Source of the DNA: a virus
DNA: 64,000 bases
Direction: 5' to 3' (one strand)
Virus record (IMG/VR): IMGVR_UViG_3300009082_000002
Location: 1 to 64,000 of that record
The notes below the pieces were generated by a model that did not search any database, was not told the DNA's origin, and was given only the letters and a program-made list of their open reading frames with translations. A program made the position numbers and the translations under genes. Below are positions 1-64,000 of the stretch, one piece after another (position 1 is the stretch's first letter; every line of letters begins with the position of its first letter).

Positions 1-2
1 CC

Positions 3-1352
3 CCGCCGCAACTCGCCCACCACACACACCGCAAGCTCATTGCCGAGCTTGCGCGCCTGTCTGACCGCCCGCTTGACCTGCTGCTCGAAGCACTGAAGCT
101 CGACGCGAGCGAGCGCGCCGCGGAGCTGTACGATCTCGCTGTCCGCTCCGCGCTCGACGGCAGACCCTTCTCGCGCCGCGACCTGCTACTCGACGGCTGG
201 ACGCGCAGCGAGGTTGAGTGGCATCGGATCAAGCTCTCCGAGTACGGGATCGAGTTGCGTTTCAGACGGGGCACGCGCCGCAACTTCCTGATCGAAGTTC
301 TCGACGCAGGTATCCCGCGCAGGGTGGCTTCGCGCTCGACGGAGCGGCGCGAGCTGGCTGCGCTCTGCAGAAAGAAGCGCAAGCGAAGGCATCCTTTTAG
401 CAACGTGTCAAAGGCGAGTGAAGTTGGCGAAGCCACTACGCAATCCACATGCAACGTGCCAAAGGACGGAAGGCATCCTTTTAATAACATGCCAAAGGCG
501 AGTGAAACCGGCGAAACGACGGAGCTTTCAGTCCGCAACGTGCCAAAGGACGACGGCGACCGCAACGTGCCAAAGGGCCGCAACGTGCCAAAGGCCATTG
601 AACGCCGCAGGCCGCTTGCCGATTCCGCGGACGACGACCTCGCGCGCGCGAGAGCGCGCGTCCCGCGCGGAGTAGATCAAGATCAGGAAGAAGAGGAAAA
701 GGAAGTCACCACCCGCCGTCGCTGCGGCGGCGTCGACGCCGCCGCACAGCAGTCAGTTTTTGGCAACCGCGACGAGCTGGTCCGTCTGCTGAAGCTCGAA
801 TTGCCGCGCGGTACTGACCGCAGCCGGCGGCAAAAGATCGTGAAGGCTCTCGGCGTGCGGTTCAATCGAGTGTACCGCGAGGCGTGGGAGAAGGCATACG
901 GGAAGCGGCCGGCGTCGGACTACTCGCGCGAGTTGCAGGACCTCGCGGTGTGGTGCGCCATCGAGGACGTCAAGCCTGCGGACTTCATCGCAGCAGTGAC
1001 CGCGGAGTACGCCTTCAGCGGTCGGCCGACAACGCCGGTCAACATCCTTTGTTCGCCCAAGGCCCGCGACCGCTACGTGGCCGCGAAGGCCAGGCCCAAG
1101 CCGCGCGCGGCCGCGAAGCACGCCGGCTTCGGTTACGACTACGCCCTCGACGTGCCGGACCTGAAGCGGCGGCTGGTGAAAGCGGGGCTCGACGGCGCGG
1201 AAGATCTTGACGAGAAGACGCTCGGCAGGATCGAGAAGCTCTGCCAGCACTGGCTCCGCGGCCGGCGTCCGGTGATGAGCGAGCGCGTCGAGCCTTTCGT
1301 CCGTTATGCGTACCGGAAGATCTATCGGCCTCGGTCTGGAAGGGAGGACTAG
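3..1352 (+). CDS. replication initiator-like protein, lambda O-type arrangement (5' end missing)
   Basis: The frame is open from the window edge, so the start lies outside; 449 residues are visible. The first ~120 residues look like a winged-helix DNA-binding region. A low-complexity middle follows in which the motif NVPK recurs because six DNA iterons (401-594) are translated in frame. The C-terminal ~200 residues (after GNRDELVRLL) are basic and helical. An initiator with iterons inside its own gene, followed directly by a helicase loader and a helicase, is the phage lambda O-P arrangement; that is the reason for the call. Family membership is not proven by any catalytic motif. It could instead be a replication-region DNA-binding protein of another type. 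Confidence 0.5.
   Translation, partial: PPQLAHHTHRKLIAELARLSDRPLDLLLEALKLDASERAAELYDLAVRSALDGRPFSRRDLLLDGWTRSEVEWHRIKLSEYGIELRFRRGTRRNFLIEVLDAGIPRRVASRSTERRELAALCRKKRKRRHPFSNVSKASEVGEATTQSTCNVPKDGRHPFNNMPKASETGETTELSVRNVPKDDGDRNVPKGRNVPKAIERRRPLADSADDDLARARARVPRGVDQDQEEEEKEVTTRRRCGGVDAAAQQSVFGNRDELVRLLKLELPRGTDRSRRQKIVKALGVRFNRVYREAWEKAYGKRPASDYSRELQDLAVWCAIEDVKPADFIAAVTAEYAFSGRPTTPVNILCSPKARDRYVAAKARPKPRAAAKHAGFGYDYALDVPDLKRRLVKAGLDGAEDLDEKTLGRIEKLCQHWLRGRRPVMSERVEPFVRYAYRKIYRPRSGRED
401..594 (+). repeat. iteron array I, inside the initiator-like gene
   Basis: Six direct copies of CAACGTGCCAAAGG lie at 401, 452, 485, 536, 563 and 581 (14 bases each). Copies 2, 4, 5 and 6 are exact; copy 1 has GTGTC and copy 3 begins TAACATG. 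Copies 1 and 3 sit in a longer duplicated unit preceded by GCATCCTTTTA. Start-to-start distances are 51, 33, 51, 27 and 18, all multiples of three, so the host gene stays open. The same 14-mer occurs again only at 40202-40335. Confidence 0.85.
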
Positions 1353-1353
1353 C

Positions 1354-2136
1354 GTGCTCAACTTCGAGCGGATCTCGCAGGAGGCCGAGCGTGTCCGAGA
1401 CGAGATCGACAGCTGCCCCCTCTGCGGTGGTCACGGCAGCACGGCGCCGGACCAGGATGACATCGACCCGGACACGCTGGAGCCGCGGCTTGTCGAGTGC
1501 CAGTGCTATCGACGCGCGGTCCTCCAGGTGAAGCTCATCGACGGCAACGTACCACTGGAGTTCAGGCGTGAGGCGCCTGCCGCATTCAAGGCCTTTTCGG
1601 CTGGGCCTAACGCGAGCATGGCGAAGCTCCTGCGAGAGTACGCCCGGCGGCTCGCTGCCGCTCGCAAGCACGGGCTCGGCCTCTTCCTCTATGGCGAGAA
1701 CGGTGTCGGTAAGACCCTCTGTGCGTCGTGGCTCCTGGGCCGCGCTGCGCGTGCTGGCTTCGAGGTGTTCTACTCCACGGCCGACGAGTGGCTCGAAGCG
1801 CAAAAACGCGCCTTCCGCGACGAGGAGTTTGCAGAGTGGCTTGGGCAGAAGGCCGACGCGGATTTTTTCGTGCTCGACGAGCTGGGCAAAGAACACCGAC
1901 GCGAGGACAGCACCTTCGCGCCTGCGCAGTTCGACCGCCTGCTTCGGTCGCGCGCCTCGGCCCTCATGCCGACCATCGTGATTTCGAACCTGCTGGATAG
2001 CCAGCGAGTCGAGGAAGTGCTCGGCAGTAGCTTGACCTCGATACTGTCTGGGCGACGCTTCAAGTTCGTGGAGTTCGAGCCCGGCGACTTCCGCGGCGCC
2101 GTGAGCTGGGAGGAGCTACTCGATGACGAAAGCTAG
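1354..2136 (+). CDS. DnaC-like helicase loader ATPase
   Basis: 260 residues. The protein has an N-terminal CPLCGG / CQCY cysteine cluster (a likely zinc site), then an AAA+ core with Walker A GENGVGKT at about 114-121 and Walker B FFVLDELG, as in DnaC/DnaI loaders that place the replicative helicase on the origin. GTG start chosen because GGGAGG lies 7 bases upstream and the preceding gene stops one base before it. It overlaps the downstream DnaB-type helicase gene by 14 bases, fitting a loader-helicase pair. It could act with the upstream initiator at either iteron locus. Confidence 0.85.
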   Translation: MLNFERISQEAERVRDEIDSCPLCGGHGSTAPDQDDIDPDTLEPRLVECQCYRRAVLQVKLIDGNVPLEFRREAPAAFKAFSAGPNASMAKLLREYARRLAAARKHGLGLFLYGENGVGKTLCASWLLGRAARAGFEVFYSTADEWLEAQKRAFRDEEFAEWLGQKADADFFVLDELGKEHRREDSTFAPAQFDRLLRSRASALMPTIVISNLLDSQRVEEVLGSSLTSILSGRRFKFVEFEPGDFRGAVSWEELLDDES

Positions 2137-3487
2137 CACGCGCTTCGACGCGGACCTGGAGCGCGCGATCCTCTCGCGCTGCCTGGAGAGCTCGCGCTTT
2201 CTCGGCGAGGCATCACGCATCGCTGGCCAGCACGACTTCTCGTCGCGCCCCCTCGGGTGGATCTTCGAGGAGCTATCACGCCACTACAAGCGGCGGCGCG
2301 AGGTGATGTCTGGGCGCACGCTACTTGTTCGGCTCAAGTCGAAGATAAAAGACCCGGAGAAACGCGACGTCTACGTCCGCACGTTGCGCGAGGTGCTGAC
2401 GTCCGAGGGTGTCGACGCGGGCGCAGCGCTCGACCTGTTGCGCGACTTCGTCCGATTCCAGCGGTTGCACGCGACCGCGGGCGAGCTGATCGACAAGCTG
2501 GAGTCCGGTGACCTCGACGCCGCGGAAGCCGCGGTTTCACGCCAGCATCGGCAGCGGGTTGGCGCCGCGGAGTACGAGCGTCTTGACTGGTGGGGTTCCT
2601 TCAAAACACGCATCGACCAGACACGCGTGGAGATCGAGGCCGGCAAGCGGCTGCGCATCCGCACCGGGATCAGGCGGCTCGACCGAATCATTCTCGGCAA
2701 CCATCTCGGCGAGCTGGCGATGCTGCTCGCGACTACCGGCAAGGGCAAGACGATCCTTCTCTTGAATTTCACGGTTGCCGCCGCGCTGCAAGGCTACGGC
2801 GGGATCTTCTTTGCGCTGGAGATGCCGGCGCGTCAGATCTGCCGGCGGCTCGACAGCCGCATCCTCAAGACGCCATATGCCCGGCTCCGTGCGATGGATT
2901 TTACGCCGGACGAGGATGAGGAGCTTGCGTCAATGCACGCGCGTCGGCGCCGTCTCTTCGAGGGGCAGATCGACGTGGTCAGTGTTCCAGTCAATCGGTG
3001 CTCGACGTCGCTGCTCGAAGAGATCATCGAGGAGCGGCGAGCCGAAGGCTTGCCTGTGGACTTTGTCATGTGGGATTCGCTGGACCACGTGAAGGTCGAC
3101 GGCCGCAGGCGGTACGAGTCGAAGCGCGTTGAGTCGACCGACGTCTATTGGTGGGCGAAGGGCTTGGCAATGGGGACGCCGGACATCCCGGGCCACGCGG
3201 CCTGGACCTCATGCCACGCGGGTCGCGAGTGGCGTTATCGTATCGCGACGCCAGAGGCTGCGGCCGAGGCATACGACAAGAGCCGCATAGCCGACACAGT
3301 GGTCAGCATCAACCAGAGCAGGGCCGAGGAGAAGGTCGGTCTGATGACCGCGTATCTGGCCAAGTACCGCGAAGGCCCGAGCTGGATTAAGATCCCGCTT
3401 TCGACCAACTTCGCCCTGATGACTTTCCGCGAATTGCGCGAAGCCGAGCGAGCCGAGCTGGCCAGTGAGGAGGATGACGATGACTGA
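2123..3487 (+). CDS. dnaB: DnaB-type replicative DNA helicase
   Basis: 454 residues, a normal DnaB length. An N-terminal helical domain (about 1-130) is followed by a RecA-fold ATPase with Walker A TTGKGKTI near residue 205 and Walker B FVMWDSLDH near 315. It should unwind DNA at the fork with the primase encoded 400 bases downstream. The start overlaps the loader gene. No intein or truncation is seen. Confidence 0.85.
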   Translation: MTKASTRFDADLERAILSRCLESSRFLGEASRIAGQHDFSSRPLGWIFEELSRHYKRRREVMSGRTLLVRLKSKIKDPEKRDVYVRTLREVLTSEGVDAGAALDLLRDFVRFQRLHATAGELIDKLESGDLDAAEAAVSRQHRQRVGAAEYERLDWWGSFKTRIDQTRVEIEAGKRLRIRTGIRRLDRIILGNHLGELAMLLATTGKGKTILLLNFTVAAALQGYGGIFFALEMPARQICRRLDSRILKTPYARLRAMDFTPDEDEELASMHARRRRLFEGQIDVVSVPVNRCSTSLLEEIIEERRAEGLPVDFVMWDSLDHVKVDGRRRYESKRVESTDVYWWAKGLAMGTPDIPGHAAWTSCHAGREWRYRIATPEAAAEAYDKSRIADTVVSINQSRAEEKVGLMTAYLAKYREGPSWIKIPLSTNFALMTFRELREAERAELASEEDDDD

Positions 3488-3908
3488 AGCGCCGAAGAAG
3501 AACGACTGCGTCCACGCGACCGGAGTCGACCGCTGCCTCCTTGACCAGGGTCGGATCTGCGAGTCGCCCGGGTTGTGCAACAACTACCAGGTCCCAAAGA
3601 CGGTACGACCGGAGCCGGTGCCGGATACGTGGTGCGTGCCAAGCTTCACGCCGACGCCGCCCGGCTGCAAGCCGGACTTCCCGGTTCCGTTTGATGAGTA
3701 CCCGCGTTTACCAGTCGGCACCATTATCATTGCTGGCGACATGGTCTTCAAGGTCGCAGCGGTCAAGGAAGGCGGCGGTATGATCGCTTGCCACCTCTGC
3801 GGCATGACCTCGACGTGGGTGAAGCGGATGCGAAAGAGGTACGGCACCAAAGCTCTCCGCGCAGCCGAGATGGCGCGGCGGCGGCGGCAGGAGCGCAACA
3901 AGCCGTGA
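3480..3908 (+). CDS. cysteine-rich protein of unknown function between helicase and primase
   Basis: 142 residues, not recognised. It has scattered cysteines (CVHATGVDRC, CESPGLC, CHLCG) that could bind zinc, and a basic C-terminus rich in Arg (RRRRQERNK). The ATG at 3480 is preferred over 3474 because GGAGG ends 6 bases before it. It overlaps both neighbours, so it is probably translated with the replisome genes. Confidence 0.65.
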   Translation: MTEAPKKNDCVHATGVDRCLLDQGRICESPGLCNNYQVPKTVRPEPVPDTWCVPSFTPTPPGCKPDFPVPFDEYPRLPVGTIIIAGDMVFKVAAVKEGGGMIACHLCGMTSTWVKRMRKRYGTKALRAAEMARRRRQERNKP

Positions 3909-4909
3909 GGTTCGACGTCGCCGAGCACCTCGCGGCACACACCGAGTTCCGTGAGCGAAGTGGACACAGCGGGCCGCAGCTCAACGCTTGCGCCTGCCCC
4001 TACTGCGGCGACGAGGGCTGGCATCTCTACGTTAACGCGAAGTCGGGTCTGTGGAAGTGCTTCAAGTGCGGCGAGGGCGAGAACAGATCCTTTGTCCACC
4101 TCATCGCGAAGTACATGGGCGCATCGCTGTCGGAGGCCTTGGCCGTCCTTCGCGACGCGCCGCCGCTTCGCGCGCCAGCGCACGGCAACCTCGGCAAGCT
4201 CCGCACTGCGCTCGATTCGATGAGCTTTGACACAGGCGGCGACGTGCACCTCATTGACGCGCCGCTGCCCGGTCCGTTTGTGCCGTGCTGGGATGGGATG
4301 CGATGGCGAGTGCACGCTGCGATCAAGCGGCGTCGGTTCAAGCGGGAAACTTTGCGTGAGTTCGGGATCGGCTACTGTCTGATTGGCCTTTACGCGCGCC
4401 GTATCATCATCCCGATCAGGACAGGGCGTGAGCGCGCGTTCCAGGCTCGCGTCTTCAATTCCGAGGTTGCTGGCCCGAAGTATCTTTCGCCCGACGTCAA
4501 CATGAGCCGGCTCCTCTTCGGCGAGCCCTGGCTCCTGTCTGGGACCGAGGAGGTAGTGGTCGTCGAGGGCGCCTTCGATGCGATGCGGCTCCACGAGTAC
4601 GGGCTTCGCGCGGTCGCCCTCTTCGGGAAATCCGTCAGCGACAGGCAAGCCAGCATCATCGCGGACCGCGCGCGCGCTGCCGTGGTCATGCTTGACGCGG
4701 ATGACCCGACCGCGGAGCGTGCAGCCTGGGACTGTGCTGCGCGGCTGGCTTCCTTGATGGGCCGCGTCCGCGTCGCCCGCCCGCCTGCTGGGAAGGACCC
4801 GGACACGAGCACTCGCGAGGACGTGGCGGTTGCGCTGCGCGAAGCCCTCGCGAGCGCGGAGCCCTGGCGGGCTGCGCGGCGGCGACTGGGCGGGCTTCGA
4901 TCCTACTAG
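3905..4909 (+). CDS. DnaG-type DNA primase (zinc finger plus Toprim)
   Basis: 334 residues from a GTG that overlaps the preceding stop. The zinc-binding domain has C29-x-C31-x2-C34 and C52-x2-C55. The Toprim core has VVVVEGAFDA near 217 (catalytic Glu) and MLDADDP near 260 (Asp pair), typical of DnaG and phage primases. It is shorter than bacterial DnaG (about 580) and has no helicase-interaction domain that can be seen; it may work with the separate DnaB-type helicase. It would make RNA primers for the phage fork. Confidence 0.8.
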   Translation: MRFDVAEHLAAHTEFRERSGHSGPQLNACACPYCGDEGWHLYVNAKSGLWKCFKCGEGENRSFVHLIAKYMGASLSEALAVLRDAPPLRAPAHGNLGKLRTALDSMSFDTGGDVHLIDAPLPGPFVPCWDGMRWRVHAAIKRRRFKRETLREFGIGYCLIGLYARRIIIPIRTGRERAFQARVFNSEVAGPKYLSPDVNMSRLLFGEPWLLSGTEEVVVVEGAFDAMRLHEYGLRAVALFGKSVSDRQASIIADRARAAVVMLDADDPTAERAAWDCAARLASLMGRVRVARPPAGKDPDTSTREDVAVALREALASAEPWRAARRRLGGLRSY

Positions 4910-4992
4910 CCCGGCTGCACCGATCCTTGCGCGAGGAATTAAAGTTTTTGGAAGATATTTGAATCATTAGTGAATTTAAGTGCATTTTTTCC

Positions 4993-5020
4993 TTGCATCC
5001 TCGGCCTGACCTGATAGGTT
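4993..5020 (+). promoter_or_regulatory. sigma-70-like promoter for the CobS/CobT operon
   Basis: TTGCAT (4993-4998), 16-base spacer, TAGGTT (5015-5020), in an AT-rich gap of 135 bases that stands out in this GC-rich genome. The 16-base spacing and the downstream GCAAGCGGGAG match the promoters at 51778 and 53176. Confidence 0.55.
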
Positions 5021-5044
5021 GGAATTGCAAGCGGGAGGTGCAAG

Positions 5045-6274
5045 GTGGCCGCAAAGGAAACTGACAAGATGGGGCGCAAGCGGGTCGAGTGCCTGCTCTG
5101 CGGCGAGTTCTTCCACGCACTGGCGCCGCACTTGGGGCGCAAGCACTCGATGAGCGTGGAGCAGTATCTCGGATGGTGTGCGGAGCAAGGGGTCAAGGAG
5201 CCGATGACGATCTCGGCCTTCGCCAGCTCCAAGATCGACGCCACGCGGAAGGCGCGCAAGCGGGCGCGGCCGAATACCGAGACCGAGGCCAGCGCGCCAG
5301 GCACCGCGGCTGCCGCACCGGTCGAGGACAAGTCTGTCGAGGTGCTCGACTTCGGCGGGTTTGAGATCGGAGTCCGCAGCCTGAAGGCGATCCCGGAGCG
5401 GGCGCGCGCTCACATCCCGGCCCACGACGAGAAGTGGGAGCCCGACGCTGAGCTCCTCGCTCGACTCGCCGAGGCGGTGGAGTTCGATGACGTCGCGATG
5501 CTGGTAGGTCCGACCGGCGCTGGCAAGACCTCGTTGGTCGCGGAGCTGGCAGCCATGCTCAATATGCCGATGGTCCGTATCCAGTGCGACGGCTCCACGA
5601 GCTACGGCAAGCTCTTCGGCAAGGAAAAGGTCGGGCGCGACCCGGCGACTGGTGAAAAGGGGATGTACTTCAAGCGCGGTATCATCCCGACCGCGGGTGT
5701 GACCGGGGCCTTCATCGTGATCGACGAGGCCGACGCGCTCAACCCCGACGTTCGCATCTCGCTCCACGAGTGCCTGGAGAAGGACGCCCTCGGCCGGCGG
5801 AAGTGTACGCTCGAAGTCGGCGACGACATTGCCGAGGTGGTCTGGTTCCACCCGGCCACGCGGTTCTTCCTCACTGGCAATAACCTCGGCTCGGATTCCG
5901 ATGGTCTCTACGGCGGCACGGATGGCGCGCCTAACCTCGCCTTCCTCGACCGTTGCGTTCGCATCCCGATCACCTACCCGGACCGCGCGGCCATCACCGA
6001 GATCTGCCAGTCGAAGTCCGGGCTGGACCGCCCAAGCTGCAAGCGCATCGCGGACGCGGTCCACGAAATCCTGGCAATGCACACGCAGTCGGGCCTGCCG
6101 TGGGTACTCTCGGTCCGCACGGCAATCCGGCTGGCGGTGCGGATGCGGGTATACCAGGAGCGCGGACTGGAGCGTGCGGTCGCAATCGAGCACGGCATCC
6201 TGGACCAGATTCCGGTTGCAGAGCTGCGCGAGGACGTCAAGGGCATCCTCCAGCGCGTGGGCCTCACGGCGTAG
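5045..6274 (+). CDS. CobS/MoxR-type AAA+ ATPase with N-terminal MucR/Ros-like zinc finger
   Basis: 409 residues. Residues 16-34 form CLLC ... H-x4-H, like the MucR/Ros zinc finger. The AAA+ core has Walker A GPTGAGKTS near 155, Walker B FIVIDEADAL near 223 and sensor-1 FFLTGNN near 273, the MoxR/CobS pattern. GTG start with GGGAGGTG upstream. The next gene is its usual partner, a CobT/VWA protein. In cobaltochelatase the pair inserts cobalt, but in phages lacking CobN the pair more likely remodels a protein or nucleoprotein complex; that role is inference. It has its own promoter. Confidence 0.8.
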   Translation: MAAKETDKMGRKRVECLLCGEFFHALAPHLGRKHSMSVEQYLGWCAEQGVKEPMTISAFASSKIDATRKARKRARPNTETEASAPGTAAAAPVEDKSVEVLDFGGFEIGVRSLKAIPERARAHIPAHDEKWEPDAELLARLAEAVEFDDVAMLVGPTGAGKTSLVAELAAMLNMPMVRIQCDGSTSYGKLFGKEKVGRDPATGEKGMYFKRGIIPTAGVTGAFIVIDEADALNPDVRISLHECLEKDALGRRKCTLEVGDDIAEVVWFHPATRFFLTGNNLGSDSDGLYGGTDGAPNLAFLDRCVRIPITYPDRAAITEICQSKSGLDRPSCKRIADAVHEILAMHTQSGLPWVLSVRTAIRLAVRMRVYQERGLERAVAIEHGILDQIPVAELREDVKGILQRVGLTA

Positions 6275-6287
6275 GGAGGAGCAAGCA

Positions 6288-8576
6288 ATGCGCACCGAGA
6301 AGACGACGGGCATGAAGACGATTCGCGGGATCGAGGCCAGCACTGGCGGCTACTTCGAGACCCTGGCAAAGACGCTGACCCGCTCGACCGGGATGAGAAT
6401 CATCCCGACGGTGGGCGAGTGTTGTACGGACTGCAAGACCTTCCTCAAGCTCCCCATTCTGGCGGAGTACCTGCCGGAGAGCGCGCGGCAGATCCTCGAC
6501 GGTCTGCTCGACCACGAGAGCGCCCACGTCCGCTGCTGCAAGCTGGACGAGCAGGACGGCCGTGCTCCGCTCTGGAAAGCGTGGACCGAGATCGTGGCTA
6601 GCGGCAAGGCTGACCGGCACTGGCAGGGGATGGTGAACGCCCTCATGGATGCGCGCGACGAGGAGCGGATGCTCCGGCTCTACCCGGGCGCGGCCGAGAA
6701 CTTCAAGGCTGCCATTGCGGATGCGACCGAGAAGCGGGTCAAGCAGGGCGAGTCGGCTTCGGCCGCGATGCTGTACCACGACATTGGCTGCGTAGTCTAC
6801 GCCCGCCTTCGCGGCTTCGACTCCCGCGCATGGGGCACGGCGGCCAACCGGATTATCGACACGGTCCTGTCTGCCGAGATGGCGACCGCCGCTCGGATGG
6901 TCGCTGGCTTCGAGTCGCCCGTGGACTTCATCCGTCTGGCTCGCGAGATTCTGGACCGGCTGGAGGAAGCGAGCGAGGAGCAGAAGTCCGAGCCGCAAGG
7001 CGACCCGGGCGATGGCGATGGCGATGGCGCGGATGGCGATGGCGAGAGCGGAGAAGATGCGGACCAGGAGCAGGAGCAGGGTGACGAGGGCGATGGCACT
7101 GGCGACGACGGCCAGGGCGACGAAGACCAGGACGAGAGCGAAGACCAGGACGAGAGCGAAGACCAGGGCGAAGACCAGGGCGAAGACCAGGGCGACCAGA
7201 GCGAGAGCGAAGACCAGAGCGAGAGCGAGAGCGAGAGCGAGGACGAAGACCAGGGCGAGAGCGAAGACCAGGGCGAGGGCGAGAGCGAAGACCAGGGCGA
7301 GAGCAAAGACCAGGGCGAGAGCAAAGACCAGAGCGAGAGCAAAGACCAGGGCGAGAGCAAAGACCAGAGCGAGAGCGAGAGCGAGAGCGAAGACCAGGGC
7401 GAGAGCGAAGACCAGGGCGAGAGCGAAGACCAGGGCGAGAGCGAAGACCAGGGCGAGAGCGAGAGCGAAGACCAGGGCGACGATGAGGACCAGGAAGCTG
7501 CCGGCCAGCTGCTGTTGGAGAGCGAGGACCGCGACGCGCTGCGTGACGCGCTGGACGAGGACCCGGGTACGGAGGATCTGGTCAAGCAGGATGCGCGCGA
7601 GGAGCTGAAGCGGGAGGCGGGCGAGCTGGACCCCGCCGCGCACGACATCCACATCCCGGACCCCGCGGCCAAGGCGCGCGACCAGGTCATCGACCCGCTG
7701 GACAGAATGCTGCTGCTGCGCGACCGAGAGGTCGCGCTCAACCGCTTCAACGACCAGCGGGCCGAAGGGCGCCAGGCCACGGCACAGCTCCGCGCTCGTC
7801 TGCTGCGCGCGCTCAAGGCGCGCCAGGCACCGCGCTTGCGGACCGAGATGGAAGACGGTCCCTTGCCGGACGAGGGCTCGCTTTATAAGTTGTTCGGCCA
7901 CGGCGACGACGACCGCGTTTTCCGCGGGTTCCAGAAGGGCATTGAAATCAGTACGGCGGTCAGCATTCTCGTTGACCAGAGTGGTTCGATGGCGAGTGGC
8001 AATCGGATTGACGTCGCGCGGGCCGCGGTCATCGCGCTGGCCGAGACGCTCAACGCGCTTCGCATCCCGTTCGAGATCATCGGCTGGGATACGACCCTCG
8101 AAGTCGGGCCGTTTATGAGCGGGTCCGGATTCAATCGTCCCTATCCCCAGCGGTATCGGATTTTCAAGGCCTTCGCGCAGAGCTACGACAAGGCGACAAA
8201 GATCCGTATCGGTTCGATGGAGGCGTATGAAGAGAACTGCGACTCCGAGGCCGTGGCCTTTGCCGCGGACCGGCTGGCGCAGCGGACCGAAAAGCGGAAG
8301 GTTTTGCTTGTGCTTTCCGATGGCTCGCCGTCCTGCCCTGACGTGGAGTCCAGCGTGGACGGCAAGAACATCCGCAAGGTCGTCAACTGTTGCTTCGACC
8401 GTGGGATCGAGGTAGTGGGCGTGGGCATTCTTACGGCCGCACCCGCTCACTTTTATCCGGTGTTCATCGCGGTCATGGAGTTGAAAGATCTCGCTCCGAA
8501 GCTGGTGAAGATCCTCGATGCCCTGCTCCGCAAGGGGAAGCGGCTTCTCAAGGTCGGCACCGGCAAGGTCGCGTGA
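6288..8576 (+). CDS. CobT-like VWA protein with acidic repeat linker and HExxH motif
   Basis: 762 residues. The N-terminal part carries HESAH at 76-80, a zinc-peptidase HExxH signature, after a CCTDC cluster. Residues about 240-405 are a highly acidic tract of D/E/S/Q/G repeats. The C-terminal ~210 residues are a VWA domain with an intact MIDAS start D563-Q-S-G-S and a later LSDGS. ATG chosen with GGGAGGAG 8 bases upstream; a longer upstream reading in this frame overlaps the AAA+ gene and is rejected. VWA partners recruit substrates to MoxR ATPases, so this pair is probably one machine. Whether the HExxH is catalytic is untested. Confidence 0.75.
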   Translation: MRTEKTTGMKTIRGIEASTGGYFETLAKTLTRSTGMRIIPTVGECCTDCKTFLKLPILAEYLPESARQILDGLLDHESAHVRCCKLDEQDGRAPLWKAWTEIVASGKADRHWQGMVNALMDARDEERMLRLYPGAAENFKAAIADATEKRVKQGESASAAMLYHDIGCVVYARLRGFDSRAWGTAANRIIDTVLSAEMATAARMVAGFESPVDFIRLAREILDRLEEASEEQKSEPQGDPGDGDGDGADGDGESGEDADQEQEQGDEGDGTGDDGQGDEDQDESEDQDESEDQGEDQGEDQGDQSESEDQSESESESEDEDQGESEDQGEGESEDQGESKDQGESKDQSESKDQGESKDQSESESESEDQGESEDQGESEDQGESEDQGESESEDQGDDEDQEAAGQLLLESEDRDALRDALDEDPGTEDLVKQDAREELKREAGELDPAAHDIHIPDPAAKARDQVIDPLDRMLLLRDREVALNRFNDQRAEGRQATAQLRARLLRALKARQAPRLRTEMEDGPLPDEGSLYKLFGHGDDDRVFRGFQKGIEISTAVSILVDQSGSMASGNRIDVARAAVIALAETLNALRIPFEIIGWDTTLEVGPFMSGSGFNRPYPQRYRIFKAFAQSYDKATKIRIGSMEAYEENCDSEAVAFAADRLAQRTEKRKVLLVLSDGSPSCPDVESSVDGKNIRKVVNCCFDRGIEVVGVGILTAAPAHFYPVFIAVMELKDLAPKLVKILDALLRKGKRLLKVGTGKVA
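7121..7485 (+). repeat. tandem acidic-codon repeat in the CobT-like gene
   Basis: Degenerate 6- and 12-base units built from GAGAGC, GAAGACCAG and GGCGAG repeat about 30 times and encode Glu/Ser/Asp/Gln/Gly. Such tracts expand and contract by slippage, so length may vary between isolates. The antisense frames are long only because of this repetition. Confidence 0.8.
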
Positions 8577-8591
8577 GGAGAGGAGGACGCG

Positions 8592-9221
8592 ATGCCAACG
8601 CTCGAAGAGATCCGCAGCCGCTTCGCGAAGTCGACAGCGACCGCCCGTCGTGAGGCCGAGCAGAAGACCAACGAGGAGCGGAAGGCCGCAGAGGCGGCAG
8701 AGCAAGCGCGCCTCGTTGAAGAGGCGCGCGAGCTAGCCGAGCGGTTTCGCGCAGAGCAGGAGGAGACCAAAGCCGAGATTCTCGAACGGAAGAGGGCCGA
8801 GCTTGCGCGGATGGCCGAGATGGAACGCGAGGAGGCCACGCGCAGAACGGCCGAAGCAGCTCGCCTTGCCGAAGAGCGTGACAGGGCTGCGGCGCGTGGA
8901 GCGAAGCCTCACGCCGTGGTGCTGCGTTCCGACGAGCATGCGTGCGAGGTCCGTCATCTGGAGTACCGCGGCGGCAGCTCGCGCAAGTTCTGGATGGCCG
9001 GCGTCGTCGGGTGTCGGCTGGTCCGTCGCTGGGGCCGGATCGGCACCACAGGCCAGGGCCAGTGGCAGGAATTTTCTAGCGAGGCGATGGCGCGGAGCGA
9101 GCTTGAGGATCTCTTTCGCCGGAAGCTGGCCAAGGGCTACGCCGTCGCGGATAAGAGTCTGACGCTGGTGGTTCGTTTTTACGTGGACGGGACGGTCGGC
9201 TGGCGGAAACTCCCGGACTGA
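8592..9221 (+). CDS. WGR-domain protein with coiled coil
   Basis: 209 residues. It begins with the shared tag MPTLEEIRSRF (see findings). Residues about 15-105 are a charged coiled coil of Ala/Glu/Arg. The C-terminal ~100 residues match a WGR domain: the core RRWGRIGTTGQ, then EFSS and a KLAKGY helix. WGR domains bind nucleic-acid ends in PARP-family and other proteins. ATG with GGAGAGGAGG upstream. It follows the CobT-like gene closely and may be co-transcribed. Confidence 0.7.
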   Translation: MPTLEEIRSRFAKSTATARREAEQKTNEERKAAEAAEQARLVEEARELAERFRAEQEETKAEILERKRAELARMAEMEREEATRRTAEAARLAEERDRAAARGAKPHAVVLRSDEHACEVRHLEYRGGSSRKFWMAGVVGCRLVRRWGRIGTTGQGQWQEFSSEAMARSELEDLFRRKLAKGYAVADKSLTLVVRFYVDGTVGWRKLPD

Positions 9222-9250
9222 CGCCGGGCAGAAGGATCGAGGAGGGTGTC

Positions 9251-9583
9251 ATGGGTGTGCAGTATACCAAGTGTCCGAAATGTGGCCATGCCGTCGTGCT
9301 GCCGGTCAAGATGCGGCGCGAGCTGGCACGGCGGATCGAGGGCGTGCCGGGATTGTGGATGCCGACCGACTACAACGGTCTCTCGCGCGGAGACGAGTTC
9401 CTGATCCTGCTCAACAACCTGGGCCGCGTCGGCCAGCGGTTCCTCCGCGGGTTCATCTTGCGGAAGTACCAGGGCATCGCGTACACCGTCGTCGGTACTC
9501 GGCGCGGCGGTCGCGGCTTCGTGGACAAGGCGACAGTTGCCAACGCGGCGGCGATCTTCTGCCGAGTGAGGGACGAAGAATGA
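9251..9583 (+). CDS. small zinc-motif protein, unknown function
   Basis: 110 residues. It starts with CPKCG (residues 8-12), half of a zinc ribbon, followed by a basic region and the motif GRRFVDK-like GGRGFVDKAT. No second CxxC pair is seen. RBS GAGGAGG precedes the ATG. Not recognised. Confidence 0.6.
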   Translation: MGVQYTKCPKCGHAVVLPVKMRRELARRIEGVPGLWMPTDYNGLSRGDEFLILLNNLGRVGQRFLRGFILRKYQGIAYTVVGTRRGGRGFVDKATVANAAAIFCRVRDEE

Positions 9584-10269
9584 AGGGGATTGAACGTAGA
9601 CGCCCGGAGCTTGCGCCCACTGGGGAGAACGTGCTCCGGTTCGTGAACATGCTCCGTACTCAAGCCTTCAAGCTGGCGCGGGCAGAGCAGATCGAAGTGG
9701 AAGACGCGCGGCAGGAGATCGCGATCTGGGTCGCGGAAGCGCTGGCTCAATTCGACTCGCACGCTGGCCCGCTGCGTCCGTGGGTGAAGCGGTATGTCAG
9801 CTTCAAGGTGGTCGGTCGCGTTCGCATCGCGAGCGCGGTCAAGCGCGTGCCGACCCTCTGGGAGTACGAGCAGGAGATCGGCTGGCAAAGGATGCGTGCT
9901 CCGGTAACTGGTGACCTCGGCGTCATTGATGACCTGCCAGCGGATGCGGAGTCGGCGCCGACGCCCGAGGCGCTCCTCCTGCAGGCCGAGCGACGGCAGC
10001 GGTTTCGCGACGCTATCGACGCGGCTCGGGCTCGCCTGCTGGACGCGAGTACGCCGACAACGCGGGCTGTTGCGGAGCGGGTCTTCGACGGCCGCCTGCT
10101 AGAAGCTGTGGACAGCGGGCGTGGTCGTCGTGACGACGCGGTCAATTATCTGCGAGATGAGCTGCAGGCAACGCGACCGCAGGAGCGGTACCACTGGTTG
10201 AAGGCCCGCCGCCTGCTGGAGCAGGAACTTCGGGCGCGTGGTGAATTATGTGGTCCGCAGGCGCGCTAA
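9580..10269 (+). CDS. putative RNA polymerase sigma factor-like protein
   Basis: 229 residues. Residues about 30-85 resemble sigma-70 region 2: an acidic EDARQEIAIWVAEAL helix, then FDSHAGPLRPWVKRYV and a basic FKVVGRVRIAS helix. The C-terminal half is helical and could hold a region-4-like helix-turn-helix, but this is unclear. If real it would redirect host RNA polymerase to phage promoters. The ATG overlaps the previous stop; a longer upstream frame is a shadow. Confidence 0.45.
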   Translation: MKGIERRRPELAPTGENVLRFVNMLRTQAFKLARAEQIEVEDARQEIAIWVAEALAQFDSHAGPLRPWVKRYVSFKVVGRVRIASAVKRVPTLWEYEQEIGWQRMRAPVTGDLGVIDDLPADAESAPTPEALLLQAERRQRFRDAIDAARARLLDASTPTTRAVAERVFDGRLLEAVDSGRGRRDDAVNYLRDELQATRPQERYHWLKARRLLEQELRARGELCGPQAR

Positions 10270-10328
10270 AGAGCGAACCATCAACCGCAAGGCGCGAGAC
10301 GCCGCGAAGAGAAGAAGGAGGAAACGAG

Positions 10329-11504
10329 ATGGCGAAGAAGGACGAGACCAAGAAGGAGATCGTGTGCCCGAACTGTCTGGGGCTCCACGCGGCCGACGTG
10401 ACCTGCGACGGCGACTCCGACGCGAAGGACGCCTCGTTGCGCGCAGCCTGCCCTGCCAAAGCGACCTGCCTGCGGCTGCAGGAGTTCGCCGCGGAGGATG
10501 GCCGCGACCCGGACGAGCTGGTGGCGGGCAAGAAGACGCTCACCGAGGTCGAGGCGTGGCTCGACGCACAGGCCGACAAGGAGGGGTCCGAGCCCGACGA
10601 CGCCGCGGATGACGACGAGGACGAGAGCGAGGACGACGACGAGAACGAGGACGAGGAGGACGACGAGGAGGAGGAGCCCGAGGGCGAAAACGTGAACGAG
10701 GATGGCGAGGAGGAGACCGAGCCCGCCAACGAGGAGGAGACCATGGTTCAGAAGGCCGAGAAGAAGGCTGGCAAGGCCAGCAAGCCGAAGGCCAAGCCCG
10801 AGGCCAAGCCGAAGGCCAAGCCGAAGGCCAAGCCCGAGGCCGAGGCCAAGCCCGAAGCCGAGGCCGAAGCCGAGGCCGAGCCGAAGAAGAAGGCCAAGGA
10901 CGAGGAGCCCGCCAAGGCCAAGGAGCCCGCCAAGGCCAAGGAGCCCGCCAAGGCCAAGGAGCCCGCCAAGGCCAAGGAACCCGACTGCTTCGGCAAGCCG
11001 GAGGAGTACGACGGCAAGAGCGACCGCTGCCTGGACTGCTCCTCCGCCAACAACTGTCGCCGCAAGGTGTACGTCACGCGCGCCGTCGAGAAGCGCAAGG
11101 CCGAGCGCAACGGCGACGCGGCGCCTCCCGCGGCCGAGGTCAAGGCCAGCACCAAGCCCAAGGCCGAGCGGAAGCCGCGCGCGAAGACGGCTCGCAAGTC
11201 GGCCAAGGGCAGCGACCCGATCCTCGCCATCGCCAAGGCCAAGGGCTGGACGGTGGAGCAGTACGGCAACCACTACGAGGTCTGTCGGACCGAAGGGCTG
11301 ACCGCGGTGCCGATCCTCCGCGTGTTTACCGACCAGGCGCTCGTCCGCGCGGGCCAGCTGCGCAGCAACCCCGCCGACGTGCTGGGCGCGGAGTCGGTCA
11401 GCGAGTCCGTGGCCGAGGGCTTCAAGTACGACATCGCCACGGGCACCAAGACGGTGGTGAACGCGCTGGCCAAGCTCCTCGACGCCGAGCCCGCGATCGT
11501 TTAA
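10329..11504 (+). CDS. acidic and Lys/Ala/Pro-repeat protein with Cys motifs
   Basis: 391 residues in four visible parts: an N-terminal CPNCLG zinc-like patch; a D/E-rich stretch (about 90-135); a KPKAKPEA / EPAKAK low-complexity region; and a Cys motif C-F-G-x8-16-C-x2-C-x5-C shared with the ssDNA-binding candidate at 16364. The last ~110 residues look folded. RBS AAGGAGG lies before the ATG. The shared Cys motif and acidic region suggest a replication or DNA-binding role, but no function is assigned. Confidence 0.6.
   Translation: MAKKDETKKEIVCPNCLGLHAADVTCDGDSDAKDASLRAACPAKATCLRLQEFAAEDGRDPDELVAGKKTLTEVEAWLDAQADKEGSEPDDAADDDEDESEDDDENEDEEDDEEEEPEGENVNEDGEEETEPANEEETMVQKAEKKAGKASKPKAKPEAKPKAKPKAKPEAEAKPEAEAEAEAEPKKKAKDEEPAKAKEPAKAKEPAKAKEPAKAKEPDCFGKPEEYDGKSDRCLDCSSANNCRRKVYVTRAVEKRKAERNGDAAPPAAEVKASTKPKAERKPRAKTARKSAKGSDPILAIAKAKGWTVEQYGNHYEVCRTEGLTAVPILRVFTDQALVRAGQLRSNPADVLGAESVSESVAEGFKYDIATGTKTVVNALAKLLDAEPAIV
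10905..10976 (+). repeat. four tandem copies of an 18-base unit
   Basis: The unit GAGCCCGCCAAGGCCAAG is repeated exactly four times and encodes EPAKAK within the Lys/Ala/Pro-rich protein. A likely site of length change. Confidence 0.85.
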
Positions 11505-11505
11505 C

Positions 11506-12066
11506 GTGCCGACCCTCGACGAGCTGCGCGCACGGTTCAAGCGCGGCCGTGCGCCAAAGCCCAACGCACCCCGTCCGGTCAAGCTGCCGGACGGGGTTGC
11601 GCCTTGTGCTGCGTGCGGCGGTCGCGGAACGGTCGACATCGACGGCGGACCAAGCGGCCGACTGCCGCGGTCCGTGAAGTGCGGGCGGTGCGGCGGCAGC
11701 GGTTGCGAGCCCAAGAACTTCGGTGCAGAGCCGGTCGAGGCGAAACGTGGCGAGGAGTTCGTCGAGGAGCACCCGCGCCTGGCTGGCGGGGACGATGATG
11801 CGCGCGCCAAGCGGCGCTTTGACCCGCGGAAGTTCGCAGAGCGAAGGATGAAGGTCAGCCGCGAGAAGTACAAGCTGGCGACGGACGCGCACGGCCAAGC
11901 GGACGCCATTATTTTTTTTGGCAAGCACAAGGGATCGAAGGTGTCGGAACTTGCCCACGCGGAACCGAAGTATCTCATGTGGATCTTGGGCGAGGAATTC
12001 GATGCGGAGCTCAAGCACGCCATCATCCAGCAGCTCGGCCTTGACGCGGAGGACTTCGGGCTATGA
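11506..12066 (+). CDS. zinc-finger protein with exonuclease X-like C-terminal domain
   Basis: 186 residues. It begins with the shared tag MPTLDELRARF. A DnaJ-type zinc module has CAACGGRG and CGRCGGSG. The C-terminal ~45 residues (FFGKHKGSKVSEL ... YLMWIL ... LKHAIIQQLG) match the small domain found at the C-terminus of exodeoxyribonuclease X-like proteins. No DEDD nuclease domain is present, so it is probably an accessory DNA-binding protein. The GTG start is one base after the previous stop, and the gene overlaps the polymerase gene that follows. Confidence 0.65.
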   Translation: MPTLDELRARFKRGRAPKPNAPRPVKLPDGVAPCAACGGRGTVDIDGGPSGRLPRSVKCGRCGGSGCEPKNFGAEPVEAKRGEEFVEEHPRLAGGDDDARAKRRFDPRKFAERRMKVSREKYKLATDAHGQADAIIFFGKHKGSKVSELAHAEPKYLMWILGEEFDAELKHAIIQQLGLDAEDFGL

Positions 12067-15000
12067 CCTGGGCCAACCTGCACGTTCATTCGATGTTCAG
12101 CTTGCTCGACGGCGTGGGCTCATATGAGGACTATGCCGCGCGGGTGTTGCGCGAGCTGGAGCGGGAGAGCGATTCCGGTCCCGGTTACCTCGCCGCGACC
12201 GAGCACGGCTCGATGAGGGGACTCGTCCGGTTGAAGAAGGTTGCCGACGAGAAGGCGCTCAAGCCCGTCTTCGGGATCGAGTTCTATGTCGCGAAGGATC
12301 ATAGAATCAAAAGCCTGACGGAAGCGGACCGCAAGCTGGTCAAGGATCAGCCGTCGAAGGAGCGGCGCAGTTTTCAGGCTGCGCTGGAGAAGTACCGTGG
12401 CGTCCGACCTCGCTACCACCTCACGGCGTGGGCGCTTAACAACGCCGGGCTCTCGAATTTGATCCGGCTTTCGTCGCGCGCGTGGGTTGATGGATTCTAC
12501 TACTCGCCGCGGATCGACTTCGACCTACTGGCCGAGCACGGCGAAGGCATCGCGGTCGGGACTGCTTGTTTATCTGGTCCGCTCGCCGAACCAGTGCTGC
12601 GCGGCGAGCCACGTGTAGCTATTGAGAACGCGGAGCGGTTGCGTGACATATTTGGCGACCGGCTGTTCGTTGAGGTCATGCCAACTGCTATGCCAGAGCA
12701 GGACAAGGTGAACCGCGCGCTGGTCCGCATTGCAGAGCGGCTGGGCCTGCCACTGCTCGCGACGACCGATACACACTACGCCAAGCCGAAGGACTGGCGG
12801 CTTCAAGAGGCCCTGCTCTGTGTGCAGACCAACGCGAAGATGAGCGACCCGGATCGCTTCCACTTCACGGCTCGAGACTTCTGGTACCGCAGCGCGCGCG
12901 AGATGCGCGCAGCCTTCGCGGGTTATCATCCTTGGATGAGGCGCCGCGACGTGCTCTCGGCTCTCGCCAACACTGGCAGGCTAGCCGCAGCGTGCGAGGC
13001 GAACCTCGCCTTTGACCGTTTTGCTGCCCTTCTTCCGAGCCCGGCTGGCCGCGAGACGACGCCAGCCGAGGACTTCACGACGCTCAAGAACCTCTGCGTC
13101 CGCGGCTGGCGTGACCGCGCAGTGCCGGAGCGCGTGCGCTGGCTTGTCCGTCACGGTCGCGGCAAGTCGGAAGACGTCGATCGCCGGTATCGCGAGCGGC
13201 TCAAGCGTGAGCTATGCGTCTTCCGAGATCTGAAGTTCAGTCGTTACGCCCTCATCGTGGAGGACGCTGTGGCCTTCGCTCGCAGCCGCGGGATCTTTGT
13301 CGGCCCTGGCCGCGGCAGTGCTGGTGGTTCGCTTGTTGTCTTCCTTCTCGGGATCACAAGCATCGATCCGATTGAACACGACCTTCTATTCGAGCGCTTC
13401 ATTGCGCCCGGTCGAATCGACTTACCCGACATCGACATCGACTTCGAGCAGGAGCGACGGCACGAGGTCATCGAGTACATGGTCGAGAAGTACGGGCGCG
13501 AGCACACCGCGCAGATCACGACCTTCTCCTCGATGAAAGGGCGTGGTTGTTTCCGCGACGTCGCGCGTGTGTTCGGTGTCGGGCCGGAGGAAGTCAACCG
13601 AGTCGCCGGTACGATCCTTCAGCGGTTACCCGGAGAGGAGCGCGAGGACCGAGCTATCACGGATTCGCTGAAGATCTCGCCGCAGTGCAAGCGCTTCAAG
13701 AAGAAGCGGCCCATTGTGTTCAGCGTGGCGCAGCGGCTCGAAGGCACGCTGCGACAAGTCGGGCTGCACGCTGGCGGCGTGGTCGTGTCGCCTGTGCCGC
13801 TGGACCAAGTGGTGCCGCTGGAGAGCAGGCCTGGCGAAGGTGGCTTGCGCGTGCCCGTCATCGCGGTCGACTTCCGCGACGCGCAGGAGTTGAGCCTGGT
13901 CAAGATGGATTTCCTCGGGCTGAAGAACCTGACCGCGATCCGGTACGCGCTGGGAGCTGTCGAGGAGCATCACGACGCCGAGGTCACGCTGGAGGATCTA
14001 GAGGCCAGCCACTTCGACGACGCCGATGTCATCGAGGCGTTCAACGACCACTCGAAGCTCGTCGGGATTTTCCAATTCGACACGACCAGCATGATCTCGA
14101 TCATGCGCTTCACCGTCCGGCGCTTCGAGGACCTCGTCGCGCTCAACGCCCTCAACCGACCGGGTGCGATGCGGTCCGGCCTGGCCGTCATGTACGCCGC
14201 TCGCGCGGACGGTCGGAGCAAGGTGAAGAAGACGCACCCGATTGTGGATGAGATCACAGCCTCGACGCTGGGCGTGCTCACCTACCAGGAACAGGTCTCA
14301 CGGATCTTCGTCGAGCTGGCCGGCTACGACCCGGGCGACGCGGACAAGATCCGAAAGAAGATCGGCAAGAGCGAAGGCGAGAAGGCCATCAAGCCAGAGG
14401 AGGCCAAGTTCATCGCTGGTGCGGCTGCTCACGGGCTGGACCCGAAAGACGCGGCCAAGCTGTTCGCGAAGATCTTGAAGTTCGGTGGGTACGCCTTCAA
14501 CCGTTCGCATGCGGCCGAGTACTCGGCCCTAGCGTATTGGGAGATGCTGCTCAAGGTCCGGTACCCCGCCGCGTTCTACCTCGGCCTCCTCCAGTCGGAA
14601 GACAAGCCCGAGAAGACTGCGCGCTACATCGAGGCCGCGTCGCGGGATGGCGTTGAAGTCCTGACGCCGGACGTGAACCAGAGCCGCGATGTCTATGTGC
14701 TGGCAGACGGTGCAATCCGGCCCCCACTGATCGGGATCAAAGGCGTCGGTCCCAAGTCGACCGCGAGCATCCTAGCGCAGCAACCTTTCCGATCCTTCTC
14801 GGACCTCATCGAGCGAACCGACTCGCGCTCCGTGAACCGGACCGCCTTGTCCGCGTTGGTTCTCGGCGGTGCGCTGGACAGCATCATCCAGAATCGCCGC
14901 TTTGTGTACGAGGAGTTAGAGCGGCTAGTCAACGCAGCACGGAAGGGCGACGGCGCAGTCGTGGACACGGAGATCGCGATGAGCGGTAAGGGTTCGCCCG

Positions 15001-15785
15001 ATTTCGAGCCGCGCGAGCGGGCTCGTCTTGCAATCGGGGCCGGCGTGGTCGGGCCTGGCCAGTCGATGCTGGACGCATACGCTGATCTCTGGGAAGCGCT
15101 GGAGGCAAAGGGTGTCGAGCTGACGCGGCTTGCCGAGATCGACTGGGGCGAGGCGTTGATCTGGGCCAAGGCGGTCGCGCGAGAGTCGAAGACGATCACG
15201 ACAGATGACGGACGCGTCGCTTCGCTGGTCCTGACTGACGGGTCCGGCGTGGACCTCCGCGCCAGGATGGAAGCCGATGAGCTGGACGTGTACGAGAAGG
15301 CCGTGGCGCGAGCGCAGGGCAAGGTGGTCCTGGTCCGCGCAAGCCTGAACGCGAAGGCGAAGCAACTGCGCGCGCTGCAAGTCTGGGACGGCGCTGCGCT
15401 TCACGACGCATGGAAGCGCGAGGCGTTGACGGCCGCGCAGGCCGCGGTCTTCCGAAACCCGTTGCGCAAGTTCAAGCCAAGGTCTGACCTGCGGAAGGGG
15501 AAAGCGCTAGAGCAGGACTGGCTTCGCTTCACGGGTCGTGTCGAGGCGGTCAAACTCTGGAAGGATAAGAATGGACACGCGATGGCCTTCTTCGACGTGC
15601 AGGCTTATCGCGGCTCCGTATCCGCGGTCTGTTTCGCGTCGAGCTTCAACGCGTACCAGGCGCACCTCCGACCTGGTGTCGTGGCACGCTTCGAGTTGAT
15701 CCGCGGCGGCGGTGGCGGTTGGCTGCTGGACGCCGACAGCGGGTGCCGAGTGGAGCCCTTGGAAGATGGTCCACACCGGGGCTAG
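12063..15785 (+). CDS. dnaE: DNA polymerase III alpha subunit
   Basis: 1240 residues, close to bacterial DnaE (about 1160). The N-terminal PHP domain starts NLHVHSMFSLLDG. The C-family polymerase active site is seen as PDIDIDFE near 455-462, with the third Asp expected nearby in palm. Helix-hairpin-helix (GIKGVGPKS) and C-terminal OB-fold segments follow. It should be the phage replicative polymerase and work with the phage sliding clamp at 44 kb. The start overlaps the ExoX-like gene (ATGA-type junction). No inteins are seen. Confidence 0.95.
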   Translation: MTWANLHVHSMFSLLDGVGSYEDYAARVLRELERESDSGPGYLAATEHGSMRGLVRLKKVADEKALKPVFGIEFYVAKDHRIKSLTEADRKLVKDQPSKERRSFQAALEKYRGVRPRYHLTAWALNNAGLSNLIRLSSRAWVDGFYYSPRIDFDLLAEHGEGIAVGTACLSGPLAEPVLRGEPRVAIENAERLRDIFGDRLFVEVMPTAMPEQDKVNRALVRIAERLGLPLLATTDTHYAKPKDWRLQEALLCVQTNAKMSDPDRFHFTARDFWYRSAREMRAAFAGYHPWMRRRDVLSALANTGRLAAACEANLAFDRFAALLPSPAGRETTPAEDFTTLKNLCVRGWRDRAVPERVRWLVRHGRGKSEDVDRRYRERLKRELCVFRDLKFSRYALIVEDAVAFARSRGIFVGPGRGSAGGSLVVFLLGITSIDPIEHDLLFERFIAPGRIDLPDIDIDFEQERRHEVIEYMVEKYGREHTAQITTFSSMKGRGCFRDVARVFGVGPEEVNRVAGTILQRLPGEEREDRAITDSLKISPQCKRFKKKRPIVFSVAQRLEGTLRQVGLHAGGVVVSPVPLDQVVPLESRPGEGGLRVPVIAVDFRDAQELSLVKMDFLGLKNLTAIRYALGAVEEHHDAEVTLEDLEASHFDDADVIEAFNDHSKLVGIFQFDTTSMISIMRFTVRRFEDLVALNALNRPGAMRSGLAVMYAARADGRSKVKKTHPIVDEITASTLGVLTYQEQVSRIFVELAGYDPGDADKIRKKIGKSEGEKAIKPEEAKFIAGAAAHGLDPKDAAKLFAKILKFGGYAFNRSHAAEYSALAYWEMLLKVRYPAAFYLGLLQSEDKPEKTARYIEAASRDGVEVLTPDVNQSRDVYVLADGAIRPPLIGIKGVGPKSTASILAQQPFRSFSDLIERTDSRSVNRTALSALVLGGALDSIIQNRRFVYEELERLVNAARKGDGAVVDTEIAMSGKGSPDFEPRERARLAIGAGVVGPGQSMLDAYADLWEALEAKGVELTRLAEIDWGEALIWAKAVARESKTITTDDGRVASLVLTDGSGVDLRARMEADELDVYEKAVARAQGKVVLVRASLNAKAKQLRALQVWDGAALHDAWKREALTAAQAAVFRNPLRKFKPRSDLRKGKALEQDWLRFTGRVEAVKLWKDKNGHAMAFFDVQAYRGSVSAVCFASSFNAYQAHLRPGVVARFELIRGGGGGWLLDADSGCRVEPLEDGPHRG

Positions 15786-15832
15786 CTTGCGAACCATGTA
15801 GCAGGGCCAACAGGCCCAGAAGGAGCAAGGAC

Positions 15833-16351
15833 ATGCAGCGTGAGGTTGTGGTGGTCATCCGCGACGAGGAGGTCAACATCACCAAGGAACTCGGCATCGG
15901 GCCGGACCTGGGCCAGGAGATGGCGAGCATCCCGGGTCAGCTCGCGTACTTCGGGACCATGCTCTCCGAGGCGCAAGCGAACCAGGCCCGCGTCGAGGCC
16001 GAGTACCGGGCCTGGCGGGCGAAGCAGATCGAGGTCTTCCTCGAGGCGGACCCGAAGCTGGCCGAGTGGAAGGTCCGCGCGCAGGTGGAGGTGCTGCCGC
16101 AGTTCATGAGCCACAAGGAGGCGCAGGCCAAGGCCGAGAAGTTCGTCCACGACCTCTGGGCCGTGTACGACGCCTTCGGGCGGAAGGCCGACATGCTCCG
16201 CAGCAAGGGAGCCCGCGAGCGGATGGATCTGGAGAAGGGGTACGGCGGGCTCGGTTGCGGCGCCAGCGACGAAAGCGAGGATGAGCGGCGCGAGCGCGTC
16301 GCCGAGATCACAAACAGGACCAAGGGCCGCAAGCGTGAGCGGCCGGAGTAG
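15833..16351 (+). CDS. UvsY-like recombination mediator (putative)
   Basis: 172 residues, mostly helical. The pattern of an N-terminal acidic strand, then a long helix with IPGQLAYFGTMLSEA, VEAEYRAWRAK and a final AFGRKADMLRSKGARER resembles UvsY-type mediators that load UvsX onto gp32-coated ssDNA. Support is mainly context: the next genes are a gp32-like protein and UvsX/RecA. It ends with KRERPE, a terminal motif seen in two other proteins here. ATG with AGAAGGAG upstream. Confidence 0.5.
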   Translation: MQREVVVVIRDEEVNITKELGIGPDLGQEMASIPGQLAYFGTMLSEAQANQARVEAEYRAWRAKQIEVFLEADPKLAEWKVRAQVEVLPQFMSHKEAQAKAEKFVHDLWAVYDAFGRKADMLRSKGARERMDLEKGYGGLGCGASDESEDERRERVAEITNRTKGRKRERPE

Positions 16352-16363
16352 GAGGATCGACCG

Positions 16364-17587
16364 ATGGGAAAGACAGATATCGCGAAGCTGAAGAAGTACA
16401 AGCGGGAACGCTCGACGGGGAAGTTCTTGCTCATCCCCGAGGGCGACTCTCTCATTTACCTGGCCCCCGCCGCGCGCGAGAACTGGGATCTCCCCTTCCT
16501 GGAGACGGCGGTTCACTTCGGGCTCTCCGGCACGGTCATGTGTCTGAACCCTGATCGCAACCCGCTGCTCAAGGACGAGGAGTTCCTCAAGCTCTGCAAG
16601 AAGGCCAAGGTGGACGTCACCGGCCCGTGCCCGATCTGCCAGGCGCTCCAGGGCAAGCCCGGCAAGCCCGGGCTCTGGGACACGGACAAGGAAACGGCGC
16701 GGAAGATCAAGTGCTCGCCGCGCTTCATCATGGCCGCAGCCCTGCTCTACCATCGCAAGGACTCGACGCTCGACTACGCGCCGCGCGAGCCCTTCGAGGT
16801 GCGGCCCATGCCGCAAGGCAAGAAGAATTGGGAAGCCTTCGTCGACGTGTTCATCGACCTCGACCGCGACATCACCGACCCGATGGAGGCCGTCCTGATC
16901 AAGATCCACCGTGACGGCACGGGCGTCGAGAGCCAGTACACCTGCGCGGCCGATCCCAAGTCCGCGGCCAAGCCGATGTGCCTGGCCAAGTCCGCGCGCG
17001 CCAAGATCCGCGAGGCGCTCCAGCCCGGGTCCGAGTGCGATCCCTACGTCGTCGCGCTCGACTGGGTCAAGCCGAAGTCAGAGCTGACCGCCATGCTCGA
17101 CGGCATCGACATCGACGACGACGACGACGACGACGAGATCGAGGAGCCGGGCGGCAGCGAGGACGAGAAGGAGGGCGACGAGTGCTTCGGCCTCGACTAC
17201 GACCCGCGCGACGAGGACTGCCAAGGCTGCGCCAGGGCCAAGGCCTGCGCAAAGGAGGCCGGGCACGCCGACGCCACTGACGACGACGAGGACGAGAAGT
17301 CGGGCGAGGACGACGACGAGGACGAGAAGTCGGACGAGGACGACGAGGACGACGAGGACGACGACGAGGACGACGACGAGGACGACGAGAAGTCGGACGA
17401 CGGCGAGAGCGAGGAGCCGGGCGACGACGATGATCTCGACGAGCTGGAGAAGGCGCTCGACGAGAAGCGCACCAGCAAGTCCCCGAAGACGAGCACCAAG
17501 AAGTCCCCCGCCAAGGCGGCGACGGCCGCGAAGGGTGCGGCGGCGGCGAAGTCCGACAGGACCAAGCCCCGCAGGCGCCCGGCCTAG
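16364..17587 (+). CDS. gp32-like single-stranded DNA-binding protein (putative)
   Basis: 407 residues. The folded first ~240 residues include a CPICQ zinc-like site (about 88-92) and a basic beginning LKKYKRERSTGKF. The tail is extremely acidic (Asp/Glu runs from about 245), interrupted by a C-F-G ... C-x2-C-x5-C motif, and ends in a basic Ala/Lys stretch. Acidic tails and a zinc site are typical of T4 gp32-type proteins. Position between UvsY-like and UvsX genes supports the call. Sequence identity was not tested. Confidence 0.55.
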   Translation: MGKTDIAKLKKYKRERSTGKFLLIPEGDSLIYLAPAARENWDLPFLETAVHFGLSGTVMCLNPDRNPLLKDEEFLKLCKKAKVDVTGPCPICQALQGKPGKPGLWDTDKETARKIKCSPRFIMAAALLYHRKDSTLDYAPREPFEVRPMPQGKKNWEAFVDVFIDLDRDITDPMEAVLIKIHRDGTGVESQYTCAADPKSAAKPMCLAKSARAKIREALQPGSECDPYVVALDWVKPKSELTAMLDGIDIDDDDDDDEIEEPGGSEDEKEGDECFGLDYDPRDEDCQGCARAKACAKEAGHADATDDDEDEKSGEDDDEDEKSDEDDEDDEDDDEDDDEDDEKSDDGESEEPGDDDDLDELEKALDEKRTSKSPKTSTKKSPAKAATAAKGAAAAKSDRTKPRRRPA

Positions 17588-17608
17588 TCCGCGCAGTGAG
17601 TTCACCTT

Positions 17609-17676
17609 GCGGGCTCCCGCATCACGGCTAACCGCTAGCTCTCCCGCTTGCGATGGTCATCGGTGCGGGAGCCCGC
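17609..17676 (+). promoter_or_regulatory. 13-bp perfect inverted repeat in the uvsX leader
   Basis: GCGGGCTCCCGCA (17609-17621) and TGCGGGAGCCCGC (17664-17676) can pair across a 42-base loop that contains another CTCCCGC. It fills most of the 109-base gap before the RecA gene, and the RBS TAGGAGG follows 11 bases later. No T-run follows, so it is more likely a leader structure or protein site than an intrinsic terminator. Confidence 0.7.
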
Positions 17677-17696
17677 GTCTTGTGTAGGAGGTCCAC

Positions 17697-18749
17697 GTGC
17701 CCCGCAAGAGTACAACGAGGACCCGTCCTGGCGTTGTGTCGCTGGCGCGCGAGCTCGCCAAGGCTGATGCGAGCCTGCTAATCGGCGATGCGGCCAGCGC
17801 GCACATGACCATCCGCGGAGTTGTGCCGACCGGGCTGGAGAACATCGACATCGCCATCGGGATCGGCGGGCTGCCGTGGGGCCGGCTCTCGATGATCCAA
17901 GGACCGGAGGGCGGCGGCAAGACCTCCTTCTGCCTGTCGTGTTGTCGCGCGGTTCAACGGGAGGGCGGGGTCGCCGTGTACTATGATCCCGAGCGGAAGC
18001 TGAACAAGCCTTTCGCCTCCCGCAACGGGGTCGACACTGACGAGCTGGTCCTCGGCCACCCGGACACGATGGAGGCGATGGCGTACAAGATCATGAAGCT
18101 CGCCGACCGAGCCGTGGATATGGCCGTCGAGTACGAGCGGGACATCCCGGTCCTCGTCGTCGTGGATTCGATCACGGCGCTCAAGACCGGGCTGGATACG
18201 CCGCTCAAGAAGATGGTCGAGAAGGGCACGGCGCCGAGAGTCGGCGGGCAGGCCGCGATCATGTCAGCCCTGCTCCGCGAGGTCATCCCGAAGATCGCGC
18301 AGACTTCGCTCTCGCTCCTGTTCGTGTCGCAGCTTCGGACCAAGCTCACCAGCTTCGGCGCGCAGCAAGACTCGACGTGTGGCAACGCGCCCCGTTTTTA
18401 TGCCTCGCTCATCCTTCAGGCGAGACCCGAGACCGAGTGGGAGAGCAGTCGGAAGGTGGGCGCGAAGGTCGAAGCGGAGGTCGTGAAGAACCAGGTGGCA
18501 CAGCCGTTCCAGCGGGCTACTTACAAGATCAACGGCGCGCGTGGCCTCGACTACGAACACTCGCTGATGGAGGCTTGCCTCGTGCAAGACCTCGCGGCGA
18601 AGTCCGGGAGCTGGACTGTCTTCGACGAGGCCAGATTCGGCAAGCTCAAGGTGCAAGGTGCCCGCGGTCTGCGCAGGCTCGACAAGGCCAGCGGCGGCGA
18701 ACTTTACAAGAAGATCCGAAGTGCGGTCCGTACCGCCGCGGGGTGGTAG
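17697..18749 (+). CDS. uvsX: UvsX/RecA-type recombinase
   Basis: 350 residues. Walker A GPEGGGKTS at about 69-77, Walker B VLVVVDS near 151, and the DNA-binding loop region with LLFVSQLRTKL follow RecA order. It should form filaments on ssDNA for strand exchange and recombination-dependent replication. The GTG start has TAGGAGG upstream. The upstream leader hairpin may control its synthesis. The SbcD gene starts one base after its stop. Confidence 0.9.
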   Translation: MPRKSTTRTRPGVVSLARELAKADASLLIGDAASAHMTIRGVVPTGLENIDIAIGIGGLPWGRLSMIQGPEGGGKTSFCLSCCRAVQREGGVAVYYDPERKLNKPFASRNGVDTDELVLGHPDTMEAMAYKIMKLADRAVDMAVEYERDIPVLVVVDSITALKTGLDTPLKKMVEKGTAPRVGGQAAIMSALLREVIPKIAQTSLSLLFVSQLRTKLTSFGAQQDSTCGNAPRFYASLILQARPETEWESSRKVGAKVEAEVVKNQVAQPFQRATYKINGARGLDYEHSLMEACLVQDLAAKSGSWTVFDEARFGKLKVQGARGLRRLDKASGGELYKKIRSAVRTAAGW

Positions 18750-18750
18750 C

Positions 18751-19977
18751 ATGGCGAAGAAGCACGCAAGGCCGAAGCCAGTCAGCGGTAACCGATACCT
18801 CGTCTTCAGCGACCTGCACGCGGACAACCTGTTGCCGCTCTCGGTCTACAACGAGGATGGTCTCGGCGACCGGCTGGTGGACGCGGTCGAGGCGCTCACG
18901 CGAATCTGGCGCGTTGCGGAGGAGGAGGGCGTCCAGGCGATTCTCTTCCTTGGCGACCTCTTCAACCGACCGCGCGTTGACTCGATGACCATGACTACTA
19001 TCGGCCGTGCGTTGTACAAGCTGCAAGATGCCTTCCAGCTCCCGCTGGTGTTGTTGCCCGGGAATCATGACTCCGCCGGGCGACTGACCACGTCCTCAAC
19101 GGTGGACGTCTTCGGTGCGCTCGCGCTGCCGCACGCCATCATCGCGCGCGACGAGGAGCCCGCGGTATGGGATGCCGATCCGACCTTCTGTTTCGTTGCC
19201 AAGCGGTATGACCGGCCGGATGTGGCCGGGCCGAACTTGGCCGCGCACCTCGCGAGCGTGCCCGACCCGAGCAAGACGATCCTGCTCCTGCACCACGACA
19301 TCAAAGGCGCCAAGGTCGGGAGCTGGATGACCGAAGGCCTGGATCGCGACGTGCTCAAGCGCTTCCGCCTGGTATTGTCCGGCCACTATCATCAGCCGCA
19401 AGTCCTGACGCCCAGCGGCGAGCGGATCGAGCCGTCGCCGGAATTCGAGAGTGTGCCCTTCGGCGACCTCGACTGCGGCACCGTGGTCTACATCGGGGCG
19501 CCGCAGCAGATCGACTTCGGCGACGTCGGCGGTGCGCGCGGTGTCTGGCTGCTGGAGACCTTCCCAACCGGCAAGGTGAGCCTGGAGTTCCGTCAGCTTG
19601 ACGGGCCGCGCTTCGCGTCCGTGGACTTCGAGCATGACGCGTCCTATGCGGACGCGGTCAAGCCGCTGGCTGAACCGGCACAGGTCGGCGCGAAGTACGT
19701 CCGGCTCCGTGTGAGCGGGCCGAAGCATGCGCTCGACGCGCTTGACCGCGAACAGTACGAGAAGACCGCACGGCTCGCGCTGGATTCGGTTCCGCGTGCC
19801 TTCAAATGGGAGGTTGATGTGACCGCGCACCACAAGGCGCGGCTCGCGCTGGACACGCACCTCGGGATCGATGCGTTGATCGAAGCATACGTCAACTCGG
19901 ACCTGGTGGCTCTCGGCGAGCTTGACCCGGAAGATGTGCTCGCCTACGGCCGAGCCGTGCTGGAGGATGTGCGATGA
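18751..19977 (+). CDS. sbcD: SbcD/Mre11-type nuclease (T4 gp47-like)
   Basis: 408 residues. All calcineurin-type metal motifs are visible: FSDLHAD (about 18-24), FLGDLF, LPGNHDS, LLHHD and SGHYH. The C-terminal part is the capping domain. It should pair with the SbcC-type ATPase encoded 245 bases downstream to process DNA ends and hairpins. Starts right after uvsX. Confidence 0.9.
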   Translation: MAKKHARPKPVSGNRYLVFSDLHADNLLPLSVYNEDGLGDRLVDAVEALTRIWRVAEEEGVQAILFLGDLFNRPRVDSMTMTTIGRALYKLQDAFQLPLVLLPGNHDSAGRLTTSSTVDVFGALALPHAIIARDEEPAVWDADPTFCFVAKRYDRPDVAGPNLAAHLASVPDPSKTILLLHHDIKGAKVGSWMTEGLDRDVLKRFRLVLSGHYHQPQVLTPSGERIEPSPEFESVPFGDLDCGTVVYIGAPQQIDFGDVGGARGVWLLETFPTGKVSLEFRQLDGPRFASVDFEHDASYADAVKPLAEPAQVGAKYVRLRVSGPKHALDALDREQYEKTARLALDSVPRAFKWEVDVTAHHKARLALDTHLGIDALIEAYVNSDLVALGELDPEDVLAYGRAVLEDVR

Positions 19978-20222
19978 GAGACTCGGTTCACAGCGAACGA
20001 AAGGTCACGACTCCAGAGGCGTATCACGGCTCTGGCCTTGCCGGGCGTTGTCCGAGATGCGGTCGAGCGGCGCAGTTTCACGACTTTGAGCTTGGCACGG
20101 CAGGCGTCGGCACCATGGTCGATGCCGTGAGCGAGGCCTGCTGTGGCCTAGTTGCTATTGCCAAGATCAAGGTAGACGGGAGTCGCGTCGAGGAGCAGAT
20201 CGACTGGATGGAGGTCTCCTGA
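19974..20222 (+). CDS. small CxxC protein between sbcD and sbcC
   Basis: 82 residues, not recognised. It has CPRCGR (26-31) and a later CC pair, possibly one zinc site. It overlaps both sbcD (4 bases) and sbcC (1 base), so it is translationally coupled to the nuclease complex and might modify it. Confidence 0.6.
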   Translation: MRDSVHSERKVTTPEAYHGSGLAGRCPRCGRAAQFHDFELGTAGVGTMVDAVSEACCGLVAIAKIKVDGSRVEEQIDWMEVS

Positions 20223-22147
20223 TGATCGAGCTGAACCGGATCGAGTTCGAGGGTTTTCTTGCCTACCGCAAGCGGCAAGTCCTGCAGCTCAAGGACCGCG
20301 GGCTCTGCATCATCCTCGGCCGCAACGGCAGCGGGAAGACCACGATCTACGATGCGGTAACCTGGGCCTTGTACGGCGAGACCGTGACGGGCGAGAAGAC
20401 CGAGGAGGTCATCCACGTCGGCACAGACCAGGCGAAGACCGAGCTGTTCTTCTCTGATGTGGACTCGGCGCTCGACTACCGCGTACTCCGCATCCGCACG
20501 CGGACTGGCGGGCGTCTGCGACTCTGGCAAGCCGACGCCGATGGATCGGAGGTCGAGCTGACCGAGGCTGGAATGCCGCAGACCCAGGAGAGGATCGAAA
20601 GGATCATCGGGCTCGACTCGCTGGCCTTCCGTACCTGCATCCTTTTCGGCCAAGGCGATAGCAAGCGCTTTGCCTCGGATGCGACAACGGACGCAGAGCG
20701 CAAGCGGATCTTTCGGTCCGCACTGCGACTCGAAGTCTGCGAGGCCGCGCGGAAGGAAGTTGCGCAGCGGCGCAAGGGCTTCGAGCTGGAGGTCGCCGAG
20801 CTGGACCGCAAGTCGAAGTCCGTGCTGGAGCAGTTTGACACGGCGATGAACGATCTGAAGACCGCGCAGATGAACGATGATGCGTGGGCGACCCGCGCGG
20901 AAGAGAAGATCAACGGTCGCAAGACACGAATCGAGGAGCATTACTCCAGGATCGAGGAGCTGGAGGCGAGCGGAGTTGAAGACGCGCTGGTAGTTCTCGA
21001 CGCACAGGTCGACGAAATCAACGCCAGGCTGAAGAAGGTGAACGAGCTGAAGGCTTCGCTCGCTTCGGTGTCGGTGAGACTGCACGAAGCCGAAGCGCAA
21101 GAGCTAGAGCAGACGCGCGGGCAGCACAAGGCCAGTGCGAAGCTCGAAGCTGCCAAGACTGCATTGAAGGCTTTGCTCGACGCGGCCAACTCCGGGCGGT
21201 GCGACGTCTGCGGTTCCGATCTCGACGCGGACAACGACGGCTTCGCGCGGGAGAAGGTGGCGCGCGAGACTGCCGTGGCTGACGCAAAGACCGCGCTAGC
21301 CGCCGTGGATCGGAAGTGGAAGGAGTTGACCATCGCAGCGGCGAACGTGCGCGCGGAGCAGGTGCGGATCAACGGCTTCATCGAGAAGGCCGGCGATCCG
21401 CAGGCCGAGCTGACGAAGATCGAGCGAGAGCGCGCAGCGCTGGCGCGCACCGCTTCGGAGATCGAACGGCTGCGAGAACAAGTCGCCGCAGAGCGGCAGG
21501 CTATCAAGGACGAGCGCATCGCGCCCAACCCGTACAAAGCCCAGGCCAAGGACTTGCGTGCGCGTATTGCCGAGTTGCGCCGCCGCGTGGGCCGGTTGCA
21601 GGCGGAAGGGCAGCAGGCACAGTCAATGCTGGAGTTGACCACGTTCTGGGTCAACGGCTTCGGCGCGCGCGGCGTTCAGTCCTTCGCCATAGACCACGTC
21701 CTGCCGCGGCTCACGTCCGCGTCGCAGGAGTACCTCGACGTCCTGTCGGATGGCGCGCTTCAGATCGAATACGACACGGTCAGCAAGCTAAAGACGACGG
21801 GCGAGGCCAGAGACAAATTCGAGATCCGCACGCGTATTGATGGCCACGAAGGAATGAAGACGAGCGGGGCGCAGAAAACGCGTGTCGCTCTGTCCGCGTC
21901 CTTCGGACTGTCGGATCTCATCGCAGAACGCGAGGGCGCGTCGATTGCTTGCTATTTCCTCGACGAGGCGTTTGACGGTCTTGACCAGGAAGGCAAGGAC
22001 CGGCTCTGCGACTTGCTGCGGTTGCTTCGCTCGCGCCGCTCGACTATCCTTGCCGTGTCGCACGACCCGGACGTCGCTCGGCACTTCGATCATGTGATCC
22101 GGGTCGAGCGCGAGGACGGGGAGTCGCGGATCGAGGAGGGCGCGTGA
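20222..22147 (+). CDS. sbcC: SbcC/Rad50-type ATPase (T4 gp46-like)
   Basis: 641 residues, short for SbcC but similar to T4 gp46. Walker A GRNGSGKTT is near residue 35, two coiled-coil arms flank a zinc hook CDVC near 326-329, and the C-terminal half carries ABC Walker B/D-loop CYFLDEAFDGLD near 578. It should tether and unwind DNA ends for the SbcD nuclease. Its start overlaps the previous stop (TGATG). Confidence 0.9.
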   Translation: MIELNRIEFEGFLAYRKRQVLQLKDRGLCIILGRNGSGKTTIYDAVTWALYGETVTGEKTEEVIHVGTDQAKTELFFSDVDSALDYRVLRIRTRTGGRLRLWQADADGSEVELTEAGMPQTQERIERIIGLDSLAFRTCILFGQGDSKRFASDATTDAERKRIFRSALRLEVCEAARKEVAQRRKGFELEVAELDRKSKSVLEQFDTAMNDLKTAQMNDDAWATRAEEKINGRKTRIEEHYSRIEELEASGVEDALVVLDAQVDEINARLKKVNELKASLASVSVRLHEAEAQELEQTRGQHKASAKLEAAKTALKALLDAANSGRCDVCGSDLDADNDGFAREKVARETAVADAKTALAAVDRKWKELTIAAANVRAEQVRINGFIEKAGDPQAELTKIERERAALARTASEIERLREQVAAERQAIKDERIAPNPYKAQAKDLRARIAELRRRVGRLQAEGQQAQSMLELTTFWVNGFGARGVQSFAIDHVLPRLTSASQEYLDVLSDGALQIEYDTVSKLKTTGEARDKFEIRTRIDGHEGMKTSGAQKTRVALSASFGLSDLIAEREGASIACYFLDEAFDGLDQEGKDRLCDLLRLLRSRRSTILAVSHDPDVARHFDHVIRVEREDGESRIEEGA

Positions 22148-22296
22148 TGCTAGGCAGCTGTCTTCGGACCATGGTCGGATGTGCCGCGATGGGCGTAGCA
22201 GCGACCGCGTCTCTGATGGCCGCGTTGGTGGCTCTGCTGGCAGAGGTAGTGGATGATGTCGCCAGCCTTTTCGACAGCGGAGGAATCGACCCGTGA
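22147..22296 (+). CDS. 49-residue predicted membrane protein
   Basis: A small gene that joins its neighbours by TGATG (start) and GTGA (end) overlaps and has GAGGAGGG upstream. Residues 10-36 are hydrophobic (Gly/Ala/Leu/Val/Met), enough for one membrane helix; the end is acidic. Function unknown. Confidence 0.55.
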   Translation: MLGSCLRTMVGCAAMGVAATASLMAALVALLAEVVDDVASLFDSGGIDP

Positions 22297-22916
22297 AGCC
22301 GCGCAAGCTGAAGCCCAGGGCCAAGCCGCGCAGTAGAGCCAGCACTGGCACGCAGAAGGGCGGTGTGTTTGAACGTGACGTCGCGCTTGCGCTCTCGGAA
22401 TGGTGGGGCGACGCACCGGGTCTTCCGCACACCGAGCGGAGCTTCCGCCGCAGTCCAGGCAGCGGCGGAATCGATCCGCACGAATGGCCCGGTGACGTGA
22501 TCCCGACGCGCCGCATCGCGCATCTCTGGCCGGTGGTGATTGAATGCAAGGCCCGCGACAGTGAGTTCGGAGATCTGATCGAACTGCTGACCGCGCCGAA
22601 GCATCCGCTGTTCACGTGGCTTGACCAGGTGCGGAACAACGCGCAGGGAGTGGGCCGGCAGTGGTGGCTTTTGGTGCGACGCGTTCACTATCCATGGCTC
22701 TTGTTCATGGACTGGCGCACCTGGTGTAACTTGACCGCCTCGGGTGGCATCGTCTCCCTTCCGCTGCTCGGCCCGCTCTTCCGTTTCCGCCAGGGCAACG
22801 ATGCGCGCTTCGTGTCAATCTGCCTGTTCGACAAGTTCCTGGCAGCGGTCACGCCCGATGAGCTGTGCCGGGCGCTTCCGATCCGAGAGGTGCAGGATGT
22901 CAAGCCGCGCAGATAG
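22293..22916 (+). CDS. PD-(D/E)XK nuclease, possible Holliday junction resolvase
   Basis: 207 residues. A basic N-terminus (KPRKLKPRAKPRSR) is followed by a helix with GVFERDVALALSEWW, then PGDVIP and VVIECKAR, the D ... ExK active site of the PD-(D/E)XK fold. RecU-like and related phage resolvases look like this, and recombination neighbours fit a junction resolvase. The start is a GTG with GGAGGAA upstream. It could also be another structure-specific endonuclease. Confidence 0.6.
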   Translation: MKPRKLKPRAKPRSRASTGTQKGGVFERDVALALSEWWGDAPGLPHTERSFRRSPGSGGIDPHEWPGDVIPTRRIAHLWPVVIECKARDSEFGDLIELLTAPKHPLFTWLDQVRNNAQGVGRQWWLLVRRVHYPWLLFMDWRTWCNLTASGGIVSLPLLGPLFRFRQGNDARFVSICLFDKFLAAVTPDELCRALPIREVQDVKPRR

Positions 22917-23160
22917 TCTTGAATCGCTGACGGACTGGCAACTCCTAGTCCTCCAGGCGATCCGAGAGCTCTCCACTGACCTCGATGACAACGACGGGCT
23001 CACCCCTGGCGACATCGGAATGGGTGCGGGAGTCGACTACGATTCCGCTTCCAGCCGCGCTTGCTCCGCGTTGAAGGCGCTGGTGGAGCGTGGGTTCGTC
23101 GAGAAGAAAGCTCGCGGCCGCTATCGGCTCACGAAGCTCGGTTGGTGTGCCCGTGGGTGA
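22897..23160 (+). CDS. winged-helix DNA-binding protein, MarR/wHTH-like
   Basis: 87 residues. Helices LLVLQAIRELS, TPGDIGMGAGV, SRACSALKALVERGFV and a basic wing KKARGRYRLTKLG make a compact winged helix. Overlaps both neighbours. Could be a transcription regulator of the phage; target unknown. Confidence 0.6.
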   Translation: MSSRADSLESLTDWQLLVLQAIRELSTDLDDNDGLTPGDIGMGAGVDYDSASSRACSALKALVERGFVEKKARGRYRLTKLGWCARG

Positions 23161-24151
23161 TCGAAGACCAGTGATCCTTTTCGACGGACTCAACGTCCTT
23201 TACCGCTGCGCTTATGCGATGATGCCTGGCGGGCTCTCGGTTGTCCTCGACGGCGAGACCACGAGCACGGGCGCAGCGTACCGGATGCTCCGCACTATCG
23301 TCGAGGTCCACGCGACGGAGCCGACCGCGATTCCTGTTGTCGTCTGGGATGCGGATCTCTCGCGCGCATCGCTGCGCCGGCACAAGATGGATAAGAGCTA
23401 CAAGGCGGGGCGTGCTCCGAAGAACGAACTCGACCTTGACTTCCACCGCGAGGTCCACGACCAGCGCCGCTTGCTGAACCAGTTGCTCGCGCGGGTCGGT
23501 TGCTTCCAGGCCGTGGCCGGTGAGGGGTGGGAAGCCGATGACGTCATCGCAACCAAGGCCAGGCGGCTCTCGAAGCTGGGCTCGGTCCTGATCGTATCCA
23601 ACGACCGCGACATGCTCTCGCTCCTGGACTTCGATGGCGTGCGCATCCTCAATATCGGTTCGCGTCGGCACTCGCAGCCTGGCGAGCTGTACGAGTACCG
23701 CGACCGCGAGTGGTTCCAAGAGAAGTACCCTGAGGTCGGGCCGTCGCAGTGGATCGAGATGCGCGCACTGATGGGCGACAGCAGTGACGGGATCAAGGGC
23801 GTGGCCGGCATCGGCGAGGTCTGGGCGTACAAGCTCATCCGCGCCTATGGCACCGCGCTCGATGCGGTTCGGTACGCGAAGGCCAAGGAGGAGGGACACG
23901 CGCTGCGAGTCCCCGATGGCCCGTTCGACACCGCGAAGAGCGTGCAAAAGAAGTTGCTCGGCCAGGAGGAGGCCGTCGAGAAAGCGATGAAGCTCCTTGC
24001 CCTGAACTACAGCGCGCCTCACGAGTGGATCGCGCGGAGCACGGACCGCCGAGTCGCGCTGCAGGAGATCCGCAGGTTGCGTTTCAAGTCTTTCCTTGCC
24101 GGCACGCTGCGCGCGCAGTTGTCGGAGTTGCTCGATGCTTGCGCCGCTTGA
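23153..24151 (+). CDS. 5'-3' exonuclease / flap endonuclease (PIN-like, T4 RNase H type)
   Basis: 332 residues from GTG 23153 (GTG 23147 also possible). The N-terminal VILFDGLNVLYR gives the first metal Asp, then VWDAD, the helical arch with RHKMDKSYKAGR, EGWEADDVIA and VSNDRDM for the acidic cluster, and a helix-hairpin-helix (GIKGVAGIG). It should remove RNA primers and flaps. The gene overlaps the wHTH gene upstream and the UDG gene downstream. Confidence 0.85.
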   Translation: MGDRRPVILFDGLNVLYRCAYAMMPGGLSVVLDGETTSTGAAYRMLRTIVEVHATEPTAIPVVVWDADLSRASLRRHKMDKSYKAGRAPKNELDLDFHREVHDQRRLLNQLLARVGCFQAVAGEGWEADDVIATKARRLSKLGSVLIVSNDRDMLSLLDFDGVRILNIGSRRHSQPGELYEYRDREWFQEKYPEVGPSQWIEMRALMGDSSDGIKGVAGIGEVWAYKLIRAYGTALDAVRYAKAKEEGHALRVPDGPFDTAKSVQKKLLGQEEAVEKAMKLLALNYSAPHEWIARSTDRRVALQEIRRLRFKSFLAGTLRAQLSELLDACAA

Positions 24152-24743
24152 CCGGCTGCGCCGCAACGTCGAGCGGTGCGAACGCTGCCCGGAACTGGTG
24201 GCGAGTCGGCAGCGCGTCGTCTTCGGCGATGGTCCGCCTGACGCGAGGTGGATGGTCGTCGGCGAGGCGCCCGGCGAGGAAGAGGACAAGCGTGGCGTCC
24301 CCTTCATCGGTCGTGCAGGGCAGAAGGCCAGGACGGTCATGCTTGCGGAGGGCCTCGACCCAGACACGGCCTTCTGGACAAACACGATTCTTTGCCACCC
24401 GCCGCGGAACCGCGACCCGCACCCTGACGAGATCCGACGCTGCTGGTATCGGCTCGCTCTGACGATTCGGTTGATCATGCCGGTTGCGATCCTCGCCTTT
24501 GGTCTGCCAGCAACGCGCACGCTCCTACGCAAGCCGGAGCTGGTTCGCGGGAAGTCGATGTCAGAGCTGCGTGGCCGGCCGCAGCCGTTCGAGGTCGTCA
24601 CTCGCGGCGACCGCCGCTTTGGTTGTCACGTCTTTCCGACGTATCATCCGGCTTACATCCTCCGGCCGACCGGCAGGCCCTTCGAGGGCGAGTGGCGGTC
24701 CGACTTGCGGCTCGTGAGGAATGTCCTGGAGGCTACGCGATGA
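24135..24743 (+). CDS. uracil-DNA glycosylase, family 4 (iron-sulfur)
   Basis: 202 residues. It has the family motifs GEAPGEEEDKRGVPFIGRAG near 43-62, an iron-sulfur ligand pair C15-x2-C18, two further Cys around TILCHPPRNRDPHPDEIRRC, and TYHPAYILR near the end. It removes uracil from DNA. Its presence in a phage with its own polymerase suggests normal thymine DNA or repair of deaminated cytosine. Overlaps the exonuclease gene. Confidence 0.9.
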   Translation: MLAPLDRLRRNVERCERCPELVASRQRVVFGDGPPDARWMVVGEAPGEEEDKRGVPFIGRAGQKARTVMLAEGLDPDTAFWTNTILCHPPRNRDPHPDEIRRCWYRLALTIRLIMPVAILAFGLPATRTLLRKPELVRGKSMSELRGRPQPFEVVTRGDRRFGCHVFPTYHPAYILRPTGRPFEGEWRSDLRLVRNVLEATR

Positions 24744-24865
24744 GCGATGAGCTGAAGTACTCGATGGACTACGTGGACCTCGGCCTCATTTGGTGGTCGA
24801 CCATCTGGGCTGCGGTGCCGTATCCATTGCTCTACATCGAAGACGAGTTCTGGGGGTTGCGATGA
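24740..24865 (+). CDS. 41-residue protein, hydrophobic centre
   Basis: Very short gene linked by 4-base overlaps (ATGA) to both neighbours. It contains the hydrophobic patch LGLIWWSTIWAAVPYPLLY, possibly membrane-associated. Function unknown. Confidence 0.5.
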   Translation: MSDELKYSMDYVDLGLIWWSTIWAAVPYPLLYIEDEFWGLR

Positions 24866-25167
24866 AGCTGAAGGTCATCGCTTCCGAGCTGCCCGCTCAC
24901 GCCCGCGAGCTGCGGCGTGAGCTGCAACAGCACCGCGCGGACTTGGAAGTGAAACGCGTGAAGATCGACGAGCTGCGTGCGCGGCTCTGGCGCTACTTGC
25001 AGCGCGAGTTCAACCTCGATCTGAATGGAAAGCAGTACCGTATTGACGCGGCCGGGCAATTAGTCGAAGTCGAAGAGGAGCAGAACCAAGGGGGCGAGGA
25101 GTCGGTGGCAGGTGCGGTCGCTGCGCGGTATCTCGCGAGCCGCGACGACGATCCGGGTCTGCACTGA
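24862..25167 (+). CDS. coiled-coil protein, unknown function
   Basis: 101 residues. Residues 8-55 form a charged helix (ELRRELQQHRADLEVKRVK), followed by an acidic Gln/Glu stretch. It starts inside the previous stop. No domain recognised; position before the amidase gives no strong hint. Confidence 0.55.
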   Translation: MKLKVIASELPAHARELRRELQQHRADLEVKRVKIDELRARLWRYLQREFNLDLNGKQYRIDAAGQLVEVEEEQNQGGEESVAGAVAARYLASRDDDPGLH

Positions 25168-25183
25168 CCGGAAGGATCGAAGG

Positions 25184-25927
25184 ATGGGAGACAAGGCGAG
25201 GATCGAAGCTGTCCGCGAAGCACTGCGCCAGCTCATCGTCGAGCGCGTTCCTTCTCCGAACCACGGCGGCGCGTTCGCTGGGCCGAGCGACCCGACTGCC
25301 GTCGTCATCCACTACACTGGCGGGCCGCACGGGACCACGGCCAAGTGGTTCGCCAACCCGCAAGCCCGAGCGGCTGCGCACCTGATCATCCAGCGCGACG
25401 GCAAACTCATCATGTCCGTTGACCTCGACTGGCAAGCCTGGCACGCGGGCGTTTCTTCGCTCAACGGCCGAAAGGACTGCAACAAGTTCACCTGGGGGAT
25501 CGAACTGGAGAACTGGGGTCCCATCGTGCGGCGCGGCGATGGGTACTTCGTCTGGCCGCCGATGAAGGATGGCGTGCCGCTATTCGAGCGGCGCTTCAGC
25601 GGCGGCGCGATCTCGCACGCGCCTTTTGATCGTCGGTACGAGTACTGGGAAAGCTACACCGACGACCAGATCGAGACCTTGACCGACGTGCTGCGCGAGA
25701 TGGTTTGTCCGCCCGGGTACAGCTTCGCTATTCCGCGCGAGATGATCGTCGGGCACGAGCACGTCGCGCCAGAGCGGAAGATCGACCCGGGTCCCGTGTT
25801 TCCGTGGAAGCGGGTCTTGGATTCGGTCTACGGCCGCGAAGACCGCGCGCCGGTCACGACGCTGGCGGACGAGAGCGACGAGTTGTTCTTCGAGATGATG
25901 GGAGCGAAGCCGAAGGATCGGGGGTAA
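25184..25927 (+). CDS. N-acetylmuramoyl-L-alanine amidase endolysin
   Basis: 247 residues. An Amidase_2/PGRP zinc site can be read: H43 in VIHYTGG, second His in IVGHEHV, and the K-x-DPG ligand block RKIDPGP near 196-199; WHAG and GIELENWG lie between. This cleaves the amide bond between sugar and peptide in murein and should release virions. No signal peptide is seen, so export would need a holin; a single-TM protein lies ~800 bases downstream. ATG with GAAGGATCGAAGG upstream. Confidence 0.85.
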   Translation: MGDKARIEAVREALRQLIVERVPSPNHGGAFAGPSDPTAVVIHYTGGPHGTTAKWFANPQARAAAHLIIQRDGKLIMSVDLDWQAWHAGVSSLNGRKDCNKFTWGIELENWGPIVRRGDGYFVWPPMKDGVPLFERRFSGGAISHAPFDRRYEYWESYTDDQIETLTDVLREMVCPPGYSFAIPREMIVGHEHVAPERKIDPGPVFPWKRVLDSVYGREDRAPVTTLADESDELFFEMMGAKPKDRG

Positions 25928-25929
25928 AG

Positions 25930-26553
25930 ATGAAGCGCAAGCCGTTGACGACTGTGGTGAGCTACCCGGAGCGCGGGCCGTGGGGCGATCAGAAGTTCCG
26001 CGGCAACTGCTCTGGCCATCTTGTCGTGGACCTATGCTGCTATCTCGCGCCGGCCAGCGTGCTCGACCCGATGGATGGCAGCGGGACATCCCGTGACGTC
26101 TGCCGCGAGCTGGGTATCGAGTACGCTGGCTTCGATCTCGCGCGCGGGCCGGAGCAGGATGTCTTTGCCGTGCCGTGGGGCGCGCAGCGCTTCGACCTAG
26201 TCTTTTGTCATCCGCCGTACTCGGACATGATCACCTATGGCCACGGCGAATGCGACCTTTCCAGGTTGAAGCCGCGCGAGTTCCGCGCTGCGCTCGTCGC
26301 GTTGGCCGAGCTTCTTTTCAGCGAGGCAGTTGCGGACGGCGGGCACCTGGCGATCCTCATCGGTTCGCTCCGTCGCAACGGCTGCGTCTGGGCATTCAAC
26401 CGTGGCCTCATCGAGTGGCGCGAGCCGAGTGAGCCCGAGATTGTCAAGGTCCAGCACAACGTCGCGAGCGCGTCCACGCGGACCGGGATGCTCTATGGCA
26501 ACCGTTTCATCCCCATCGTTGACGAGCGTGTTCTGATCTGGCGAAAGGAGTGA
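25930..26553 (+). CDS. DNA methyltransferase (DPPY-type with HPPY variant)
   Basis: 207 residues. The SAM-binding motif is VLDPMDGSGTS and the catalytic motif IV is CHPPYSD, where the usual first Asp of DPPY is His. N4- and N6-methylases of this fold sometimes accept HPPY. It may protect phage DNA or mark it. It starts 2 bases after the amidase stop and has no detectable restriction partner. Confidence 0.7.
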   Translation: MKRKPLTTVVSYPERGPWGDQKFRGNCSGHLVVDLCCYLAPASVLDPMDGSGTSRDVCRELGIEYAGFDLARGPEQDVFAVPWGAQRFDLVFCHPPYSDMITYGHGECDLSRLKPREFRAALVALAELLFSEAVADGGHLAILIGSLRRNGCVWAFNRGLIEWREPSEPEIVKVQHNVASASTRTGMLYGNRFIPIVDERVLIWRKE

Positions 26554-26556
26554 GTG

Positions 26557-26739
26557 ATGGCTGTCATCGGGACCGACCGGTTCGCAGAGAAGTGCGCGCG
26601 CTGCGGCAAGGGCCCGGTGGAGCAGACCAAGTTTCAGCCGCCGAGCACGCCAGACCGGCCAGCGAAGATCGGCCCGGGTTATTTCCGGGTCCGCCGCCGC
26701 TGTAAGGCGTGCGGATTCGTCTGGGAGAAAAGCAGATGA
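26557..26739 (+). CDS. small zinc-ribbon protein
   Basis: 60 residues with two CxxC pairs (CARCG at 11-15 and CKACG near 51-55), a standard zinc ribbon. AAGGAG lies 7 bases before the ATG. Function unknown. Confidence 0.65.
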   Translation: MAVIGTDRFAEKCARCGKGPVEQTKFQPPSTPDRPAKIGPGYFRVRRRCKACGFVWEKSR

Positions 26740-27161
26740 AACCAGAGTACCTTCCAAGCCGCGCCGACGTGGTCTTCGCTCTCGCGTGTCTCGTTGTGCT
26801 GGCCCTCGTTGTGGTGGCGCTCATCTGCGCCGACGAGGCTTCGTGCTCTCGCGCTGCGGAGATCAAGACGTTGCAGTCGTGCCTTGCCCCGCCAGAGGAT
26901 CGACCGCCAGTACCGGCTGACGCTCCCGACCCGTGCGCAGCGATTCGGCGTATCGAGTCGCGGCTTGCTCGGCTCGAAGGCAAGTTGAGCAAGCTCGGGA
27001 ACAACTGCGAGGACTTGGCTGGTAGCTGTATCCGCCTGACCGGGCTCGTTGACGGATCGTTGCGGTCCTTCGTTGGTGCACACGTCGAGCCCGCGCAGAT
27101 CGCACGCGCGCGCGAAGGTTTCGAGCGATACCAGGAAGCCGAGGGCGTCGGTGGCGAGTAG
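26736..27161 (+). CDS. single-TM protein, possible inner-membrane spanin or holin-like
   Basis: 141 residues. Residues about 10-34 are one transmembrane helix (VFALACLVVLALVVVALI), then a Cys-rich stretch and a helical, charged C-terminal part likely in the periplasm. One N-terminal helix plus an external coiled coil downstream of an endolysin resembles an Rz-type i-spanin, but no embedded o-spanin lipoprotein was found. It overlaps the zinc-ribbon gene. Confidence 0.5.
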   Translation: MKPEYLPSRADVVFALACLVVLALVVVALICADEASCSRAAEIKTLQSCLAPPEDRPPVPADAPDPCAAIRRIESRLARLEGKLSKLGNNCEDLAGSCIRLTGLVDGSLRSFVGAHVEPAQIARAREGFERYQEAEGVGGE

Positions 27162-27207
27162 TCCGTTTAATCCTTGGCCTGCGAATCATCCTTTGGAGAG
27201 GTGCCCA

Positions 27208-27555
27208 GTGCTCCCGAGGCAAATTGTTCTTGCGGCGATGCGCGCGGCTCTTGACGGTGCGGAGCTGACGCTTGCCGACCGCCGAGTACTGGAACGGTTG
27301 CTCGTGTTCGACGCTCGCGGGTACCCGGCCGCGGTCAAACGTCACCTGAAAGCGCAGTGCGCAGAGGTGGAAATCCGCTCGCCAACGCTGGCCGAAGAAC
27401 TGCTCACGCTATTCGAGCACGCTCTTCCCAGCAAGTGTCGGAACGCAGCAGAGCGCTTGCTCGGGATGTACACCATCATCCCGAAGTTCCCGGAGATGCG
27501 AGGCGATAGACAGCTCGTCGCGAAGAAGCGCGGCGGCAGGAGAAGGAGCAGATGA
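27208..27555 (+). CDS. helical protein of unknown function
   Basis: 115 residues from GTG 27208, preferred because GGAGAGG lies 6 bases upstream; GTG 27151, overlapping the previous stop, is possible. All helical, with a basic C-terminus (KKRGGRRRSR). Not recognised. Confidence 0.5.
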   Translation: MLPRQIVLAAMRAALDGAELTLADRRVLERLLVFDARGYPAAVKRHLKAQCAEVEIRSPTLAEELLTLFEHALPSKCRNAAERLLGMYTIIPKFPEMRGDRQLVAKKRGGRRRSR

Positions 27556-28427
27556 TGAACACTTACGACCGTTTCGTGGGCGGGTGGATCGGCGCGCTGG
27601 TAGGCAACGCGCTCGGCCGGTTCACCGAAGGCAAGTCGCCGCAGCAGATCGAGGACAGCTTCCCGCTCGGGCTGCGCAAGTTTCCCGAGGCGTCGACCTT
27701 CGACCAAGGCAACGCGGTTCGCGTGCTGCGGGACACCTCGCGGGCGATCACGTCGCGATCCGTCTTCCGCCGTGTGTACGGTGCCAAGTCCAGCCCCGTC
27801 GATCCTGTGCTGCGCGTGCTGCCGACCGGGCTGGCCGCCGCATCCGCTGGGCTCTCGGCCGAGGAGACCATGACGCTCGCCGTGGAGGCGATGCGCCAGG
27901 ACGATCCGCCCTTCGAGGCCGCTGCGCTCATGTGCGCGGTCTGGTACGCGCTGGTTCTGCGTGGACTCGTCTCCAGCCATGGCGTCGCGGAAGTAGACAG
28001 CCTTCTCTTCGACTCCGTCGAGTACATGAAGCGCCCCTCGCCGGACCTCATCCTCACGCGCGATGGCGAGACACAGGTCCAGGTCTGGGGCGAGGCCAAG
28101 CTCTTGCTCACCGAGGGTGTTGGCGCGTGCATCAACTCGCTGGAGCGCTTCGACTTCACGAGCGAGTTGTCGGACCCGGTCCAGATCGCGGCCGGCGTCA
28201 TCGCCTGGGCGACGACGACGGACATGGCCTGCGAGCGCGCGCTGGAGTACCTGGTCAGCCGCGGCGGCGCGGCTGGTGACTACGGCATGATCGGCGGCGC
28301 CCTCATCGGCGGGCGCGTCGGTTTCAGCCAGTTCCCAGTCTCGCTGCTCGACGGCGTCATCGGTCTCGCCGCCGCTGTCGAGGAAGGCGCCAAGCTCTAC
28401 CGCGCCGCGCAGGAGTACAAGGGCTGA
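27555..28427 (+). CDS. ADP-ribosylglycohydrolase-like protein with degenerate metal site
   Basis: 290 residues. The opening DRFVGGWIGALVGNALGR and the late segment GGALIGGRVG match the all-helical ARH/DraG fold. The usual metal ligands are altered: the early TDDT position reads TFDQGN, and the GGDxDT position reads GGAAGDYG. Catalysis as a glycohydrolase is therefore doubtful; it may be a binding protein or have a new specificity. ATG 27555 has AAGGAG 6 bases upstream (27552 is an alternative). Confidence 0.6.
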   Translation: MNTYDRFVGGWIGALVGNALGRFTEGKSPQQIEDSFPLGLRKFPEASTFDQGNAVRVLRDTSRAITSRSVFRRVYGAKSSPVDPVLRVLPTGLAAASAGLSAEETMTLAVEAMRQDDPPFEAAALMCAVWYALVLRGLVSSHGVAEVDSLLFDSVEYMKRPSPDLILTRDGETQVQVWGEAKLLLTEGVGACINSLERFDFTSELSDPVQIAAGVIAWATTTDMACERALEYLVSRGGAAGDYGMIGGALIGGRVGFSQFPVSLLDGVIGLAAAVEEGAKLYRAAQEYKG

Positions 28428-28792
28428 TGGCCAAGCAAGGGCAGGTCTCCTGCGTCAACTGCGGCGCGACTCGCTCGAAGCGGGCCCGCGAAAACCACGG
28501 ACCCTGCATCCTCGTCCGGCCGCGGCACAAGCCGAGTCAGTACTATTGCGCCCGGCCCGCGTGCCAGGCTGCCGCGAGCGCGTACCTCGGCACGAGCAAC
28601 AAGGATCTTTCCGAGTTCGTGAAGCGGTGCGAGGCGAAGCGGGCCGCGGAGCAGAAGAAACAGGATGTCGAACCGCAACGCAAGCCGAAGCGCATCCGGC
28701 CAACGTCGTCCCCGCAGCAGACGGCGAAGACGCGGCAGCGGCCTGTCGTCCGGCAGCGCCCTGCTGTCGTCCGGCAGCGCCCGGAGGTCTGA
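28427..28792 (+). CDS. Cys-motif protein with basic RQRP repeats
   Basis: 121 residues. CVNCG (9-13) and CARPAC may bind zinc. The C-terminus has three RQRP repeats, coming from a 17-base DNA duplication (CGTCCGGCAGCGCCC) near 28747-28781. Overlaps neighbours by 1 base (TGATG at both ends). Function unknown. Confidence 0.55.
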   Translation: MAKQGQVSCVNCGATRSKRARENHGPCILVRPRHKPSQYYCARPACQAAASAYLGTSNKDLSEFVKRCEAKRAAEQKKQDVEPQRKPKRIRPTSSPQQTAKTRQRPVVRQRPAVVRQRPEV

Positions 28793-29460
28793 TGAGCCGG
28801 GTTACCTTCGCCCGCCGCGGCATCACCGAGCAGCGGATGATCGCGGAGCTTGTCCGCGGTGCGCTCGCGCGTCATAAGACGGACGACGGGATCATGGCGA
28901 TGCTCGCGGCTTACGACGTGACGGACATCCGCGAGCTGCCTGCGATCAAACGGCTCGTCCGCGAGCTGGAGCATAGCGAAGTCGGAGGTCGGACGAATAT
29001 GGACGTCTTCCTCGACTACCGCCGCGAGCAGCTCGACGTCATCAAGGACCTCGACGAATTTGTCGAGGACATCAACAAGGGCGAGGCTCACAAGTCCGCG
29101 ATTCCGACAGCGCTGCGCGCCAAGTCCGACATTATCGAGCGCATACTGAAGGCCGGTCAAGACCTGGGCGTGATCTCGCGGAAGCCGCTCGAAGGCGTGC
29201 TACTCGGCGGCATCGTCGTCGGCGAGCTTGACGACAACGCCATCCGCGAGAAGGCGAACGAGATCCAGGGCCGCTTCGCGGAGCTGACCGGCGCGGTCAG
29301 TCGCGGTCTGCTGCCGGCTGGCTTCAAGTTCACCAAGACGCCAGAGGAGGTTGAGGGCGCCGTGTGTGGTGAGCCAGAGGACGATGACGAGGACGACGAC
29401 GAGAAGAGACCCCTCAAGCGCGACCCGCGCAAGCGGCCGATTCGCAGACGGCCGACTTGA
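28792..29460 (+). CDS. helical protein, possibly terminase small-subunit-like
   Basis: 222 residues. An N-terminal helix-turn-helix region and the segment ALRAKSDIIERILKAGQDLGVI resemble phage terminase small-subunit-type proteins, and the end is acidic then basic (KRDPRKRPIRRRP). The large terminase is however 29 kb away, so the assignment is weak. Overlaps neighbours on both sides. Confidence 0.4.
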   Translation: MSRVTFARRGITEQRMIAELVRGALARHKTDDGIMAMLAAYDVTDIRELPAIKRLVRELEHSEVGGRTNMDVFLDYRREQLDVIKDLDEFVEDINKGEAHKSAIPTALRAKSDIIERILKAGQDLGVISRKPLEGVLLGGIVVGELDDNAIREKANEIQGRFAELTGAVSRGLLPAGFKFTKTPEEVEGAVCGEPEDDDEDDDEKRPLKRDPRKRPIRRRPT

Positions 29461-30572
29461 TGCCTCACATTGCCAGCCAGCAGAAGGCCCGCATTTTCTC
29501 TGTTCCGTGGGAGTGGGAACAAGCCGTCGCGGTCCTGCTCAACCTCGCCGAGGTCTGGTCCCGCCGGCCTATCGTGCGGCCGACGTCGACCGAGATTGCT
29601 GCCGATGAAGGCTTGTCGAATCGCGGTTTCTCGCTCACCAACAACACGCTCGCTCCGCTGCGGCGAGCAAAACTCCTGGAGTTTACTCGCGCGCGGCCGA
29701 TGGGCTGGCGGCTTACGCGGACGCCATCCAGGATCTCTGCTCTTGACATCTGCACCGGCATCGGTGGCCGGAAGACAGATAGCCTGTTCGTTCACCTCGC
29801 GATGCGCGTGCCGCGGTCGCAGCTGCGACGCACTCGCTCGCATCGTGGGCTTGCTGACCCCCAGGCGTGGCTATTCAACTCGCTCAACCAGACCGTCGCA
29901 GAGAAGCTGCGGACGACCTCGCTCGCGAAAATTCTTGCGACCAGTCTCGGGCTTGAGCCCGTGGTTCTCTACCGCGACACTTACGTCAAGAACCGCTACA
30001 CCGTCTCGCTGGCCGACAGCGTGCGACCGGTCTTGCTGGAGTTCGCGCCGCTCATCGAAGTGATGAACGGCGCCCTCGTCGCGTGGACCTACTCCGGGAT
30101 CATCAAGAGTCTGCGCGGTTGCTTCCGGCCTTGGCACGACGCCCTGCCCGAGAAGACCTACGACGAGCCGCGACGGATCAAGCCGGTCGACCTTTTCGAG
30201 CTGTACGAGTTGGTCACGAGCGGAGTCGCTGTCAAGCCGGAGCCCGGCGAGATCGCTCTCTTCAAGAAGTGGGAGCGGCTGTGGGCGACAGAGGTCTGCC
30301 ACCAGGCGCCGGGCAGCATCGCCGTTGTCGAGGGTACGCCGTGGAACAAGCATCCGTCCTTCGAGGTGTTATGCACGGACCGCGCAGCGCTTATCGACTT
30401 CGCCCGCAAGGTCGGTCGTGACGAAGCCGTCGATGGAATCTGCGAAGGCGGGCCAGGCGAGCCCGTGCCGATGACCAAGGTCGCAACTATCAGAAGTGAC
30501 GGTTGCTGGTCCTTCACGGACCGGCGCGAGCGGGCAGAGGTCATTTACCGGCGGCTGGCTGGCACTCTCTAA
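29460..30572 (+). CDS. unknown protein with N-terminal winged helix
   Basis: 370 residues. Residues about 40-95 look like a winged helix (TSTEIAADEGL, NTLAPLRRAKLLEF, a wing). The rest has no motif I recognise. It begins at the ATG overlapping the previous TGA. It lies among replication and DNA-binding genes. Confidence 0.5.
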   Translation: MPHIASQQKARIFSVPWEWEQAVAVLLNLAEVWSRRPIVRPTSTEIAADEGLSNRGFSLTNNTLAPLRRAKLLEFTRARPMGWRLTRTPSRISALDICTGIGGRKTDSLFVHLAMRVPRSQLRRTRSHRGLADPQAWLFNSLNQTVAEKLRTTSLAKILATSLGLEPVVLYRDTYVKNRYTVSLADSVRPVLLEFAPLIEVMNGALVAWTYSGIIKSLRGCFRPWHDALPEKTYDEPRRIKPVDLFELYELVTSGVAVKPEPGEIALFKKWERLWATEVCHQAPGSIAVVEGTPWNKHPSFEVLCTDRAALIDFARKVGRDEAVDGICEGGPGEPVPMTKVATIRSDGCWSFTDRRERAEVIYRRLAGTL

Positions 30573-30586
30573 CCGCGGAGGACGTG

Positions 30587-31471
30587 ATGTCCGACAAGCC
30601 CGTGATTGTGATCGATCTGCCAGGAGTTCTGCTCAACGAAATCGGAGACCACATGCCCGACGAGCCGTCGAGCGTGCGGCCTGGCGTACGTGACTTCCTG
30701 AAGGCACTGTGCGAGAGAGGCTACCGCGTCCACGTCTGGACCGCCATGCCAGAGGACCTGGTCGTGAAGTGGCTGGCCGTGCACGGGCTTGACCGCTATG
30801 TCGAGGCTGCACACTTCGGCAAGGCGCCGCGCGCGATCCTTCTCGACCCTTTCGCCGTCCTGTTCGACGGGCAGTGGGGCCACGCCCTCGGCCTGCTCGA
30901 AGGCGTCAAGCCGTACTGGGAGACTCCCACCGAACAGCCGCCTGTCCACGGCCGCCCGGCCTTCGTGAAACCCAAGCTCGACTCGGCCATCGCGCTCGGG
31001 CTCCGTCTGCGGCAGGCCGAGGAGCGCGTGGCGACGGATCTGATCACGCGGCTCGTCGTGCGGGCCAAGGATGCGGAGTGGGAGCAGGACAGGATCGACG
31101 AGCTGATCGTCCTGCTCGAATCCTGGTTTCAGGAGCGCGAGTGGCACTTGCTCGACATCGCCAAGGCGGAAAACGAGGAGCTGCGCTCGCTGGTCCGAGA
31201 GACAGGACAGCGGCTCGGCCAGATCACGGCGGGCCAGATCTCGATGCTGAAGGAGCTGCAGACCTACCGAAAGGAGCTGCCGGAGCTGAAGCGCGCGCTG
31301 GCCGAAGCCGAGGCCAGGCTGGACGCAGCCAACGCGACGGTCGATCTCATGCGCGACCAGGCCGCGCAGCGCCGGGCCGGAAGTCCACCTGGGGAGCCTG
31401 ACGCGAATCATCAACCGGACGAGCTGCCGGACGTCATCGGCGGCGAGCTGGACGGAGATCGGGAGCCATGA
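30587..31471 (+). CDS. HAD-like protein with C-terminal coiled coil
   Basis: 294 residues. The first ~110 residues resemble a HAD fold: VIVIDLPG (D10 present but the acid/base Asp at +2 is Pro), VHVWTA for motif II, and FGKAPRAILLDPFAVLFDG for motifs III-IV. The missing second Asp argues against normal phosphatase action. The remainder is a long coiled coil (LPELKRALAEAEARLDAA). RBS GGAGG upstream. The next gene overlaps by 4 bases. Confidence 0.5.
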   Translation: MSDKPVIVIDLPGVLLNEIGDHMPDEPSSVRPGVRDFLKALCERGYRVHVWTAMPEDLVVKWLAVHGLDRYVEAAHFGKAPRAILLDPFAVLFDGQWGHALGLLEGVKPYWETPTEQPPVHGRPAFVKPKLDSAIALGLRLRQAEERVATDLITRLVVRAKDAEWEQDRIDELIVLLESWFQEREWHLLDIAKAENEELRSLVRETGQRLGQITAGQISMLKELQTYRKELPELKRALAEAEARLDAANATVDLMRDQAAQRRAGSPPGEPDANHQPDELPDVIGGELDGDREP

Positions 31472-32385
31472 AGCAGGCATACATCGAAAAGAGCTTCCGC
31501 GCGGCATCGCTCTCGATCATCACGCACGCGCTGGAGATCATCAACGAGTACGCCGCCGAGGGTTACTCGCTCTCGCTGCGCCAGCTCTTTTACCAGTTCG
31601 TCTCGCGCGACCTCCTGCCGAACACGCAGAAGAGTTACAAGATGCTCGGCGGCGTGATCAGTGACGGCCGGCTGTGCGGGCTGATCGACTGGGACGCCAT
31701 CGAGGACCGTGGCCGCGAGACCGACCGCCGGACGCGGACGTTCTGGTCGAGCCCGCGCGCTATCCTCGAAGCCTGCGCGGATCAATTCAGGATCGACCGC
31801 TGGCTCACGCAGCCGTACCACGTCGAGGTCATTGTCGAGAAGCAGGCGCTCGAAGGCGTGCTGGTTCCGGTGTGTGCCGAGCTCGGCGTCCGCTTCACGG
31901 CGAACAAGGGCTACAGCTCACAATCCTTCATGCGCGCGAAGGGCGTTGAGCTGCTGGAGTGGCGCGCGAAACACCACAAGGAGATCGTGGTCTTCTACTT
32001 GGGCGACCATGACCCGTCCGGGCTTGACATGGATCGCGACGTCCGTGAGCGACTGGAGATGTTCAGCGAAGGTCCGGTCGAGGTGCGGCGACTGGCGCTC
32101 ACGCGCGAGCAGATCGACCGCTGGAGCCCGCCGCCTAACCCGGCCAAGTTCACCGACTCGCGCGCCGACGCGTACATCGTGGAGCATGGCCGCCAGTCGT
32201 GGGAGCTTGACGCAATCGAGCCGCGCGATCTGGCGCGGCTGGTCAGCGAGGCCGTCCTCGCGTACCGCGACGAGCCGCTCTGGGTTCGCGAGTGCCGCCG
32301 CGAGAGCACCATGGTCGACGACCTGAAGAAGATGGCCAAGCGCTACAAGGACCCGGCGATCGACGACGAGAGCGAGGAGGATTAA
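31468..32385 (+). CDS. Spo11/TopoVI-A-type Toprim protein
   Basis: 305 residues. An N-terminal winged-helix-like region (LSLRQLFYQFVSRDLLPNTQ, SYKMLGGVISDGR) precedes a Toprim domain with Glu in EVIVEKQALEG and D180-H-D182-P-S-G in YLGDHDPSGLD, which bind metal. This is the arrangement of Spo11/TopoVI subunit A-like proteins, but no catalytic Tyr could be placed with confidence. The family is seen in bacterial and mobile-element genomes without an assigned role. The gene overlaps the HAD-like gene. Confidence 0.6.
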   Translation: MKQAYIEKSFRAASLSIITHALEIINEYAAEGYSLSLRQLFYQFVSRDLLPNTQKSYKMLGGVISDGRLCGLIDWDAIEDRGRETDRRTRTFWSSPRAILEACADQFRIDRWLTQPYHVEVIVEKQALEGVLVPVCAELGVRFTANKGYSSQSFMRAKGVELLEWRAKHHKEIVVFYLGDHDPSGLDMDRDVRERLEMFSEGPVEVRRLALTREQIDRWSPPPNPAKFTDSRADAYIVEHGRQSWELDAIEPRDLARLVSEAVLAYRDEPLWVRECRRESTMVDDLKKMAKRYKDPAIDDESEED

Positions 32386-32386
32386 G

Positions 32387-32770
32387 ATGTGGATCTTCAG
32401 TGAGCACGGCTTCTTCAGCATCGTTGTGGACCGCTTCGGCACCGACCCGAACGTGATGCTGGTACGCGCGCGGTGCGAGGCCGACCTCGACCGCTTCGGC
32501 GACCTGCTGCCGTCGAGCGGCTGGGTGGCGAAGCCCTGGTACGCACACGACGCCGACTACCACTGGCGCGCGCTGGCCGACCGCGGCGACGTGGCCGAGG
32601 CCTTGGTCGCGATGATGCGCGGGCTGGAGTACACCAACTTCAAGGCGCACGTCGCGCGCTCGCCGTCTGGCCTCGCCGAGGGTAGGCTTCACGCCTTGCA
32701 CGCGGTCTGGCTGGCGATGGCCGAGTTCGGCGACAAGTTCTGCCAGCCCACGAAGAAGGCGAAGCGATGA
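32387..32770 (+). CDS. conserved-looking small protein downstream of the Toprim gene
   Basis: 127 residues starting MWIFSEHGFFSIV. It resembles a family of bacterial small proteins with an opening W-I-F and a central Y-T-N-F motif (EYTNFKAHV), but function is not known to me. It starts one base after the Toprim stop. Confidence 0.5.
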   Translation: MWIFSEHGFFSIVVDRFGTDPNVMLVRARCEADLDRFGDLLPSSGWVAKPWYAHDADYHWRALADRGDVAEALVAMMRGLEYTNFKAHVARSPSGLAEGRLHALHAVWLAMAEFGDKFCQPTKKAKR

Positions 32771-33129
32771 TCCATCCGGTCGACGAGTTCAGCGGCGCGC
32801 GGCAAGCCCTTCTCGATCTGCTCTGGGATCTGAAGTGGCACAGCCGCAACACGCTGGAAACCGTAGCGGGCAACCGCTACGGTGCGCGGCTGTACGAGTT
32901 GCGTCGGCTGGGTTGGATCATCGACTCGCACCCGCATCCGCACGGCAAGGGCAAGTTGTACCGGCTGTGCCAGCATCGGAAGGGCGTGCATGCCGTGAAG
33001 CGGGTCAAGGTGCTGTTCTTTGAGCGCGATGCCGATGTGCTCATCGAGACCGGCACGCTGACGCGGTCCGCTACGCGTTCGCTGCGTCGCGCGCTCGCGT
33101 CCTTCCGGCGGCACAGGGAGAAGCTGTGA
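32767..33129 (+). CDS. winged-helix protein, unknown role
   Basis: 120 residues. Residues 14-55 form a helix-turn-helix with a wing (LLDLLWDLKWHSRNTLE, ARLYELRRLGWII, then a His/Lys loop), followed by a basic helical tail. Overlaps neighbours. Could regulate transcription or bind DNA ends. Confidence 0.55.
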   Translation: MIHPVDEFSGARQALLDLLWDLKWHSRNTLETVAGNRYGARLYELRRLGWIIDSHPHPHGKGKLYRLCQHRKGVHAVKRVKVLFFERDADVLIETGTLTRSATRSLRRALASFRRHREKL

Positions 33130-33398
33130 GTAGCCAGGGCGAAGACGAGATCCTGTGGCTGGCGGCGCTCGCCTGCGCGCGGACGGCCGACGCGCTGGTT
33201 TCGGTGCGTCACTTCGAGGTTGTCGCGGCTCTGGCTGGAATCGAAGCCGCAGTCGAGAACGCCCACGGGTGCTGGTGCCGCGCGAAGGATGCGAACGCCG
33301 GGCCGTGCGCTTGCTGTGAGCTGCGCGAGCTGCTCGGCATCGCGCAGCCGCGCGAGAGCAGGTTCTATCGAGGCGAACCGTCGAGGGCCAGGGGGTGA
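33126..33398 (+). CDS. Cys/His-containing small protein
   Basis: 90 residues. A cluster GCWCRAKDANAGPCACCEL suggests metal binding. GTG start inside the previous stop. Not recognised. Confidence 0.5.
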   Translation: MSSQGEDEILWLAALACARTADALVSVRHFEVVAALAGIEAAVENAHGCWCRAKDANAGPCACCELRELLGIAQPRESRFYRGEPSRARG

Positions 33399-33402
33399 TG
33401 GA

Positions 33403-33885
33403 ATGAGCGCTACCGTATTCGCTCGCCAGCCCGACCGGTACGAGATCGTTGCGCTGCCAGTCGAGCGCAAGCCCGGCTGCCTGACTGTCAACCCGACTCT
33501 GGTAGACATCCTCTATCGCGAGACGATCGGACAGATCCTCGCGGAAGGCGTCCAGCTCGGCGGCGAAGCCGGCTACCAGCGCGTCATCCACGGCCTGCAG
33601 ACCATCGTCAAGCTCCGCATGGGAGCGCGAGGTGCAAGGATGCCGAGCGATAGCAAACAGTCGCTTTTGAAGCTGATGGAATCTGCGGCAGGCAAGATGT
33701 TCGAGGTTGTAGTCCGCGAGACCGCGGATGACCTTGCCATGCCGCGCGAGCTGGTCCGCAAGGCCTTCGGCGAGCCGCAGCCGGATGACGGGCCGGAGGT
33801 GACCGCGGCGCGCGAGAAGCTCATCCAGTATTTTTCCTGTGCGTCGCGCCTCGAAGCGCGGGCCGTGGTCAGTAAGGACGTCTAA
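33403..33885 (+). CDS. helical protein of unknown function
   Basis: 160 residues starting at the ATG after GGGGGTGATGGA. Mostly alpha-helical; the middle holds basic and acidic helices (KQSLLKLMESAAGKMFEVV). It overlaps the tagged gene that follows (TAATG). No motif recognised. Confidence 0.5.
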   Translation: MSATVFARQPDRYEIVALPVERKPGCLTVNPTLVDILYRETIGQILAEGVQLGGEAGYQRVIHGLQTIVKLRMGARGARMPSDSKQSLLKLMESAAGKMFEVVVRETADDLAMPRELVRKAFGEPQPDDGPEVTAAREKLIQYFSCASRLEARAVVSKDV

Positions 33886-34313
33886 TGCCGACGCTGGACG
33901 ATCTGCGCGAGCGCTTCAAGCAACACCGGCCGCGAGCGCTGCGCCGTGACAACATCCGGTCGGTGCCGTCCGGCAACGTGCCGTCGACCGAGTGGATGTC
34001 AGTCAAGCCGCTGCCAGCGTGGGCCAGCCCGGCCGACGCGGAGATTCTCGACACGATACGGATCAAGATTCGCGTGTCCGAGAGAACGATCGAGAGGTTG
34101 TTCCGACCGCCGATGAATGAGCGCGAGCTGCGTGTCTTCTTCCTTGACCGCTTGCTCGCGGTGCGCGGCGTGACTTCGCTGTCGCCGGAAGAGATCAAGC
34201 CCATTGCGCGCGACTGCGATCTTTCGTCTGGCGACTTCATCTTCATCGTCGAGGTGCCGCGCCGGTTGCGCGCCGCCCTGGCTGATGAGTTAATCGAGGA
34301 GATCAAATTATGA
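33885..34313 (+). CDS. tagged protein of unknown function (MPTLDDLRERF)
   Basis: 142 residues. It has the same N-terminal peptide as the WGR, ExoX-like and 38547 proteins, then a segment DTIRIKIRVSERTIERLF and an acidic C-terminus. No catalytic motif. Overlap TAATG with the previous gene. Confidence 0.6.
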   Translation: MPTLDDLRERFKQHRPRALRRDNIRSVPSGNVPSTEWMSVKPLPAWASPADAEILDTIRIKIRVSERTIERLFRPPMNERELRVFFLDRLLAVRGVTSLSPEEIKPIARDCDLSSGDFIFIVEVPRRLRAALADELIEEIKL

Positions 34314-34798
34314 TCTGGCACGTGCTCGCCGGCCTGGCTGTGCTGTTCCTGATTCTGATCTACGCGGCCCGCGCCCGCATCGTCCGCGGCAGGAAGATCC
34401 ACGTCCGTGTGCCTGACGAGAGCGTGGCGCAGACGGACCCGCGCGAGGCTGTGCGCGTCCGGCTGCACACCGCGATCAACTGCCTGATGACGGCCAAGCT
34501 CCACGTCGAACGTGGTTTGAAGGCGAAGCTCTCCACGCGGAAGACCGACGAGCTTCGCAATCGGCTGTTGACCGAGCTGGCAGTCGCGCAAGGTGGACTC
34601 GCCGAGCTGTTGCTCGCTGTCCGGCCCGAGCGAAGCGACGTCGAGGACCTGGAAGAAGAGATCGAGGGCGCGACGCCGAAGGTTGTGCAACTCGACCAGG
34701 GCCGCGGACTGCCGCCCATCGAGAACGGTGTCTGCGTGATCTGCGGGAAACTCCCTTGCCGGCACTATCCGTTCAACGCCGGGGAGCAGAACCGATGA
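34310..34798 (+). CDS. membrane-anchored helical protein
   Basis: 162 residues. Residues 4-20 (HVLAGLAVLFLILIYAA) are one TM helix, then a basic RGRKIH and a long helical region; CVICG plus PCRHYP near the end could bind zinc. Unknown role. Confidence 0.5.
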   Translation: MIWHVLAGLAVLFLILIYAARARIVRGRKIHVRVPDESVAQTDPREAVRVRLHTAINCLMTAKLHVERGLKAKLSTRKTDELRNRLLTELAVAQGGLAELLLAVRPERSDVEDLEEEIEGATPKVVQLDQGRGLPPIENGVCVICGKLPCRHYPFNAGEQNR

Positions 34799-35313
34799 CC
34801 GTGCTGACGCTGCCAGAAGTCGCTGCCATGCTGCGCCTGAAGAACGAACGCACGGTGCGCAAGTGGTGTCGCGCTGGCAAGGTGCCAGGCGCCTTCAAAA
34901 CCAGCGGCGCTCGTGGCCGTTGGCGCATTCCGTCCAGCACCGTCGCGGTGCTGGTGAGCAGAGGAGGAGACATGGTCGAGAACGAGGGAAACGACACGCT
35001 GTCACTGGATGAGTACCTGGCACGTCACGGCTTGCGCCGGCTGCCGTGCGGGCTCCACTCCCGCATCAACGCCACGGCCGAGCCAGTGGTGGAGCTGTGG
35101 GTTGACGCCTGCATCAAGGACGGGAGGCCGGAGGCTGCGCTCATCTTCCGGCTCACGCGGGCCGATCTGGAGATCGTGAGCGCGCACCTGGGGCGGATCG
35201 AGCTGGCCGCTTCGCTCGGCTCGATGCTGAAGGGGTTGGGGCTGTGCTCGACCTCATCCGGCGCCCTGCGGGACGCGTCGAGCATGAAGCCGTCAAGGTA
35301 CATGGAGAGCTGA
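34795..35313 (+). CDS. excisionase/MerR-like HTH protein
   Basis: 172 residues. Residues 1-45 match HTH_17 ([29 protein letters not shown] ... RWRIPSS), the DNA-binding domain of excisionases and small MerR-type proteins. The rest is unassigned. It may control local transcription or recombination; no integrase is in the window. Confidence 0.6.
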
Positions 35314-35314
35314 C

Positions 35315-36142
35315 ATGCGCGCGTTGGTGTTCCTGATTCTTCTGGCCGGCTGCACGACCGACGACGGCCAGAACGGAGAGCAAGGGTTGCCCGGCCCGCA
35401 GGGCGAGCCAGGCGAAGCGGGTGCGCAAGGCCCGCCTGGTCCGCCTGGCGAACGCGGCCCGCAGGGCGTGGCTGGAGAGCGCGGCCAAGCCGGCGAGCGG
35501 GGGCCAGCGGGCGCACAGGGCCCGCCAGGAGCGCAGGGTACGATCGGAGAGCGTGGCGAGCCCGGCCTGCAGGGAGAACGCGGCCCAGCGGGCGCGCAGG
35601 GCCTGCCTGGTGCGCGAGGAGAGCAGGGCGAGCAGGGTACGGCTGGCGAGCGTGGTCCGCAGGGTGAACCCGGCGAGCGGGGGCTGGCAGGCCCTGCTGG
35701 CCTGCCAGGTCCAGCCGTGGTCTGGTGCGATGCCTCCGGCTCCTTCGTCGGCTTCGGCAGCGTGACCGATACGCGGCTCTGGTACGCGGACCGGGACGGC
35801 CTGTTCTGGAAGTTCGACGTTGGCTGGCTCACGCACTCGCCCGATGACCTCGCGGTCTACTGGACCGAGCCCGGCTGCACCGGCACGGCCATCGTGGCCG
35901 AGCGAGCCCCGCGCGTCACCTTCCGCACCGATGGCGAGTACCGCGTCCGCGGGCTTGAAGTCGCCAGCTTGCTCGACGTGCAGGCCGCGTCCGTGACGCA
36001 GTTGAGCGGCCAGTGCGCCGAGAGCGGTCAGTTCTTCTACCGTGCGCTACCGCTCGACGCGCTGGCCGTCGTGACCGCGCCGGACCTGCCATTTTCCCGG
36101 CCGCTGTACCCGGCGGTCGGCTCGTGTCAAGAGGAGGAGTGA
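35315..36142 (+). CDS. collagen-like lipoprotein
   Basis: 275 residues. A short hydrophobic leader ends in a lipobox LLAGC with Cys13 and Thr at +2, which in Gram-negatives points to the outer membrane. From residue 18 to 134 there are 39 uninterrupted Gly-X-Y triplets (G-P-P, G-E-R, G-A-Q), a full collagen-like stalk. The C-terminal ~140 residues hold a folded domain with paired Cys, possibly a head. Collagen-like domains are common in phage fibres, but a lipobox on one is unusual. It may act on the infected-cell surface. Confidence 0.7.
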
Positions 36143-36143
36143 G

Positions 36144-36596
36144 ATGTCCAGACGAAGGCAGTGGTTCGAGACCATGGCGGCTGCGGTTTCCGCCGCGGCA
36201 ATCTACACCGAGAGGGACGGCAAGAAGCACCGCGTCCAGAAGATCGCGTGGAGTTCAAAAGGCGAATTCTACGTGTCGGCCGCGGGTGCCAGCGCTGGCA
36301 CCCCGAAGGCGAAGGGCGCTGCCGCGCGAGCGGCAAGCCAGAGTGCCAAGCTGTCCAGTCGGGTCAGCTCGGCGTCGAAGAAGCACTCCGCGCCAGCGAA
36401 GCTCCGGGCGCCGAAGCGTGGTGACGTCTACCGGGACCGCGACACGCGTATCAACGGCGAGCGCCTGCTCACGGTGCGGGCGATCCTCGATGACGTCGCT
36501 CACTGCGACGTCAGCATGAACGCGGAAGCCACGAATCGCAAGGTGAAGATCAAGCTCAAGCGGCTCGCGAGCCGCGACTACGAGCGGGTCGTCTAG
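36144..36596 (+). CDS. basic Ala/Lys-rich protein, unknown function
   Basis: 150 residues, strongly basic. A low-complexity middle (KGAAARAASQSAK) joins a small folded end that resembles a DNA- or RNA-binding piece (RNRKVKIKLKRL-like). RBS GAGGAGTGAG upstream. Starts after the collagen gene stop. Confidence 0.45.
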   Translation: MSRRRQWFETMAAAVSAAAIYTERDGKKHRVQKIAWSSKGEFYVSAAGASAGTPKAKGAAARAASQSAKLSSRVSSASKKHSAPAKLRAPKRGDVYRDRDTRINGERLLTVRAILDDVAHCDVSMNAEATNRKVKIKLKRLASRDYERVV

Positions 36597-36648
36597 TGCT
36601 TTCGGTGCTTTGAGAAGCTGACCGGCCGGAAGCCGGGGGAGGTAGTCG

Positions 36649-36858
36649 ATGGGTGACGAGCTGATCGGGACCGCGGAGGCTGTGCCAGTCTGCCAGGTGC
36701 GCGACCGCTGCAACTACGCCGACCAGGGCGCGTGTATCTACGCGGACCCTGCCGGCTGGTTCGAGCCCGAGGTCCGCGTGACGCGCTCGCGGAACCCTGA
36801 CCGGCCGGCGTGGCGGTTCGGCTGCGTGGCCTTCGTCGAGAAGCGGAGGCCCGGATGA
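36649..36858 (+). CDS. small Cys-containing protein
   Basis: 69 residues with four spaced Cys. RBS GGGGGAGG lies before the ATG. Not recognised. Confidence 0.5.
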   Translation: MGDELIGTAEAVPVCQVRDRCNYADQGACIYADPAGWFEPEVRVTRSRNPDRPAWRFGCVAFVEKRRPG

Positions 36859-37169
36859 GCTGCCCCGCCCTCGACCGGCTGTTCTACCGCGTGATCGAAC
36901 CGGACACGCCGGACGGCCTGCCGCGTGCGCGCCGCTTGCGGCCGGACGAGGTGCTGCGGCTCGAAGCGAAGCTCCTGTGCCGGATGAAGACCGAGATCGG
37001 CGCGGTGTTGAAAGAGCACGGCCGCCCTGGTGCAGCCGGCCCAGCGATATCGAAGGCGGTCGCCGCCGCGCTGCAGGAGCTTGCCGAGCAGGAGGGCCTG
37101 GCATCCAAGGCCAGCGTTCACTTCTTGGGCCTCGTCATCGAGGACGATCTGCCCGGCCCGGAAGCGTGA
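36855..37169 (+). CDS. helical small protein
   Basis: 104 residues, helical, overlapping the previous gene (ATGA). Contains SCPALDRLF and an Ala-rich helix. Function unknown. Confidence 0.5.
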   Translation: MSCPALDRLFYRVIEPDTPDGLPRARRLRPDEVLRLEAKLLCRMKTEIGAVLKEHGRPGAAGPAISKAVAAALQELAEQEGLASKASVHFLGLVIEDDLPGPEA

Positions 37170-37237
37170 GTCGCGCCTTTTCTGGTGCGAGTGAACTGCT
37201 TAAAATCATTAGCTGAATCGGCTCGCTAAAAAAAAAC

Positions 37238-37265
37238 TTGCAATTAGCTTTGCGCCGTGTAGAAT
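37238..37265 (+). promoter_or_regulatory. sigma-70 promoter with 16-base spacer
   Basis: TTGCAA (37238-37243), 16-base spacer ending CCGTG, TAGAAT (37260-37265), preceded by a run of nine A. The region after -10 (CCATGGGAAAGAAAAA) resembles the leaders at 51806 and 53204. It should drive the 37318-39916 gene group. Confidence 0.75.
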
Positions 37266-37317
37266 GGCAGCCATGGGAAAGAAAAATCACATCGCGTTAA
37301 CCGGAGGAGAGGCGAGC

Positions 37318-37539
37318 ATGAACGATCAAGAGTATGAGATGGCCAAGCGGATCTCGCACAGCAAGAGCTGCTCGGTTTATCGCGACTGGCACGGCGGCCA
37401 CGGTGGCGGATTCATCGCTGCGCTGCGCGGGGAGTTCGACACCGAGGCTGGCGTCCACGAGTGGATCGTGCTCGGAGTTTTCGCTTCGCGTGGCGAAGCG
37501 CAGAAAGCCGTCGCGACCGCGATGGGCTGGGAGGCGTGA
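37318..37539 (+). CDS. small protein, first gene after the 37.2 kb promoter
   Basis: 73 residues. ATG 37318 has CCGGAGGAGAGG upstream; an upstream ATG at 37264 would lie at or before the transcription start and is rejected. It contains HGGHGGG and an Ala-rich helix. Unknown. Confidence 0.6.
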   Translation: MNDQEYEMAKRISHSKSCSVYRDWHGGHGGGFIAALRGEFDTEAGVHEWIVLGVFASRGEAQKAVATAMGWEA

Positions 37540-37541
37540 CG

Positions 37542-37877
37542 ATGAAGGCAATCATTTTCAAGCCCGCGAAGGCCTGGATCGAGAACCTGCGCGAGGGCGA
37601 TCTTGCACCCGACTGCTTCGGCCGCCTGGCCGAGGTGGTGCGGGTCAGCTACCGCGGAACCGACACGCTGGGCCGCGAGTTTGTCGGCGTCGACTTGCTG
37701 TTCGGCGAGCGCGGCACGATCAGCGACTCCTACAAGGCCGGTCGGATTCATCGCAGCGTACCGCTCTGCAACCGGTACACGAGCGCGGAGCTGGATGCGC
37801 TGGAACGGCACGCGCCGGAGCGCAGCGACATGTTTCTCGGCGACCATGGCGACGACCTGGTCGAGCTGGAGGTGTGA
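37542..37877 (+). CDS. acidic small protein, unknown
   Basis: 111 residues, mixed alpha/beta look, acidic end (LELEV-type). Starts 3 bases after the previous stop. Confidence 0.55.
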   Translation: MKAIIFKPAKAWIENLREGDLAPDCFGRLAEVVRVSYRGTDTLGREFVGVDLLFGERGTISDSYKAGRIHRSVPLCNRYTSAELDALERHAPERSDMFLGDHGDDLVELEV

Positions 37878-37878
37878 C

Positions 37879-38112
37879 GTGGATCGCCGGTACTACAGCC
37901 GCAGGCACTTCGAGCTGCTCCGCAATGGCCCGCCAGACACCGCCGAGACCATCGCGGAGCGGCTGCGCCAACGTGCCGCCGCGGAGCAGGCGATGCGAGA
38001 GCGCGACGAGCGCTGGCCGGAGCTGACGGCCGAGAACGCTGGCGAAGCGCTGGTCTGGCAGCGAGCCCGTGAGCGCGAGCTGTGCGAACTGCTCGCAGCG
38101 GAGAAAGCATGA
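37879..38112 (+). CDS. helical small protein
   Basis: 77 residues from GTG 37879, charged helices. Overlaps the next gene by 4 bases. Unknown. Confidence 0.5.
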   Translation: MDRRYYSRRHFELLRNGPPDTAETIAERLRQRAAAEQAMRERDERWPELTAENAGEALVWQRARERELCELLAAEKA

Positions 38113-38411
38113 ATTTGACGCACATCCCGCACCATGCGGAGACAGGTGGCGACTATGTGCGGATCAAGTTCCGTCCGGTCGCGGCTGACGGAACTGAACT
38201 CCGCGCCCGCTGGGCGTGGGCTGTCCGGCTGCACGCCGGCCAGACCAGGCTTCCGCGCTACCTTCTGATCACGCGCGAAGGCGAGAACGTGGTCGCCGAC
38301 CGCGAGCAGGACAACGTGATCACCGAGACCCGTTCGATCCTCGTCGGCACGCCAATGGAGGAGCGGCCAGCCGCCATGAACTTGAAGTACGGCTGGCTAG
38401 AGGAAGTCTGA
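38109..38411 (+). CDS. small protein of unknown function
   Basis: 100 residues, beta-rich look. Begins in an ATGA overlap and ends in TGATG with the next frame. Confidence 0.55.
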   Translation: MNLTHIPHHAETGGDYVRIKFRPVAADGTELRARWAWAVRLHAGQTRLPRYLLITREGENVVADREQDNVITETRSILVGTPMEERPAAMNLKYGWLEEV

Positions 38412-38563
38412 TGGCGAGTAAACTTTCTGGCGCAACGCTCGTCGATCGGGCTCACTGCCGAAGGCCACACGTGGGCAGAGGAAGCCTCCGGTTGAACCCG
38501 GGCCAGAGGCGAAAGCAGGACGACGTGGACGCGGTACGGGGACGTGATGCCGACGCTCGATGA
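38411..38563 (+). CDS. possible 50-residue basic protein
   Basis: Open frame linked by TGATG to the gene before and overlapping the start of the tagged gene by 17 bases. Arg-rich, no motif. It fills an otherwise empty gap but may be chance. Confidence 0.3.
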   Translation: MASKLSGATLVDRAHCRRPHVGRGSLRLNPGQRRKQDDVDAVRGRDADAR

Positions 38564-39518
38564 ACTTCGACGCCGTTTCAGGAAGGACACGCGGCTCAAG
38601 CCCGGCGGCCGGTCAGGTACCGTCTCGCCCAAGCTGAAGCTGGAGCTGAAGACCACTGGCAGCGACGGCAAGCCGCTGTTCACAGAGGAAGCCCTGCTCG
38701 AGATGGTGCGGTTGGAAGCGAACTTCCTCGCCAAGCTCGGCATCCCGCCAGAGCTTGTGCTGCCGACGCTCGAACATGCCAAGTCGGATGACCCGGCCCG
38801 CATCGCCGAGGCGATTTTCGATCTCGCGGACAAGGCTGGGATCGGACTCGGCCCCGCCGCAGTCGCGACGGCCAGAATCAGGACCCAGCTCGCGAGCCCA
38901 TGGCTGGAAGAGTTGCTCCAGCGGGTGAAATCCGAGATGCGCAACTCCGTCCACCGACACCGCCGGAGCTACGCGGAAGTCGAGTCCGCCATCGGTGACT
39001 TTCTCAACGGGGCCCGAGCCGCGTGGACGCCGAGGGCGGACACGGACCCTGCATGGTCGCGCCCACACGCGGAAGCTGTGCGCGAGGCCACGAGCGCGCT
39101 GGATGCGGACTGGCTGGCGAACGAGTACGTGGTCAAGACCTTTAGCACGACCGCGACCGTGGAGCTGCACGGCCGCGGGAAGATCCACATTGGCACACCA
39201 ACGGTCGTCCTCGCGACGCGGGACGGTGTCGTGCCGTGGATGCTGGTCGACAGGCTGTTCTATCGCTGGCAGAAGAAGACCGGGAAGCGCGACGGCAGGA
39301 CCGTCTTCGAGCATGACGTCGCGATGGCGACGGTCAAGGAGCTTGGCCGCCGCGCCGGGTTGAGGCTGACGACGGACCGAGTACTTCTGAACGACTTCGC
39401 AATCGTCCCCAACCGCAAGAACTCGTCAGGCTATCTGTACACGCGACTCGTCATGCGAGCGGAGGACGCGAACGCGTTGATCGCGATGACCAGCCGACAC
39501 GGAGGGGACGACCGATGA
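38547..39518 (+). CDS. tagged protein of unknown function (MPTLDELRRRF)
   Basis: 323 residues. It begins with the shared N-terminal tag, then helical and beta segments without a recognised domain; FRKDTRLKPGG follows the tag. The C-terminal ~100 residues look folded (RLTTDRVLLNDFAIVPNR). The gene overlaps the next by 4 bases. Confidence 0.55.
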   Translation: MPTLDELRRRFRKDTRLKPGGRSGTVSPKLKLELKTTGSDGKPLFTEEALLEMVRLEANFLAKLGIPPELVLPTLEHAKSDDPARIAEAIFDLADKAGIGLGPAAVATARIRTQLASPWLEELLQRVKSEMRNSVHRHRRSYAEVESAIGDFLNGARAAWTPRADTDPAWSRPHAEAVREATSALDADWLANEYVVKTFSTTATVELHGRGKIHIGTPTVVLATRDGVVPWMLVDRLFYRWQKKTGKRDGRTVFEHDVAMATVKELGRRAGLRLTTDRVLLNDFAIVPNRKNSSGYLYTRLVMRAEDANALIAMTSRHGGDDR

Positions 39519-39916
39519 CGAAGAGGAAGGCCGAGCTGCCAGATCTGACGAGGACCGCACGCGCGGTTGAAGCGCTCGACGCAGAGTACGCGAAGCCCGA
39601 CAGCGAGATCGACTGGAGCAAGATCATCGAGCTGGACAGGGAAGTCGGCCGCGCCTTCGGCGAGGACACCGCGGACCGGAACAACCAGAGGACGTGCGAG
39701 CAATGCGTCCGCGCAGGCAGACCGAGCCCAGGACCAGGGTTCGAGCTGGCGCCCGTCCGCAGGTGGGTTGAGCAGTGGAAGAAGAAGAAGCGCAGCACCA
39801 ACACCAGCAGCGAGCAGGGGGGTGAAGGTGGTAGGACCAACCGCGGAAAGGATGGGCCGGGACGCAGCGGAGAAGGTGAAGCAAAGCGCGTTGTATGGAG
39901 TACCCCCGAAAGATAG
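39515..39916 (+). CDS. small Lys/Gly-rich protein, last gene before the iteron region
   Basis: 133 residues with a CEQC pair, a Lys-rich stretch (KKKKRS) and a Gly/Lys-rich end. Unknown. No gene that I trust lies downstream until 41008. Confidence 0.5.
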   Translation: MTKRKAELPDLTRTARAVEALDAEYAKPDSEIDWSKIIELDREVGRAFGEDTADRNNQRTCEQCVRAGRPSPGPGFELAPVRRWVEQWKKKKRSTNTSSEQGGEGGRTNRGKDGPGRSGEGEAKRVVWSTPER

Positions 39917-40223
39917 GGATAGAAGAAGACGGGCCAGCGCGAGAAGAGATGGGCCAGCAAGACAGGAAGAGAGGCAGGAGAAGGACATGGAGAAGAATGG
40001 GGCAAGATGCAGGGCGGGCCCGCGGAGAGGGGAAAGGGGGAAGCCCTACCTCGCGCCCACTCCGGCCGCCTCCAGTCACATCCGGCCACATCCCTCCGGA
40101 GGGAAAAGGATGAATCCCTCCCCCCGCTGCTCTCGCCGCGGTCCCCACCCCGGCCCGGCGCCGCACCAAAAGCCTAGCCCGCAAGCCGCCGCGCCACGCT
40201 GCAACGTGCCAAAGGATAGCTAA
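39828..40223 (+). CDS. doubtful reading frame ending in the iteron array
   Basis: An open frame from GTG 39828 (39822 possible) overlaps the previous gene and uses AGA/AGG often, unlike the rest of the genome. Its end reads NVPKDS because an iteron copy is translated in the same phase as in the first gene. Could be a decayed gene remnant or chance. Confidence 0.2.
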   Translation: MVGPTAERMGRDAAEKVKQSALYGVPPKDRDRRRRASARRDGPARQEERQEKDMEKNGARCRAGPRRGERGKPYLAPTPAASSHIRPHPSGGKRMNPSPRCSRRGPHPGPAPHQKPSPQAAAPRCNVPKDS

Positions 40224-40335
40224 CTTCGCATTATCACAACAGAACACCAGCGCCAACGTGCCAAAGGCCCAACGTGCCAAAGGATAGACAACTCCGCATT
40301 ATCACACGATATTCGCCGCGACAACGTGCTAAAGA
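40202..40335 (+). repeat. iteron array II, intergenic
   Basis: Four copies of CAACGTGCCAAAGG at 40202, 40254, 40270 and 40322; the first three are exact and the last is CAACGTGCTAAAGA. Copies 1 and 3 belong to a longer unit of about 37 bases ending CGCATTATCACA, with few mismatches (40202-40238 and 40270-40306). The downstream part of each unit is AT-rich. Confidence 0.85.
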
Positions 40336-40450
40336 CCCCAGCGCCCAAGGCGCGCGGCTCCGGCGCACCAAGCCCAGCGCCGGGAGCGCGGGCCACGCGT
40401 AGCCAAGGCGCGCGTGGTGCGTGAGCCGAGCCCGGCGCGCTGGCAGCTCC

Positions 40451-40670
40451 GCGTCCGCATCCTGCCACCACCTGGGCAAGCCTGGGCCAGCCCGCCACCT
40501 GCCACGCACTGCCACGCGGGCCGGCCTGCCACCTGCCACACGCTGCCACGTTCTGCCACGCCACGCGGCCAGCTTGAGCTTGCTCGCCTCCTACCGCATC
40601 CTGCCACCAACCAGGCAAGCCGGGCCAAGCCCACCTCCTACCACATCCTGCCACCAACCATGCCCGGGTT
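40451..40670 (+). repeat. GC-rich direct repeats based on TGCCAC
   Basis: Three imperfect copies of a ~23-base unit (CATCCTGCCACCAACC with neighbours) alternate with several CTGCCACGC/TGCCACACG units. They make long apparent reading frames on both strands. Not related in sequence to the iterons except for the shared TGCCA core. Confidence 0.65.
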
Positions 40671-41007
40671 CAGCCAGGCCCGGCAATGGCAGGAGGCCAG
40701 GATGGGAAACCGCGGTGCCTCGGGCCGGTAGGATGCCGCGCAGGATTGGCTCTCATCCTTCCGATCCTGCCCGAACAGGCCGGCCCTTGCCCCGTCGCCC
40801 GCCAGCCCGCGCGTGCTCGGGATTGCCTGGCCCCCTCCCGATTCAAGCACGCCCCGGAAACCCGTCACTAAAAGCCAGGCTTTAATAACCCAGGCCTGGG
40901 CCAGCCGCACGGCTGCCTCCCGTGCCCACGTTTCCGGAAAAATTTTTTGGCGCGAGGACTCGGTACCTCCGCTGTGCTCTTCGCGAACCATCGCGCGGAG
41001 GTGCTTG

Positions 41008-41256
41008 ATGGCGGCAAGAAGCTGTAAACGCGCCCTGCGCTGGCTCATCGAAGACGCTCCACTCCTGGGCTTCGCGCGCGGCTGCGCGTTCCATTTTGTC
41101 TGGCGCGGCCCGCTGCCGCGCTGGGCGCAGGACGCCGCGCCGTGGCTCATGGCCTTCGCGCTGCGGTCCTGGCCGCTGCGGGTCAGCAAGCTCGTCGAGA
41201 CAGACCACGGGCAACGCGGCGTCGAGATCTCCAACCGCTACTGGCTGGGCGCATAA
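41008..41256 (+). CDS. small aromatic/hydrophobic protein
   Basis: 82 residues from ATG 41008 with GCGGAGG upstream. Many Trp/Phe residues; residues 15-55 could touch membranes. First gene right of the repeat region. Function unknown. Confidence 0.5.
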   Translation: MAARSCKRALRWLIEDAPLLGFARGCAFHFVWRGPLPRWAQDAAPWLMAFALRSWPLRVSKLVETDHGQRGVEISNRYWLGA

Positions 41257-41558
41257 TGAGCTGGAACAATGTCGTCCGCCTCTCCGCGCCGGTCGTCAAC
41301 CAGCTGCGGCGCGAGAGCGACAAGGTTCAGCTCCCGGAAGATGTTGTCCGGCTGCTCCTGGACGTCTACGGCACCGCGACGCTGAACTGGGTGCGCGCCA
41401 TGCCCGACAGCCGTGCGGGCTTTGAGATCATCCGTTGTGCCGCGCTCGACGCGCTCGGGCTCCACGGGGACACCTTGCTCGGAATCCTCACCGGTGCAGG
41501 TCTCGACCCCCTGGTGCTCGAAGCGTTCTGGCGCGCAAGGGCACGGGACACGCGATGA
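41256..41558 (+). CDS. helical small protein
   Basis: 100 residues; the start overlaps the stop of the preceding gene (TAATG). Helices with VNQLRRESDKVQLPEDVVRLLL. Unknown. Confidence 0.5.
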   Translation: MSWNNVVRLSAPVVNQLRRESDKVQLPEDVVRLLLDVYGTATLNWVRAMPDSRAGFEIIRCAALDALGLHGDTLLGILTGAGLDPLVLEAFWRARARDTR

Positions 41559-41809
41559 CCTCGCAGGAGCGAATCGACAGGCTCGGCCGCGTGCTGTGCT
41601 TCACGCCGGGCTCGGCCGGGTTCGACCTGAAGCAGGACATCGGTGGTCGGCGGTGCTGGTGGCTCGTCGGCGGTGTCGAGGGCGACCAGGCGCTGCCTGG
41701 CACCTGCGGGATGAACACGCTGGCCGAAGCGCTGGACGCGGCCGAGGCGTGGTTCGCGCCGGAGGTCGACGAGTTCGAGAACGCGTCGGCAAGGGCAAGA
41801 ACGCGATGA
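41555..41809 (+). CDS. small protein of unknown function
   Basis: 84 residues with the acidic helix TLAEALDAAEAWF. ATGA overlap with the preceding gene. Unknown. Confidence 0.5.
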   Translation: MTSQERIDRLGRVLCFTPGSAGFDLKQDIGGRRCWWLVGGVEGDQALPGTCGMNTLAEALDAAEAWFAPEVDEFENASARARTR

Positions 41810-41914
41810 GCGAGTGCGACTCGGCCGCGCGGCCGCGGCACGCCCGGGCTCTGCGTGACGTGGGGCTCGCAGCGGTTCGTCGTCACGGTCGAGGAGCTGG
41901 AGGAGAGACGGTGA
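41806..41914 (+). pseudogene. short gene with apparent +1 frame change
   Basis: It opens with ATG 41806 in an ATGA overlap (MSECDSAARPRHARA), but from about 41850 only the next frame keeps the G/C-rich third codon positions of this genome and reads CVTWGSQRFVVTVEELEERR before TGA 41912. Either one base is gained or lost there or a +1 shift occurs. The following gene has its own GTG with GGAGGAG. Confidence 0.35.
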
Positions 41915-42150
41915 AGAAAGACGCACGCACGGAGCACGGGCCGGTGATCATCGAGGACCTGGCCGGCGTGCCTGCGGCCCTTTACGAGCTGGCCGAGCGT
42001 CTCTCGTGGAACGGGAAGCCGATCTCCGCCTCACGGGTCGAGAGCTGCGCACGGGAAAGTGCTGTCCTTCTGGCCAGCGCGCGCTTCGTGCCGCTGTTCT
42101 CCAGCCTGCCTCAACTTGGGCCGTTGAATCCGGCCCGGAGGAATCGCTGA
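41911..42150 (+). CDS. small protein of unknown function
   Basis: 79 residues from GTG 41911 with GGAGGAGAGAC upstream. The same frame can be read from ATG 41806, but codon use there is poor. No motif. Confidence 0.5.
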   Translation: MKKDARTEHGPVIIEDLAGVPAALYELAERLSWNGKPISASRVESCARESAVLLASARFVPLFSSLPQLGPLNPARRNR

Positions 42151-42392
42151 TGACGGCGAGACGGTGGACCAAGGAACGGCCGACCGGCCAGTGGCAGATG
42201 GCGGTGGTGCTCTACGCTGATGGCGACTTCGCGGTGCGTTTTCCGCACGCCGTCGAACACCGGCCGGTGGCGGCATGGCTCGTAGTGACGCCGCCGCGCT
42301 CCAGCCAGTGCCCAGGGTGCGACTCCGAGGTGCTGGCCGGCGAAGCGTGCGGGGTCTGCGGTGCTACGCCGTCGAAGGGTCGGGCGAGGTGA
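42150..42392 (+). CDS. small protein with CxxC pairs
   Basis: 80 residues. It ends in CPGCD ... CGVCGA, a zinc-ribbon pattern. Overlaps the previous stop (TGATG). Confidence 0.55.
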   Translation: MTARRWTKERPTGQWQMAVVLYADGDFAVRFPHAVEHRPVAAWLVVTPPRSSQCPGCDSEVLAGEACGVCGATPSKGRAR

Positions 42393-42425
42393 TGATGTTC
42401 GATCTGCGGAAGTTCGTGCGCGAAC

Positions 42426-42545
42426 ATGTGCTACTCATCCGGCAGCGTCCGACAGTACGGATTCCTGATGGTGCGGTACGCGGAGGGCGCGATGGGCGCG
42501 TCCGACAGGTATGACACCATCGCCACGATACGAGCGGAGGCGTGA
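42426..42545 (+). CDS. 39-residue protein, start uncertain
   Basis: ATG 42426 to the TGA overlapping the next start. Codon third positions are strongly G/C. An ATG at 42392 in another frame has good codon use for ~12 residues only, so a frame change may join them (MMFDLRKFVREH ...). Confidence 0.35.
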   Translation: MCYSSGSVRQYGFLMVRYAEGAMGASDRYDTIATIRAEA

Positions 42546-43009
42546 TGTGGTTCTACTTCAACGGTCACGGCGAGATCGATTGGGACTTTGACGACGTGCC
42601 GGGCGGTGCGCACGATTCGGCCAGGCTCATCAAGGGCGCGATTCGCGAGGCCCTGGTGAAGTTCGGGCTCGTGAACATCGACCTCGCCGTTGAGCCCGAC
42701 ACGCGCGACAACCCGGGCAGCGAGCCCCGGCTCGATCAGAAGGCGTTGGAGGCCAGAGAGTGGAAGTTCAAAGACAAGCCGAAGGTCTCGGCAGAGCTGG
42801 AGGACTTGGCGGTCGAGTTGTTGGCCAAGGCCGTCGAGCGCTGCGGCGAAGGCCAGCCGCGTGAACTTCGGCACGTCCACCTTGAACGCCTCTTCGCGAC
42901 CGGCTCGTCCTTCGTCTTCTGGCTCTGCCGCGAGTTCGGCATCGACCCTCACGAGGAGCTTGGCGAGCGCCGTTGCGGCTCCCGTACCTGCCCGGAGTGC
43001 AACCGATGA
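42545..43009 (+). CDS. unknown protein with acidic and Cys-rich end
   Basis: 154 residues. Helical, ending in CGSRTCPECNR (zinc-like). ATG 42545 overlaps the small gene before it. Unknown. Confidence 0.5.
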   Translation: MWFYFNGHGEIDWDFDDVPGGAHDSARLIKGAIREALVKFGLVNIDLAVEPDTRDNPGSEPRLDQKALEAREWKFKDKPKVSAELEDLAVELLAKAVERCGEGQPRELRHVHLERLFATGSSFVFWLCREFGIDPHEELGERRCGSRTCPECNR

Positions 43010-43452
43010 GCGGCAAGCCGATGCTCGTTCTTGACGACCTCGAAGTCGGCGGCACGATGACCGAGGCGAGCGCGCGTCGGTTCATAGGCCTCTGTGAGCG
43101 GTACAGCCTGCTCGATGTTTACTTCCCGCCGCGTGTCGTGATCGGCCCGCTGCCCTTGCTCGACCGGATGGCCCAGGCGGTGTGCAACTGGAGCGCGGCC
43201 TTGCAGCGCGCTCACGTCCGCGCCTGGTGCAAGGCGCACGGCGTCGATTGCCCGTGGGGCTACATCGACCACGTCCGAAGCCAGAGCGCGAAGCTGCGCA
43301 CGCCCTGGACGCAACGGCCGGACTGTACGAGGTACCCGCGCGCAGAAGTGCGCGACGGCAACGGCTCGACCATCGTGATCGTGTCGACGCGCGCGTTCAA
43401 GCAGGATCTCTTCGAGTCGTTGAAGAAGCGAACGAAAGGAATCGAGGGGTGA
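43006..43452 (+). CDS. unknown alpha/beta protein
   Basis: 148 residues with an opening PMLVLDDLEVGGTMTE and a Cys pair in CNWSAALQRAHVRAWC. Overlaps both neighbours. Not recognised. Confidence 0.5.
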   Translation: MSGKPMLVLDDLEVGGTMTEASARRFIGLCERYSLLDVYFPPRVVIGPLPLLDRMAQAVCNWSAALQRAHVRAWCKAHGVDCPWGYIDHVRSQSAKLRTPWTQRPDCTRYPRAEVRDGNGSTIVIVSTRAFKQDLFESLKKRTKGIEG

Positions 43453-43727
43453 TGGCAAAGCCAAAGGTGAAGGCGACTATCCTGCCGCTGGTCCAGGTCC
43501 GCATCGAGGGCGAGCAGCCGAAGGGGAAGATCGGGTTCCCGGTCATCCGCGACGATGGCGGCCTGGTCCACGAGTTCCTTCTGTGGCAGCTCGACTCCGG
43601 CGTGTTCGGTGTGGCGCGGGCCGGCGGGCAAAGCGGCGGCGGTTCCTTCTGCGGGTACTTCTATCCGGAGGATGCGGAAGCTGTCGCCGCGTGGCTGCGC
43701 GAGCACGGCGTCGAGGTGGAAGCGTGA
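43452..43727 (+). CDS. small beta-rich protein
   Basis: 91 residues with a glycine-rich GGQSGGGSFCGYF loop. TGATG start overlap. Unknown. Confidence 0.5.
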   Translation: MAKPKVKATILPLVQVRIEGEQPKGKIGFPVIRDDGGLVHEFLLWQLDSGVFGVARAGGQSGGGSFCGYFYPEDAEAVAAWLREHGVEVEA

Positions 43728-43990
43728 CGGAGCTGACCACCTTCGACCTGGTCGTCATCGTCGTCGCGACGTTCGGGACCGGCCTGCTGATAGGCCGACT
43801 CTTCGAGCGGACTGGCTGGCGGTACGGCATCGCGCTCAACACCGAAGCGGACGGTTTTTTTCATGTCCTTTTCCTCAAGCTCTGGCGCCGCGAGCTTCAT
43901 CCTTCACAAGCCGCGACCGCGCTGGTCGCGTGGAGTCGCGGCGACGCAGCCTTCCGGGTCTGGATCAGTGACCACGTTGACTCTGACTAA
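43724..43990 (+). CDS. single-TM small protein
   Basis: 88 residues from GTG. Residues about 6-24 (FDLVVIVVATFGTGLLIG) form one membrane helix, then a basic helix. Unknown; holin-like size but far from the amidase. Confidence 0.5.
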   Translation: MTELTTFDLVVIVVATFGTGLLIGRLFERTGWRYGIALNTEADGFFHVLFLKLWRRELHPSQAATALVAWSRGDAAFRVWISDHVDSD

Positions 43991-44082
43991 AGCGCGTTTT
44001 TTAGGTCCACGGCCGACCGCTTCCGCGAATCATTGGCTAGGTACGGGCATGGCGCCCGATAGTCGAACCAAGGAGGGCAAAG

Positions 44083-45279
44083 ATGATCAGGGTCGATCAA
44101 CGCGACTTTTCGGCGGCGTTGGAGGCAGCGCGGCAAGCCTGTAGCCGGGTAGGCTCGCTCCCCATCCTGGCGCAGGCGAGCGTTGTCTGCCACGACGGCG
44201 AGTTGAAGATCGACTGCACCGATCTCGACGTGCGGCTGGTCTGCACGCTGGCCGCGGCAGGCGAGGGCAAGTTCCTTCTGCCTGCCGCGAAGCTGGCCAA
44301 GGTCGTAAAGCCGCAGGGCGCGAAGAAGGCTTCGCGCCAGATCGTGATCGGCGTCGAGGACGAAAAGCCCATCGTCATGATCGACGGCGCGAAGGTGAAG
44401 TTCCCGCTCCAGTGCGCGCCGGAGGACTGGCCTGTCGAGGCCGTCTGTGAGTGGAAGCTCCGCGGCCACTACGCGACGGCCGAGACGCTGCGCGCGTTGA
44501 AGTACTGTCTGCCGGCTGCTTCCACCGACGATATGCGCCCGCACCTGGGCTGTGTGTTCTTCTTCGGCTCGCGGCTCATCTCCACGGACGGGCACCGGCT
44601 CCACATCGTGCACCTCGGCGGCGAGCCACACGAGAGCACGTGGCTTGCGCGTCAGGGCGTGTGCCACCTCGTCAAGCTCTGTGACGCCGAGTCCTTCGAT
44701 CTCTTCGCGGTCGATGGCGAGGATCACATCGGTCGTTGTCGCGTGACGTGGCCAGGTCGTGTGCTCGTCCGCGACACGCCGGTCGGTGCCATCGATCTGA
44801 ACTTCGACCGAGTCATCGGTGACACGCGCGCATCCCGCGGCATCGTCTTCAATCTGACGCGCGTGGATCTGCTCGACCGGTTGAAGAAAGCGAAGGCGAT
44901 GCTCGACAAGAGCGCGGATCTGATCGTGGAGTACGAGTCGGGACGCTGGCTGAAAATGGAGGGGTGCGAGCGTGTCGCGGACAAGACCACGGTGGAGTGG
45001 AAGCAACCGCACGACGGCGTCGAGGACAATCGCGAGAAGTTCGTCCCAGACTGTCAGCCGAGCGACGTGAGCGACGAGGAGTGGGCCGAGCATGCGCACG
45101 CCGAGCCACAGTCCTGTCACTTCGCGCAGCCGGCCAAGTTCTGCGTTGGGCTCGACTACGCGATTGACGCGCTGGCCGATGGTGACGACCTGGTCGAGCT
45201 GAAGTTCACCGACTCGCTGCTGCCGATCCACTTGCGCAGCGGCGATTATGAATCGATCGTCATGCCGATCAGGATCTAG
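44083..45279 (+). CDS. dnaN: DNA polymerase III beta sliding clamp
   Basis: 398 residues, close to bacterial beta (366). Three clamp folds can be followed: FLLPAAKLAKVV in domain 1, STDGHRLHIVHL in the middle and the C-terminal LPIHLR ... YESIVMPIRI, the usual beta-clamp ending. AAGGAGG precedes the ATG. It should keep the phage DnaE on DNA; no clamp loader is in this window, so the host loader may be used. Confidence 0.9.
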   Translation: MIRVDQRDFSAALEAARQACSRVGSLPILAQASVVCHDGELKIDCTDLDVRLVCTLAAAGEGKFLLPAAKLAKVVKPQGAKKASRQIVIGVEDEKPIVMIDGAKVKFPLQCAPEDWPVEAVCEWKLRGHYATAETLRALKYCLPAASTDDMRPHLGCVFFFGSRLISTDGHRLHIVHLGGEPHESTWLARQGVCHLVKLCDAESFDLFAVDGEDHIGRCRVTWPGRVLVRDTPVGAIDLNFDRVIGDTRASRGIVFNLTRVDLLDRLKKAKAMLDKSADLIVEYESGRWLKMEGCERVADKTTVEWKQPHDGVEDNREKFVPDCQPSDVSDEEWAEHAHAEPQSCHFAQPAKFCVGLDYAIDALADGDDLVELKFTDSLLPIHLRSGDYESIVMPIRI

Positions 45280-45297
45280 TTCGGAGGTATGCGAGCG

Positions 45298-46314
45298 ATG
45301 AGCAAGTGTCGGGTGGCGCGAGTTCCGAAGGAGGAAAGCAAGGGCTGGCATGAGTACGGGTGGCTCAAGCCGATCTTGCTCGCTTGTGACAGCCTCATCG
45401 GCCATGGCCGGCTGGAGTACTGGCTCGGCGTCGAGGCCGAGGGCAAGCTGCCGGCCGAACCCATCCCGCAGATCCACTGGCGGCACTCGATGGATACCGA
45501 GACCCGTGAGAACTTGCGCGAGTTGTCGAAGACGGTCGCGGAGCGCGGCGAGTACAAGGGCCCACCGCTCTCGCCCAAGGGTGCGTACCAGCACGTCGGC
45601 CAACTGATCGACAAGCTCGGCGGCGGGTGGGATGCGCTCACTTACTTCATCCGCTGGCTGGCCTGGGGGCTGGGCGTGAGCGCGGAACGCAACGAGGAAC
45701 CATACCAGCCATGGGGCGCGGATGCGGCCTGGGGCGATACGCTCTTTCGTGAGTTCCACCTTCAACGCCTGCTCGCGGCTGACGCGGACGTGCTTGGCTA
45801 CTGGCTCGCGGAGCGACGCGGCAAGGGCTGGAATCCTAACGCGTTCTTCCCGACGCCGATGAACGTGTGCGATTGCATGGCGCGGATGACCATGCACGAT
45901 GTCGGTTCGACATTGCCGGACGGCCGGGACGCGCGGCTCGCCTCGGTGTGCGATCCATGCGTTGGCACCGGGCGGATGCTCCTGGCTGCGAGTAACTTCT
46001 CGCTCAACCTCCACGGTATGGACATCGACGGCCTGATGGTCGACGCCTGCTCGGTGAACCTCGCCCTTTTCGCGCCGTGGGCGGTGTACATCGGACCGCG
46101 CCAGCGGGAGATCCTGTCGCGCGACTCGGGCTCCGGCGAAGACGGTGAGCGGCGCGTGGAACAGATCGATGCGCTCCGCGCGGAGCGCGGGATGCCGACA
46201 CTACCGAAGACGATCAAGCGCGAGCGGCCGGGATATGTGGTCAGCCGTCACGGCAGCGGCGACATCTTTTCGGCCAAGGTCGTGAAACGTGAGCGACCGA
46301 AAGGGATCGTATGA
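45298..46314 (+). CDS. N6-methylase-like SAM protein lacking a visible NPPY motif
   Basis: 338 residues. FFPTPMNVCDCMARM and DPCVGTGRMLLAASNF with GMDID match the N6-DNA methylase (HsdM-type) SAM fold, but no NPPF/Y catalytic motif follows. It may bind SAM or DNA without methylating, or use another site. Ends with the basic motif KRERPKGIV, also seen in the portal and the UvsY-like protein. ATG 45298 fits the RBS GGAGG better than 45289. Confidence 0.55.
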   Translation: MSKCRVARVPKEESKGWHEYGWLKPILLACDSLIGHGRLEYWLGVEAEGKLPAEPIPQIHWRHSMDTETRENLRELSKTVAERGEYKGPPLSPKGAYQHVGQLIDKLGGGWDALTYFIRWLAWGLGVSAERNEEPYQPWGADAAWGDTLFREFHLQRLLAADADVLGYWLAERRGKGWNPNAFFPTPMNVCDCMARMTMHDVGSTLPDGRDARLASVCDPCVGTGRMLLAASNFSLNLHGMDIDGLMVDACSVNLALFAPWAVYIGPRQREILSRDSGSGEDGERRVEQIDALRAERGMPTLPKTIKRERPGYVVSRHGSGDIFSAKVVKRERPKGIV

Positions 46315-46409
46315 ATGCGTATGAGTGGGGGCGAACACGCAAGCCATACCCGAGCTGCGAGGTCGCGCTGGAGTGGCGGAGTAGGCTTGGGCCGATCAGG
46401 AGGTACCCC

Positions 46410-46682
46410 GTGAGCGAGTCGCATGCGTTGATGAGTGCAGAGTTGGTGGCTCTGCGTCAGGAGAACGACCGGCTCCGCGAGGAGAAAGACCAGGCTGTGC
46501 AGGCGCTCCGGCAGGAAGTGGAAGCACTGCGCCAGCGGTACTCGGTGCTCATGCAGCAGTATCAGGACGAGGTCGAGTTGCGTCTGGCCGCGGAGTGCGA
46601 CGCGAAGACCCTGGAAGAGAAGCTGGCTGTCCTGCGCGAATCGATCACGGTCCTTCCGCAAAGTGGCGGCAGGATGCCTTGA
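46410..46682 (+). CDS. coiled-coil protein, paralogue of the 48.2 kb gene
   Basis: 90 residues. GTG 46410 has AGGAGG 6 bases upstream; an upstream ATG at 46311 is possible but extends past the conserved part. A Leu/Glu coiled coil with LRQENDRLREE and YQDEVELRLAAECDAKTL matches the protein at 48220 almost position by position. Confidence 0.6.
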   Translation: MSESHALMSAELVALRQENDRLREEKDQAVQALRQEVEALRQRYSVLMQQYQDEVELRLAAECDAKTLEEKLAVLRESITVLPQSGGRMP

Positions 46683-46732
46683 CGACACGTGGGCTATCAT
46701 CGACGACGAGCGCTGGCTCGGAGGAGGCTGCG

Positions 46733-46957
46733 ATGGGATGGATCGGTGATGCGAGCAGGATCGAAGACGCGCTTAAGGCGCGCGGTGCCGGGAAGGACGA
46801 GCAGGGCCGCTTCCTGATTCGCAGCGGGCGCGTCGTGACTTTCATGGGCGCTGGCGGGGAGGCCGTGGTGGACGACGCTTGCGAGTGCCTGATCAACGGT
46901 GAGTGGACGCCGCTCATCCCGCTGCTTCACGGCGGGCTGCGCGTGACGGTGATCTGA
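46733..46957 (+). CDS. small protein of unknown function
   Basis: 74 residues with GGAGG before the ATG. Contains a DDACECL acidic/Cys stretch. Unknown. Confidence 0.5.
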   Translation: MGWIGDASRIEDALKARGAGKDEQGRFLIRSGRVVTFMGAGGEAVVDDACECLINGEWTPLIPLLHGGLRVTVI

Positions 46958-47277
46958 TGTTGACCAGGACTGCGCGCTTGAGGGTTGTGCTGGAGATGCC
47001 GGAGGAGCACTGCTGGCACGATCCACCGTGCCTGGTTTCGGTTGAGTTCGTGGACCCGACCGCGTGCGAGCCCGGGAGGATGGCGGATACGAAGGCGTTC
47101 CGCGAGGAGTGGGGCGCTGTCGGCGAGGCTCTGTTCTGGGATGTCGAGGATCGCGAGTTTCACGGGTGCAGGATCGAGGTGGTCGGGACTCTCTGGTGGG
47201 AGAGCACGAGCAGCGCCGATTATGGGATCGACTACGACTGTGGCTTTGATGTCACGGAGAGGAGGATTGTGCCGTGA
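46957..47277 (+). CDS. acidic small protein
   Basis: 106 residues, acidic, with CWHDPPC. TGATG start overlap. Function unknown. Confidence 0.5.
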   Translation: MLTRTARLRVVLEMPEEHCWHDPPCLVSVEFVDPTACEPGRMADTKAFREEWGAVGEALFWDVEDREFHGCRIEVVGTLWWESTSSADYGIDYDCGFDVTERRIVP

Positions 47278-47912
47278 ACACGGAGATCCCGTGCATGGCC
47301 GATGTGATGCCCGAGGGCGAGGTTGGTGCGGCACGGGTGTCGCACTTCGAGCTGAAGGGTGATGCGTTACTGCTCGCCAACGTGCGCGCGATCTGTAGCG
47401 GGTTCGGCATCGGCATGGTGAGTACCGGACGGTACGCGCGCTTGAGCATCGGCAGCGTGCTCTGGATGTCTGACACGCAGTTGGAGCGGCGTTCTTCGGA
47501 GGAGTTCTTGTGCGAGGCGCGGGGGGACGTGCTGATCAGTGGCCTCGGTCTGGGGATGGTCGTCGTCCCGCTGCTGTCCGATTCGAAGGTGCACTCGATC
47601 ACGGTGATCGAGCGCAGCGAGGATGTCGTGCAACTCATCGAGCCCAGGCTCAAGGCGATGCCAGGTGGTGAGAAGCTCACGGTCATCGTAGCCGATGTGT
47701 TCGAGTGGCAGCCGCCCAAGGGGCAGACGTGGGATGTGATCTATCACGATGTCTGGCTGGACATATGCACGGGCAACCTGAAAGAGATTGCGGTGCTGAA
47801 GCGAAAGTTCGCTCGACGGAAGCGCCCTGGCGGCTGGCACGGGGCGTGGTTGCACGGCTGGTTGACCAGGAGGCGGCGTCAGGAGCAGAGACGGTCGGGG
47901 AGGATCTGGTGA
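47274..47912 (+). CDS. spermidine synthase-like SAM-dependent methyltransferase fold
   Basis: 212 residues. VLISGLGLGMVVVPLL is the GxGxG nucleotide loop, TVIERSEDVVQLIEPRL supplies the acidic ribose contact, and VIVADVFEW and VIYHDVW follow, as in spermidine synthase-type class I methyltransferases. Substrate unknown. GTG start overlaps the previous gene. Confidence 0.6.
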   Translation: MNTEIPCMADVMPEGEVGAARVSHFELKGDALLLANVRAICSGFGIGMVSTGRYARLSIGSVLWMSDTQLERRSSEEFLCEARGDVLISGLGLGMVVVPLLSDSKVHSITVIERSEDVVQLIEPRLKAMPGGEKLTVIVADVFEWQPPKGQTWDVIYHDVWLDICTGNLKEIAVLKRKFARRKRPGGWHGAWLHGWLTRRRRQEQRRSGRIW

Positions 47913-47951
47913 ACACATCGAAGAGATCCAAGAAGTACCGCAAGCGAGACG

Positions 47952-48215
47952 GTGCGGCGCACGAAGGGCCGCGCAGCCTTCCTCACGGAGCACGGCGTGG
48001 TCTGCATCCACGACGCCGTGAAGCTCGGGCCGTGGCGCGTCGTTGCGTACAGCGAGATCAAGGCTGGCGACGTGATCCGGCTGGCACCGCACGAATCAGG
48101 GATCTGTTCGTGCTGCGGCGAGATTAACCCTGACGCTCACGAGCCAGTCCTGGTGCGGCTCGTGAGGTCCGACGGTTCGCGCGAAGGCGTCTTCGTCCGC
48201 GACTTGAGAAGGTGA
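47952..48215 (+). CDS. small protein; upstream start in another frame
   Basis: 87 residues from GTG 47952 with a weak RBS. A better start, GTG 47909 with GGGGAGG upstream, is in the preceding frame and reads MNTSKRSKKYRKRD before codon use becomes poor; the two may be joined by a +1 change near 47950. The C-terminal CSCCG could bind metal. Confidence 0.45.
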   Translation: MRRTKGRAAFLTEHGVVCIHDAVKLGPWRVVAYSEIKAGDVIRLAPHESGICSCCGEINPDAHEPVLVRLVRSDGSREGVFVRDLRR

Positions 48216-48219
48216 AGCG

Positions 48220-48438
48220 ATGGCGACGTCTGATGCAATCCCGATCCAGGAGATCGCGGATCTGCGGCGAGAGAACCGACTGCTCCGCGAGCGGTGCGAG
48301 GTGCTGGCCGACCAGTATCAGCAGGAGGCCGAGCTGCGTTATGCTGCCGAGTGCGACGCAGCCTGGCTGAAGAAGAAGCTGGACGAGGCGCAGGCGAAAC
48401 AGGTCGCCTGGGAACGCGACGAGGTGAACTGGCCATGA
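48220..48438 (+). CDS. coiled-coil protein, paralogue of the 46.4 kb gene
   Basis: 72 residues with LRRENRLLRER and YQQEAELRYAAECDAAWL, matching the 46410 protein. Probably a local gene duplication with the 46.9-48.2 kb genes in between. Unknown function. Confidence 0.6.
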   Translation: MATSDAIPIQEIADLRRENRLLRERCEVLADQYQQEAELRYAAECDAAWLKKKLDEAQAKQVAWERDEVNWP

Positions 48439-48689
48439 AGCAGAGTCGGCGGCGTGGGCGGCAGGAGCGGCGGCGCGGCCCGGACGGGGACATGTGCGCG
48501 CTCCGAATGATGCGGAAGGATCTTGGTGTGCGCCAGAAGGAACTCGCCTTCGCAGTCGGCTGTTGCCGGCAGTATCTAGCAGGCTGCGAGATCGGCACCA
48601 GAGTTCCGAGCCCAGAGCTGCGAGAGCGAATTCGTGCTGCACTGACGCGGTACGATCTCGGCGGAAGCCTGGAGGCGAGGAAGCCGTGA
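48435..48689 (+). CDS. XRE-type helix-turn-helix protein
   Basis: 84 residues. MRKDLGVRQKELAFAVGCCRQYLAGCEIGTRVPSP is a Cro/CI-type HTH (helix 2 RQKELAFAVG, recognition helix CRQYLAGCE). Starts in the previous stop region. Could be a phage regulator. Confidence 0.65.
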   Translation: MKQSRRRGRQERRRGPDGDMCALRMMRKDLGVRQKELAFAVGCCRQYLAGCEIGTRVPSPELRERIRAALTRYDLGGSLEARKP

Positions 48690-48880
48690 AGACCTTGCGC
48701 GAGTTCGAGGTCGGTAGCAGCTTCGAGATCAAGGACAAGACGGACCTCATGATCCGGCTTGTCTGCTTGAAGTGCGGGCACGACTTCGTTGTGGACCTCA
48801 CCTGGCTCGACAACGCGGCCTGGAGCTCGCGTCTTGCTTGCTACATGCCGCGCTGCCCGAACTGCGGATCGACCGGATGA
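48686..48880 (+). CDS. zinc-ribbon small protein
   Basis: 64 residues with CLKCG and CPNCG pairs, a zinc ribbon. GTG start overlaps the HTH gene. Confidence 0.6.
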   Translation: MKTLREFEVGSSFEIKDKTDLMIRLVCLKCGHDFVVDLTWLDNAAWSSRLACYMPRCPNCGSTG

Positions 48881-49206
48881 CGGACGAGCTACCGATCCGG
48901 CCCTGCGTCGGCTGCGGGTATTGCTGTCGCAAGGCGCGCTGCGCTGTGTCCTTCATCGCGGAGGGCTGGCCAGTTGGCGTGGACCCGTTTGATGTCGTCG
49001 GCGAGTCGCGGGCTTGTCCGTTCCTGTTGCGGCACGGCGGACTCTATCGCTGCAGCATTGCCGGGCAGTATGCGGCGGCGTTGGCTATCGGAGCCGGCTG
49101 TTGTGCGCCTTTTAACAGCGACCGGCTGGCGATGGTCCGTCGCCTTCGCGAGCAGCGAATCATCGAGCAGACCGCGCAGAGCCGCGGCGAGGAGGACAGC
49201 CGATGA
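48877..49206 (+). CDS. YkgJ-like iron/zinc cluster protein
   Basis: 109 residues. CVGCGYCCRKARC, a later CPF and GAGCCAPF match the CxxCxxCC signature of YkgJ-type metal-cluster proteins (predicted Fe or Zn binding). Role unknown. ATGA overlap with the zinc-ribbon gene. Confidence 0.65.
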   Translation: MTDELPIRPCVGCGYCCRKARCAVSFIAEGWPVGVDPFDVVGESRACPFLLRHGGLYRCSIAGQYAAALAIGAGCCAPFNSDRLAMVRRLREQRIIEQTAQSRGEEDSR

Positions 49207-49613
49207 GCGACGAGAAGAAACGGCCGGAGCCGCGCGAGTGGGAAGTGGTGCTCGACGACGTGGGTGACAAGCTCAATGAGGATCTGGCGTCTGGTGCTCT
49301 TGGCCGGCGCGTGGTGGGATACATCCGCGAGGTGGTCCTGCAGTTCTTCGAGACCGAGTTCAAGGCAATGGCCGAGCGTATGGACGCCGACGAGGACAGG
49401 ATCTCCGAACTGGAGGAGGAGAAAGAAACCCAGCTCACGGTCGAGTGCGAGGACGTCGAACGCGCGCTCGTCATCGGTGGCTTGCTCTCGCATCGCTTCG
49501 AGGCTCACGATGCGGCGCGCTTCCTGTCGGAAGTCGCCGACCTGCTGCGCGGGGCGAGTCGCGAGCTGGCAGAAAAGCTCGACGAGGTGGCGCGCGTGAT
49601 CGGGAGGTGCTAG
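49203..49613 (+). CDS. acidic helical protein
   Basis: 136 residues, mostly charged helices. Overlaps the YkgJ-like gene. No motif. Confidence 0.5.
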   Translation: MSDEKKRPEPREWEVVLDDVGDKLNEDLASGALGRRVVGYIREVVLQFFETEFKAMAERMDADEDRISELEEEKETQLTVECEDVERALVIGGLLSHRFEAHDAARFLSEVADLLRGASRELAEKLDEVARVIGRC

Positions 49614-49952
49614 GTGGCGAAGCCAGGGAAGAAGCGGAGCCCAGCGCCGGCTGCGGAGCCAGCGCGGATCACGGCAGTCACAGTCGCGATGCAACGGGTC
49701 TATAGCATCGGTCGCTTCAAGACGCTGCGCTACGATGTCCAGGCCCAGGGCGAGGTCCAGTCTGGTCACGACGCGTCCGACGCGGTCGATCAACTCACGG
49801 CATTCCTTGACGCGAAGGTCGCGCAGTTTGCAGCGGACCGAGACCTTGACCACTTGGTCCCGAACCGCGACTCGGCCGCAGCGCTCGGCAGCGAGTTTGA
49901 GGAAAAGGAAGAAGACGAGAACGATCCCGATTATGACGACGAGGGCGAGTAG
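49614..49952 (+). CDS. acidic-tailed protein of unknown function
   Basis: 112 residues from GTG 49614 with GGGAGGTGC upstream, directly after the previous stop. A basic start and a very acidic end (EEKEEDENDPDYDDEGE). Followed by a strong hairpin. Confidence 0.55.
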   Translation: MAKPGKKRSPAPAAEPARITAVTVAMQRVYSIGRFKTLRYDVQAQGEVQSGHDASDAVDQLTAFLDAKVAQFAADRDLDHLVPNRDSAAALGSEFEEKEEDENDPDYDDEGE

Positions 49953-49954
49953 CG

Positions 49955-50003
49955 GGGCGCCTGGCGCGGCAAGTTCCCCTCCGACTTGCCGCGCCAGGCG
50001 CCC
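49955..50003 (+). promoter_or_regulatory. 20-bp perfect hairpin between genes
   Basis: Left arm 49955-49974 and right arm 49984-50003 pair perfectly (20 bp) around the loop TCCCCTCCG. No T-run follows, so it is not a typical intrinsic terminator; it may be a Rho-related, mRNA-stability or RNase-processing structure. Confidence 0.8.
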
Positions 50004-50027
50004 GGGGCTCAACGAAAGGAGCACACG

Positions 50028-50333
50028 GTGAAGAAGGAACGAACCGGAAAGGGTCAAGCGCCGAGGCGGCACAGGCGAGACCTCTCCACGCTCGGCGAGT
50101 TCGTCGTGGCGCGGCTGAAGCGGCTCGACGTCGAGAAGCAAGCCGTTGCAGCGCGGCACGGGATCTCTCCGCAGAACTTGAGCGCCATGCTGCGCTCTCA
50201 CGATCCGCGTCTTTCAACGATTCGCAAGCTGGCTGCGATTCTCGGCACGACTGCCGCCAAGTTGCTCGGCGACGTGGACCGTATCGCGCATCGGCGCGGA
50301 GCCATCAAAAGGATGCGGCCGTCTTCCACTTGA
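50028..50333 (+). CDS. Cro/XRE-type HTH protein
   Basis: 101 residues from GTG with AAAGGAG upstream. Helices EKQAVAARHGISPQNLSAML and TIRKLAAILGTTAAKLLGDV fit the XRE fold. A second small XRE protein in the phage (see 48435). It lies directly after the hairpin. Confidence 0.65.
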   Translation: MKKERTGKGQAPRRHRRDLSTLGEFVVARLKRLDVEKQAVAARHGISPQNLSAMLRSHDPRLSTIRKLAAILGTTAAKLLGDVDRIAHRRGAIKRMRPSST

Positions 50334-50359
50334 CCATCCGTCTCTTCGTCTGGTAGGCT
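50330..50359 (+). promoter_or_regulatory. possible sigma-70 promoter
   Basis: TTGACC (50330-50335), 18-base spacer, TAGGCT (50354-50359), just upstream of the 50400 gene and partly over the end of the HTH gene. A moderate match. Confidence 0.4.
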
Positions 50360-50399
50360 ATGTCCGTCTTGCAAGGCATTTTTGCCAGGAGGAAGGACA

Positions 50400-50990
50400 A
50401 TGGCAATCGTAGCTCTCACAGCGGACCAGAAGCTCGCGGAAGCGGACCTCGAAGGAAGCGGGGCATCGACAAGCCACGCGCCGGAACTGAAGGAGAAGTT
50501 CAACGACGTGGTGGACAAGGTGAACGAGCTGGTGGCCATCGGCTCCGACGACATCGCCAACGACTCGGGCGTGACCGGCACCACGATCAGCGACGCCATC
50601 GACCAGCTCGACACCGATCTCGGCGACCGCATCGAAGGTTCCGTGGCCGCCGTCGATCTCAAGGATGCCGGAGCCACCGACTACACCATCGCGCTCGGCG
50701 GCACCACGGGCAAGCGCTTCGTCCCCACGAAGGTCGCGGTCCGCTGCAAGACTGCCACGGCTCTCACCGGCGACGCCAAGATCAAGATCGGTACCGCGCT
50801 CGGCGGCGAGCAGGTCGCGGCCGAGATCACGCTCACCGGGCTCAACGTGGTGGACGAGGTGTACGTCGCGACGCCGGCCGATGGCGTCCGCGCCGTGGCC
50901 GCCGACGCCACGATCCACGTCCAGGTCAGCAGCCCGGACAGCGGCACCAGCGGCACCGCCGACGTGTCGATCATCGGCTTCGAGGTCTAG
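50400..50990 (+). CDS. Ala/Thr/Gly-rich protein, possibly a virion decoration-type protein
   Basis: 196 residues. A short coiled coil (KFNDVVDKVNELVAIG) precedes repeated short beta strands rich in Thr/Ala/Val/Gly (KIKIGTALGGEQVAAEITLTG), like small phage structural proteins. No signal peptide. RBS AGGAGGAAGG. Its stop lies 3 bases from the stop of the minus-strand methyltransferase. Confidence 0.45.
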   Translation: MAIVALTADQKLAEADLEGSGASTSHAPELKEKFNDVVDKVNELVAIGSDDIANDSGVTGTTISDAIDQLDTDLGDRIEGSVAAVDLKDAGATDYTIALGGTTGKRFVPTKVAVRCKTATALTGDAKIKIGTALGGEQVAAEITLTGLNVVDEVYVATPADGVRAVAADATIHVQVSSPDSGTSGTADVSIIGFEV

Positions 50991-50993
50991 CCG

Positions 50994-51581
50994 TCAGCGG
51001 TGGCGGTAAATCGACGCGAGCCTGACCGCGTGGTTCGTCGAGCCGACGACGGCGATGAGTCCGCACTGTAGAAGCTCGCTTTTCCTGTACTGTGGATTGA
51101 TGGTATCGAGCCACACGGCGAAACCGCCGGGCTCCAGCACGCGTGCCACCTCGCGCAGCACAGCGAGTCGGTGCGGTACCTTCGGCACCCCGTAGATCCT
51201 CGCATCCTTGTCGGTGTACGGCGTGTCGGCCAGGACCAGATCGAAGCTCGCTGGTCGGAACGGCAGCGCACGCGCGTCGCCGCGGACGTCGGCCTTGGCC
51301 TCTGGGTTGGGCTGCAAGTCGAGCCGCACGGTCGCGGGCTCGGCTCGGAGCGAGCCGCTGAACAGGTGCAGGGTCCGGCACCGGTCCGGGAACATCGAGC
51401 GCACGCGGGCCAGGTATCTACGCGGGTAGGAGCCATGGTACCCGCTCCCGCGGTAGCAGGCCCCGGTCACCCACACGGCCTGAAGCCAGCGCCCGGTTGC
51501 CACCACTGGCCAGGAGTCGGGCCACTGCGGGAAGGCCCGGGCGTATTGCTGCGCGCGCCATCGGAGCGGCCTGCGGTCCAC
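50994..51581 (-). CDS. minus-strand SAM-dependent methyltransferase
   Basis: 195 residues, start GTG at 51579-51581 with GGAGGTGAAGC upstream on the minus strand. LHLFSGSL, DVRGDARALPF and FDLVLADTPYTD follow class I methyltransferase motifs, with DTPY where many DNA methylases have DPPY. It is one of only three convincing minus-strand genes and converges with the 50400 gene. Target unknown. Confidence 0.65.
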   Translation of the reverse strand: MDRRPLRWRAQQYARAFPQWPDSWPVVATGRWLQAVWVTGACYRGSGYHGSYPRRYLARVRSMFPDRCRTLHLFSGSLRAEPATVRLDLQPNPEAKADVRGDARALPFRPASFDLVLADTPYTDKDARIYGVPKVPHRLAVLREVARVLEPGGFAVWLDTINPQYRKSELLQCGLIAVVGSTNHAVRLASIYRHR

Positions 51582-51777
51582 GCTTCACCTCCGGGTTGAT
51601 GGTTAGAAAGAGCAAGAGTTTCCGGAGCTTCCGTGCTAAATTGGGCCTAACTAGCTGGTATTATTAGGGGTTTTTCCAGGGGACACGCCGCCACCAGCGC
51701 CGCAAGAAAAAAACGATTTTTTTTAGCCTCCCTTCTATGCGGTATTCTTACTGATTCTGATTCGCTAAAAAAAAACC

Positions 51778-51805
51778 TTTACAAGCTCCGCGCCCCGTGT
51801 ATAAT
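51778..51805 (+). promoter_or_regulatory. sigma-70 promoter (TTTACA-16-TATAAT)
   Basis: TTTACA (51778-51783), 16 bases, TATAAT (51800-51805), preceded by nine A. The leader CCATGGAAAG then GCAAGCGGGAGAAGAAA is nearly identical to the one at 53.2 kb. Drives the 51846 group. Confidence 0.85.
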
Positions 51806-51845
51806 GGGAACCATGGAAAGAAAGAACCGCAAGCGGGAGAAGAAA

Positions 51846-52037
51846 ATGGAAACGAAGAACTGGGAAAGCGCGCACATCGAGATCAACCTGGCTCGTCGCG
51901 CAGAGCGCTTCGGTGAGTACGGGGCTGCCGTGGGCCACTGGTGCAGGGCCGCTCGCATTCACGAAAAGCGCGGCAGCATGCACGCTGCGGCCGAGTGCCG
52001 TCGCCAGGCGGACATCCAGCAGGCGCTCGCGGAATAG
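51846..52037 (+). CDS. ANR-like small protein
   Basis: 63 residues. An RRAERFGEYGAAVGHWCRAA pattern resembles ANR-type small regulators (helix with A-x-R-A and W-C). ATG 51846 has GCGGGAGAAG upstream; the longer frame from ATG 51804 would start inside the -10 box and cannot be transcribed from it. Confidence 0.5.
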   Translation: METKNWESAHIEINLARRAERFGEYGAAVGHWCRAARIHEKRGSMHAAAECRRQADIQQALAE

Positions 52038-52047
52038 GGAGAAAAAA

Positions 52048-52287
52048 ATGGCAAAGCGCACCAACCTGATCTGGAAGGGCCGTGGCAGCAAGCTCACCAG
52101 CGTGGCCGCCCTGGTTACCTTCCGCGGCACGCGGTACGAGGTCAAGAAAATCCTGCGCTCCAACGGGCGCGAGGAGATTATCTATTCGGAGCTGACTCCG
52201 GCCGGGATCTGCCAGCTGAAGCTGGCCAGCGTTCCGGCTGCTCTTTACTGGAAGCGGGATCTCGTCGCCCGCTGCTCACTCGGTTAG
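52048..52287 (+). CDS. small basic protein
   Basis: 79 residues, basic start (KRTNLIWKGRGSK), RBS TAGGGAG. Unknown function. Confidence 0.5.
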   Translation: MAKRTNLIWKGRGSKLTSVAALVTFRGTRYEVKKILRSNGREEIIYSELTPAGICQLKLASVPAALYWKRDLVARCSLG

Positions 52288-52298
52288 TGGAGGACACG

Positions 52299-52583
52299 AT
52301 GAAGACCAAGAAGACCGGCCCCAGCAAGCGCGACGTCGCCTTCGCGCTCACGTCAACCCAGGCCCAGATCGTCCAGACCGCTGGCCGGCTGGCGCGCGCC
52401 TTCGACCCAGCGCAGCAGGCCGAGCTGGTCGAGGAGCTGGAGTGCCTGAAGCGCGCGGAGCGTGGCTTCCGCGCTGTGCTGCGCAGCTTCCAGCCCGAGC
52501 AGGAGCCCGCGCCGCGCTTCTCCAGCCGGCCCCAGCTGCCCCAGGCGCTCACGGTCATCCGCCGGCCGCTCGCGGCCTGCTAA
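52299..52583 (+). CDS. helical protein, unknown
   Basis: 94 residues with GGAGG upstream of ATG 52299. An acidic helical middle (FDPAQQAELVEELECLKRAE). Unknown. Confidence 0.55.
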   Translation: MKTKKTGPSKRDVAFALTSTQAQIVQTAGRLARAFDPAQQAELVEELECLKRAERGFRAVLRSFQPEQEPAPRFSSRPQLPQALTVIRRPLAAC

Positions 52584-52595
52584 CAGGAGGAAAAG

Positions 52596-52835
52596 ATGAA
52601 GACCAGCAGTGCACAGCTCGCAGCCCTGCGCAAGATCCGTTCCTGCGGCGGGTGGATAGTCATCGGCCTCGGGATCTCAAGGACCATGGCCCGCGCGTTG
52701 GAACGGCGCGGGCTGGCTGTCGTCACCGGCCAGCCGATGACCCAAGCGGATCTGGAGTGGCGGGCCATCACGGAGCAGATCGGGCGCGTGGCACTGACCA
52801 AGGCGGGTGCGAAGCTCGCAGAGCAGGAGGGCTAA
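52596..52835 (+). CDS. winged-helix-like small protein
   Basis: 79 residues: helix SAQLAALRKIRSC, then ISRTMARALERRGLA and a C-terminal TKAGAKLAEQE, compatible with a winged helix. RBS AGGAGG. Unknown target. Confidence 0.45.
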   Translation: MKTSSAQLAALRKIRSCGGWIVIGLGISRTMARALERRGLAVVTGQPMTQADLEWRAITEQIGRVALTKAGAKLAEQEG

Positions 52836-52838
52836 CCG

Positions 52839-53069
52839 ATGAAGGACAACCAGACACCGAAGGCAATCCAGAACGCACGTGATGCCCGCGCCGAGTACGA
52901 TGCCACCGAGAAGCGCTGCCGCGCAGTGCTCGACGCGATCCGCCTGCGGCTCGACGCCGAGACCGTGGGCGCGAAGAACTGGGCCGAGGTCGGCAGCCTG
53001 GGCCACGTTGAGGAACTGCTCGGCGAGGTCGCGGCCTTCCTGGACTGCCCGGGCTACCGTGACCGCTAG
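52839..53069 (+). CDS. helical small protein
   Basis: 76 residues, charged helices and one short CPGY end. Starts 3 bases after the previous stop. Unknown. Confidence 0.5.
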   Translation: MKDNQTPKAIQNARDARAEYDATEKRCRAVLDAIRLRLDAETVGAKNWAEVGSLGHVEELLGEVAAFLDCPGYRDR

Positions 53070-53175
53070 CTTCCCGCCCCCGCGCCTGATCGCTGGCCCA
53101 GCCGCGCAAAAGCCGAAAATCCCGCTGGTCAACTGCGCGGAATCCTTGCCGAAACAAAAAAACTAAAAAAAATCC

Positions 53176-53203
53176 TTTACAAGCAATCAGCACCGTGTAT
53201 AAT
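53176..53203 (+). promoter_or_regulatory. sigma-70 promoter (TTTACA-16-TATAAT)
   Basis: TTTACA (53176-53181), 16-base spacer ending CCGTG, TATAAT (53198-53203), after an A-run. Box sequences, spacing and leader repeat those at 51778, so the two are probably a duplicated control region. Confidence 0.85.
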
Positions 53204-53243
53204 GGGAACCATGGAAAGCAAGAACCGCAAGCGGGAGAAGAAA

Positions 53244-53639
53244 ATGGCAAAGGCAACGGCCAACGGCAGCCACGGTGCGAAGTGGATAAGACGCGAGAAG
53301 CGGCTCGCGATTTACATCCGCGACGGGCTCTGCTGCTGTTACTGCGGGGCGAGCGTCGAAGACGGCACGGCGCTCACGCTGGACCACATCAAGCCGCGTG
53401 GCAAGGGCGGAAGCCACGACCAGACCAATCTGGTGACTTCCTGCCTGCGCTGCAACTCCGCGCGGGGCGACCGGCCGCTGGCCACCTTCGCCCGCGCGGT
53501 CGCAGAGTACTGCAACGATCGGACCGCGGACCAGATCGTGAAGACGGTAAACCGCCTCCGCCGCCGGGTGCTCGACGTGCCCGCTGCGAAGGCGCTCATC
53601 AGCAAGCGCGGCTCCTACGCTGCCGCGCTCAACAAGTAG
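53244..53639 (+). CDS. HNH endonuclease
   Basis: 131 residues. C-x2-C (CYCG) near 31-34, LDHIKP with D47-H48, a G-rich loop to TNLVTSC, then C-x2-C-N near 67-71 make a complete HNH/ββα-metal motif with zinc. Such phage HNH proteins are often homing or packaging-associated; it is not near the terminase, so homing or defence are equally possible. ATG 53244 is chosen for the same reason as at 51846. Confidence 0.8.
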   Translation: MAKATANGSHGAKWIRREKRLAIYIRDGLCCCYCGASVEDGTALTLDHIKPRGKGGSHDQTNLVTSCLRCNSARGDRPLATFARAVAEYCNDRTADQIVKTVNRLRRRVLDVPAAKALISKRGSYAAALNK

Positions 53640-53652
53640 GGAGGATGCAAGG

Positions 53653-54123
53653 ATGAAGACCAAGGATCTGGAGCCCGGGATGGTGGTCGCCGTGGGGTCA
53701 GTGCAGGACTTCGAGAACGGATGGTGCCAGCGCGCGATGGTCGTCGAGGTCGGCAACTGGGAGGCGGACGGCCGTTTCCACAGGATCATCCGCCGGCCGG
53801 GCGCGACCGGCATCGCGCTGGCCATCGCGTACCAGCGGGACGGCAAGCCCACCGAGTGGAACAGAGTCGTCAAGCTCGCGAACCAGATCCGTTGCACCTG
53901 GGAAGCGTACCTGGAGCACGGAGAGCTGGTGGAGGCGCGCAAGGCGCAGGCGCTCAAAGCCAAGGCGCAGGGCGAGGCCAGGCGGGATGAACTGGTCAAG
54001 AAGCTCTCGGAGCTGCTGGGTGTGCCCTGCCGGGTCGCCTTCGAGCGCATCGGCGGAAACTACGTGCCAGGCCACATTGCCATCAACTTCAGCGACGCCG
54101 AGTCGCTGGTCGACACGCTCTAG
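53653..54123 (+). CDS. alpha/beta protein of unknown function
   Basis: 156 residues. An N-terminal beta portion (GMVVAVGSVQD) and a Lys/Ala/Arg helical part (ARKAQALKAKAQGEARRDEL). RBS GGGAGG-like. Unknown. Confidence 0.5.
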   Translation: MKTKDLEPGMVVAVGSVQDFENGWCQRAMVVEVGNWEADGRFHRIIRRPGATGIALAIAYQRDGKPTEWNRVVKLANQIRCTWEAYLEHGELVEARKAQALKAKAQGEARRDELVKKLSELLGVPCRVAFERIGGNYVPGHIAINFSDAESLVDTL

Positions 54124-54141
54124 GGCGTGGTGGAGGACGTC

Positions 54142-55350
54142 ATGCGCGAGACTTACGAAATCCCGGTGAGCCGCTTGGAAGAGCTGAAGGACCGGATGGC
54201 CAAGGTCAACAAGGTCGCCGACAAGCTCGGCTGCGCGCCGGTCAAGCTCTTCGAGGGCGACGAGATCGTCCGCGACCATCCGGAGGACGGGCACAAGCCC
54301 GAGCACCTGCGGCGTAAGGTGAAGTTCATCGCGGTCACCATCGAAGGCGAGACGCCGATGATCGCTGGCTACACCTTCCGGGCAACGCTGCTTCACACCT
54401 ACGGCGAGGAGGCTGGCACCATCATCCTCGCAGTGCCAGGCTACTCGAAGGATCTGCCGCCGCAATACCGCGAGGCCAGCGCGACCTGCGACCATTGCGG
54501 ACACGACCGCAAGCGCAAGAAGACCTACGTCCTTCAACACGAGGACGGCTCCTGGATTCAAGTCGGCTCGACGTGTATCTCGGACTTCCTCGGCGGCGCT
54601 CACGACCCGGACCGCGTGGCGAGTCTCTGCGAGGGTCTGGGCAAGCTGGTCGCGTTCTGTCGCACGGCGGCACGGGAGCCGGGCGATACCGCGGAGCCGA
54701 TCTTCGACCTCGTCGCGTACCTTGCGATCGTGATCGCGGTTGTTCGAGAGCACGGCTGGGTCAGCAAGGCGGTCGCGAGGCGCAGCGCGAGCACGGCGAC
54801 GGTTGCGCGGGTCGACGCCCGCCTCTTCGGCCTGAACACGGATGCTAGCCCTTCCTTCACGGAAGACGACAAGACGCGGGCCGAAGGCATCGCGGCGTGG
54901 ATGGAGAACCTCGGCGAGCGACCGGATCTCAACGACTACATGCACAACCTCTCGGTCATCGGCGCGGCCGGATACGTTGGCCTGAAGACCTCCGCGCTGG
55001 CTGCATCCGCGCCCGCCGCCTTCGCACGGGAGTCGGACGACAGCAAGCCCGCCGAGATCCCGAGTCGTGGCAACGCTTACTTCGGCACGCTGGGCGAGCG
55101 CGAGACCTTCACGCTCACGGTCACGCGGATCGGCACATTTGACGGCCGCTATGGTCGCACCTGGGTCGTCGGCTTCGCGGATGCGGATGGCAACGAGGGA
55201 GTCTGGTTCGCGACCAAGGAGCCGGAGATCGCGCGCGGCGACTGCTGCGCGGTCACGGGCACGGTCAAGAAGCACGGCAGCTTCCGGGGCATCAAACAGA
55301 CCACCCTGGCGCGCTGCAAGGTCGTCGTCGTCAAACGGTGTGCTGCATAG
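54142..55350 (+). CDS. unknown zinc-containing protein with OB-like end
   Basis: 402 residues. TCDHCG (near 115) and the later STCISDFLG are a recurrent motif (CxxC with VG-x-C-x-x-D-F-L) seen in uncharacterised phage and plasmid proteins. The last ~110 residues look like a small beta-barrel. ATG 54142 has GTGGAGG upstream. Followed by a perfect palindrome. Confidence 0.55.
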   Translation: MRETYEIPVSRLEELKDRMAKVNKVADKLGCAPVKLFEGDEIVRDHPEDGHKPEHLRRKVKFIAVTIEGETPMIAGYTFRATLLHTYGEEAGTIILAVPGYSKDLPPQYREASATCDHCGHDRKRKKTYVLQHEDGSWIQVGSTCISDFLGGAHDPDRVASLCEGLGKLVAFCRTAAREPGDTAEPIFDLVAYLAIVIAVVREHGWVSKAVARRSASTATVARVDARLFGLNTDASPSFTEDDKTRAEGIAAWMENLGERPDLNDYMHNLSVIGAAGYVGLKTSALAASAPAAFARESDDSKPAEIPSRGNAYFGTLGERETFTLTVTRIGTFDGRYGRTWVVGFADADGNEGVWFATKEPEIARGDCCAVTGTVKKHGSFRGIKQTTLARCKVVVVKRCAA

Positions 55351-55366
55351 CAGCCGCAGGAAAACA

Positions 55367-55394
55367 GCGGGGCGGGCGGTACCGCCCGCCCCGC
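55367..55394 (+). promoter_or_regulatory. 28-base perfect palindrome between genes
   Basis: GCGGGGCGGGCGGT followed directly by ACCGCCCGCCCCGC: both arms 14 bp with no loop. No T-run. It lies between a stop and the RBS of the next gene and could fold as an mRNA hairpin or be a DNA site. Confidence 0.8.
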
Positions 55395-55409
55395 GCGGGA
55401 GGAGAAGTC

Positions 55410-56081
55410 ATGCCGAGGATCAACACCGTGAAGAAGGCCAGGAAGGATCAGGGCGCCTGCTCGAAGTGCGGCAAGCAGATCGTTGTCGGAAGCCCGTACC
55501 AGTGGATCGCTTTTCGCCACGGTGGGCGCCGCGTGATCTGCGACGGCTGCACGTTTCGCGCCAGCGACCTCACGCAGTCGAAGATGAGCGGCGTCTATGC
55601 CGCGCAGGAGAGCGCGGTTGAAAGCATCGGCAGCTGGGACGGCGAGGACGTGGAAGAACTCCGAGACATCCTTCAGGCCTGCGCGGAAGCGATCCGCGAG
55701 GTGGCGCAGGAGTACCAAGACAGCGCGGACGCGATCCACGATAGTTTTTGCGAGTCCGCCACTGCGGACGAGTGCGAGGAGAAGGCGCAGGAGCTGGAGA
55801 GCTGGGCAGACATGATCGAGGGCACCGAGTTCGATGAGTTCGACGAGGATGAGCACCGGAGCAAGTTGACCGAGGAGTTCGAGGGCTTGGAGCCAGATTA
55901 TGCCTGCGAGGCGTGCAATGGCGTCGGGCATGACGTGGCCGGCGCGGGGTGCCAGGCGTGCGGCGGTACCGGGAACACCATCGCCGCAGAGATCGAGGAC
56001 CGGCTGGAGAAGATGAAAGCCGACTGGGTCCAGGAGCAGTGCGACGAGGCGTCCAGCGTCCTGGAAGATTGCCCCTGCTAG
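55410..56081 (+). CDS. zinc-motif protein with DnaJ-type Cys pair
   Basis: 223 residues. N-terminal CSKCG and CDGC; an acidic helical middle; C-terminal CEACNGVG and CQACGGTG, the DnaJ-type CxxCxGxG repeat. No J domain or client site. Unknown. RBS GGAGGAG before the ATG. Confidence 0.6.
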   Translation: MPRINTVKKARKDQGACSKCGKQIVVGSPYQWIAFRHGGRRVICDGCTFRASDLTQSKMSGVYAAQESAVESIGSWDGEDVEELRDILQACAEAIREVAQEYQDSADAIHDSFCESATADECEEKAQELESWADMIEGTEFDEFDEDEHRSKLTEEFEGLEPDYACEACNGVGHDVAGAGCQACGGTGNTIAAEIEDRLEKMKADWVQEQCDEASSVLEDCPC

Positions 56082-56107
56082 CGCAGGGCGCGGAAGGAGA
56101 CTGGAAG

Positions 56108-56377
56108 TTGACGAGCGGGACAGACAAAGTCATCGAGGCCCTCGCGGACATGGCCAACGGCGCGCGCACTGTGTACACGCCGCAGGCCAAGCAGATCGCT
56201 TCAGCAATGCGGAGCCTTGTTGGCCGCTGTTGCTGCAGCGGGACGGACCGGGCGCAGCTCGACAAGCTCGCGGACGCGGCCGAGCCGATGATCATCATGC
56301 TCGCGCAGAAGATCGCAGCCGATGCTCTGGCGCTGGCAGAGGCCGTCGTCGAGCGCGGCGAGGTTGAAGAGAACTGA
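56108..56377 (+). CDS. small helical protein with TTG start
   Basis: 89 residues from TTG 56108 (AAGGAG 8 bases upstream). Helical with a CCC triple. Joins the next frame by ATG overlap. Confidence 0.5.
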   Translation: MTSGTDKVIEALADMANGARTVYTPQAKQIASAMRSLVGRCCCSGTDRAQLDKLADAAEPMIIMLAQKIAADALALAEAVVERGEVEEN

Positions 56378-56403
56378 TGCCGGAAGGCGAGGAGGATGGA
56401 AGG

Positions 56404-56790
56404 ATGATCACGAGCATCGACAGACGGGCATGCAAATTGATTATGCAGGAGTGTGGCGAAGCGTTGACCGCGGTCGCGGCGCGGCACGGCCTCAACCTCA
56501 CCAAGCGTCCCGGTCGCTTCACCAACGCGATGATGACCTTCAAGTGCGAGTTCGTGGTTCAGAACGAGGAAGGCATCCCGGCTGACTTCATCGCGCACGC
56601 CAACCGCTTCGGGCTTCGCGCAACGGACCACGGGCGCGAGTTCAAAATGATGGGTGGTGCAATCGCCATCCTGGTCGGTATCAACCCGCACGCCAAGAAG
56701 TATCCGATGATCGGCGAGCGGCGCAGCGACGGCCAGCGCTTCCGCTTCTCCGCACACTTCATTCGCGAGCAGTTCGCCAGTCCAGAGTAG
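56404..56790 (+). CDS. unknown protein, last gene before the terminator
   Basis: 128 residues from ATG 56404 with GGAGG upstream (ATG 56377 also possible). Mixed helix and strand, no motif. Terminator at 56843. Confidence 0.5.
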   Translation: MITSIDRRACKLIMQECGEALTAVAARHGLNLTKRPGRFTNAMMTFKCEFVVQNEEGIPADFIAHANRFGLRATDHGREFKMMGGAIAILVGINPHAKKYPMIGERRSDGQRFRFSAHFIREQFASPE

Positions 56791-56842
56791 CTCACCGGCC
56801 CTAGCCGCTGGTTAGCGTCCTGCCAGCTAGCGGCCCCCACGC

Positions 56843-56868
56843 AGGCCAGCCCTCGGGCTGGCCTTTCT
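56843..56868 (+). terminator. intrinsic terminator
   Basis: AGGCCAGCCC pairs with GGGCTGGCCT around a small loop and is followed by TTTCT. The only clear Rho-independent terminator found in the window; it ends the plus-strand unit from 53.2 kb. Confidence 0.8.
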
Positions 56869-56916
56869 ATGTGCGGACCAGGCTTGACCAGGGCGCGCCA
56901 GGCGCGCGAACCGGGT

Positions 56917-57306
56917 CTAGGCTGGACGCTTGCGCGTGACGAGGCGTGTGCGCTCCCTGGCGCGCTCCGGTTGGCTGGCTTGTCCTGCGCTGGCGTGAGT
57001 GCCCCCCGCGGCTTCGGTTTTCCGGTGGAGCTTCCGCAAGTACTCCTGCCAGCGGTCATACACGCGCTGGCAGTCGCGGTCGACGAAAGTTGCGAAGGGG
57101 ACTTTGATCTTCTTGCCGGTGCTCGGGTCGCTGACGATGAGATCGTAGGATGTAAGGATGCGGACGTTGAGCATCGCGCCGCTGACCAGCCGCGAGAGGT
57201 TGAAGAAGTACCAGTGCTGGACGTCAGGCGTCAGCCAGCGTCCGTCCGACGTCTGACAGCACTTGGCTTCCTGTACGAGCGGAAGATCGAACCCGAGGTC
57301 CTTCAT
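56917..57306 (-). CDS. minus-strand protein of unknown function
   Basis: 129 residues, ATG at 57304-57306 with GGGGAGG upstream on the minus strand. DLGFDLPLVQEAKCC, then a beta-rich part and a basic end (RERTRLVTRKRP). Overlaps the 57303 gene by 4 bases (ATGA), so they form a pair. Confidence 0.6.
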   Translation of the reverse strand: MKDLGFDLPLVQEAKCCQTSDGRWLTPDVQHWYFFNLSRLVSGAMLNVRILTSYDLIVSDPSTGKKIKVPFATFVDRDCQRVYDRWQEYLRKLHRKTEAAGGTHASAGQASQPERARERTRLVTRKRPA

Positions 57307-57437
57307 CGCGCCTCCCCTCCGATCAGGTTGCGTGCAAGCCGATCCGCGCCGGGCCCCATTCTCAATTTGCACGTTGACGGCGAGTGCAGCAGGCGCACCA
57401 GACATTCCTTGCGTCTGGTCCGAGCCTGAACTTTCAT
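57303..57437 (-). CDS. 44-residue basic minus-strand protein
   Basis: ATG 57435-57437 with GGAGG upstream; ends in an overlap with the 56917 gene. Basic with a hydrophobic patch (CLVRLLH). May be a small regulator or toxin partner; not recognised. Confidence 0.45.
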   Translation of the reverse strand: MKVQARTRRKECLVRLLHSPSTCKLRMGPGADRLARNLIGGEAR

Positions 57438-57455
57438 CGCAGGCCTCCGGCGGAT

Positions 57456-57467
57456 AGTTCGCGAACT
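57456..57467. promoter_or_regulatory. 12-base perfect palindrome, possible operator
   Basis: AGTTCGCGAACT, a perfect palindrome, sits between the divergent minus-strand pair and the 57.5 kb promoter. It is the type of site bound by dimeric repressors. Confidence 0.45.
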
Positions 57468-57494
57468 GCGAGCCGCACGAACGATAGAAGGGAC

Positions 57495-57524
57495 TTGCGC
57501 GGCTCGGCGCGTCCCGTCTATACT
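57495..57524 (+). promoter_or_regulatory. possible late-gene promoter
   Basis: TTGCGC (57495-57500), 18-base spacer, TATACT (57519-57524). It would begin the unit with TerL, portal and MuF genes. Confidence 0.55.
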
Positions 57525-57552
57525 TGCTGGCGAGATGCGCCAGGAGGTTCGG

Positions 57553-57696
57553 ATGTTCTGGTCTGGGTGGGTCGACGTGGTACGGTCGAGATCAGGGACA
57601 AGTTCCCCCCCCTTGGCTTTGGTCGAAGCCGTGTCGGCCCACCCGCTTTCTCACCTAGACAAGAGACGAGGGAGCGTGCTACATGGGCGAGCGTGA
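57553..57696 (+). CDS. possible 47-residue protein upstream of the late genes
   Basis: ATG 57553 with CAGGAGG 6 bases upstream; starts 28 bases after the -10 box and overlaps the next gene. No motif. It may be a leader peptide or real small gene. Confidence 0.4.
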   Translation: MFWSGWVDVVRSRSGTSSPPLALVEAVSAHPLSHLDKRRGSVLHGRA

Positions 57697-58099
57697 GTAC
57701 ACCGACGCTGATCTCGGACTCGATTTCATCACCAGCCGCCGAGGCGCGACTGACCTCCGCGAGCTGGTGGTTGTCGGCTTCACAAAACAGGGTGCCGCAA
57801 TCAAGCAACTCGGACGGGACGTCGAGCGCCTGGAGAGCGTGATGGTAACCGACGAGTCCTGCAAGGTGCGCATTCTGCAATTAGCAGCGGATGTCGGCAA
57901 AGTGGTCAAAGCCGAGACGAAGGAAGCGATCCAACAGGCAACCAGAGCAGCGGTCATGGATGCTACCACGGAGGCGGTGCGCAGGTCGAACGGATACAAG
58001 CCGTTCTGGCCGGTCGATGCGCGCGGCTGGTTAGCGCTCGCAGTCATGTTCGTCACCTTCCTCGGCTGGGTCGGTGCCAACGTCCTGCTCCTGAAGTAG
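57683..58099 (+). CDS. membrane-anchored coiled-coil protein
   Basis: 138 residues. A helical middle (RDVERLESVMVTDE, QATRAAVMDATTEAV) and a C-terminal TM helix (LALAVMFVTFLGWVGANVLLLK). One TM at the end and size would fit a holin- or spanin-like protein, but position before TerL suggests a structural or host-takeover role. RBS GAGGGAG. Confidence 0.5.
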   Translation: MGEREYTDADLGLDFITSRRGATDLRELVVVGFTKQGAAIKQLGRDVERLESVMVTDESCKVRILQLAADVGKVVKAETKEAIQQATRAAVMDATTEAVRRSNGYKPFWPVDARGWLALAVMFVTFLGWVGANVLLLK

Positions 58100-58120
58100 C
58101 GCGCGCCTCGGGGGGTGTCG

Positions 58121-59569
58121 ATGGCCAGTGCGTCAGCTAAAGCGATCCGTGTCGACGAGAAGGAAGAGCTCGTCCGCGCCTTTGGCGAGTATGAGGCCAT
58201 CTCCAATGAGACCCTACGACGCGAGATTCTGCTCAACAGCCGATTCGACCTGCTCGCGGAATACGTGCTTGGCATCGAGCTGGAGCAAGTCCACCGTGAG
58301 CTGATCGCATACGCGCTCGAACACCCGGAGTCTCTGCACCTTGCCTTCCGTGGTTGCGGGAAGACGACTTCCTTCGTCTGCGTGTACATTGTCGGCCGCT
58401 TGCTTCAGAACCCGGAGCTTTGTATCCTGATCGCATCGCGCGCCGGACAGTACGCCAAGGCGATCTTGAAAGAGGTCAAGGGCCACCTAGTCAGCGAGCG
58501 GCTGGTCAGGATCTTCGGCGAGCAGATTGGCGAGAAGTGGGAAGAGACCGAGATCGTCGTCGGGCGAAAGAAGCGAAATACGAAGGAAGCCTCGGTCACG
58601 GCGCTCGGCGCCGAGGGCTCGATGACCGGTCGGCACTTCGACATCATCTTCTTCGACGATGGCGTGGACTTGGCGAACAGCCGCACGCGTGGCCAGCGCG
58701 AGAAGATCAAGGAATTCTACTACACGACTCTCGACCCGTGCCTGAAGCCGGGTGGAGAGCGCAAGGTCGTCGGCACACGCTACCATCCGCACGACCTCTA
58801 TGGCTGGCTCTCCGCTCACGAGTACAAAGGTTGTGCGCAGATCCTTCCGGCCCTGCACGAGGTCCGCGATGGCGGCGGATCGGTCACATACTACTCCAGC
58901 GCGCCAAAGCGCTTCACAGTCGAGTACCTCCTGGGCAAGCGATCCACGATCCCGACCTTCTCGTGGGTCACGCAGTTCCAGTGCACGGCGGAGCGGTTCC
59001 AGGGCAAGGTCTTCAAGCCGGAGTACTTCGAGGCCGAGGGCTTCTTCTTCACCGGCCCATTGCCGACCGGCCCTCTCTTCCAGTCCGTCGACCCTGCCGT
59101 GACCGAGGACACAAAGAATGACTACTTCGCCCACATGACTGGCGTCGCTGATCACGAGGGCCACGTATGGGTCGACGTCTTCCACAACATCCGTATCGAG
59201 TTTCCGAAGCAATCGCAGTTTTGCCACGATGAATTTGAGGCGCGCGATCCGGTGCGACTTGGTATCGAGAGCAACGCATACCAGAAGGCGCTCGGCCAGC
59301 AAATTGTCGCCGACTACCCGGACCTCAAGGGCAAGGTGATCGGCGTTCCGACCGACAAGGACAAGATGACTCGGGCCCTGAAGTTGACAGCCTATTTTGA
59401 GGCGGGCAGAATCCACTTCAGACCGGAGCACAAGGAACTCGTCGAGCAACTGCTGGAGTTCCCGGACGGAGAACACGATGATCTTTTCGACGCCCTGTAT
59501 CTGCTAGTCTTGCTCGGGACGCGGATGCGGGTGAAGAAGAAGCGGCGCAAAGAGCCGGGCGTCCTTTGA
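58121..59569 (+). CDS. terL: terminase large subunit (DNA-packaging motor)
   Basis: 483 residues. The ATPase has AFRGCGKTT (K81; the arginine-containing Walker A variant of terminases), Walker B DIIFFDD near 178-182 and an SR-type coupling stretch. The nuclease domain shows SVDPAVTED near 323 and DGEHDDLFDAL near 448. It cuts and pumps DNA into heads. No small terminase gene is adjacent. ATG 58121 used; GTG 58115 is in frame. Confidence 0.85.
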   Translation: MASASAKAIRVDEKEELVRAFGEYEAISNETLRREILLNSRFDLLAEYVLGIELEQVHRELIAYALEHPESLHLAFRGCGKTTSFVCVYIVGRLLQNPELCILIASRAGQYAKAILKEVKGHLVSERLVRIFGEQIGEKWEETEIVVGRKKRNTKEASVTALGAEGSMTGRHFDIIFFDDGVDLANSRTRGQREKIKEFYYTTLDPCLKPGGERKVVGTRYHPHDLYGWLSAHEYKGCAQILPALHEVRDGGGSVTYYSSAPKRFTVEYLLGKRSTIPTFSWVTQFQCTAERFQGKVFKPEYFEAEGFFFTGPLPTGPLFQSVDPAVTEDTKNDYFAHMTGVADHEGHVWVDVFHNIRIEFPKQSQFCHDEFEARDPVRLGIESNAYQKALGQQIVADYPDLKGKVIGVPTDKDKMTRALKLTAYFEAGRIHFRPEHKELVEQLLEFPDGEHDDLFDALYLLVLLGTRMRVKKKRRKEPGVL

Positions 59570-59580
59570 AGGGAGCAGGC

Positions 59581-61407
59581 ATGGCAGATCAGAAGGTGGT
59601 GAGGATGCGACGGCGCCCGGTCGTGGGCTCCGCGAAGTCTTCTCCCAGCGACGCAGTCGAGAGCGGTGCAGTTCACATCGTGGACCACGCGTCTCGAGCT
59701 GTCGTCAAGGCGCTGGTGATCGAGGCCGACGCGGAGAAGGTGCCGGTGCCGACGTCCCAGGTCATGCCCGACGATCCCTTTCAGTCGCTCCTCGACAACC
59801 GTCAGATCCTCGCGCCGCCACTCGACCCGCGGCTGCTCGCGTCGCTGTGGGAGTACAACTCCCACCTCGGCCCGTGCATCGCGACGATGATGGTCAACTG
59901 CGAGAGCTTCGGCTATCAGTTCGAGCCTCGCATCCGCGTCAACGAGGACACGTCGAAGGCGGTGCGCCAGCGCATCGAAGAGGAGCGCCTCATCCTCGAC
60001 AACTTCTTCGGCAACTGCGTGATCGAGGGCGACGACAGCTTCACCGGTCTACGGATGCGGAAGCGGCAAGACGAGGAGGCCATCGGCTTCGCGGCGTGGG
60101 AGGTCATCGAGGTCAACGGCGACCTTCTCGGCTTCAACTACATGCCAGCTCATACCGTCCGGCTGACGGGGCTCGACGAAAAGCGGGTCCGTATCGGGCG
60201 CAAGCTCCTCGTCCGCGGGGCCAGCGGTGTCTTCTCCTACGTCGAGCGACCGGTCTGGCGGCGGTTCCGCAAGTTCGTCCAGGTGCGCGGGACCAAGATG
60301 AGGTGGTTCAAGGAGTACGGCGACCCGCGCATGATGAACGCGGACTCTGGCGAGTACGTCGACGACCCCGCCAAGCTCCCGGTTCACAAGCGGGCCAACT
60401 CCGTCCTCTTCTTCGCGCTGCCCGCGCCGCGCACGCCATACGGCATCCCGCGCTACATCGGCAATCTTCTCGGGGTCTACGGCTCGCGCGCGACCGACGA
60501 GATCAACTTCTTCACCTTCGAGAGCAACAACGTGCCGTCGATGGTCGTGATGGTCAGCAACGGGATGCTGACCGAGGGCTCGGTGGATCGGATTCAGAAG
60601 TTCGTTGAAGCGCAGGCCAACGGCCAGCGGAACTACAGCCGCTTTCTCATCCTCGAAGCGGAGACCGACAGCGAAGGTCTCGGCGACCCGGGCCGCGTCG
60701 CGCTCCATATCGAGCCGCTCACGAATCAGCAGCGGACCGACGCTCTCTTCACCGAGTACAAGAAGCAGTGCAAGTCCGATGTGCGTCAGAGCTTTCGCAT
60801 CCCGGACCTTTTCTTCGGCGAAGCCTCATCGTCTGCCGGAGGCGCGGTCGGCGCGATGGAGATCATGAGAAAGCTCACGGATGAACAGGTCTTCATGCCG
60901 GAGCGCAACGCCTTCGACGACCGCATCAACAAGCTCATCATTCCGGCGCTGGGCGTGGTCTATCTGAAGTTCAAGAGCAACACGCCGGAGACGACGGACA
61001 ACAAGGATCTCATCCGCATTCTCGCAATGGCCGAGAAGTCCGGTGGCGTCACCCCACGGATCGCTCGCGAGGTACTCAACCGCGTGGTCGGGCAGAACCT
61101 CGGCGACGTCACGGATATCGAGCCCGACGTCCCCTTCTCGCTCCAGGTCGCGGAAGCTGCACGCAGTCAAGGCGATCCGCGCACAGCGCTCTCCGTGCCC
61201 GGTACCAACTCGCTCCGCAGGATGGGCGCGACGACCCGCGCCGAGCTAGGGCTGGAGTCCACGGCCAAGGCGGAGGACGGCGACGAACCGTGGGAAGGCG
61301 AGGCCGTCATCGCAAGCCTCGGCTTGCTCCACAACAAGATCGCCGAGGAGCAAGCTCGCCGCGCTGGCAAGATGGTCAAGCGCGAGCGGCCGAAGCCCGT
61401 CGAGTAG
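59581..61407 (+). CDS. phage portal protein
   Basis: 608 residues. Between TerL and MuF-type genes. The central region with FGYQFEPRIRV, GFAAWEVIEVNG, HPI-type SFRIPDLFFGEASSSAG and INKLIIPALGV fits the PBSX/HK97-type portal fold. It forms the dodecameric gate for DNA. The end reads MVKRERPKPVE, the shared C-terminal motif. RBS GAAGGGAG. Confidence 0.8.
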   Translation: MADQKVVRMRRRPVVGSAKSSPSDAVESGAVHIVDHASRAVVKALVIEADAEKVPVPTSQVMPDDPFQSLLDNRQILAPPLDPRLLASLWEYNSHLGPCIATMMVNCESFGYQFEPRIRVNEDTSKAVRQRIEEERLILDNFFGNCVIEGDDSFTGLRMRKRQDEEAIGFAAWEVIEVNGDLLGFNYMPAHTVRLTGLDEKRVRIGRKLLVRGASGVFSYVERPVWRRFRKFVQVRGTKMRWFKEYGDPRMMNADSGEYVDDPAKLPVHKRANSVLFFALPAPRTPYGIPRYIGNLLGVYGSRATDEINFFTFESNNVPSMVVMVSNGMLTEGSVDRIQKFVEAQANGQRNYSRFLILEAETDSEGLGDPGRVALHIEPLTNQQRTDALFTEYKKQCKSDVRQSFRIPDLFFGEASSSAGGAVGAMEIMRKLTDEQVFMPERNAFDDRINKLIIPALGVVYLKFKSNTPETTDNKDLIRILAMAEKSGGVTPRIAREVLNRVVGQNLGDVTDIEPDVPFSLQVAEAARSQGDPRTALSVPGTNSLRRMGATTRAELGLESTAKAEDGDEPWEGEAVIASLGLLHNKIAEEQARRAGKMVKRERPKPVE

Positions 61408-61416
61408 GATCGAAGG

Positions 61417-64000
61417 ATGATCCTCGCAGCGCGCAAGCTAGGTCCGATGGATGCCATCTTCCGGTCGATGACCGACGAGCAACTTGCGACCGCGAAGGCG
61501 GTCGCTCGCGAAGCTCTCCAGTGGTCGGGCGTACTCAAGGCGGCAGATGTCTATCTCGGCGTCGACGAGGATCTCTCCGCGACGCTCCTGCACAAGTGGG
61601 ATGCCAAAGCGAAGGAGCAGATTGACAAAGGCGCCAAGGTGCTTGCGAAGGCGCAGAAGGGCGAGGTTGTCCAGTCCACGCTGAAGGGTACGTTGTGGAA
61701 GCTCGGCAAGGTGATGGGCGAGGAGTATGGCGAGGCCGTGTTGCCCGACTTCATCCGCGCGACGCTACTGACCTGGAGTCTGGCAAGCAAGGAAACGATG
61801 GGCCGACTTCAGCTCAAGTGGTCAACCGAACTTGTCGACCAGAACGCCGCAGCTCGGCTTTCCAAGTTCCACACCTATTGGGTCGGAAAGCACTACGAAA
61901 CTAGCATTGCGAATTCGCTCCAGATCGCCACGCGGCAGACCATCATCGAAGGCGGACTTGCTGGCACGCAGGCAGCCAACGCCTTCCGCGACATCGCCTC
62001 GAAGTACTTGGCCGGCAAGGGCGAGTCCTTCCCCGAGGTTCCGAAGGGCTGGACTGGCACGACGGACGAGTACTTTGCTGGGCTCGCGAATCACGTCGGC
62101 ACACAGGCCCGCGTCTTCAGCCGACTCGAATCCTACGAGCGCGTCGGGATCACGACCTACACCATCGTCGCCGTCCTCGACAACCGGACGAGCGATATTT
62201 GCCAGATGATGCACGGGCAGACATTCACGGTCGAGCAAGGTCTCGGCGTCGCGGAGACCTGGACGGAGGAGTACACTCCAGAGGCAGTCAAGGAGAAGGC
62301 CGGCTGGATGCGCGCGCAGGACGCAGCCAAGCTCGCCGGGCTGTCGGACTACAAGCCCGGCACGGTCTCACCAAAGATCAGCCCGAAGGGAATGGACGCA
62401 CTGGCCGAGGCTGGCATGGCGCTTCCGCCGTACCACTTCCGCTGCCGGACAGACATCGTCGCGGAGCAGGAGGTCATGACCTTCCCGAGCGGCGGCGAGC
62501 CGACTTACAAGCCGGTGAAGCCGCCGAAGGCCGAATCGCCGAAGCCGCCGCCGGCCGCGCCTACGCCGCCATCCAAGGCGACGGGCGGATTCCCGTGGCA
62601 GATGTCCCAGCTCACGTCGGTTGAGAAGTCCGCGAAGGGAATGCACGCCAAAGCCTTCTTCCACGACCCGGACGGCAACGAGTGGATGTTCAAGCCCGCG
62701 CCGGAGGGGCTGCGTTTTCGTGCAGAGGTCGAGAAGCTGGCTGCCGATGCGGCGCGCGCGCTCGAAGTCGACACGGCCGACGTCTTCATGGTTGAGCACG
62801 AAGGAAAGATCGGGACGATTCAACGCCTCTTCAAAGACATCAAGCACGACGGGCTCACCAAGGTCGGCGTCCAGGGCTTGACGCAGGAGCAGGTCGCACA
62901 GCTCCAGCGCCAGCACATTTTTGACTGGCTCATCGGGAACAACGACGGCCACATCGACAACTTCCTCGTCTTGAAGGACGGCAAGCTCGTCGGCATCGAC
63001 CGAGGGCAGGCCTTCCGCTATTTCAAGACAGACAAACTCGCGCTCGACTACAACCCCAATGCGCGCTATGGGATCAAGGTCTTCTACAACGACGTCTTCG
63101 CAGCGGCACGCGACGGCAAGTTGCCGACTGGCGTAGAGATGCTCGGGCTCGACGCGCCGGAGATTGCCAGTCTGGTTAAGAAGGCCGAGTCGCTGTCCGA
63201 CGAGCAGTGGCTTACGATCTGGCGGCCGTACATCGACGGCGCGATGAAGAACAAGAGCCTCGCCTACGGCTCGCGCGCCGCCTTTGAACGCGAGCTACTT
63301 CGACGGAAGAACCAGCTAGGGAGTGATCTCGACGAGTTCTATCGCGGCCTCCTCGGAAAAGGACGCGCGGCGCGTCGGACAGCGGAGACGCAGAAGGGTG
63401 TCCTGACTCCGGTTGACAAGTCCTTCGTGAGTGAGATGCAAGCCGCGAAGAACCGCGGCAAGTCCGTGCTCGTCGCGTCGGAAGAGATCGAAAACGGCAA
63501 CGTCCTCGTCTACACCTACGCGGACGGGACGGTCGTGGTCGAAGGCAAGATGCGGAAGCTCGCCGACGAGATGGTGCGGGCGCAGCTTGCTGGCCCGCAG
63601 GCTGCGGGCGCAACGCCGGGGACCGACTCGCTGTGGGACGACGTGCTCTCCTGCATCAAGTCTTTCAATCACCATCTCGGGCCAGGCGGCAGCGGTACGA
63701 TCCCGGACAGCAAGCAACGTCTTTTCGTGCGGACGCTCAACGCGGCAAAAAAACAATGGGCCGAAGGCTGGACCGTACCGGGCGGGACGCAGGCTGGACA
63801 GATGGGTGAATACTACGTCAAGCTCCTCCAGCAGTATGGGACCGAGTCGCTCGGGATGCGGCTGACCACAACGACAAAGAAAATGCTCGGCGTCAAGAAC
63901 CAGCCGTTCAAGGTGCCAGGCGTGAAGGCCAAGGCACTCGCTGGTCGCGTGAAGCGGTCGAGCATCGAGAGAATCTACGAGGAGGAGCGCAAGCTGGTCC
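61417..64000 (+). CDS. MuF-type head protein fused to a PI3/4-kinase-like domain (3' end missing)
   Basis: At least 861 codons, open to the window edge and starting at ATG 61417 with a GAAGG upstream. Residues 249-345 carry the MuF motif TIVAVLDNRTSDIC and HFRCRTDIV, typical of the minor head protein next to the portal. A Pro-rich linker (about 362-385) leads to a kinase-like domain: K426 in WMFKP as the ATP lysine, then HIFDWLIGNNDGHIDNFL (residues 500-516, D503/D510/N515) and GIDRG (D528), the catalytic-loop and metal order of PI3/4-kinase and related folds. The rest is unassigned. MuF fusions to toxins are known; this fusion to a kinase would be carried in the head. Confidence 0.75.
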   Translation, partial: MILAARKLGPMDAIFRSMTDEQLATAKAVAREALQWSGVLKAADVYLGVDEDLSATLLHKWDAKAKEQIDKGAKVLAKAQKGEVVQSTLKGTLWKLGKVMGEEYGEAVLPDFIRATLLTWSLASKETMGRLQLKWSTELVDQNAAARLSKFHTYWVGKHYETSIANSLQIATRQTIIEGGLAGTQAANAFRDIASKYLAGKGESFPEVPKGWTGTTDEYFAGLANHVGTQARVFSRLESYERVGITTYTIVAVLDNRTSDICQMMHGQTFTVEQGLGVAETWTEEYTPEAVKEKAGWMRAQDAAKLAGLSDYKPGTVSPKISPKGMDALAEAGMALPPYHFRCRTDIVAEQEVMTFPSGGEPTYKPVKPPKAESPKPPPAAPTPPSKATGGFPWQMSQLTSVEKSAKGMHAKAFFHDPDGNEWMFKPAPEGLRFRAEVEKLAADAARALEVDTADVFMVEHEGKIGTIQRLFKDIKHDGLTKVGVQGLTQEQVAQLQRQHIFDWLIGNNDGHIDNFLVLKDGKLVGIDRGQAFRYFKTDKLALDYNPNARYGIKVFYNDVFAAARDGKLPTGVEMLGLDAPEIASLVKKAESLSDEQWLTIWRPYIDGAMKNKSLAYGSRAAFERELLRRKNQLGSDLDEFYRGLLGKGRAARRTAETQKGVLTPVDKSFVSEMQAAKNRGKSVLVASEEIENGNVLVYTYADGTVVVEGKMRKLADEMVRAQLAGPQAAGATPGTDSLWDDVLSCIKSFNHHLGPGGSGTIPDSKQRLFVRTLNAAKKQWAEGWTVPGGTQAGQMGEYYVKLLQQYGTESLGMRLTTTTKKMLGVKNQPFKVPGVKAKALAGRVKRSSIERIYEEERKLV

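Follow-up and report, generated by a model that had tools for sequence, protein, structure and literature searches.

Why four otherwise unrelated proteins of one phage begin with the same peptide

In a phage genome recovered as an IMG/VR record, the N-terminus MPTL[DE][DE][LI]RxRF (the tag) is shared by four proteins that are otherwise unrelated, which raises the question of what a common start could do for them. The DNA analyzed here (the window) comprises the initial 64 kb of the 107,406-base record; the phage, labelled G000 in the comparisons, encodes a tail sheath, portal, terminase, and major capsid protein, the last ca. 35% identical to its nearest isolated relatives. The four starts reported in a preliminary description (8592, 11506, 33885, and 38547) were all present. 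A degenerate nucleotide pattern for the tag gave exactly four matches in the window (100 shuffles: none, mean 0.00), and scanning the whole record with it revealed no fifth match. A similar string at 24958, VKIDELRARL, was dropped because it lies inside a longer ORF whose start is probably farther upstream. In cellular DNA (84,980 genomes, 257 Gb), the pattern matched 42 times, and only one family, named from sequence as PaaI-like thioesterases, recurrently had it at a true gene start. The helix of these thioesterases is unrelated, and they were rejected as kin of the tagged proteins.

Table 1 Tag copies, carrier proteins, and candidate partners in the 64-kb window.
Feature	Position	Strand	Description
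Tag copy 1	8592..8624	+	MPTLEEIRSRF, ATG start
Tag copy 2	11506..11538	+	(GTG)PTLDELRARF; VPTLDELRARF, GTG start read as M
Tag copy 3	33885..33917	+	MPTLDDLRERF, ATG start
Tag copy 4	38547..38579	+	MPTLDELRRRF, ATG start; alternative GTG at 38544
Carrier 1	8592..9221	+	Tag, long charged linker, and C-terminal WGR domain (Pfam WGR, E = 5.4e-15)
Carrier 2	11506..12066	+	Tag, linker with CxxC zinc motif, and ExoX-like_C domain
Carrier 3	33885..34313	+	142-aa protein without known family
Carrier 4	38547..39518	+	323-aa protein without known family
CobS-like MoxR-clade AAA+ ATPase	5045..6274	+	Proposed motor partner; AAA_5 1e-12; phyletic profile
CobT-like protein	6288..8576	+	Proposed receptor partner; CobT_C 3.3e-21
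DnaE-type DNA polymerase III alpha	12063..15785	+	Rival partner; NCBIfam 1e-236; directly downstream of the tagged ExoX-like gene
Probable single-strand DNA-binding protein (SSB)	16364..17587	+	Rival partner; family N-termini loosely tag-like

The preliminary description had held that the carriers share nothing else and that the peptide is not a folded domain, and both statements stand. Behind the tag, the carrier bodies were unrelated: a WGR domain, an ExoX-like_C domain, and two proteins (carriers 3 and 4) that matched no family in Pfam/NCBIfam-type searches. Carrier 1 begins 16 nt downstream of the cobT end, and its homolog at the same place in the closest relative, G008, begins MAPSLAEMRDRF. 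The gene of carrier 2 overlaps the start of dnaE. The Pfam ExoX-like_C match of carrier 2 (2e-5) was just under the cut-off; only this C-terminal segment resembles exodeoxyribonuclease X, and family searches found no N-terminal DEDD exonuclease domain, so that the protein was not assigned to that enzyme family. In the AlphaFold2 (AF2) model of the ExoX-like protein, residues 4–12 form an isolated helix (pLDDT of ca. 81 over the first ten residues), residues 13–120 are a mostly low-confidence linker, and the domain at 121–180 is ordered, with values above 90 for most of its length. The tag is thus short, N-terminal, found family-wide on unrelated proteins outside their folded domains, and above chance, as are short linear motifs. 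The carriers are small, mostly putative nucleic-acid- or zinc-binding proteins, several of them encoded in the early/replication region.

The tag in related phages

The preliminary description proposed searching other phages for the tag. When viral contigs were searched with the pattern, the distant relatives G001, G003, and G005 were found, which have replication and structural genes in common with this phage (25–55% identity). The contigs compared in this work are mostly from uncultured phages, several are fragments, and their gene starts are predicted. Relatives carry the tag on proteins of their own: WGR and small zinc proteins, proteins of no recognized kind, and an ExoX_C-like protein whose gene precedes dnaE. 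In G001, it is present on a small zinc protein and on a WGR-like protein (Pfam match weak, E = 0.045). G003 has it on an ExoX-like protein and the gene directly after cobT, and G005 on the ExoX-like protein, which directly follows cobT. In G008, whose capsid protein is 80% identical, the homologs of the WGR and ExoX-like proteins begin MAPSLAEMRDRFSKG and MKLTDLRKRYSKG, and further carriers begin MKLDELRKRYARG, MDLNEFRHRYRKG, MKLNELRHRYRKG, MKLRDLRRLFRRG, and MPTLDELRSLFSK. Other relatives have a longer tag, MPTLDELRRWARGExVEGLP, on the ExoX-like protein, and the long version is present on two proteins of G015. Three tagged proteins were found in G048, five in G050 (four of them consecutive, with the start MKL[DE][DE]LR), and six in G058 (five of the type M[KN]LxxLRxK or similar). 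In G001, MPSIEEIRSRF at 29936 was not counted, as it is internal to a 321-aa ORF.

A loose pattern scan of 40 relatives gave no match, because most of them lack the CobS/CobT-like pair described below and the others use versions of the tag outside the pattern; the tags missed in this way were recovered by reading whole contigs. DnaE was too unspecific as a query for sampling the phage family. Across 35 tags, the core is L-x-[DE]-[LIMF]-R, located 2–4 residues from the start, with exceptions at the acidic position; in G053, both usually acidic positions are lysine. Around this core, each phage has its own dialect, such as MPTLDELRRRF, MKLDELRKRYxKG, MKLEDLRxL, MNLxDLRNKARKG, or the longer MPTLDELRxWARGxxVxGLP.

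Homologous carriers keep the tag while their linkers diverge, as seen in the ExoX-like alignment (A5, 14 members), in which the tag is conserved, and in the WGR pair of G000 and G008. The small zinc protein family likewise retains it (MPTLDELRRRF in G001, MPSLEALRDWFRG in G015, and MKLEELREMFSG in G022). At identical tag residues, 158 codon pairs were different and 141 were the same. Since about half of the codons differ while the residues stay, selection acts on the peptide, and the tag is not a copied DNA leader. We also compared tags on unrelated carriers. The mean BLOSUM score was 25.3 within genomes and 19.4 between genomes, a difference that 0 of 2000 label shuffles reached, and leaving out the ExoX-like proteins gave 26.4 and 20.6, respectively. 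An unbiased search for shared N-termini placed the tags at or close to the top of the ranking in G000, G001, and G008. These results indicate that the tags of one genome change in concert.

Co-occurrence of the tag with a CobS/CobT-like pair

The CobS-like and CobT-like genes lie just upstream of carrier 1 and constitute a MoxR AAA+/vWA pair, in which an AAA_5/MoxR-type ATPase adjoins a vWA protein with a MIDAS. The ATPase bears an N-terminal zinc-finger-like segment. The CobT-like protein consists of an HExxH N-domain, an acidic low-complexity middle, and a C-terminal vWA domain with the MIDAS sequence DxSGSM. The MIDAS residues are invariant across eight relatives. In the N-domain, HExxH is invariant in alignment A6 and degenerate in G005, and a conserved N-x3-D-x-R-x-E motif stands beside it (A6); the AF2 model of this domain matched no fold in the PDB. 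Neither protein qualifies as a cobaltochelatase subunit: the CobS-like protein matches TIGR01650 at 5.5e-18, far below the equivalog cut-off (65 bits against 558), and the score for TIGR01651 was 59 bits against 759. PADLOC returned weak P-loop ATPase matches only.

In a profile of 30 genes over 23 relatives, the CobS-like and CobT-like genes were present in all eight tagged phages and in none of the 15 untagged ones. When the profile was repeated in an unbiased manner with all 126 candidate gene families of G015, only the cobT and cobS loci gave this distribution (8/8 and 0/15), cobS entering by way of an antisense ORF that overlies it. The next-best family was the ExoX-like carrier, which is missing in G001, a genome that still has two tagged proteins. 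In a survey enlarged by additional genomes and by queries from other phages, 14/14 tagged and 3/18 untagged records had CobT, the three being records whose CobT was already known, and only the ExoX-like carrier family scored as well as CobT. Nine records were fetched by the tag pattern or an ExoX-like match, two of them near-duplicates of G015 and G022; all nine have CobT and eight are tagged. The remaining one, G056, has CobT and an ExoX-like protein but is untagged. CobT is also present in the fragments G042 and G060, which have no visible tag, and in the isolates SSU5, nickie, and BUCTxx99, cobTS adjoins dnaE and the stretches read contained no such N-terminal tag.

Tagged phages were polyphyletic on the terminase, portal, capsid, and sheath protein tree. 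G028, G027, and G020, which are untagged and CobST-less, stand beside the tagged G035, G005, and G000/G008, respectively, although the G027/G005 node is weak (support 66). In four genomes (G000, G008, G003, and G005), the gene directly after cobT is itself tagged. The phyletic match is a correlation over a modest number of independent transitions, and co-occurrence can arise if CobST, the ExoX-like gene, and the tag travel as a module. Since the tag was found only in viruses with a CobS/CobT-type machine, it is probably a label that brings proteins there.

Possible recruitment of tagged proteins to CobST

We put at about an even chance that the tag is an N-terminal recruitment peptide whose docking partner is the phage's own CobS/CobT-like pair. 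In this myovirus-like family, which places the tag on a variable set of small proteins, the tag would form a brief amphipathic helix followed by a flexible linker and may be bound by the MIDAS face of the vWA protein or by the N-terminal segment of CobS. The AAA+ ring might then pull on or remodel the carrier, possibly together with its DNA-bound complex; alternatively, it might present the carrier to the HExxH domain, which may cleave it. Carriers would thus be either substrates or adaptors bringing DNA-bound complexes to CobST. MIDAS sites of vWA domains bind an acidic ligand residue (PMC6624252, PMC9976466) and can bind extended peptides (PMC7159879). The acidic position of the tag is not absolute, and the lysine-lysine tag of G053 does not fit strict MIDAS coordination; this detail is therefore the weakest step of the mechanism. 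A more specific version assigns the MoxR/vWA/HExxH machine an N-terminal client code of its own, in which a genome-specific helix dialect would recruit small early proteins, their set being open-ended; we rate this tentative proposal somewhat short of even.

In encapsulins and microcompartments, targeting peptides are similarly short, terminal, often helical, and joined by a flexible linker to unrelated cargo; their sequences are unrelated to the tag, and the partner proposed here is not a shell. Rea1/midasin and NorQ-NorD also combine an AAA+ motor, a vWA/MIDAS receptor, and a client with an acidic ligand residue (PMC6624252, PMC9976466). What is recognized there is a folded UBL domain or a surface patch, whereas a short N-terminal peptide would be bound here. 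Pairs of the CobS/CobT type occur commonly in phages and have been interpreted either as genes for vitamin B12 or as chaperones of virion assembly. The pertinent text of one report describes MoxR/vWA pairs in jumbo phages, with the vWA domain fused to a metallopeptidase and a proposed role in virion assembly or processing (PMC7824862), and that of another treats CobST as cobalamin genes (PMC8651126). The two proteins at 5045–6274 and 6288–8576 are such a MoxR/vWA pair, and the HExxH N-domain is a candidate for the N-terminal metallopeptidase domain of the group 2.2 type. As far as the relevant parts of these two reports go, they name no clients and describe no client tag; in contrast to the roles published there, an N-terminal peptide would here mark small early proteins as clients. 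If this is correct, the widespread phage CobST pair, be it an AAA+ remodeller or a protease, would have its first tag for client recognition, and the client question would become testable, since the candidate clients of each phage could be recognized from the starts of its genes. Phages would also possess a short recruitment code at protein termini, with dialects specific to each genome, by which uncharacterized early proteins could be marked for study.

Alternative partners and functions

The tag might instead bind DnaE or SSB and bring accessory DNA-binding proteins to the replication fork, with CobST only co-inherited. Every tagged phage has DnaE, most genomes have the tagged ExoX-like gene either adjoining dnaE or overlapping it, and the carriers look nucleic-acid binding. 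SSB, regarded as probable from its position and comparison with annotated relatives (a Pfam search gave no family match), belongs to a family whose N-termini show a loosely similar phi-x-x-phi-[KR]-x-x-[FY]. However, this resemblance does not include the acidic positions, and the untagged, CobST-less G020, G027, and G028 also have DnaE and SSB. We therefore regard docking on the replisome as unlikely. Docking on a different hub, be it a protein of the host (for example, its polymerase or a nucleoid factor) or a phage protein outside the screen, likewise has a low probability, perhaps one in several. The concerted dialects within genomes fit any single partner, and partners in different hosts could account for the differences among dialects, but such a hub does not predict the cobS/cobT match across polyphyletic lineages. 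As for known motifs, the tag does not have the Gln of the host beta-clamp motif, and its similarity to the RecA N-terminal helix and the N-terminus of ribosomal protein S12 is presumably superficial.

The preliminary description took the peptide for a sorting, packaging, or processing tag, comparable in concept to capsid-targeting sequences of T4 internal proteins. Sorting or processing in a broad sense is still the best idea; packaging into the capsid is not supported. T4-type capsid-targeting sequences have a conserved [LI]-x-E site at which the prohead protease removes them. In the tag copies, no such conserved cleavage site was found, as D, Q, A, or K can take the place of the E in L-x-E. 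The logic is the same, in that the T4 sequence is a short N-terminal peptide common to unrelated, variable internal proteins, the cargo diversifying behind a constant tag (PMC3012670). However, the sequence is different, several carriers are among the early/replication genes, and the 15 untagged relatives have the same terminase large subunit (TerL), portal, and major capsid protein. Because the tag tracks the CobS/CobT pair and not the head genes, targeting to the capsid or core is very improbable.

A leader with a translational or regulatory role, conserved at the nucleic-acid level, or a recent duplication of 5′ ends would agree with the location of the tag at gene starts and with the genuine repeated promoter-leader that this phage has elsewhere, but it is contradicted by the synonymous codon differences described above and has a negligible probability. 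That DNA-level repeat, at 51804/53202, was considered as a further tag pair and rejected: its two copies differ at 1/45 nt, unlike the tag.

Common C-terminal ends in other phages

Seven ORFs of a cobT-bearing contig (L450; 3300022696_000130) ended in WF, which in several of them was part of [PS]DSDxxWF. These WF ends form a C-terminal tail common to unrelated small proteins. Protein pairs with common C-terminal ends (..GGWA; ..WATW) were also observed in Pseudomonas phage nickie and Salmonella phage SSU5, in both of which cobTS adjoins dnaE.

In G015, G022, G025, G031, G033, G056, and G058 (related viral genomes or contigs), two or three proteins per phage ended in FWxG[VI][LI] or close variants, and these proteins were located in likely structural regions. 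Since ends of this type occur in phages with and without CobST, they are perhaps a virion-assembly signal.

Other repeated elements

Proteins encoded close to dnaE, as well as the probable SSB in its C-terminal part, carried a recurrent zinc-like motif, CFG-x(n)-C-x2-C-x(n)-C, which is common to the window phage and SSU5-like phages. Additionally, two different window genes were preceded by a promoter-like sequence (TTTACA ... TATAAT) and a 45-nt leader, the latter having 1 mismatch between the copies; the two copies represent a repeated expression leader of this phage.

Within the acidic middle of the CobT-like protein, degenerate DQGESE-type repeats follow one another over a long stretch. 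In a phage other than that of the window, a WGR-like ORF was located directly upstream of a cobT-like gene, echoing the WGR gene that adjoins cobT in the window.

Locations of the repeated elements and neighboring ORFs
Feature	Location	Remark
Promoter-like sequence and leader	window 51744-51850, 53142-53250	near-identical copies
CFG-x(n)-C-x2-C-x(n)-C	window ORFs 10248-11504, 16364-17587	also L461, L462, L463 (SSU5-like phages)
DQGESE-type repeats	window 6288-8576 (CobT-like protein)	
WGR-like ORF	L382 (G060), ~5157	
Paired C-terminal ends	L462 (nickie) 41459, 42151	
Paired C-terminal ends	L461 (SSU5) 18241, 46436
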